Origin: an uncultured Bacteroidota bacterium
GTDB lineage: Bacteria; Bacteroidota; Bacteroidia; Chitinophagales; Chitinophagaceae
Direction of reading: 5' to 3'
Assembly: GCA_946479615.1 (NCBI GenBank)
Contig: CAMLGR010000060.1
Coordinates: 1 to 25,345, forward strand
DNA length: 25,345 nucleotides
Shown: piece after piece, positions 1-25,345 of the stretch
Numbering within the stretch: the stretch's first letter is position 1
How the letters are laid out: each line of letters begins with the position of its first letter
The notes under the pieces: generated by a model
What the model saw: the letters and a program-made list of their open reading frames with translations, nothing else
Database searches by the model: none
What the model was told of the DNA's origin: nothing
Made by a program: the position numbers and the translations under genes

Positions 1-227
1 TTAATTCCATTGATGATCGTCTTGATAGTATGCTCGAGACCGTTATGTGCAATGAATTCTTTGTACGATTGTACCGTTATGACAAATCCGCCGGGTACCT
101 GCACCCCGAGTTGAACGAGGTGACGGATCATTTCTCCGAGTGACGCGTTTTTACCGCCCACAATATCGATATCATTGATTCCCACCTCTTCCAGGTTCAG
201 CAACAATTCGCCAGGGGAAGTTTTCAT
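1..227 (-). CDS. ppsA: Phosphoenolpyruvate synthase, N-terminal fragment (cut by window edge)
   Basis: The first 75 codons of a protein starting with ATG at 227-225 and reading off the left edge. Residues about 12-32 (NLEEVGINDIDIVGGKNASL) match the start of the PPDK/PEP-synthase ATP-grasp domain, with the hallmark VGGKNASLGEM, followed by VPGGFVIT. The NLEE.G..D.D.VGGKNASLGEM form is that of PEP synthase rather than pyruvate phosphate dikinase. The enzyme converts pyruvate and ATP to PEP, AMP and phosphate in the cytosol, the entry step of gluconeogenesis from pyruvate. It has its own promoter (-7 element at 271-278) with the upstream box shared by the neighbouring catabolic blocks. This suggests co-regulation with pyruvate-producing genes (inference). 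The family is usually about 800 residues, so about 90% of the gene lies outside. Confidence 0.9.
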   Translation of the reverse strand, partial: MKTSPGELLLNLEEVGINDIDIVGGKNASLGEMIRHLVQLGVQVPGGFVITVQSYKEFIAHNGLEHTIKTIINGI

Positions 228-270
228 GATCTTCAACAGCTTAATTAAGGAATAAAGTTTTTGAGTTGAT

Positions 271-278
271 CAAAAGTA
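271..278 (-). promoter_or_regulatory. Promoter -7 element of ppsA
   Basis: Reads TACTTTTG on the minus strand, an exact match to the Bacteroidota sigma -7 consensus TAnnTTTG, ending 43 bp before the ppsA ATG. No TTG/TTTG -33 element is seen at the usual spacing. Together with the operator box 52 bp upstream, this suggests an activator-dependent promoter (inference). Confidence 0.6.
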
Positions 279-297
279 GTCTGCGAACCCTGGAATA

Positions 298-334
298 AAT
301 ACTACGTTTATCTGTATTCTTAATACTATTTTTC
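298..334 (-). promoter_or_regulatory. Putative AraC-type operator upstream of ppsA
   Basis: On the plus strand, 322-334 reads AATACTATTTTTC. A second copy, AATACTACGTTT, lies at 298-309, 24 bp nearer the promoter; 10 of 13 positions match at that offset. The ATACTA core of the distal box begins exactly 52 bp from the -7 element (323 versus 271), the same as at ridA. It is a direct repeat in the style of AraC-family sites. Assignment to the regulator at 14057-14929 is inference. Confidence 0.55.
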
Positions 335-504
335 AATTAGATGAGAGGAGAAAAATGAGAGGGTGTAAAGGCGCAAAGAATTGCGAAAACAAAAGAAATC
401 CGGCATGATAATTCCTTCTTATGATGGTCTAAAATTCTATAGTCCGGCAAGGGTTTCACGCGGCGGGCGCGGCGGAGCAGCGGGTGTACTATGAATGAAA
501 TAGT
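335..504. other. Intergenic region with GC-rich island, no gene seen
   Basis: This stretch separates the stop of the FAD/Fe-S dehydrogenase gene from the ppsA operator. Positions 459-483 form a very GC-rich run built on GCGGCGGG, unlike the AT-rich spacers elsewhere in the window. Positions 366-389 contain AAAGGCGCAAAGAATTGCG, which resembles low-complexity CGCAAAG-type intergenic sequence common in bacterial genomes (recollection, not searched). I find no convincing hairpin plus T-tract terminator. The only minus-strand ATG reading frame is 26 codons (from 406) and has no support. Confidence 0.35.
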
Positions 505-3336
505 TCAGAGGCATTCATCGACGAGGTGGAGCAGGGATTCGTAGTTGGCGCCGACTGCATCGGACAGGGCCATCTCACAGGTTTTCGCAGATGAATAATA
601 GCCATTATAATTTTTTTGTTTCACTTCATCCGCTTCGGGCGCTGTAGCAGCGGCTGTCAGTTCAGGAAAGAGGAAACCGCGATCCCCGGCCATTCCACAA
701 CAACCCGCATGCAAAGGAACGTCTACCTGGCTGGCGCATTGCGATGCTACCGACATCATTTTTTTCTTCAGACCCATTTTCTCCAATGAACAGACCGGGT
801 GCAATGCAATGGAAGATTTTTTTTCTTTGATGTGTACCCGTGGAAGAATATAATCGTGGAGATAATCGATGCTATCGATAATGTTCATTTGATCGAAGCG
901 TGATTGATTCGCCGCATTGAGTACATGACGGCAATGTTGCAAGGTGTAGGTACAGGAACTCACATCGAGTATAACGGGGAATTTTCCCTGTTCGCTATCC
1001 TGCCAGAGTTGTTCGATGGTTTTATTGCACATGACAGTGAACGCCAATCCAAATCCTTTGGAAGAAAACAACTGGCCACAACAGGAGGAAGCAATCTGTT
1101 TGGGTATGATAACTCTCACACCCGCTTTCCCGGAGATATTTAAAAATGTTTCGTAGATATTTTTTTTATTCTTTACACCACCCATCATGCGGGAAATGCA
1201 GGACGGCATATATACGGCCGAATCCCGGAGGTTATTATTATCAACCGGCATACCGGATGATACCTTCAGAACAGATCGCCCCGGTGTCAGTAATTGATTA
1301 CTCCATAACGGAAATGCAGGAATGATTTTTTTAATCCCGCCGGTCAACCTGCGCATAGCAGATGCGCCGAATATTTTATTGACCAGGTTTCCTGTTTTCA
1401 GTGCAAACGAAACAAGTGAAACCGTGGTCCTGAAATTTTTCGCTACCATCACCGCTATCCGGTTGGCAAAAGAACTATGATTTTCTCTTCGCAACCGTTT
1501 GACAAGATCACCGGTATTGATATCGACAGGGCAAGCCGTTGCACAAAGTCCATCTACCGCACAGGTATCCAACCCATCGTATTGATATTCCTTTGCCAGT
1601 TCTTTGAAAGCTGCTTTTTCTCCCCGTGCTTTCAGCATCGCCATTTCACGCCGCACTACGATCCTGCGCCTGGGTGTTAAGGTGATATTACGGCTTGGGC
1701 AAACGTGTTCGCAATAGCCACATTCGATACATTTATCAACTTCCTGTTCTACTGCGGGCAACATTTTAAGATCGCAGAGATGCGCGTTTTGATTACTATT
1801 GATGATCACTCCGGGATTCAATAGGTTTTCAGGATCGATGGCTCGTTTGAGCGCCGTCATGATCCTGTACGCATCGCCTCCCCATTCCGTTTCTACAAAT
1901 GGCGCCATATTACGACCGGTACCATGCTCAGCTTTGAGTGTGCCATCATATTTTTTTACTACCAGGTCAACCACTTCACGAAGGAAAAGATCGTAACGGG
2001 TCACTTCTTCCGGTGTGTTGAAGGTCTGCGTGACTACAAAATGAATATTTCCATCTTTTGCATGACCGAATATGATCGCGTTGAGATATCCATGTTTTAC
2101 AAAGAGCGATTGCAGATCGGTTATCGCATCGCCTAATTGATGAACAGGGAAAGCAATGTCTTCCAGTATCACTGCTGTTCCACTGGCTCTTACTGCACCT
2201 ACTGCGGGAAACATTCCTTTACGCAGTTTCCATAAAAAGGCTTGCTCCGCACTATCCCTCGTGAACCGCACTTGCTCCAATAGCGATAATGTTTGCGCAA
2301 CCGGCAGGAACAGATCGATCTGTTCCTGCAAGGCCGCATCCGAATCTGCCTGGTATTCTACCAGCAATGCGGCTGCATAGGGTGGCAATGATTTAAGAAG
2401 ATCAGGTACGCCTTTTATATTTTCAATCGAACGAAGCGAAGCGCGGTCCATCAATTCCACGGCCTGCGCACCGGAAACAGACAATGGCACAATAGCGCGG
2501 CAGGCTTCGTACATATTTTCAAAATAAAGCAAGGCCGTGGCTTTGCAGGGATAATCAGCAATGGTATCCATTACGGCTTCTGCTATAAAAGCCAGTGTAC
2601 CCTCCGCGCCGATCAATAAATGCGCAAGTATATCCAGGGGGTGTTCATAATCGAGTAATGCATTCAATGAATAACCAACTGTATTCTTGGTCTCGTATTT
2701 TCTCCTGATGCGATCATACAGGGAAGGAATTGCCAGTAATTCTTTTCGTGCATTCGAGATCACCTCACAGATCTGCGGGCATTCCAGTTCAAATCTTGCA
2801 TAATCATTCTTTTGCTCTGTACTGAATTGTTTACCATCAGGAAGAATGAATCGGATATACCTGGTAGTATGATAAGAATTCAATTTCACCCCGCAGCACA
2901 TACCGCTGGAGTTATTGGAAAGTATACCGCCGATCATGGCGGCATCGATGCTCGAAGGATCGGGGCCGATCTTTCTCCGGTATCTTTTTAAATGTGCATT
3001 GACCATGCCACCGGTGATACCCGGCTGTAGTCTTACCTGCGTTGCATTTTGTTCGATCCCTATTTTATTCCAGTACTGGCTGAGATCAACCAGGATGCCA
3101 TCTGAAACAGATTGGCCGGATAAACTGGTACCACCTGTACGAAAGGTAAGCGGTATTTTATGTTGATGTGAGAATTGAAAAAGAGCAACGATCTCTTCTT
3201 CTTTTACCGGTTGAACAACTGCTTTTGGCCGTAAATAATAGAAGCCGGCGTCAGATGCATAGGAAACAAGATCGACCAATCTTGTTTTGATGCGTTCTTT
3301 GGGCAGAATATGTTCGAGTAGCTCGCCCGTTTTCAT
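505..3336 (-). CDS. FAD-linked oxidase fused to 4Fe-4S/CCG domains (D-lactate/2-hydroxyacid dehydrogenase type)
   Basis: A 943-residue fusion. Residues 40-260 form a PCMH-type FAD-binding domain with FRTGGTSLSGQS at 65-76. The FAD-oxidase C domain follows, with GHAKDGNIHF at 424-433, EHGTGRN at 470-476 and DPENLLNPG at 501-509. A dicluster ferredoxin domain follows, with Cys 536, 539, 542 and 546, then CAVDGLCATACP at 592-603. Two CCG heterodisulfide-reductase-type motifs sit at 752-754 and 879-881. This architecture is known from respiratory D-lactate dehydrogenases and YdiJ-type D-2-hydroxyglutarate dehydrogenases, which pass electrons from a 2-hydroxy acid to the quinone pool. It is the last gene of block D, 39 bp after the ceramidase-like gene. 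A role in oxidising D-lactate or another hydroxy acid made by the cluster is inference; the substrate cannot be read from sequence. All cofactor motifs look intact. Confidence 0.85.
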   Translation of the reverse strand: MKTGELLEHILPKERIKTRLVDLVSYASDAGFYYLRPKAVVQPVKEEEIVALFQFSHQHKIPLTFRTGGTSLSGQSVSDGILVDLSQYWNKIGIEQNATQVRLQPGITGGMVNAHLKRYRRKIGPDPSSIDAAMIGGILSNNSSGMCCGVKLNSYHTTRYIRFILPDGKQFSTEQKNDYARFELECPQICEVISNARKELLAIPSLYDRIRRKYETKNTVGYSLNALLDYEHPLDILAHLLIGAEGTLAFIAEAVMDTIADYPCKATALLYFENMYEACRAIVPLSVSGAQAVELMDRASLRSIENIKGVPDLLKSLPPYAAALLVEYQADSDAALQEQIDLFLPVAQTLSLLEQVRFTRDSAEQAFLWKLRKGMFPAVGAVRASGTAVILEDIAFPVHQLGDAITDLQSLFVKHGYLNAIIFGHAKDGNIHFVVTQTFNTPEEVTRYDLFLREVVDLVVKKYDGTLKAEHGTGRNMAPFVETEWGGDAYRIMTALKRAIDPENLLNPGVIINSNQNAHLCDLKMLPAVEQEVDKCIECGYCEHVCPSRNITLTPRRRIVVRREMAMLKARGEKAAFKELAKEYQYDGLDTCAVDGLCATACPVDINTGDLVKRLRRENHSSFANRIAVMVAKNFRTTVSLVSFALKTGNLVNKIFGASAMRRLTGGIKKIIPAFPLWSNQLLTPGRSVLKVSSGMPVDNNNLRDSAVYMPSCISRMMGGVKNKKNIYETFLNISGKAGVRVIIPKQIASSCCGQLFSSKGFGLAFTVMCNKTIEQLWQDSEQGKFPVILDVSSCTYTLQHCRHVLNAANQSRFDQMNIIDSIDYLHDYILPRVHIKEKKSSIALHPVCSLEKMGLKKKMMSVASQCASQVDVPLHAGCCGMAGDRGFLFPELTAAATAPEADEVKQKNYNGYYSSAKTCEMALSDAVGANYESLLHLVDECL

Positions 3337-3375
3337 GGATGGAAAATATGATTTTTATAGTAGCGTTACAAACTA

Positions 3376-4755
3376 TCAGCTGAGTTGTTTGACCAACTCC
3401 AGTAATTTTTCACGGATGCGTTTTTCTGCATCCATTTCCAGGAAACTGGTCCTGCATCTCCAGGTTTCATAGCCTCCTTTTTCAATTTCATGGGCCGGGG
3501 GAACATACCCTACAAAGTCATTGGCGAGGCATATCGTAAAGTAGTTATCGACAGGTTTGTTTTTTTTGAGCCATAATCCCGTTTCCGCAAAAAATTCCCC
3601 GCCCAATGCGCCGATGATACCTGAACCCAGTTTGATTGCCTGTACAGGAAAACCGATCTCACCAGGATATTCATACAGCAATACCTGTTCTCTTGCATAC
3701 AGTGTGCGCAATCCTTCGTCAGTGGGTTTGGGACCAACGAACGGATTAAAATTTTCAAAATCGGTTTCTTCTACAATTTTTTTCGAAACAACAGCTTCCG
3801 CGGCAGATGGCTTCCGTGTACCGACCCTGATCTCTTCATAGATCGCAGTCAATACAGGCAACTTCTCCCATTCAATAGTAGCAAGCCCGGCTATTACTTT
3901 ATCGGCCAGATCCCTTCCGATCAATTGGCTTTTAGCGTACTCTTCTTTGGGATAACGGTTGGATTGTACAAAATCCCAGATACTCGCTTCCCCGCTCGAA
4001 CCATTGCTTAATATCCCTACAAATTCCTTCCCGGCAGAAAGTTTGGTGGTAAGATGATCGGCAAAATATCCGAAATAGTCGGCGGTAATGGTTCCATTTT
4101 TGCAATCACCTACATAGTGCATGGAGTAATTGGCCAAAATACTGATCCAGTTTCCTTCGGTATCTTTTATTGCCACAAAATTCAATTCGGGATCAACCAC
4201 CGATGAGCGTTTGTCGATCTGGTGCTCATCACCAAATGGGTTTGTCTTAACTATATCCAGCTTACCTGTTACCGGGTTCCTCGCTTCATATCCCTGCTTC
4301 ATATAAAACCGCCGGCCAACCACATGCTCAGGAACATTTATTTTACCATAACCGATCTGTGCAGGCTGTACTCTTTTTTGTGCTTCGGCCACAGCAGTTG
4401 CAATCAGCGAAGGAAGTTTCAATGTATAAGGCAGATCGGCGGCGCCCATGAGCAGGTCGGCAACGGAACCGCCATAATGGGTATGCGTTGCAGAGACCAG
4501 GATATTCGTGGCCGGTATGCTTGTCTTTTCAGTGATCAGCAATTTTACCTGGTCGATAAATGATTTTGACATCGCGCAGATATCAACTACTACAAACGCT
4601 GCTGTTGTTTCCTGCGTTTGCAATACGATGGCTTTTGCATACAAACTGTCATGAATGCGTTGTGCATAGTGAATGATGAAATCACCATTCATCAATGTGC
4701 CCAGCGGAGGTGTGATATCGACCCGCGCAGCTCCTGCCTTAAAAAAAGATTTCAT
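3376..4755 (-). CDS. Neutral/alkaline ceramidase-like protein
   Basis: A 459-residue protein that starts with GAARVDITPPLG, the typical opening of the neutral/alkaline non-lysosomal ceramidase N-terminal domain. The zinc-binding-like SATHTHYGG lies at 88-96 (His91, His93), a third candidate ligand is His213 in NYSMHYVGD, and NGSSGEAS at 251-258 occupies the place of the catalytic-serine loop of true ceramidases. No signal peptide is visible, whereas bona fide bacterial ceramidases are exported and much longer. Proteins of this short type are common in Bacteroidota and Planctomycetota sugar-degradation clusters without a proven substrate. Here it sits between an M19 dipeptidase (48 bp upstream) and the FAD/Fe-S dehydrogenase. 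A hydrolase acting on an amide or ester of the cluster substrate is plausible; ceramide as substrate is unlikely (inference). Confidence 0.7.
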   Translation of the reverse strand: MKSFFKAGAARVDITPPLGTLMNGDFIIHYAQRIHDSLYAKAIVLQTQETTAAFVVVDICAMSKSFIDQVKLLITEKTSIPATNILVSATHTHYGGSVADLLMGAADLPYTLKLPSLIATAVAEAQKRVQPAQIGYGKINVPEHVVGRRFYMKQGYEARNPVTGKLDIVKTNPFGDEHQIDKRSSVVDPELNFVAIKDTEGNWISILANYSMHYVGDCKNGTITADYFGYFADHLTTKLSAGKEFVGILSNGSSGEASIWDFVQSNRYPKEEYAKSQLIGRDLADKVIAGLATIEWEKLPVLTAIYEEIRVGTRKPSAAEAVVSKKIVEETDFENFNPFVGPKPTDEGLRTLYAREQVLLYEYPGEIGFPVQAIKLGSGIIGALGGEFFAETGLWLKKNKPVDNYFTICLANDFVGYVPPAHEIEKGGYETWRCRTSFLEMDAEKRIREKLLELVKQLS

Positions 4756-4802
4756 TCCGGCTATTTATAAGTATGGCTCTTCAGAATTTACACCGAAAAT
4801 AA

Positions 4803-5888
4803 TTAACGCCATGCATGACGTAAAAATCTGAGCCAATTATTATGGAATATATTATCAATATCCGCTTCTTTGTATCCACGGCGGGAAAGGATCTCCTGGT
4901 ATTTCTGCAGATCGGCGATCGAATTAAGGTCCCAGGGCGATTGTTCCGTTCCGAAGTTACCATCCAGGTCAGTTCCAAAAGCGATATGCTCACTATTACC
5001 AGCGAGCTGGCAGATATGATCCCAGTGATCTACCAGGTTTTCTAATTTTATATTCAACTGCCAGGGATCCGATACCATATCGATAAACCGTGAATCCATG
5101 GCCCAGCAATCGAGCATGCCACCAATTACCGCCTTTCGTTTGATCAATGTTTTTATCTGCTCATCGGTTAGCTGCCGTTGCGTTGCAGCAATTTTCCGAA
5201 CGTTATGATGACTGGCCCAGACAGGTCCCTGGTATAAGTCCATAACTTGCTCAAAACCTTCATCGGTAAGATGTGTAACATCGAGGATCATGTTGAGTTT
5301 TCCCATTTCCTTCAACAACTCCACGCCTGCTGTCGTGAGACGGCCTTCGCGTTTGGTACCCGGTGCATAGCGACCCGGACCAAAATGCGAAAGACCGATC
5401 GCCCGCAATCCATATTCATAAGCACGTTCGATATAGGAAATACTTACAAATGAATCGGCTCCTTCTAGACTGAGAATATATCCAATGGGTTTTTTATTAT
5501 CATCGATGGAAGTATCGTTCCATAATTTCAGATGAGCTTCCAGTTGCTGCAGATTGACGATCTGCACCATTTCATCTATTGCTTCCATTTCCCGGTACCA
5601 GGCCAGTTGTGCCTGTGTCATGGCCCATGCCTGTGCCGGCGAGTTCCAGCCTGATACCGCACCCCCTCCACCGGCGGGTGCATATTTCGCCAGTTGCGTT
5701 GCTACGACCAGCCCGATCTTTCCTTTGCGCAATTCAGGTAAACAAACCGTTCCTCTTCCCCTGTCGTTCTTATCTTTCAAATGCATTTCACGTTCCCTGA
5801 TCTTATCCAACGGAAGTGTCAGGTCGCGGTTCCATTCAATCGCGTTCATGGCCAGATCCAGGTGCGCATCTATTATAAACTTATTCAT
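4803..5888 (-). CDS. M19 family (renal/membrane dipeptidase-like) metallohydrolase
   Basis: A 361-residue amidohydrolase-fold protein of peptidase family M19. The expected binuclear zinc ligands are visible: His9 and Asp11 (DAHLDL), Glu142 (LSLEGADS), His206 (DVTHLTDE) and His227 (ASHHNVR). Asp307 in FGTDLDG matches the catalytic aspartate. The family cleaves dipeptides, often with a D-residue at the C-terminus, and some members deacylate N-acyl-D-amino acids. There is no signal peptide, so it should be cytosolic. Its ATG overlaps the stop of the upstream 3HCDH-like gene by 4 bp (ATGA), a sign of translational coupling. Placement with an aminotransferase and RidA suggests release of an amino compound from an amide (inference). 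Confidence 0.85.
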   Translation of the reverse strand: MNKFIIDAHLDLAMNAIEWNRDLTLPLDKIREREMHLKDKNDRGRGTVCLPELRKGKIGLVVATQLAKYAPAGGGGAVSGWNSPAQAWAMTQAQLAWYREMEAIDEMVQIVNLQQLEAHLKLWNDTSIDDNKKPIGYILSLEGADSFVSISYIERAYEYGLRAIGLSHFGPGRYAPGTKREGRLTTAGVELLKEMGKLNMILDVTHLTDEGFEQVMDLYQGPVWASHHNVRKIAATQRQLTDEQIKTLIKRKAVIGGMLDCWAMDSRFIDMVSDPWQLNIKLENLVDHWDHICQLAGNSEHIAFGTDLDGNFGTEQSPWDLNSIADLQKYQEILSRRGYKEADIDNIFHNNWLRFLRHAWR

Positions 5889-6841
5889 ATATCGTTGTCT
5901 GAATTACCAAAAGGGTATTTCCTGATGATCTCCTGTATCTGGTAACTGTATTTACGGAATGTTTCATTCCATTTTTCCGTATCACCATCTTTATATTGAT
6001 AAAACCCCTTGTTATTTTCTATACCAAAATAACCCTGGCGCACGAGGTTGCTGAAAAATTCAGGTATCTGCCTGGCTTTGCATAATTCAGGATTGAGTTC
6101 TTTCATTACTTCTCCATAGCCGGCAGCTCCCATCAAATCCATGTACCGGAAATTACCGGCAAAAGAAAGATAATAGCCCGGATCATTGCGGCAGGCACGA
6201 TCGATATCTTCTATCGATGCATAACCATTCTCTACCAGGAAAAATGCTTCGCGCGCGATGGCGCTTAACATTTTGGAGCGGATACCCAGGTCACCGGCAA
6301 TAATGTAAGGATCTTTTTTCCAGTACTCCTTCGCATGCTGGCTGAAAGCAGCTACCAATGCCGCATCTGTTCTTTCATTGGCAATCAATTCAAGGAACAT
6401 GGTTGTATGTGCCGATTCGGACCAGTTCGCACCTAATATCCGGCCGGGATAAAGAGCATGTTCCTGGATCGATTCAAGCGGGATGCTTTCTGTACTGATG
6501 GCGATGACAGCCTCTTTCGAAAGCAGTTTCTCCAGCCGGCTGATTATGATTTCTTTTTCATTGAGATCTTCATTCGTGATAGCGATCCCCATACCATAAT
6601 CTCCATCGGCTTTGCCCGTATTGCCATCAATTATATCCAGGTCCTTTTGCTGCAATTTTTTATAGGCCGGTAATTTCAGATCGGCAAGATGGATATTGAT
6701 CCCATTCAATGCCTGTTCCGGATCGTTTGTTAGTAAGGTTATTTTATGACCTGCCTGCAAAAGACACACCGTTATACTGAATACCAATTTTCCATTGCCG
6801 GTTACCAGAACCGGCTTTTTCCTGAACCCAACATTTTCCAT
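5885..6841 (-). CDS. Divergent 3-hydroxyacyl-CoA-dehydrogenase-like protein, catalytic residues altered
   Basis: A 318-residue paralogue of the protein at 8265-9260, with the same layout: N-terminal Rossmann domain, then a helical C-terminal domain (GIRSKMLSAIAREAFFLVENG at 186-206). Key positions are changed. The dinucleotide loop reads GNGKLV (15-20) where GxGxxG is expected. The catalytic histidine position is Asn139 in LGANWSES, against Gly-Val-His-Trp in the paralogue. The asparagine of the FITNRLM segment aligns with Lys190. Glu151 of the His-Glu dyad position remains. The reading frame is intact and tightly embedded: 34 bp after the aminotransferase, 4 bp overlap with the dipeptidase. 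It may be a regulatory or heterodimer partner, or an enzyme with different chemistry (inference). Family assignment is firm; activity is doubtful. Confidence 0.75.
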   Translation of the reverse strand: MENVGFRKKPVLVTGNGKLVFSITVCLLQAGHKITLLTNDPEQALNGINIHLADLKLPAYKKLQQKDLDIIDGNTGKADGDYGMGIAITNEDLNEKEIIISRLEKLLSKEAVIAISTESIPLESIQEHALYPGRILGANWSESAHTTMFLELIANERTDAALVAAFSQHAKEYWKKDPYIIAGDLGIRSKMLSAIAREAFFLVENGYASIEDIDRACRNDPGYYLSFAGNFRYMDLMGAAGYGEVMKELNPELCKARQIPEFFSNLVRQGYFGIENNKGFYQYKDGDTEKWNETFRKYSYQIQEIIRKYPFGNSDNDI

Positions 6842-6875
6842 CTTACTATTTTCTGGTGGTTTTAGTTTATCTCAT

Positions 6876-8183
6876 TTATTTTATATCCTGCAATACCCGG
6901 CGGGCTGTCTTCACCGCATGATCGATATCCTTTTCTACGTGTGCTGCACTGATATATACCAATCCCCGGCCAATGATCCTGATACCTGCATTATGCATGG
7001 CCGCTATGAATTTTCCGAGTTTGATTTTATCATAGGTAAATGTGTCCCTGAAATCTTTTATCGCATCCAGGTGTGTAAAGGCGATATGGAACATCGGTCC
7101 CGGACCCTGCACGATCATTTGATGACCGCTGTCTTTCGCTGCCTCCTGAAGACCCTGCATCATTTTCTTTCCCAATTGAAAGATCCGGTCGTAGGGCTTT
7201 TCTTTTTCCAGTACTTCTATTGTTGCAAGTGCAGCAGCAACAGGTGCATTGCCCGAGTTCATCGTACCTGCATGGATCACTTTTGCTTCTTCGATCAATT
7301 GCATCCATTCTCTTTTCCCTACAATGGCACTGATCGGGTAACCGCTTCCCATTGCTTTGGCGAAAATGGATAGATCAGGCGTGACGCCGAAGTATTGTTG
7401 TGCGCCGCCAAGTCCAAGCCGGAAACCAGTGATGACTTCATCAAAGATCAGGGCGATGCCATATTGATCGCAGATAGTACGCAATCCCGCCAGGAACCCG
7501 TCGGCGGGAAGTATGCAACCGCTATTACACATGACAGGTTCTGTGATGATGGCGGCAATATCTTTATATTCTTTGGCAACAATGGATTTCACTAACTCAA
7601 GATCATTCCAGGGCAAAGTGATGAATTCATCTTTGGATGCTTCGGGCAGCCCCTGTGACCATGGATAGACCTCCGGTTGTTCACGGCTGCCCAATGCCTC
7701 TTGCGAAGGAGCGGAAATCGCCCAGCATACATTATCCATCCAGCCATGATAATGTCCTTCGAAGCGAAGGAATTTTTTTCTTCCAGTTTTTGCCCTGGCT
7801 ACACGAAATGCAGTTTGTACTGCTTCAGAACCATCAAGGCAAAAACGCAGCAATCCGGCGGAAGGGATCAACTGTTGCAATTTTTCAGCAAGCTCTATCT
7901 CGCGGATATGTTGCCCCGCATAGATCTGTCCTTTGGCGGAATATTCTTCAACGGCTTTCAATACATGAGGATGCGAATGACCAAGAATCAGTGGCCCCTG
8001 ACTTAGCGTGAAATCGAGGTATTCGTTCCCGTCTGCATCATAGATGCGACTGCCGGCGCCATGTGTATAAAAAATAGCATGGGGATGATTGTATTTCCTG
8101 AATTCAGATGATACGCCTCCGGCTAACACTTTCTTTGCACGATCCAGCAATAACGCAGACTGATTATATTGAATTCTTTTCAT
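6876..8183 (-). CDS. Class III aminotransferase (glutamate-1-semialdehyde aminomutase-like)
   Basis: A 435-residue PLP enzyme of fold type I, class III. The PLP lysine is K276 in IFAKAMGSG, the pyridine-nitrogen aspartate is D248 in LIFDEVITGFR, DGSEAV at 117-122 is the cofactor phosphate loop, and GHYHGW lies at 143-148. It resembles GSA aminomutases but sits in a catabolic operon, so it more likely transaminates an amino acid or amino sugar acid (inference). I chose the ATG at 8183. The frame opens further to a TTG at 8228, but family alignment begins at MKRIQYNQSALLLDRA, and the extra 15 residues look non-homologous. Flanked by the two 3HCDH-like paralogues, 81 bp downstream of the first. 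Such a pair could process a beta-hydroxy or beta-keto amino compound. Confidence 0.85.
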   Translation of the reverse strand: MKRIQYNQSALLLDRAKKVLAGGVSSEFRKYNHPHAIFYTHGAGSRIYDADGNEYLDFTLSQGPLILGHSHPHVLKAVEEYSAKGQIYAGQHIREIELAEKLQQLIPSAGLLRFCLDGSEAVQTAFRVARAKTGRKKFLRFEGHYHGWMDNVCWAISAPSQEALGSREQPEVYPWSQGLPEASKDEFITLPWNDLELVKSIVAKEYKDIAAIITEPVMCNSGCILPADGFLAGLRTICDQYGIALIFDEVITGFRLGLGGAQQYFGVTPDLSIFAKAMGSGYPISAIVGKREWMQLIEEAKVIHAGTMNSGNAPVAAALATIEVLEKEKPYDRIFQLGKKMMQGLQEAAKDSGHQMIVQGPGPMFHIAFTHLDAIKDFRDTFTYDKIKLGKFIAAMHNAGIRIIGRGLVYISAAHVEKDIDHAVKTARRVLQDIK

Positions 8184-8264
8184 AATTAAACGGGAAATTT
8201 TATCGATATGGCTCTGCCTGCAGGACAACAGGATGTCTTGCCAGTCAACATTGTTATTGGCGCA

Positions 8265-9260
8265 TCATGATCCTGAAGACGACACCGCTTTCTCTGTTGC
8301 TTCAGAAGGATATAGTTCCGCAAGCCAGTAGATATCTGTGTTGTATAAAGCAAAAGCTTCGTTCCATTCTTTTGCTTCTTCTTCAGTATAGGTATAAAGG
8401 CCCTGTAAACTTTTCACTCCTTTCAGTTCCGCTTTCAGCATCTGCTTCATCAGTGGCGGCACTTCATCAGTGTTGGATAGATTCGGGAAAAGATTATTGA
8501 ATGTTTCGGCATAATCTTTCAGACCGGTAAAATCCATTCTTCTGAAGATCCCCATCAGGGTCATCCAGGAACCAAAATCATATTTCAATGCCTTGTCTGC
8601 ATCTTCGAGTTTTACATTGTGCGTTTCTACCAGGTGCAGGGCTTCCCTGTACAAGGCATACATCAGCCGGTTGGTAATAAATCCGCGTATATCCTTACGA
8701 AGAAGCGTAGGCTCTTTTCCCCAATGATGCGCCAGCTCAAATACCCAGTTGGCATTTTCGATCGCCGTCTGACTACCACAGGTGATCTCCAGAAATCTTG
8801 TAGCATAAGCCGGTTCCGCCCAATGCACACCGAGGAATCGTTCAGGATGACTGATCAGTTTTTGTAAAATACCGATCGGTATGGCAGATGTATTACTGGC
8901 AATGATGGTGTCTGCTCCAACTACAGCAGTGATGCAATGGTATACTTTTTCTTTGATCTCTTTTTTCTCGATAACGCATTCCAGCACGAAACGGCAGCCA
9001 GCCAGTTCTTCATACTCTTCGGTGACGGTGAGGCGTAACAGGTAATCATCGATGGATTGATCGAGCAGACCTGCGCTCTCGGATAAGTGTAATTGTTCGC
9101 GGATGCGTGAAGACGCTCCTTCCATATCATCAGGCCTCGGCGCAATGGCTTTTACATGATGTCCCGCAATCAGCAGGGAAGTAATGATACTGCAGCCCAT
9201 AAGACCCAGACCTACAACACCTACATTTATTTCCTCTGCATTGATTTGTTTTGTTCCCAT
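8265..9260 (-). CDS. 3-hydroxyacyl-CoA dehydrogenase family oxidoreductase
   Basis: A 331-residue NAD-dependent dehydrogenase. The Rossmann motif GLGLMG is at 17-22, SNTSAIP at 122-128, the catalytic dyad positions are His146 (FLGVHWAEP) and Glu158 (RFLEI), and Asn197 lies in GFITNRLM, all as in active members. The family includes 3-hydroxybutyryl-CoA dehydrogenase, L-gulonate 3-dehydrogenase (lambda-crystallin) and L-carnitine 3-dehydrogenase. The HWAEPAY variant of the usual HFFNP suggests a substrate other than acyl-CoA, such as a free 3-hydroxy acid (inference). It lies 8 bp downstream of the RidA gene and upstream of the aminotransferase and its own divergent paralogue. Cytosolic; no signal sequence. 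Confidence 0.85.
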   Translation of the reverse strand: MGTKQINAEEINVGVVGLGLMGCSIITSLLIAGHHVKAIAPRPDDMEGASSRIREQLHLSESAGLLDQSIDDYLLRLTVTEEYEELAGCRFVLECVIEKKEIKEKVYHCITAVVGADTIIASNTSAIPIGILQKLISHPERFLGVHWAEPAYATRFLEITCGSQTAIENANWVFELAHHWGKEPTLLRKDIRGFITNRLMYALYREALHLVETHNVKLEDADKALKYDFGSWMTLMGIFRRMDFTGLKDYAETFNNLFPNLSNTDEVPPLMKQMLKAELKGVKSLQGLYTYTEEEAKEWNEAFALYNTDIYWLAELYPSEATEKAVSSSGS

Positions 9261-9268
9261 GGGCCTGT

Positions 9269-9655
9269 CTATAATTTAACGATACAATCAATTTCAACTT
9301 TTATTCCTTCCGCCAGTACCGATTGCACGGTGGTTCTTGCCGGCCTGATACCGGAGAAGTATTGTGCATATACTTTGTTATACCGGTCAAATTCATTGAT
9401 GTCGGCGAGGTGCACTGTACATTTCACCACATCGTCCATGGCGGCTCCTGCTGCTTCTATAATGGCTTTGATATTATCCAGCGTACGCGTGGTTTCTTCT
9501 TCAATAGTACCCAGCACAAACTTCGAGGTCTTGAAATCCACCGCGGCCTGTCCGCTTACAAACAGGAACCCGTCGACGATCACTCCATCGGTATAAGCAC
9601 CTGTTACAAAACCTGGATCACGATCCGGATGAACCACTTTTCTCTTTTTTTGCAT
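9269..9655 (-). CDS. RidA/YjgF-family protein (enamine/imine deaminase type)
   Basis: A 128-residue member of the RidA/YER057c/UK114 family, of typical length. The substrate-binding arginine is R107 in GIRPARTTVQ, and E121 in VEIDCIVKL matches the conserved C-terminal glutamate. RidA proteins hydrolyse reactive 2-aminoacrylate-like enamines and imines released by PLP enzymes; other family members act as dedicated catabolic deaminases. This is the first gene of block D, starting 75 bp after its -7 element and 8 bp ahead of the 3HCDH-like gene. With a class III aminotransferase in the same operon, an imine intermediate in the pathway is a reasonable guess (inference). Confidence 0.9.
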   Translation of the reverse strand: MQKKRKVVHPDRDPGFVTGAYTDGVIVDGFLFVSGQAAVDFKTSKFVLGTIEEETTRTLDNIKAIIEAAGAAMDDVVKCTVHLADINEFDRYNKVYAQYFSGIRPARTTVQSVLAEGIKVEIDCIVKL

Positions 9656-9730
9656 ACTGTGTAAGAATTTGATGCTTTATTGTTATACGTTCCCCTGGTC
9701 CTGCTGCCAGGACGATACCACGGTACCTAC

Positions 9731-9738
9731 CAAAAGTA
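9731..9738 (-). promoter_or_regulatory. Promoter -7 element of the ridA-to-dehydrogenase block
   Basis: TACTTTTG on the minus strand, an exact TAnnTTTG match and identical to the ppsA element. It lies 75 bp before the RidA ATG. No -33 TTG is visible at the expected spacing. The shared operator box starts 52 bp upstream. Confidence 0.6.
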
Positions 9739-9763
9739 ATTGTCACACTCTTTTTCATCTATT

Positions 9764-9794
9764 ACTTTCGTTCACATTTATAATACTATTTTTT
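9764..9794 (-). promoter_or_regulatory. Putative AraC-type operator upstream of ridA
   Basis: Plus-strand distal box AATACTATTTTTT at 9782-9794 (ATACTA core at 9783), 52 bp from the -7 element at 9731. A weaker second half-site, ACTTTCGTTCA at 9764-9774, lies 21 bp nearer the promoter. On the minus strand, ATAGTATTA and AAAGTAATA match at 7 of 9 positions with a 21 bp offset. This is the periodicity expected of two AraC-family monomers on one DNA face. Confidence 0.55.
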
Positions 9795-9820
9795 ATCACT
9801 CAGTATGTTGCGTGGCAGGC

Positions 9821-10987
9821 TCAGTCACCTGCTGCCTGGATAAGCGCCCTGATATAACCCAGTGCATATCCCCATTGGGCCAACTGGCTGGTATCGCCCG
9901 TAATCGAAGGGCTATGGTCGGGAACGATACCCCGGGAATACCCTGATTTTTTTAACGCAGTCATCGCAGCAGGCATATCAACGGCTCCTTCATCGATAAA
10001 GGTTTCGTAATAGGCAGTTGATCCACCAACACGTTCGGATCTTGCATTGCGGAAATGAACATGATTAATACAATCTCTTTTTGAAAAATACCGGATCAGT
10101 TCAACAGCATCTCCACCCAGTTGCCCGGTAACGCCTGTATCGAATACAATGCCGTTGGCAGGAGATGGTAAAAAATTCACCATGCGTTTCCATTGCGCGA
10201 TAGTTGCAAAAGGTTGCGCGATCCGGCGGTACGCTCCAACCGGTGGATCATTGGGATGTAATGCAAGCCGCACATTAGCAGCATCGGCTACGGGAATGAC
10301 AGCATCAAGAAAATACTGCATCCGTTTCCACATCATCTCTTCGCTTACAACACCGATCGATGGCAATGCGGAATGATCTTTTACCAGTTTCTCATCGAAC
10401 GCCCTGTAAGTCGATCCTCCCCTGCCGGGTTTTGCATACAATCCTTCTACATTTCGTAATCCATAAAAATTATACAGCAATATGGGTATCTTCAATCGTC
10501 CTGCTATGCGTATCGATTCACAGACCTGCGCGATATCTTTATCGCGGTCGGCATTACCCAGTATCACATTGGGAAAACTATGCAGGTATACCGATCCTAC
10601 TTTAACACCGGCCGATTCAGCTTTATCAATGAGCTGTTGTACTTCTTCTTCTTTCCAGGGACCGGACAATCCTGCCGGCGGCCCGCCGATGCCGCCCCGC
10701 GATTTGTCGAATCCGGTCATCACTGCACCTTCCGTCAATGAAGGATCGACAGCCTGGCCTTGTGCAGGCGGAAGGCTGGTACAGATCCATTCCACGCCGA
10801 TCTGTTTCATGAATTGCAGCAAGGCATGATTGTTCACATCGGCATCGAGACCTAATTTCATTGCCGGTTTTGCAATATCACGATCAATATTATTGCCGGT
10901 AAAATTCAATCCCGGCAAACTCATGCCACCTGCCAGCAGGCATCCCGATTTAATGAATGATCTACGGTCGAGGTTGTCGTTAGGCAT
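9821..10987 (-). CDS. Tat-signalled mannonate dehydratase (UxuA)-like TIM-barrel protein
   Basis: A 388-residue protein. The N-terminus DRRSFIKSG (7-15) with a following hydrophobic stretch is a twin-arginine signal, implying export to the periplasm. The rest is UxuA-like: HPNDPP at 244-249, NGIVFDTGVTG at 278-288, HVHFRNARS at 309-317, GAVDM at 334-338 and PDHSP at 356-360. In UxuA the metal is bound by His, Cys, His and Asp in these motifs. Here His244, His311 and Asp357 are kept but the Cys position appears to be Asp283. UxuA dehydrates D-mannonate to 2-keto-3-deoxygluconate and is normally cytosolic, so this may be a related dehydratase or isomerase of other specificity (inference). Last gene of block C, 24 bp after the YhcH-like gene. 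Confidence 0.75.
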   Translation of the reverse strand: MPNDNLDRRSFIKSGCLLAGGMSLPGLNFTGNNIDRDIAKPAMKLGLDADVNNHALLQFMKQIGVEWICTSLPPAQGQAVDPSLTEGAVMTGFDKSRGGIGGPPAGLSGPWKEEEVQQLIDKAESAGVKVGSVYLHSFPNVILGNADRDKDIAQVCESIRIAGRLKIPILLYNFYGLRNVEGLYAKPGRGGSTYRAFDEKLVKDHSALPSIGVVSEEMMWKRMQYFLDAVIPVADAANVRLALHPNDPPVGAYRRIAQPFATIAQWKRMVNFLPSPANGIVFDTGVTGQLGGDAVELIRYFSKRDCINHVHFRNARSERVGGSTAYYETFIDEGAVDMPAAMTALKKSGYSRGIVPDHSPSITGDTSQLAQWGYALGYIRALIQAAGD

Positions 10988-11011
10988 GAATCGATGAATT
11001 AAAAAGGATGC

Positions 11012-11467
11012 TTATACTTTTATCTTGACAACTACTTTCAATACTTCGGCTGCATCGCCCCAGTTACAGGATGGCACATGCCCATCCTGCGGAAATAATA
11101 AGGTGAAATCGCCTTCTCTCATCTGGTAAGGCATTCCTTCGGGTATAATGCCATACAAAGCAGCATCATCCTGTTCGCTGAATGGCATCGTAACATTTGT
11201 CAATAAAGGAAGCGGCGCCCAGTATACTACTTCACGGCCACGAACGATATAATGCAGATCGATGTACTGACGATGTGCTTCATACTGACGTTCCTCGATA
11301 GGCTTCGTCATATGTTGCTGAACGAATGCATAAATTTCTTCTCCATCGATTTCATAACGGCCAACGGGTGTTGACTTATCCACTCCGCGTAGAAAGGCAA
11401 ATGCCTTTTCAAACCGGGGAGAAATGGCGTTGTATTGTTTCGATTCGCTGAGCGTATCCAGGATCAT
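11012..11467 (-). CDS. YhcH/YjgK/YiaL family protein (DUF386)
   Basis: A 151-residue, single-domain, cupin-like protein of normal family length. The family signature is visible in YEAHRQYIDLHYIVRGREV (about 63-81) and in FTLLFPQDGHVPSCNW towards the C-terminus, with His residues positioned to bind a metal. Members occur in sialic acid, 2,3-diketo-L-gulonate and other sugar-acid clusters, and are proposed anomerases or isomerases of sugar acids. It is third of four genes in block C, 40 bp after the D-2-hydroxyacid dehydrogenase. The context supports a helper role in sugar-acid turnover, but the exact reaction is not known to me. Confidence 0.85.
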   Translation of the reverse strand: MILDTLSESKQYNAISPRFEKAFAFLRGVDKSTPVGRYEIDGEEIYAFVQQHMTKPIEERQYEAHRQYIDLHYIVRGREVVYWAPLPLLTNVTMPFSEQDDAALYGIIPEGMPYQMREGDFTLLFPQDGHVPSCNWGDAAEVLKVVVKIKV

Positions 11468-11507
11468 GATAATTTTATTTGATGATATATATTTTATAAA
11501 TGAGCGA

Positions 11508-12503
11508 TCAGTATCCCTGTGTCTTACTGGTCGGATTCAGTAAAGGTTCTTTATTCACAAACCGGCGAAGATTTTCACCCAGCAGTTTCACCATCACGGG
11601 CCAGAAATCCTTGTATACTCCTGACATATGCGGCGTCATGATAAGACCAGGCACATCGAAGAAATAATGATCAGGAGGCAATGGTTCTTTGACAAAACAA
11701 TCTACGGCAGCTGTTGCCCGTTCACCGTTGCGCAGAGCATTTGCCAGCGCTTCTTCCTGCACGATACCCCCGCGTGAAATAATGATCATGCCGGCACTCT
11801 TCTTCATCAATTCAAATTGTTGCTTACCGATCATGCCTTCGGTATTCGGTGTGCTCGGTACTGTGATCACCACGAGATCGCATAGCGGCAGCATTTCATT
11901 CAACTGGTCTGGCGAAAACCATCTTTCAGGAATTGTCCCTTCCGGGTCGCCTGTTCCCGGCCATGCATTATATCCATCATCTTTTTTAGATTTCGGATTT
12001 TGTTTCAAACAAAAAATGCGCATACCTAATGAATGCAATTGCCTGGCAGATTCTCTCCCGATGCTTCCATACCCGATAATACCTGCTGTCAATCCCCTAG
12101 ATGTAGTAGCCGCCAGTGCGCCCCGGTTGGGCCAGGTATGAGTTGGTTTGAATTCTAAAATCTCCGGCATCCGGTGAAGCATCATTAACCAGGCGCAGGT
12201 GATGTATTGTGCGATAGGAACTCCATGCGTTCCACTTGCTGTAGTAACCGGTATGTTTGTTTGCACGATCGGGTGACCGAGCAATTGATTGGCGCCGGCT
12301 GAAAGCAGCTGCACCCATTTCAGATCGGGCCATGCCGAAAGATCGCGTGGCACCTGCTCGGTTACCAGCACTGTCACTCCTTTTCCATTTAATTGATCGG
12401 CCGGAGCAAACGTATATTCGATAACGAGACCAGGATAAGCAGCTTCCAGGTACTGCCGGTGCTCATTGGTAAAATCGTATGTAGTATTGATCAGTAGCTT
12501 CAT
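11508..12503 (-). CDS. D-2-hydroxyacid dehydrogenase (NAD-dependent)
   Basis: A 331-residue member of the D-isomer-specific 2-hydroxyacid dehydrogenase family. The dinucleotide motif GYGSIG lies at 144-149 and the catalytic triad is Arg244 (ISRGGIV), Glu273 (VKEPLP) and His292 (TPHMSG). The family interconverts 2-keto acids and D-2-hydroxy acids in the cytosol, for example glyoxylate/hydroxypyruvate or phosphoglycerate reductases. The segment after the Rossmann beta-2 strand (CLKQNPKSKK, 165-174) has no acidic residue at its end, which may allow NADPH (inference). It follows the enolase-superfamily gene by 6 bp. A role in reducing a keto acid, or oxidising a hydroxy acid, from the sugar acid is likely. 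Confidence 0.88.
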   Translation of the reverse strand: MKLLINTTYDFTNEHRQYLEAAYPGLVIEYTFAPADQLNGKGVTVLVTEQVPRDLSAWPDLKWVQLLSAGANQLLGHPIVQTNIPVTTASGTHGVPIAQYITCAWLMMLHRMPEILEFKPTHTWPNRGALAATTSRGLTAGIIGYGSIGRESARQLHSLGMRIFCLKQNPKSKKDDGYNAWPGTGDPEGTIPERWFSPDQLNEMLPLCDLVVITVPSTPNTEGMIGKQQFELMKKSAGMIIISRGGIVQEEALANALRNGERATAAVDCFVKEPLPPDHYFFDVPGLIMTPHMSGVYKDFWPVMVKLLGENLRRFVNKEPLLNPTSKTQGY

Positions 12504-12509
12504 ATAGTA

Positions 12510-13718
12510 TTAAGTGCGTTCACCGGATTTAGGTATGAATTTATATTTTTCGATCAGTTCATCCGGCAGGTGTACACCAAGTCCGGGCGCTGATGGGATA
12601 CCTACTTTACCATTTTTAAGTACCAGTTTATCGATCATCAGGTCATTCTGTACACGATGCGATGCGACCACATGCTCTAACCAGTCGACCGAATGCGAAG
12701 CGGCAGACAGGTGCCAGGAAGCAGCCAGTGATGGGCCGACAGATGCACCGGTATGTATCGCCGTACTGATATTGTATGCTTCTGCATGATGGATGATGCG
12801 GACTGTTTCCTGCAGACCGCCAACAAAACCAATATCGGGCTGGATCATATGCACAGCGCCACCGGCAATCAATGCATGAAACTGGTCAAGACCGCAAAGA
12901 CTTTCACCACCGGCAACCGGTATGGGAGAACGGGCCGCGAGTTCGCGATAGCCGTCGATATTCGTATACGCTAATGGTTCTTCATAAAAACGCAGGCGAT
13001 AAGGAGCTAATGCTTCCGCAGTAGCGATCGCTTCTGTAACAGGAATCGGGTTAGGAACACCACCCTGGTGGCCATCGATCGCAAAATCGATCTCTGCCCC
13101 GAATTCTTTACGCAATCTTTCAAATGCCTGCACGAGTGTTTCTATTCTTTTTGAGAAAGGAAGCGGATGTGGCTGCAAGCGTCCCTGTGATTCGCCTGCC
13201 TGCTGTGCTTTCACCTGGTAAAACCCGGTTGAAAATTTAGTGGATGTATACCCCATCTTTACATAGTTCTCTACTTTGCGGACCATATCATCGAAGGGTA
13301 ATACAGAGGGGCCGCCGGATGCATACACCGGTATCTCTTCGCGAACCTTGCCCCCGAGTAATTGATACACGGGAAGACCCAGCGCTTTTCCTTTAAGATC
13401 CCATAAGGCAAGTTCAAGACCGCTGATCACACTGCGGCCGGCACCGGAACGGGCCCACCATACAGAATCATCCATCATGGCCCGTGTAAGCGCTGTCGTA
13501 TCCATAGGATCTTTGCCAACGAGTACAGGCTTGAAATATTCAACGATGGAAGGAACTGCATCGGGTGCAAAATAGCCCCAGGTTGTTTCGCCGAGACCAT
13601 CGAGACCGCTATCTGTCTGGATGCGAATGATCGCTGCAGAGTGAAGCATGGTAGGAAACGAAGGATCATTATCCCATTTGAACGTTAACAGGTGAGTAAC
13701 GAGGTTTGTAATCTTCAT
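12510..13718 (-). CDS. Mandelate racemase/muconate-lactonizing enzyme family sugar-acid dehydratase
   Basis: A 402-residue enolase-superfamily protein with an N-terminal capping domain and a barrel. Metal ligands and catalytic residues are visible: Lys161 (TKFSTGF), Asp215 and His217 (AIDGHQ), Glu247 (YEEPL), Glu272 (GGESL), Asp295 (QPDIG) and His322 (AIHTG). The Asp-x-His pair on the third strand plus His on the seventh strand resembles galactonate/mannonate-type acid-sugar dehydratases, which turn aldonic acids into 2-keto-3-deoxy acids. The exact sugar cannot be assigned. It heads block C, 38 bp after a TACCTTTG -7 element with the shared operator. This is the probable dehydration step that supplies the aldolase and FAH hydrolase (inference). 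Confidence 0.85.
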   Translation of the reverse strand: MKITNLVTHLLTFKWDNDPSFPTMLHSAAIIRIQTDSGLDGLGETTWGYFAPDAVPSIVEYFKPVLVGKDPMDTTALTRAMMDDSVWWARSGAGRSVISGLELALWDLKGKALGLPVYQLLGGKVREEIPVYASGGPSVLPFDDMVRKVENYVKMGYTSTKFSTGFYQVKAQQAGESQGRLQPHPLPFSKRIETLVQAFERLRKEFGAEIDFAIDGHQGGVPNPIPVTEAIATAEALAPYRLRFYEEPLAYTNIDGYRELAARSPIPVAGGESLCGLDQFHALIAGGAVHMIQPDIGFVGGLQETVRIIHHAEAYNISTAIHTGASVGPSLAASWHLSAASHSVDWLEHVVASHRVQNDLMIDKLVLKNGKVGIPSAPGLGVHLPDELIEKYKFIPKSGERT

Positions 13719-13756
13719 GAGTTAGTAATGATAATTTATTTTGATCCGCTTTGTCT

Positions 13757-13764
13757 CAAAGGTA
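13757..13764 (-). promoter_or_regulatory. Promoter -7 element of block C (dehydratase operon)
   Basis: TACCTTTG on the minus strand, a full TAnnTTTG match, 38 bp before the dehydratase ATG. A TTG lies at 13783-13781 but only 16 bp upstream, closer than the usual spacing, so the -33 is weak or absent. Confidence 0.55.
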
Positions 13765-13790
13765 ATTTCTGACTACTGTACAATTCTTCA

Positions 13791-13821
13791 ACTATCGTTT
13801 GGATTTGCAATACTATTTTTC
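13791..13821 (-). promoter_or_regulatory. Putative AraC-type operator upstream of block C
   Basis: Plus-strand distal box AATACTATTTTTC at 13809-13821, identical to the ppsA box; its ATACTA core begins 53 bp from the -7 element. The second half-site ACTATCGTTT at 13791-13800 matches ACTATTTTTC (13812-13821) at 7 of 10 positions with a 21 bp offset. Confidence 0.55.
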
Positions 13822-13834
13822 AGCCGGGCAATAA

Positions 13835-13937
13835 GCAGTCAGGCAGCCGGCAGTTGGATCCTGTAATCAGTAAGTTTACGTCCGTACATAGCAGGGAATT
13901 TCTGCCAGCAACTATTGAATGCCGGCTGCCTGGCTGC
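13835..13937. repeat. Inverted GGCAGYY heptamer repeats in the divergent spacer
   Basis: The left arm GCAGTCAGGCAGCCGGC at 13835-13851 is the near-perfect reverse complement of GCCGGCTGCCTGGCTGC at 13921-13937 (16 of 17 bases), with a 69 bp spacer. Each arm continues as short 7-8 bp units: GCAGTTGG follows the left arm, and the right arm continues CAACTGCCAACCGG. It looks like a low-complexity intergenic repeat element, more GC-rich than the flanking spacer. It could fold into a long stem, but with such a large loop and no T-tract I do not call it a terminator. Confidence 0.55.
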
Positions 13938-13976
13938 CAACTGCCAACCGGGAACTGTTCTTCCTTATATATTTAT

Positions 13977-13989
13977 GATACTATTTTTC
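13977..13989. promoter_or_regulatory. Operator-like box upstream of the AraC regulator gene (distal)
   Basis: GATACTATTTTTC on the plus strand, 12 of 13 bases identical to the boxes before ppsA and block C, 67 bp before the regulator ATG. No TAnnTTTG element lies 52 bp away on the minus strand, so it does not seem to serve block C. Autoregulation of the regulator is the simplest reading (inference). It is inverted, relative to the araC gene, compared with the boxes at the other promoters. Confidence 0.45.
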
Positions 13990-14044
13990 ATAAAATCAGG
14001 CCCGCCGATACGCATATCCTCTTATTTATTTAGATTACGCCTAT

Positions 14045-14056
14045 AATACTACGCGC
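14045..14056. promoter_or_regulatory. Operator-like box abutting the AraC start codon
   Basis: AATACTACGCGC on the plus strand, directly before the ATG at 14057. The first nine bases equal the second ppsA half-site (AATACTACG). A protein bound here would cover the translation start and block transcription or initiation, which suggests negative autoregulation. A chance match to a 9 bp AT-rich core cannot be excluded. Confidence 0.35.
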
Positions 14057-14929
14057 ATGAAGGCGATTGAAATGCGGTTACCGCGCGGTTACGATAATTC
14101 GTTCGTGGTTTTCCGGGAAAAAGGGAAGTTCTTTCCGGCTCCCTGGCATTACCATCCCGAATATGAACTGGTGCTTGTCACTAAAAGTACGGGCCGCCGG
14201 ATGGTCGGCGATCATATCGGTTATTTTGAAGATGAGGACCTTGTTTTCCTGGGACCCGGTCTGCCTCATGTATGGGTAAACGATACGGAGTATAACGATC
14301 AGTCAGACCTGGAAGCAGATGCCATCGTTATTCACTTTGAAGGCTCTTTCCTGGGAGAGGATTTCATCAATATCCCCGAGATGGAAAACTTCCGGAAGTT
14401 TCTCAAATTATCCAGCCGGGGTATGGCGATCAAAGGTGTCACCCGCAAAAAGATAAATGAGCTGATGAAAAAAATGATGCAGGCCGATTATGGCATGCTC
14501 CGTTTATCATTGCTGTTGAAAATATTTGATGTGCTCTCCGATTATCCTGAATACGAATCACTGGCCAGCCCGGGTTACCTGCTCCAGACACGCGCCGGGA
14601 ATGATGCGGATCGTTTCAGCAAAGTGACGGAATATATCATGCGGAATTTTGACCGCGATATTGCACTCCCGGAGATCGCTGGTGTGGCGAATATGGCGAT
14701 GACGACTTTCTGCAATTTCTTTAAGAAATACTATGGAGTTACGTTCGTGGAATACCTGCATGCAGTGAGGATCGGTCATGCATGTAAATTATTAAGCGAA
14801 AAGAACCAGGATACGGTGATCGATATTGCTTATGAATGCGGATTCAATAACCTCGCCCATTTCAACCGGCAGTTCAAACGGTTGAAGAAGATGACACCAA
14901 CTGAATATAGAAAGATCGTAAATATCTGA
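14057..14929 (+). CDS. AraC-family transcriptional regulator with N-terminal cupin domain
   Basis: A 290-residue regulator, the only plus-strand gene. Residues about 20-95 form a cupin-type sensor (HYHPEYELVLV at 31-41, GDHIGYF, LGPGLPHVW at 65-73). Residues about 186-290 form the double helix-turn-helix AraC domain: the first HTH around LPEIAGVANMAMTTFCNFFKK, the second around VIDIAYECGFNNLAHFNRQFKR, ending with the PTEYRK signature. It most likely senses a sugar or sugar acid and activates the surrounding blocks through the ATACTATTTTTC boxes (inference). Two box-like sequences lie in its own leader. Its stop is separated by one base from the convergent stop of the bdhA-like gene. I see no clean TAnnTTTG promoter in front of it; TATTTATT around 14023 is the nearest candidate. 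Confidence 0.92.
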   Translation: MKAIEMRLPRGYDNSFVVFREKGKFFPAPWHYHPEYELVLVTKSTGRRMVGDHIGYFEDEDLVFLGPGLPHVWVNDTEYNDQSDLEADAIVIHFEGSFLGEDFINIPEMENFRKFLKLSSRGMAIKGVTRKKINELMKKMMQADYGMLRLSLLLKIFDVLSDYPEYESLASPGYLLQTRAGNDADRFSKVTEYIMRNFDRDIALPEIAGVANMAMTTFCNFFKKYYGVTFVEYLHAVRIGHACKLLSEKNQDTVIDIAYECGFNNLAHFNRQFKRLKKMTPTEYRKIVNI

Positions 14930-14930
14930 T

Positions 14931-15704
14931 CTATTGAGAGGTGTAGCCGCCATCGATCACAATGGCCTGTCCGGTAACACCGGCAGCAGCATCACCCGCG
15001 AGGAATAAGGCATACGCCGCTATCTCGGCCACAGACAATAATCTTTTTTGCGGGACAAGCGGGTAGATGACTTCCTCCAGTACTTTATCAACCGATATAT
15101 TTCTTGTTGCCGCCAGACCGGCCAACTGGTTCCGCACCAGTTCCGTTTCTACATACCCGGGGCAAAGTGCATTGACCGTTATATTATGTGTGGCTCCTTC
15201 GAGTGCTGCTACTTTGGTAAGACCGATCACACCATGCTTGGCACTGTTGTATGCGGCTTTGCCGGCAAATCCTACCAACCCATTGATAGAAGCCATATTG
15301 ATGATCCTTCCAAAACGTTGCCGCTTCATGATAGGAAATACATTTTTTATCGCGATGAAAGGAGCAGTGAGCATGATCCGGAGCATCAATTCAAATTTAT
15401 CGACCGGGAAATCTTCTATCGTTGACACATGCTGAATACCCGCATTGTTGATCAGCACATCGATACGTTGCCATTTTTCATGCGCCGATTGCAGGGCCGA
15501 ACGTATATCCGTTTCTTTGGTAACATCACAACGTATACCAATTACTTCTGCACCAGCGCTACTCAATTTTTCAACAGCACTGTTCAATTGCGTTTCATTG
15601 ATATCACTGATGACTACCCTGGCACCTGTTTTTGCAAATGCCGAAGCCATTTCAAACCCGATACCTGCCGCAGCGCCTGTGATAAAAACAACCTTGCCTG
15701 TCAT
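14931..15704 (-). CDS. SDR dehydrogenase, 3-hydroxybutyrate dehydrogenase-like
   Basis: A 257-residue classical short-chain dehydrogenase. TGAAAGIG is at 9-16, Asp34 after beta-2 (VISDIN) indicates NAD preference, NNAG at 86-89, and the catalytic set is Ser139, Tyr152 and Lys156. LCPGYVETELVRNQL and the C-terminal VIDGGYTSQ resemble D-3-hydroxybutyrate dehydrogenase. In this setting it may oxidise a sugar acid or other 3-hydroxy acid instead. It is the last gene of block B, 30 bp after the preceding SDR, and ends tail to tail with the regulator with one base between stop codons. No terminator fits in that gap. Confidence 0.85.
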   Translation of the reverse strand: MTGKVVFITGAAAGIGFEMASAFAKTGARVVISDINETQLNSAVEKLSSAGAEVIGIRCDVTKETDIRSALQSAHEKWQRIDVLINNAGIQHVSTIEDFPVDKFELMLRIMLTAPFIAIKNVFPIMKRQRFGRIINMASINGLVGFAGKAAYNSAKHGVIGLTKVAALEGATHNITVNALCPGYVETELVRNQLAGLAATRNISVDKVLEEVIYPLVPQKRLLSVAEIAAYALFLAGDAAAGVTGQAIVIDGGYTSQ

Positions 15705-15734
15705 GATATGTCGTTATGAATAATCAATACATTT

Positions 15735-16526
15735 TTACCAGCTTGTCCATCCGCCATCGACCGGTAAATTTTGCCCGGTTATATAGGAAGCTGCATCGGA
15801 GAGAAGAAATGCAACCGCTCCTGCTATTTCTTCAGAGCGACCGATACGGCCCATTGGTGATTTGCTGGAAAGCCGCTCAATGAAACCAGGATTATTTTTT
15901 TGTACATCGGGATTGGGAAAAGGTCCCGGCGACACACAATTGCACCGCACATTATTTCTTCCCCAATGAACAGCGAGATAACGTGCCATCTGGATCAATG
16001 CTGCTTTGGTAACACCATACTCGATCGGGTTCTTGATCATCGGCTCCACATAAGGATCGGGATAAGGCGATACCATTCCATACATACTTGAAAACAATAC
16101 CAGGCTGCCCCTCCCCGCTTTTGCCATTTGCATACCTACTTCACGCACGAGCAGGAACGGCGTGGTCAATGCGCCATGATTCACCCGGTCGAAGTCTGCT
16201 TCTGTGAGATCTTCGAGCTTTGTACCCGCATAAGCCGCGGTAAGATTTACATACCCATGCGGTATACCACGTTGTTTGATCTGTTGTTCTACAAACGCTT
16301 TTATAGCGCTGCCATCATTTGCATCGAGAGTAAAAGGAGTAACCTTGTCTTCCAGTTTTTCTGTTTGTACAAAACTGGCCGCTTTATCCTGCAGGTCCAC
16401 ACAAAGCACGGTAGCGCCTGCTGCTGCCAGCAATTTCACCGTAGCCTGCCCGAGATATCCTGCGCCACCGAATACCCAGATATCTTTTCCTTCGAGCGAT
16501 AATATAGCAGCTGTATTCTTATTCAT
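15735..16526 (-). CDS. SDR family oxidoreductase (PtmA-like subgroup)
   Basis: A 263-residue short-chain dehydrogenase. The cofactor loop is GGAGYLG at 20-26, Asp44 (CVDL) points to NAD, the active site is Ser147 (FSSMYG), Tyr170 and Lys174 (YGVTKAAL), and it ends LPVDGGWTSW. A loop of about 20 residues between the Ser and Tyr (with YPDPYVEPM) and the SPGPFPN stretch are typical of SDRs annotated as flagellin-modification or sialic-acid-type dehydrogenases. It is a close tandem paralogue of the next upstream gene, 18 bp away, and unlike that gene keeps the full catalytic set. The two may act as a pair on the pathway sugar (inference). Confidence 0.85.
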   Translation of the reverse strand: MNKNTAAILSLEGKDIWVFGGAGYLGQATVKLLAAAGATVLCVDLQDKAASFVQTEKLEDKVTPFTLDANDGSAIKAFVEQQIKQRGIPHGYVNLTAAYAGTKLEDLTEADFDRVNHGALTTPFLLVREVGMQMAKAGRGSLVLFSSMYGMVSPYPDPYVEPMIKNPIEYGVTKAALIQMARYLAVHWGRNNVRCNCVSPGPFPNPDVQKNNPGFIERLSSKSPMGRIGRSEEIAGAVAFLLSDAASYITGQNLPVDGGWTSW

Positions 16527-16544
16527 AAAAAATCAGTTAGCTGA

Positions 16545-17324
16545 TCAGGCGTTCAATCCGCCATCCATTAAAATATTTTCTCCATTTATATATGCCCCTG
16601 CTTCCGAGGCGAGCAATACGATCAATCCTTTGATATCATCTTTGTTCGCCATCCGGCCCAGCGGTACTTTTTTCGTATAGTTTTCCAGGAAACGCGCTGG
16701 TTGGTTATTGAATAATCCACCCGGACTGATACAATTAACACGCACATTTTTTCCTGCCAGCATTTTTGCCAGGTAACGGGTAAGGTTTAACAACCCTGCA
16801 TTGTGAAAGAAGTAATCCGGTGGCAGGCTTTTGTTCATTTCCGTGCCTTCATAGTTGGAAAGATCGGGACCAAACATGCCCATCATCGAACCGATATTAA
16901 TGATACTGCCGCCTTTACTTTTCGTGATGAGGTCAGCCATCTCACGCAATATATCCATCATGCCCGTAGCGTTGACACGCATGGATTCTGCAAATTGTTC
17001 GATCGGCGCTTCATAGCTGCCCATGGGCCTGGACACAGCATTATTTACAAATCCATGCAATGCACCGAATTTATTTTCGATCTGTTTGCGAAGCTGTAAT
17101 ACAGACGAATGATCTCCCTGGTCTACCTGCATTGCATATACATCAAATCCTTTGCTGCGGAAATCAGCTGCGACCTGTTCTCCCTGTTCAACATTGCGTG
17201 AAGCAATGATGACGGTAGCATCCGCTTCCACCAAACCTTCCACGATACATTTTCCATAATTGCCCGCTCCACCTGTAACAAGGATGATCTTATTTTTCAG
17301 GCTGAACAGCTCTTTAACATTCAT
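16545..17324 (-). CDS. SDR family protein with catalytic Lys replaced by Asn
   Basis: A 259-residue SDR, tandem paralogue of 15735-16526. The Rossmann loop TGGAGNYG is at 17-24, NNAV at 94-97, and Ser146 (IGSMMG) is present. After the YEGTEMNKS loop the active-site motif reads Tyr171-Phe-Phe-His-Asn175, so the YxxxK lysine is Asn. The codon is AAT at 16800-16802, one base from a Lys codon. The rest of the fold (SPGGLFNNQPARF, ILMDGGLNA) is well kept, and the frame is open. Either the protein is a non-catalytic partner of its paralogue or it uses altered chemistry (inference). It follows the Gfo/Idh/MocA gene by 9 bp. Confidence 0.8.
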   Translation of the reverse strand: MNVKELFSLKNKIILVTGGAGNYGKCIVEGLVEADATVIIASRNVEQGEQVAADFRSKGFDVYAMQVDQGDHSSVLQLRKQIENKFGALHGFVNNAVSRPMGSYEAPIEQFAESMRVNATGMMDILREMADLITKSKGGSIINIGSMMGMFGPDLSNYEGTEMNKSLPPDYFFHNAGLLNLTRYLAKMLAGKNVRVNCISPGGLFNNQPARFLENYTKKVPLGRMANKDDIKGLIVLLASEAGAYINGENILMDGGLNA

Positions 17325-17333
17325 AGACGTTGT

Positions 17334-18251
17334 TTATAAATAAATTATTTTGCCGCCGGCTTTCAGGCTTTCATCAGCCGCGATCAATGTACGGATGATC
17401 GCTTCTGTTTTATCAAATGAGAACCGTGGCTTGCCTTCCTGTACCGACCGGATAAATTCAATGATATTATCCCGGAACATGGAATATGAATTTTTGATCT
17501 CCACTAACCGCCATCCTTTTTGCCCGAAGATGGAGAACTGCAATACAGGAGTAATATCCATGTACATCTGCAGCATTACGGTTGTCCCGTTCTTAAATTT
17601 CAATTGCACAATGTCTTTCCCGGCTTCGCCGATATGTTTAATCCAATCGGGCTGCGGATCACCCAGCAAACTGAAAATACCTTCGAGCAGGTGCACCCCG
17701 TATTTGGGCCAGTCTTTTTTCCCGACTGCCGTAATGAGTTCGATTTGTCCCAGCGATGCAAGTTCCGTTTTTGCTGTCCTGCACTCGGCCGAATAACGCA
17801 TCGAGGAACAGGACATGATGAATTTACCTTTCGCCTGTTCTTCCTTATAATAATCAAGATCGGCCGTTGTCATTGCCAGCGGCTTATCGATAAAAATGGG
17901 AATACCGGCATTGATAAAAGGGCGTGACATCTCCACATGAAATTCAGGATCGTCGCGGGAAAGAATGACTGCATCTACTTCGGCGATCATATCCGTGATA
18001 TCGTTACAGATATGTTCGATACCTGCAGCACCGGCAATGCTTTGAGATATTTTCCGGTCCTGCGTCCATACATGCGTGACTTTTACAGAATTGATACCAA
18101 GTGTATCTTTATTTGCCTGAAGGTAAGCGGCCACACCAGGATAACCCACTCTTGTAATTTCATCGCCATCGAATACGCCGTTGATGATAGCCGACCATGA
18201 ATAAGGATGGGCATTCCCCTCACTCATTCCTATGATACCAATTTTTGTCAT
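17334..18251 (-). CDS. Gfo/Idh/MocA family oxidoreductase
   Basis: A 305-residue NAD(P)-dependent oxidoreductase. The N-terminal Rossmann domain has the unusual loop GMSEGNAHPYSWSAI (8-22) instead of plain GxGxxG. The family EKP motif appears as Asp122-Lys-Pro (IDKPLA). The C-terminal domain has HLLEGIFSLLG and a beta-sheet substrate half. The GNAHPYSW loop marks a subgroup seen in sugar and cyclitol clusters. The family oxidises or reduces carbohydrate carbons, frequently C3. It is third in block B, 16 bp after the aldo/keto reductase and 9 bp before the SDR pair. Substrate unknown. Confidence 0.82.
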   Translation of the reverse strand: MTKIGIIGMSEGNAHPYSWSAIINGVFDGDEITRVGYPGVAAYLQANKDTLGINSVKVTHVWTQDRKISQSIAGAAGIEHICNDITDMIAEVDAVILSRDDPEFHVEMSRPFINAGIPIFIDKPLAMTTADLDYYKEEQAKGKFIMSCSSMRYSAECRTAKTELASLGQIELITAVGKKDWPKYGVHLLEGIFSLLGDPQPDWIKHIGEAGKDIVQLKFKNGTTVMLQMYMDITPVLQFSIFGQKGWRLVEIKNSYSMFRDNIIEFIRSVQEGKPRFSFDKTEAIIRTLIAADESLKAGGKIIYL

Positions 18252-18267
18252 GTTGTCTTTTTACTAA

Positions 18268-19224
18268 TTATACCAGCCATCCCTTTTTACTCCATTCTGC
18301 CAGGTTGAGAAATTCCGGTTCGGGGTAAGCGAGTTTTTTAAGTTGTGTGACCATCTGCCTGTCGAGATAACCGCCTTCCACCGCTTTCAATGAATCGGAT
18401 AAATATTCCAACCTATCCATACCGATAAGTACTGACGATATTTCGGGAAATGCTAATGCGAATTTGATGGCCAGCGCCGGCAGATCGGGATAGGAATAAT
18501 TCAAAAAGGAATGATATTGTTTGATATGTGCTTCTACATTCTTCAATGCCGGGTGCAGATCATTCGCCCTATTGCTAAGCAATCCTTTTAATAACACCGA
18601 CCTGATCACGATGCCGATACCTTTTTCACTGGCAGCAGCAAATAAAGCGCCCTGTTCCTGGTTCAATAAATTGAAGGGCAATTGTATCACATCCCAGCAA
18701 CCGCATTCGATCGCTTTTTTTGTTTCTTCCGCAGTATAGGTAGAAACGCCTGTGGCGCGGATAATACCCGATCGTTTTAAACGCGCAAATATTTTCGCGA
18801 TGTCAGCGTTGCCGAGTATCTCCATATCTGCCTGGTGCAGCATGAATACATCGAGGTATTCGGTTTGCAGTTCGGTCAGACTTTGCTGCCAGGAAGAATC
18901 GATGATCTTTTTTAATCCCGCATACCCGGGTAATTGTCCATTGCCATCGCGCAAATGCAGGCACTTGGTAGCGAGCACTACTTTGCTTCTGCGATCGCGG
19001 AAGGCTTTACCCATGATCGATTCACTTTTACCATATAGCCTTGCCGTATCGAAAAAATTAATACCCGACTGTAAAGAGGCATGAAGCAAGCGGATCGATT
19101 CCGTTTCGGTGATCATGTGATCGGCGCTATGAATACCGATGCCATAAGGCATCCCGATCTCTACCCCTCCGAATGCCAGTTCTGACACACTGATCCCTGT
19201 ACTTCCCAATTGTCTTTTATTCAT
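18268..19224 (-). CDS. Aldo/keto reductase
   Basis: A 318-residue TIM-barrel reductase with the full catalytic tetrad: Asp59 (FFDTARLYG), Tyr64, Lys87 (LATKCLH) and His130 (VFMLHQAD). The start MNKRQLGSTGISVSELAFGG is typical of the L-fucose/D-threo-aldose-dehydrogenase and general AKR branch. It could oxidise the sugar at C1 to a lactone, or reduce the aldehyde (lactaldehyde or glyceraldehyde) freed by the adjacent HpaI-type aldolase (inference). It lies 11 bp downstream of the aldolase in block B. No signal peptide. Confidence 0.87.
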   Translation of the reverse strand: MNKRQLGSTGISVSELAFGGVEIGMPYGIGIHSADHMITETESIRLLHASLQSGINFFDTARLYGKSESIMGKAFRDRRSKVVLATKCLHLRDGNGQLPGYAGLKKIIDSSWQQSLTELQTEYLDVFMLHQADMEILGNADIAKIFARLKRSGIIRATGVSTYTAEETKKAIECGCWDVIQLPFNLLNQEQGALFAAASEKGIGIVIRSVLLKGLLSNRANDLHPALKNVEAHIKQYHSFLNYSYPDLPALAIKFALAFPEISSVLIGMDRLEYLSDSLKAVEGGYLDRQMVTQLKKLAYPEPEFLNLAEWSKKGWLV

Positions 19225-19235
19225 AAAAGCAAACG

Positions 19236-20042
19236 CTAATTTTCGAGATAGGAACTCTTTGATGTATTAGCAGGTGATTTTTTAAACGCATTTGAAAGAT
19301 CCTGGAAATAATTTTTCACTCCTACCACATCTGCACCGATACTGACAAACTGGTAACCCATCGCAAATAATTCATCGATATTACCTGGTCCGCCCACAGT
19401 ACCTGCAAATTTTCCATATTTCTTCGCGATAGCCGCCACCTGTTTCCTTGTTTCAGCTATCTGCGGATGATTCCATTCGCCGGGCGCACCGATGCTCTGG
19501 CTGAAATCACCGGGACCAAAGAATAACATATCAAATCCATCGAGTGCCGCAATAGCTTCGATATCTTTTAAAGGTTCTTTATCCTCGATCTGTAATATCA
19601 CAAACCGCTCTTCATTGGCTTGCTTCAGGTAATCAGTAAAATCGAGCGCAGTATACGCGCCATCTGAATTACCTCCATCGATAGGACGCATACCAACCGG
19701 ATGAAAACGTGTCATCGAAACAACATTCTTTGCATCTTCCAAACTCATCACATGCGGAACCATGATGCCGGTAGCATCGAGTTCGAGCGGACGTATATAA
19801 TCGCTGTAGCTGCCGCGGGCCACCCGCACCATCAGATCTGTATCGTGTGCTTTGGTCGACCATACACAGGAAGCCACCATCGACCAGTCGAGTGCGATAT
19901 GTTCCTGGTCGATCCATACGCAATCAAAACCTGTAATAGCCGCTATTTCCGGGATACGCGGATCAGACAGATTGATCTTTATACAGCTGACATTTTCACC
20001 GGCTCTTAATTTCCTGAGTACCCTGCTTGGCCGCATTTTCAT
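19236..20042 (-). CDS. HpcH/HpaI-family class II aldolase (2-keto-3-deoxy sugar acid type)
   Basis: A 268-residue aldolase. Motifs fit HpaI and YfaU/GarL-type enzymes: WIDQEHIALDW (43-53, base His48), LMVRVARG with Arg73, ATGIMVPHV (90-98), metal ligands Glu153 (QIEDKE) and Asp179 (FGPGDFSQSIG), and VSIGADVVG. The family cleaves 2-keto-3-deoxy acids to pyruvate and an aldehyde with a divalent metal. It is the first gene of block B, 48 bp after a -7 element with the shared operator. With the enolase-superfamily dehydratase it forms a complete non-phosphorylative aldonate cleavage route (inference). Confidence 0.88.
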   Translation of the reverse strand: MKMRPSRVLRKLRAGENVSCIKINLSDPRIPEIAAITGFDCVWIDQEHIALDWSMVASCVWSTKAHDTDLMVRVARGSYSDYIRPLELDATGIMVPHVMSLEDAKNVVSMTRFHPVGMRPIDGGNSDGAYTALDFTDYLKQANEERFVILQIEDKEPLKDIEAIAALDGFDMLFFGPGDFSQSIGAPGEWNHPQIAETRKQVAAIAKKYGKFAGTVGGPGNIDELFAMGYQFVSIGADVVGVKNYFQDLSNAFKKSPANTSKSSYLEN

Positions 20043-20090
20043 ATTGATATATTTAAGTGGTCAGTATGGATTGTTATACTGTATGACGTT

Positions 20091-20098
20091 TAAAGGTA
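20091..20098 (-). promoter_or_regulatory. Promoter -7 element of block B (aldolase operon)
   Basis: TACCTTTA on the minus strand, one mismatch (final G to A) from TAnnTTTG, 48 bp before the aldolase ATG. On its own it would be weak evidence. It is called because the shared box begins exactly 52 bp upstream, as at ppsA and ridA. Confidence 0.45.
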
Positions 20099-20123
20099 AC
20101 TTTATCGCCCGTCAGGCACCCCT

Positions 20124-20153
20124 GTTTTTGTTCATATTTCTAATACTTTTTTC
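20124..20153 (-). promoter_or_regulatory. Putative AraC-type operator upstream of block B
   Basis: Plus-strand box AATACTTTTTTC at 20142-20153, one base shorter than AATACTATTTTTC. It starts at the same distance (20143 versus 20091, 52 bp) from the -7 element as at the other promoters. The second half-site GTTTTTGTTCA at 20124-20134 matches the ridA half-site ACTTTCGTTCA at 8 of 11 positions, in the same relative place. Confidence 0.5.
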
Positions 20154-20171
20154 AGGCAACGCAGATGACCG

Positions 20172-20927
20172 TTAACGGCCACCGCCCAGTTCCAGCAAGC
20201 CGAGTTGCACAAGGGCGATCCGCCAATAGCTGGCTACGACCAGGCGACCAGCCGTGTTTTCATGCACATGGTCCTTTCTCAATACTTCGTATTCCGGCAA
20301 CAGGTTTCCTTTTTTATCGGCCAGGGCAATAGTATGTCCATTGAAACGGTAATCGACGCCCGTGATCGGGTGCTTTCCTTTTCCCATGATCGCTTCATTC
20401 ATGGCCAGGTATTTTTTGTAGGATAATTTCCCCTGTTCTTTAAATACTTCCATGATCCGTTCGCGGTCAGGCGTCATGGTTGCAAGAATCACTTTGGCAC
20501 CGGGTTTCCTGGTAAGATTAATGGTATCGATCATTTTCTGATACCGATACAAAGCCGAATCGAGCGGGTCGGCAGGCCGCAGATCATTCAATCCTATTTC
20601 TACCATGATCCAATCCACCTGCGATTTATCGGCATATGATTTCCATAATGCCAGTTGCTGGTAAATAGTATGTCCCGGCACTGCCAGCGAATGACAGGAA
20701 TAGCCCTGCGCAATTTCTTCAGGCGTGAATAATAATGCAGCTACCGAAGCGCCATTCAGGTAACGCGCCACTGTACTATTGCCGATCGCAACACCTTTGG
20801 TAGGTTTAACAGCACCAGTTGGTATTACTGCCTGTACGGAACTGGTGGCAACATGCGATCCTGAACATTGAGCAAAAGCAATAACAATGATTACAGCGAA
20901 CAGTATGTATTTTATTTCCTTCATCAT
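20172..20927 (-). CDS. SGNH/GDSL-type hydrolase, predicted lipoprotein
   Basis: A 251-residue protein. The N-terminus has a positively charged start, a hydrophobic stretch (ILFAVIIVIAFA) and a lipobox AFAQC with Cys21, so it should be a lipoprotein anchored outside the cytoplasm. The SGNH blocks are visible: AIGNST with Ser51, GLND with Asn114, and DHVH with Asp219 and His222. Such esterases remove acyl or aryl groups from carbohydrates; the natural substrate here is unknown. It may start at the second Met, one codon later. It is the last gene of block A, 42 bp after the TIM-barrel isomerase. It could strip esters from the incoming glycan or sugar acid (inference). Confidence 0.82.
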   Translation of the reverse strand: MMKEIKYILFAVIIVIAFAQCSGSHVATSSVQAVIPTGAVKPTKGVAIGNSTVARYLNGASVAALLFTPEEIAQGYSCHSLAVPGHTIYQQLALWKSYADKSQVDWIMVEIGLNDLRPADPLDSALYRYQKMIDTINLTRKPGAKVILATMTPDRERIMEVFKEQGKLSYKKYLAMNEAIMGKGKHPITGVDYRFNGHTIALADKKGNLLPEYEVLRKDHVHENTAGRLVVASYWRIALVQLGLLELGGGR

Positions 20928-20969
20928 GTAAGAATAAAATGAAATTATCTGATAAAAATCAGTCGTTCT

Positions 20970-22022
20970 TTATAGTCCCAGTACTTTTTTTATAAATGCC
21001 ATATCGGTTCCTGCATCGGCAAAATCATCGAAGGCCTTTTCGGTAACGCGGATCGTATGCGCTTTGATAAACGCAGCTCCTTCTTTTGCTCCATCTTCCG
21101 GGTGCTTGATCGCACATTCCCATTCCAGCACCGGCCATCCCTCGAAATCATAAGCAGCGAGTTTACTGAATATTGATTTGAAATCCACCTGCCCATCTCC
21201 CAATGAACGGAAGCGCCCCGCGCGGTTGATCCAGTTCTGGTACCCACCATATACGCCTTGCTTACCTGTTGGATTGAACTCTGCATCTTTTACATGGAAC
21301 ATCCGTATGCGTTCATGATAATGATCGATATAGGAAAGATAGTCCAGGCATTGCAATACAAAATGCGATGGATCGTACAACAAACACGCGCGTGGATGGT
21401 TGCTCACTCTTTCCAGGAACATTTCATAGGTAACGCCATCATGCAGGTCCTCACCGGGATGGATCTCGTAACAAAGATCGACACCGCTTTTATCGAATGT
21501 ATCAAGAATGGGCGTCCATCGTTTGGCCAGTTCAGCAAATGCTGTTTCTACCAAACCCGCAGGTCGCTGTGGCCAGGGATATACTGTTTGCCAGAGCAAA
21601 GCGCCGCTGAAAGTAGCACAGGCATTCAATCCTAAATGTTCAGATGCTTTGGCTGCATATTTCAATTGTTGTATTGCCCACTCCGTTCTTGCTTTGGAAT
21701 TGTTGTGAACGGCTGCAGGCGCAAACCCATCGAACAATGCATCATACGCAGGATTTACTGCTACGAGCTGTCCTTGCAGGTGCGTGGAAAGTTCAGTGAT
21801 CTCCAAACCGGCGGCATTGACAATACCTTTGATCTCCTGTGCGTATGTTTTACTTTCCGCTGCTTTCTGCAGATCGATACAGCGGCTGTCCCAGGTGGGA
21901 ATTTGCACACCTTCGAAACCGATGGATTTTGCCCATTTACAAACCGATGCCAATGTATTGTACGGCGCTTCGTTGCCCATGAACTGCGCCAGGAAAAGAC
22001 CGGGCCCTTTCAGTGTTGTCAT
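20970..22022 (-). CDS. Sugar phosphate isomerase/epimerase family TIM-barrel protein
   Basis: A 350-residue AP-endonuclease-2-like (xylose isomerase-like) barrel. The predicted metal-site residues are Glu186 (CYEIHPGED), Asp217 and His220 (LLYDPSHF), His243 (MFHVKD) and a Glu at about 300-302 (VLEWECAIKHPEDG). The family includes inosose dehydratases, tagatose/psicose epimerases and the beta-eliminating 3-keto-glycoside lyases. It follows the Gfo/Idh/MocA gene by 46 bp. This is a common pairing in Bacteroidota, in which the oxidoreductase makes a 3-keto sugar and the barrel enzyme isomerises or cleaves it (family knowledge; its use here is inference). No signal peptide is seen. Confidence 0.85.
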   Translation of the reverse strand: MTTLKGPGLFLAQFMGNEAPYNTLASVCKWAKSIGFEGVQIPTWDSRCIDLQKAAESKTYAQEIKGIVNAAGLEITELSTHLQGQLVAVNPAYDALFDGFAPAAVHNNSKARTEWAIQQLKYAAKASEHLGLNACATFSGALLWQTVYPWPQRPAGLVETAFAELAKRWTPILDTFDKSGVDLCYEIHPGEDLHDGVTYEMFLERVSNHPRACLLYDPSHFVLQCLDYLSYIDHYHERIRMFHVKDAEFNPTGKQGVYGGYQNWINRAGRFRSLGDGQVDFKSIFSKLAAYDFEGWPVLEWECAIKHPEDGAKEGAAFIKAHTIRVTEKAFDDFADAGTDMAFIKKVLGL

Positions 22023-22068
22023 TTTATTACGATGATTTGTTAAGAAATCATATTTACTTCATGATAAA

Positions 22069-23238
22069 TTATTCCGATACAAATGCTGTCCATTTCTCTT
22101 TGCTGGCGCCGCTTTTTACTACCGTATCAATGAATGCCATACCGCGGATGCCATCTTCCACACCAGGAAAATCCAATGCTTCTGCCGGCGCCGTTTCATT
22201 ATCAAGTTTAGCGGAAAGCGAAATAGCAAAATTGCGGTAGAGATTTCCGAAGGCTTCGAGATAACCTTCAGGATGACCACCGGGTGTACGGGAGTTATGA
22301 ATGGCATTGCCGGAAAGCCGTCCCCTGTAATTCGACCCGGCCCGGATCACTTCTTCCGGTTTATCCAGCCATTTTACCCATAATGTATTGGGCTCCTGTT
22401 GCGCCCATTCCAATCCGCCGTTCTCACCATACACACGAATCTTCAACGCATTTTCTTCACCGGCAGCTACCTGTGATGCCATCAATACACCATTCGCACC
22501 GTTATCGAATTTAAGAAGGATATTACCATCATCATCCAACCGACGGCCTTCTACCATTATATTCAGATCGGCGCACAGGTGTGTTACTTTCAAACCCGAC
22601 ATGTATTCCGCGAGTTGCAATGAATGCGTTCCGATATCACCCATGCTTCCGCATTTACCTGATTTCTTTGGATCTGTTCTCCAGGCAGCCTGCGGATTAC
22701 CTTCTTTCTCTGAAAGACGGCTCAACCAGCCTTGTGGGTATTCCACATATACTTTCCTGATCTTTCCCAATGCGCCGGACCTTATCATTTCTTTTGCCTG
22801 TTTTACCAATGGATAACCGGCATAAGTATGTGTCAGCAATAACATCGCACCGGTCTCTTTCATTTTTTTCTTCAGCAACAAGGCTTCTTCGAGAGTAAAA
22901 GCAATGGGCTTTTCAATGACCACATGAAACCCTTTGCTCATCGCAAGCATCGCCGGCGCAAAGTGTGCGAAGTTGGGTGTTACAATAGTCACAAAATCCA
23001 TTCTTTTATCTGCAGGCAACTGGCTTTCCTTTTCAATCATTTCCTCGTACGTGAGGTAGTTGCGGCTATCCTCTAAAAAAATACTGCGGCCGCTTTCTTT
23101 GGCAATGACCGGATCGATGCTCATGGCTCCGCAAACGATCTCTATCAGCCCATCCATATTGGCGGCTATGCGGTGAATAGAACCAATGAACCCATCTTTA
23201 CCGCCACCGATCATCCCCATCCGTAATTTTCTTTTCAT
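22069..23238 (-). CDS. Gfo/Idh/MocA family oxidoreductase
   Basis: A 389-residue oxidoreductase. The N-terminal NAD(P) fold starts RMGMIGGGKDGFIGSIHR (6-23), the catalytic-lysine motif EKP is Glu109-Lys-Pro111 (VIEKPIAFT), and GDIGTHSLQLAEYM carries the family histidine. It belongs to the longer subgroup with a GGGKDGFIG loop, common beside IolE-like barrels. It is not close to the second Gfo/Idh/MocA protein of the window (17334-18251), which differs in length and loop. It lies between the FAH hydrolase (32 bp) and the TIM-barrel isomerase (46 bp) in block A. The substrate is probably a hexose, inositol or sugar acid. Confidence 0.86.
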   Translation of the reverse strand: MKRKLRMGMIGGGKDGFIGSIHRIAANMDGLIEIVCGAMSIDPVIAKESGRSIFLEDSRNYLTYEEMIEKESQLPADKRMDFVTIVTPNFAHFAPAMLAMSKGFHVVIEKPIAFTLEEALLLKKKMKETGAMLLLTHTYAGYPLVKQAKEMIRSGALGKIRKVYVEYPQGWLSRLSEKEGNPQAAWRTDPKKSGKCGSMGDIGTHSLQLAEYMSGLKVTHLCADLNIMVEGRRLDDDGNILLKFDNGANGVLMASQVAAGEENALKIRVYGENGGLEWAQQEPNTLWVKWLDKPEEVIRAGSNYRGRLSGNAIHNSRTPGGHPEGYLEAFGNLYRNFAISLSAKLDNETAPAEALDFPGVEDGIRGMAFIDTVVKSGASKEKWTAFVSE

Positions 23239-23270
23239 TATTTCCTTTTATTTATAATTTGAATTAATTG

Positions 23271-24122
23271 TTACCAGTATTGTACCTGTTGTCTTGAAGT
23301 CCCCAATCCATCGATGCCCAGTTCCACCACATCACCGGCTTTGAGATAAACCGGTTGCGGTTTGATACCCAGTCCCACACCGGGAGGTGTACCGGTGGAA
23401 ATAATATCACCGGGTAATAATGTCATGAACTGGCTGATGTAATGAATGAGAAAAGGAACTTTGAAGATGAGATTGGAGGTATTGCTATCCTGCATTTTTT
23501 TCCCGTTTACCGACAACCATAACCGGAGATCATTTACATCACCGATTTCTTCAGGTGTTGCCAGGAAAGGCCCGATAGGTGCAAACGTATCACAGCTTTT
23601 TCCTTTCACCCATTGACCGCCACGCTCCAGTTGATATTCCCGCTCGCTGTAATCATTATGCAAACAATACCCTGCTATATAATCCATAGCATTTTCTTCT
23701 TTCACATAGCTGGCTTTCTTACCGATCACGACAGCCAGTTCTACTTCCCAATCTGTTTTTTTGCTGTTATGCGGAAGAACAAGATTATCGTTAGGTCCTG
23801 TGATAGCTGTAGTGGATTTAAAAAAGATGATCGGTTCCTGTGGTATCGGCGCATTGGATTCCCGCGCATGATCCGCATAATTCAAACCAATACATACGAT
23901 CTTGGAAGGTTTTGCTATCGGGCATCCTAAACGGGTATCAGCAGGAAGTTCTTCCAGTTTGTATTTTCCTGAATCGATATTTTCCTGCAATTGTTTGATA
24001 CCACCTGCTGCAAAGAAGTCTTCGGTATAATCTTCATTGAAACCATGGATCGAATAATTTTTACCCGCTTTTATGCAACCGGGTTTTTCTTTTCCCGGCG
24101 CTCCATACCTGATCAATTTCAT
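23271..24122 (-). CDS. Fumarylacetoacetate hydrolase family protein (2,4-diketo-3-deoxy acid hydrolase type)
   Basis: A 283-residue FAH-fold hydrolase. CIGLNYADHARE at 77-88, the metal ligands Glu126 and Glu128 (DWEVELAVVIG) and Asp157 (LHNDYSERE), and the C-terminal GDIISTGTPPGVGLG are all intact. Closely similar proteins in the non-phosphorylative L-fucose and L-rhamnose routes hydrolyse 2,4-diketo-3-deoxy sugar acids to pyruvate and lactate. The preceding SDR ends 3 bp away, matching the dehydrogenase-hydrolase pair of that pathway (inference). It would provide a second outlet to pyruvate besides the HpaI-type aldolase. Confidence 0.87.
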   Translation of the reverse strand: MKLIRYGAPGKEKPGCIKAGKNYSIHGFNEDYTEDFFAAGGIKQLQENIDSGKYKLEELPADTRLGCPIAKPSKIVCIGLNYADHARESNAPIPQEPIIFFKSTTAITGPNDNLVLPHNSKKTDWEVELAVVIGKKASYVKEENAMDYIAGYCLHNDYSEREYQLERGGQWVKGKSCDTFAPIGPFLATPEEIGDVNDLRLWLSVNGKKMQDSNTSNLIFKVPFLIHYISQFMTLLPGDIISTGTPPGVGLGIKPQPVYLKAGDVVELGIDGLGTSRQQVQYW

Positions 24123-24125
24123 ATA

Positions 24126-24899
24126 TCAACTGTTTAGTTTTGTAAATCCACCGTCAATCGGGTAATCGCACCCGGTAATAAAGGCCGCTTCATCAGAACA
24201 TAAGTATAAAGCGAGATAAGCGATCTCCACCGGCTTCGCCATCCTGCCGATCGGCTGTGATGCTTCCAGTTTACTGAACATTTCTTTTTCCTGACCGGGA
24301 TAGTTCTTTGCCAGGAATCCATCTACAAAGGGCGTATGCACCCTGGCAGGCGATATGCTGTTGCAGCGAATGTTACTGGATAAATAATCTTTCGCAATAG
24401 AAAGCGTGATACCATTCACTGCGCCTTTGGTCATACTATAAATAAACCGGTCGGCCAATCCCACGATAGAGGCGATCGAAGCCATGTTCAATATCACGCC
24501 ACCACGCTCTTTGAGATGAGGAATACAGGCATGGATAACATGATAGATGCCTTTGATATTGACACTGATCAGCCGGTCCATATCGGCAACTGATGATTGC
24601 TCTATATTTCCGACATGAGAAATACCAGCGTTATTGACAAGAATATCAATGCCTCCTTTTTCCCCAATGATCTCTGCAATAACAGCAGTTACATCTGTTG
24701 TGTCGGTGATATCGCATTTTTTAAACCGCGCGTTTCCTTCCTTATTTATAATGCCACGAACGGTTTCGCGGGCGCCTTCTTCATTGACATCGAGAATATA
24801 AACCGTAGCTCCCTGTTGCGCAAACACTTCAGCTATTGCTTTGCCGATACCACTACCGCCACCGGTAATAAGCGCCACTTTGTAATCAAGGCTGAACAT
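24126..24899 (-). CDS. SDR family dehydrogenase (candidate 2-keto-3-deoxy sugar acid dehydrogenase)
   Basis: A 257-residue classical SDR. TGGGSGIG is at 12-19, Asp37 (ILDVN) points to NAD, NNAG at 88-91, with Ser140, Tyr153 and Lys157 as catalytic residues, and the end GCDYPIDGGFT. All key residues are present. The 3 bp gap to the FAH-family gene suggests tight coupling. In known pathways this pair converts 2-keto-3-deoxy-fuconate or -rhamnonate to the 2,4-diketo form and then cleaves it. It could equally be the sugar 1-dehydrogenase that makes the lactone for the SMP-30 protein upstream. Gene context, not sequence, supports either choice. Confidence 0.85.
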   Translation of the reverse strand: MFSLDYKVALITGGGSGIGKAIAEVFAQQGATVYILDVNEEGARETVRGIINKEGNARFKKCDITDTTDVTAVIAEIIGEKGGIDILVNNAGISHVGNIEQSSVADMDRLISVNIKGIYHVIHACIPHLKERGGVILNMASIASIVGLADRFIYSMTKGAVNGITLSIAKDYLSSNIRCNSISPARVHTPFVDGFLAKNYPGQEKEMFSKLEASQPIGRMAKPVEIAYLALYLCSDEAAFITGCDYPIDGGFTKLNS

Positions 24900-24929
24900 T
24901 CTTCTTTGTTATAAAAAATTGAATAGAAT

Positions 24930-25345
24930 TTATTGATCGTAAAATGCTTTATGCAGTTTTGCTCCTTTTACTGCCATCTTCTTTATGATGAATACATCCC
25001 CGCTTTGCGGGTATTTTTTTAATTCTTCGGGAGATAGATTTTCACGCGCCGTTGTAATCATCAATTGATCCAGGCCCTCACCCGTAAAACAACAATTGGT
25101 AACATGCGGTACCGGTAAAGGAATCGTTTGTAATAATTCTCCTGTCAGCGGGTCCCAGCGGCTGATACAGGAACCTCCATACATCGCGATCCATAACATG
25201 CCTTCTTCATCCATCGCCATGCCATCCGGCATGCCCATGCCGGGAGGAATGCTGATCGCTATACTTTCATCATTGATCTCGCCCGAAATACTATCAAATG
25301 CAAACGATTTTATTACCCTTGATGTAGTATCAACGAAATACATGG
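24930..25345 (-). CDS. SMP-30/gluconolactonase/LRE-like protein, C-terminal part (cut by window edge)
   Basis: The last ~138 codons of a beta-propeller protein whose start lies beyond the right edge. The Met at 25343 is unlikely to be the true start, since MYFVDTTSRVIKSF corresponds to a middle propeller blade. Family marks are MPDGMAMDEEGMLWIAMYGG, RWDPLTGELLQTIPLPVPHVTNCCF and ITTARENLSPEEL. SMP-30 proteins are calcium-dependent lactonases that open aldonolactones to aldonic acids. It is 30 bp upstream of the SDR, consistent with a dehydrogenase-lactonase-dehydratase route. Full family length is about 290 residues, so about half is missing. Confidence 0.88.
   Translation of the reverse strand, partial: MYFVDTTSRVIKSFAFDSISGEINDESIAISIPPGMGMPDGMAMDEEGMLWIAMYGGSCISRWDPLTGELLQTIPLPVPHVTNCCFTGEGLDQLMITTARENLSPEELKKYPQSGDVFIIKKMAVKGAKLHKAFYDQ

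Follow-up and report, generated by a model that had tools for sequence, protein, structure and literature searches.

Four transcription units on the minus strand of the window (the whole analysed stretch of DNA, 25,345 nucleotides) are preceded by the same short box and, at nearly constant distance, by a -7 promoter element. The units start with ppsA, with ridA and with the first genes of a dehydratase and an aldolase operon, and the question is which protein reads this common layout. The first-pass annotation had tentatively pointed to the nearby AraC protein, acting at activator-dependent promoters. In the best explanation, the AraC-family protein encoded at 14057-14929 uses the four sites as operators and would control a local regulon by class II activation and regulate its own gene; we give this reading a probability of about 0.87.

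At 322, 9782 and 13809 the box matches AATACTATTTTT perfectly, and at 20142 with two mismatches. All four boxes and all four -7 elements were found where the first-pass annotation had placed them, and its spacings of 52, 52, 53 and 52 bp, counted on the plus strand, are the same distances as the 51, 51, 52 and 51 bp obtained from 5′ end to 5′ end on the minus strand. The sequence TAnnTTTG, reported there for all four -7 elements, is exact at 271, 9731 and 13757; the element at 20091 reads TACCTTTA. Read on the minus strand the operator is TGAAAAATAGTATCAnnAATnnAAATAAAAGTAGCAG, of which the box is one half only. The operator consists of two direct half-sites with starts 21 bp apart, as is typical of AraC-type operators (direct half-sites about 21 bp apart), and the distance from the first to the start of the -7 element is 51 or 52 bp. 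The motif derived from 59 relatives' sites has the consensus ATAGTATCA at positions 0-8 and AAAGTAGCA at positions 21-29. The first-pass annotation had not picked up half-site 2 at its 21-bp distance. The features are collected in the table.

Table. Operators, promoter elements and genes of the window (R1, operator model built from relatives' sites; spacings run from the start of the half-site 1 core)
Feature	Position	Strand	Remarks
5′ part of ppsA (putative PEP synthase)	1..227	-	open frame, ATG at 227-225; truncated by window end; product name from the first-pass annotation
-7 element TACTTTTG of ppsA	271..278	-	51 bp
Operator of ppsA	299..335	-	R1 match 269-335(-), 36.2 bits, E 1.4e-10
Half-sites of the ppsA operator		-	core ATAGTA of half-site 1 from 329; half-site 2, AAACGTAGTA, some 21 bp further
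ridA operon	505..9655	-	Pfam; putative operon, from gene order and strand; RidA, 3HCDH-type dehydrogenase, class III aminotransferase, second 3HCDH, M19 dipeptidase, ceramidase-like, FAD oxidase/FeS protein
-7 element TACTTTTG of ridA operon	9731..9738	-	51 bp
Operator of ridA operon	9759..9795	-	R1 match 9728-9795(-), 45.3 bits, E 2e-13
Dehydratase operon	9821..13718	-	Pfam; MR_MLE dehydratase, 2-hydroxyacid dehydrogenase, YhcH/YjgK, UxuA-like
-7 element TACCTTTG of dehydratase operon	13757..13764	-	52 bp
Operator of dehydratase operon	13786..13822	-	R1 match 13755-13822(-), 34.1 bits, E 6.6e-10
Fifth operator, 5′ of araC	13954..13990	-	R1 match 13965-13990(-), model positions 2-27 of 70, 19.0 bits, E 3.4e-5
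araC, AraC-family regulator, 290 aa	14057..14929	+	Pfam HTH_18 at 208-286
Aldolase operon	14931..20042	-	Pfam; putative operon, from gene order and strand; HpcH/HpaI aldolase, aldo/keto reductase, GFO/IDH/MocA, three SDRs
-7-like element TACCTTTA of aldolase operon	20091..20098	-	51 bp
Operator of aldolase operon	20119..20155	-	weakest of four; R1 match 20092-20152(-), 19.5 bits, E 2.3e-5

The box is AT-rich, and the layout could in principle have arisen by chance or by recent duplication of an AT-rich intergenic stretch. With the layout defined as the box AAAAATAGTATT with up to 2 mismatches and TAnnTTT[GA] at 50-53 bp, the window contains four copies, whereas 1000 dinucleotide shuffles averaged 0.012 copies and never gave more than 1. 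Since the box used for shuffling was derived from the observed sites, an independent model built from relatives only counts for more. Model R1 was made from 40 relatives' sites, with the window left out; the training set was drawn from 75 relatives' sites with an exact -7 element, dropping those that were incomplete or more than 72% identical to one already taken. R1 retrieved all four window sites (19.5 to 45.3 bits, E 2e-13 to 2.3e-5), that of the ridA operon being the best match to the family motif, and its only other window match above 8.3 bits was the fifth copy. Forty-seven of the 66 pairs of ATAGTAT and TAnnTTTG lying 11-149 bp apart in 79 related loci were separated by 51 or 52 bp, the next distances having 3 pairs each. 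Among 122 operator-like sites in these loci and the window, 78 had TAnnTTTG within 48-55 bp (64 at 51 and 14 at 52), and the reversed sequence of the same set contained no operator-like site. The ten genomes behind the loci (66.8 Mb) had 18 pattern matches at the right spacing versus 0 when reversed; a spacing wrong by 5 bp (46/47 bp) gave 1 match, and 1 in the reversed version. The box is thus not abundant at random positions, a check that the first-pass annotation had proposed. Shuffles, reversed controls, the relatives-only model and the flanks, which we agree by eye are otherwise dissimilar, together rule out chance or recent duplication as the origin of the layout; the probability left to either is negligible.

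The AraC protein has the C-terminal double helix-turn-helix of its family (HTH_18 at residues 208-286, E 1.1e-23, above the Pfam cut-off). In the N-terminal half, where AraC/XylS regulators have a ligand-binding (cupin) domain, there is no Pfam match, and the 15 matches to solved structures all lie outside it. Identity to the protein is 63-82% among the best 120 of 1532 homologues, the query itself excluded. In Pfam the 290-aa protein matched HTH_18/HTH_AraC only, with no kinase or receiver domain, and does not have the make-up of a hybrid two-component regulator, in which sensor, histidine kinase and receiver are fused to an AraC-type domain.

Conservation was assessed in the 79 loci, which were retrieved via the AraC protein. 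Of 26 RidA orthologues, 23 have the operator upstream, and at 21 of the 23 TAnnTTTG is exact at 51/52 bp; the expectation that the site be conserved at orthologous loci was borne out for ridA. No operator was found upstream of the aminotransferase (0/37), the second 3HCDH (0/28) or the M19 gene (0/30) in these loci. For the ceramidase-like gene, operon-internal in the window, 5 of 30 copies have a site no more than 350 bp upstream, and HpcH has one directly upstream in 2 of 26. The first six genes of the ridA operon recur beside araC in relatives and the FAD oxidase does not; some relatives add a PhyH, SusCD, nucleoside symporter-type transporter or histidinol-dehydrogenase-type gene. At 40% identity or more, the aldolase-operon genes were found in 33 (HpcH), 30 (aldo/keto reductase), 26 (GFO) and 28, 15 and 7 (SDRs) of the 79 loci, and each of the four dehydratase-operon genes in none. 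For ppsA there was no match in eight stretches (L113-L120). Orthologous loci thus give good support to the predicted operator of the ridA unit and thin support to that of the aldolase unit; for the putative ppsA and dehydratase-operon sites such support is absent, and both rest on model score. Sixteen of the 79 loci have no site above threshold within the examined stretch, among which the model finds four matches of 15.7-20.4 bits.

A further operator lies upstream of araC itself, a fifth copy that is absent from the first-pass annotation. Its core starts 73 bp from the araC ATG, its orientation is reversed relative to araC and it has no -7 element of its own; half-site 1 is strong and half-site 2 weak. 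Place and orientation are the same in relatives. Of 80 sequences, 43 have an operator upstream of araC at a distance of 46-82 bp.

Operator and regulator also occur together across genomes. In a phylum sample of 296 genomes, three (G001, which is the centre, G043 and G172) have the operator at E<1e-6, and the AraC subfamily at E<=1e-90 is confined to these three; six further genomes had one marginal operator match each (E 2.9e-4 to 9.2e-4) and no AraC. Among 147 Chitinophagaceae the operator occurred at E<1e-6 in 8 genomes, which all belong to the 9 whose AraC scores at least 490 bits (cut-offs picked after seeing the lists), and, without three model-training genomes, 5 of 5 operator genomes fell within 6 AraC genomes; the respective P values of 2e-12 and 1.2e-8 are optimistic because related genomes are not independent. 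Two genomes of this sample, G349 and G358, had weak operator matches and no AraC subfamily; G418 (AraC 510 bits) and G360 (a weaker homologue, 336 bits) had the protein and no operator match. In a Chitinophaga sample, searched on the operator side only, 4 of 79 genomes were positive.

These data bear on whether the conserved operator might be read by a second regulator, or by an alternative sigma factor for which box and -7 element form one extended promoter, AraC being merely linked. The rigid spacing of operator and promoter is what a sigma factor would impose, operators are commoner in loci with catabolic genes (45/52) than in those without them in the examined stretch (18/27), and binding by AraC is a prediction from sequence. 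However, 25 of the 43 araC-upstream operators have no exact TAnnTTTG at 51/52 bp (in at least four of these, L010, L032, L033 and L069, a near variant stands at 50-52 bp), the 18 loci without catabolic genes retain an operator, some of them a weak one, and direct repeats of 21 bp are a reported form of AraC-family sites in Bacteroides. Together with the co-occurrence across genomes, this makes another reader improbable, and comparison, including the conserved operator upstream of araC itself, supports the first-pass annotation in naming the AraC protein as candidate regulator.

The Bacteroidota sigma-ABfr promoter has TAnnTTTG at -7 and TTTG near -33. Three of the four window sites have the former exactly, but in the -33 register TTTG was present in none of 78 operator-bearing sites (75 from relatives and 3 from the window) and TTG in 3, which agrees with the earlier description of the -33 elements as weak or missing. 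A -33 element is often not found in Bacteroidota. Half-site 2 ends near +30 and the -7 element starts at +51/52, so that, by geometry only, the proximal half-site would cover the -35/-33 region upstream of -7, a class II layout. AraC-type proteins are capable of both activation and repression, between which sequence does not decide. A repressor at these sites is nevertheless unlikely: the operator stops some 20 bp short of -7 and covers neither -7 nor the start, and the lack of TTTG is as expected for promoters that require help. At the four promoters we therefore infer activation.

In the mechanism that we propose, the AraC-family protein would bind all five operators. The half-site starts are 21 bp, two helical turns, apart, which would place two DNA-binding domains on the same side of the double helix. 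The half-site nearer to the promoter ends about 20 bp before -7, in the place of the -33 element. Since TTTG is missing there, the contact to RNA polymerase that -33 would otherwise make is most likely provided by the bound protein. The reversed fifth operator suggests autoregulation, of either sign. The targets would make up a putative catabolic pathway with RidA, aminotransferase, dehydrogenases, dehydratases and a pyruvate-type aldolase, and ppsA, also a target, would channel the pyruvate of the pathway back to gluconeogenesis; the gene content, with that of relatives, pointed to no named pathway. A point against is the aldolase-operon site, low-scoring and with TACCTTTA at -7.

A wider reading, which we regard as possible though somewhat doubtful, is that across Bacteroidota the proximal half-site of AraC-type activators is a standard, register-locked substitute for -33, with 30-31 bp from half-site start to -7, and that the present regulator, in charge of an undescribed RidA/aminotransferase/aldolase pathway, is a first clear example occurring in several families. 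If so, AraC and HTCS activator sites would be predictable genome-wide from the -7 element. Apart from this, a catabolic gene set that is found again in Cyclobacterium, Larkinella, Dyadobacter and Chitinophaga receives a predicted, sequence-defined regulon with its operator, regulator and promoter geometry. The sites also form a clean natural data set on activators meeting the unusual Bacteroidota promoter. The layout points to one AraC-type protein that may switch on a little-known breakdown pathway.

The kind of system is known from the direct repeats of AraC, RhaR and HTCS sites; for the regulon itself, a limited search of open-licence PMC text found no paper on the regulator, motif or pathway. 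RhaR, which controls the rhamnose regulon of Bacteroides, is described as an AraC-family protein with a direct-repeat motif of 21-bp periodicity, in a study where most of the regulons described are local (Rodionova et al. 2013, PMC3870299). The present regulator shares with it the phylum, the family and a direct-repeat motif with a 21-bp period, but the window sites precede RidA, 3HCDH, aminotransferase, dehydratase and HpcH aldolase genes and not a rhamnose catabolic operon. For HTCS of Bacteroides thetaiotaomicron, which have an AraC-type DNA-binding domain, the account by Ravcheev et al. (2013, PMC3878776) includes predicted direct-repeat motifs, with sites separated by 21 bp on average, and a regulon with a SusC/SusD-like system. 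SusC-type genes likewise follow some operators in relatives of the window, whereas the window protein is a one-component regulator. In class II activation by E. coli AraC and RhaS, two direct-repeat half-sites are used, the proximal one at the -35 region. The window operators resemble these in the pair of direct half-sites with the proximal one adjacent to the promoter, and differ in that the promoter is of the Bacteroidota type, with TAnnTTTG at -7 and the half-site in the place of -33.

The first-pass annotation had described one operator-promoter layout before ppsA, the ridA operon, the dehydratase operon and the aldolase operon, and the positions of its boxes and -7 elements were confirmed in the window sequence. 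The -7 element is of the TAnnTTTG type before the first three units; the aldolase unit carries TACCTTTA instead. TAnnTTTG occurs nine times in the window, and the three strings preceding these units all have the box upstream. The window holds the layout four times; none of 1000 dinucleotide shuffles contained it more than once (mean 0.012). Apart from araC, every gene considered is on the minus strand; gene names rest on profile matches and do not by themselves establish function. Another gene run on the minus strand (20172-24899), of sugar-acid type, comprises GDSL, TIM-barrel, GFO/IDH/MocA, FAA hydrolase and SDR genes. Its FAA hydrolase matched 2,4-didehydro-3-deoxy-L-rhamnonate hydrolase with 368 bits, under the cut-off of 500.

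Putative operators and gene units of the window (R1, operator model built from relatives' sites)
Feature	Position	Strand	R1 score	Remark
Operator before ppsA	269-335	minus	36.2 bits	
Operator before ridA operon	9728-9795	minus	45.3 bits	E 2e-13
Operator before dehydratase operon	13755-13822	minus	34.1 bits	
Fifth operator	13965-13990	minus	19.0 bits	73 bp upstream of araC start codon
Operator before aldolase operon	20092-20152	minus	19.5 bits	
ppsA	cut by window end	minus		name from first-pass annotation
ridA operon	9655 to 505	minus		profile matches
dehydratase operon	13718 to 9821	minus		profile matches
araC	14057-14929	plus		
aldolase operon	20042 to 14931	minus		profile matches

Using the AraC protein together with 16 homologues (A1), we fetched 79 loci, taken as the 80 best among 97 candidates; they come from MAGs and from genomes of named species. 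Named sources of AraC homologues include, among the matches listed, Chitinophaga, Mucilaginibacter, Flavisolibacter and Rhabdobacter, which makes a bacterium of the Bacteroidota the most likely origin of the window. In these loci 66 pairs of ATAGTAT and TAnnTTTG lay 11-149 bp apart, 36 of them at 51 bp and 11 at 52 bp, the next most frequent distance occurring three times. This tally is the unbiased spacing count, because the motif seeds were preselected for 51/52 spacing. The motif derived from 59 distinct seed sites, TGAAAAATAGTATCAnnAATnnAAATAAAAGTAGCAGA, contains the half-sites ATAGTATCA and AAAGTAGCA, 21 bp apart from start to start; judged by this motif, the box noted earlier is one half of a putative operator. 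A scan of these 79 loci plus the window yielded 122 sites above 16 bits, in 64 of the 80 sequences, and none in the reversed sequences. TAnnTTTG was found at 48-55 bp from 78 sites: at 51 bp in 64, at 52 bp in 14 and at no other distance. The examined stretch of 16 of the 79 loci lacked sites above threshold; R1 gave four matches there (best 20.4 bits).

R1, a sequence-only model of 40 relatives' sites from which the window was excluded, was run on the window with filters off. It matched five sites, the next best match scoring 8.3 bits (E 0.07); therefore a model blind to the four original sites recovers all of them and adds a fifth. R1 found no operator inside the window before the 20172-24899 gene run.

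A search of the ten genomes behind ten loci (66.8 Mb) for ATAGTAYNANNA with a -7 element at 51/52 gave 18 matches in nine genomes and none for the pattern written backwards; at the control spacing of 46/47 each orientation had one match. The box is thus not abundant at random positions. Fifteen of the 18 matches were on the araC contig within ~50 kb of AraC, so the regulon is mainly local. The other three (G003, G006, G010) were on other contigs, and in G006 a weaker homologue of AraC lies ~32 kb from the match.

Conservation at orthologous loci was best seen for the ridA unit. Genes recurring beside AraC at ≥40% identity in the 79 loci were those for RidA (26), the first 3HCDH (37), aminotransferase (38), second 3HCDH (28), M19 (30) and the ceramidase-like protein (30), and from the aldolase operon HpcH (33), aldo/keto reductase (30), GFO (26) and the SDRs (28, 15 and 7); no locus had the FAD oxidase or any of the four genes of the dehydratase operon. 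An operator stood ≤350 bp upstream of 23 of the 26 RidA orthologues, with an exact -7 element at 51/52 in 21 (L065 and L069 being without), of 11/37 first 3HCDH and of 5/30 ceramidase-like genes, and of none of the aminotransferase (0/37), second 3HCDH (0/28), M19 (0/30), aldo/keto reductase, GFO and SDR orthologues. For HpcH it was present in two of the 26 orthologues whose upstream stretch was covered, seven more lying outside that count. In some relatives the HpcH unit seems to be headed by another gene: in L006 and L037 the operator, by eye, precedes a transporter-like gene, itself ahead of HpcH. The longest reading frames starting ≤500 bp from 76 sites fell into the groups of the ridA-operon 3HCDH (32), a SusC-type receptor (13), a nucleoside symporter-type protein (9), HpcH (5) and a histidinol-dehydrogenase-type protein (3), the SusC, symporter and histidinol-dehydrogenase groups being identified by profile search of one member each. 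Operators occurred in four of 79 Chitinophaga genomes, two to four per genome; within the stretches retrieved, ridA operon, operator and araC adjoin in three of these and are ~25 kb apart in the fourth. The predicted operators of ppsA and the dehydratase unit rest on model score, orthologous support being absent.

The proposal that the AraC protein is the regulator gains support from three sides: operators upstream of araC, operators in loci without the catabolic genes, and genome co-occurrence. In 43 of the 80 sequences a minus-strand operator is present 46-82 bp ahead of the start of araC, which makes autoregulation likely. Eighteen of these have an exact -7 element at 51 bp for the divergent gene; 25, the window included, do not, yet a near variant stands at 50-52 bp in four or more of them (L010, L032, L033, L069). 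Where RidA, first 3HCDH, aminotransferase and HpcH were missing at 40% identity from the stretch examined, operators, some weak, were present in 18/27 loci; the remaining loci had them in 45/52.

Other arrangements were observed around araC. In seven Larkinella loci (L027, L028, L030, L031, L036, L039, L073) two operators with -7 elements flank araC, one upstream toward the divergent ridA operon, the other directly after araC and ahead of a gene for a SusC-type receptor (of the seven loci, only L027 was profile-checked for SusC and SusD). In L070, L071 and L074-L079 (Daejeonella, Pedobacter and similar) araC and a divergent nucleoside-symporter-type transporter gene have the operator between them, and the ridA operon is absent from the stretch examined; this is apparently another regulon under the same regulator family and motif (profile check in L079 only, for the transporter and the GFO/IDH/MocA gene after it). 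In Dyadobacter L049, L056 and L061 an operator near 4950 or 6515 precedes a histidinol-dehydrogenase-type gene (profile-checked in L061), possibly a further step in the same pathway; a gene for a GntR/aminotransferase-type regulator is close by in L061.

Genome samples were searched for operators with stricter filters, which miss weak sites. Among 296 genomes of the phylum, operators at E <1e-6 and the AraC subfamily at E ≤1e-90 were both confined to G001 (the centre), G043 and G172; six more genomes, without AraC, had one marginal operator match each (E 2.9e-4 to 9.2e-4). Among 147 Chitinophagaceae, operators at E <1e-6 were found in eight genomes, all inside the nine with AraC ≥490 bits, both cut-offs being set after the lists were seen. 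E ≤1e-4 added single matches in G349 and G358, without AraC; AraC without operator match occurred in G418 (510 bits) and, as a weaker homologue (336 bits), in G360. Fisher P values were 2e-12 and 9e-11, and 1.2e-8 without the three model-training genomes (5/5 operator genomes within six AraC genomes); all are optimistic, since the samples are overlapping sets and relatives do not count as independent cases. In G172 the operators are on contigs other than that of araC; the regulon may be scattered or the assembly broken. Two of these operators (C11:13760-13826 minus, 14050-14116 plus) form a divergent pair ~220 bp apart.

Half-site 2 ends ~20 bp before the -7 element, at the expected -33 place. 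That is the position assigned in B. fragilis to the -33 element (TTTG), which was not identified in Flavobacterium (PMC7366714). The -33 elements had been called weak or missing, and indeed the -33 register of the 78 operator-bearing sites contained TTTG in none and TTG in three; the other TAnnTTTG strings of the same loci, most presumably no promoters, had 45/1025 and 141/1025. Because half-site 2 occupies the -33 place and TTTG is absent there, we propose that bound AraC protein would take over the -33 contact in a class II arrangement; activation of the targets by AraC is what this layout suggests. The N-terminal half of AraC was covered by none of 15 solved-structure matches, and no paper describing the regulator was found in the open-licence literature. 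The predicted sites of Bacteroides HTCS regulators (PMC3878776) and those of the AraC-family RhaR (PMC3870299) are direct repeats of ~21 bp, a form that the present motif has in common with both.
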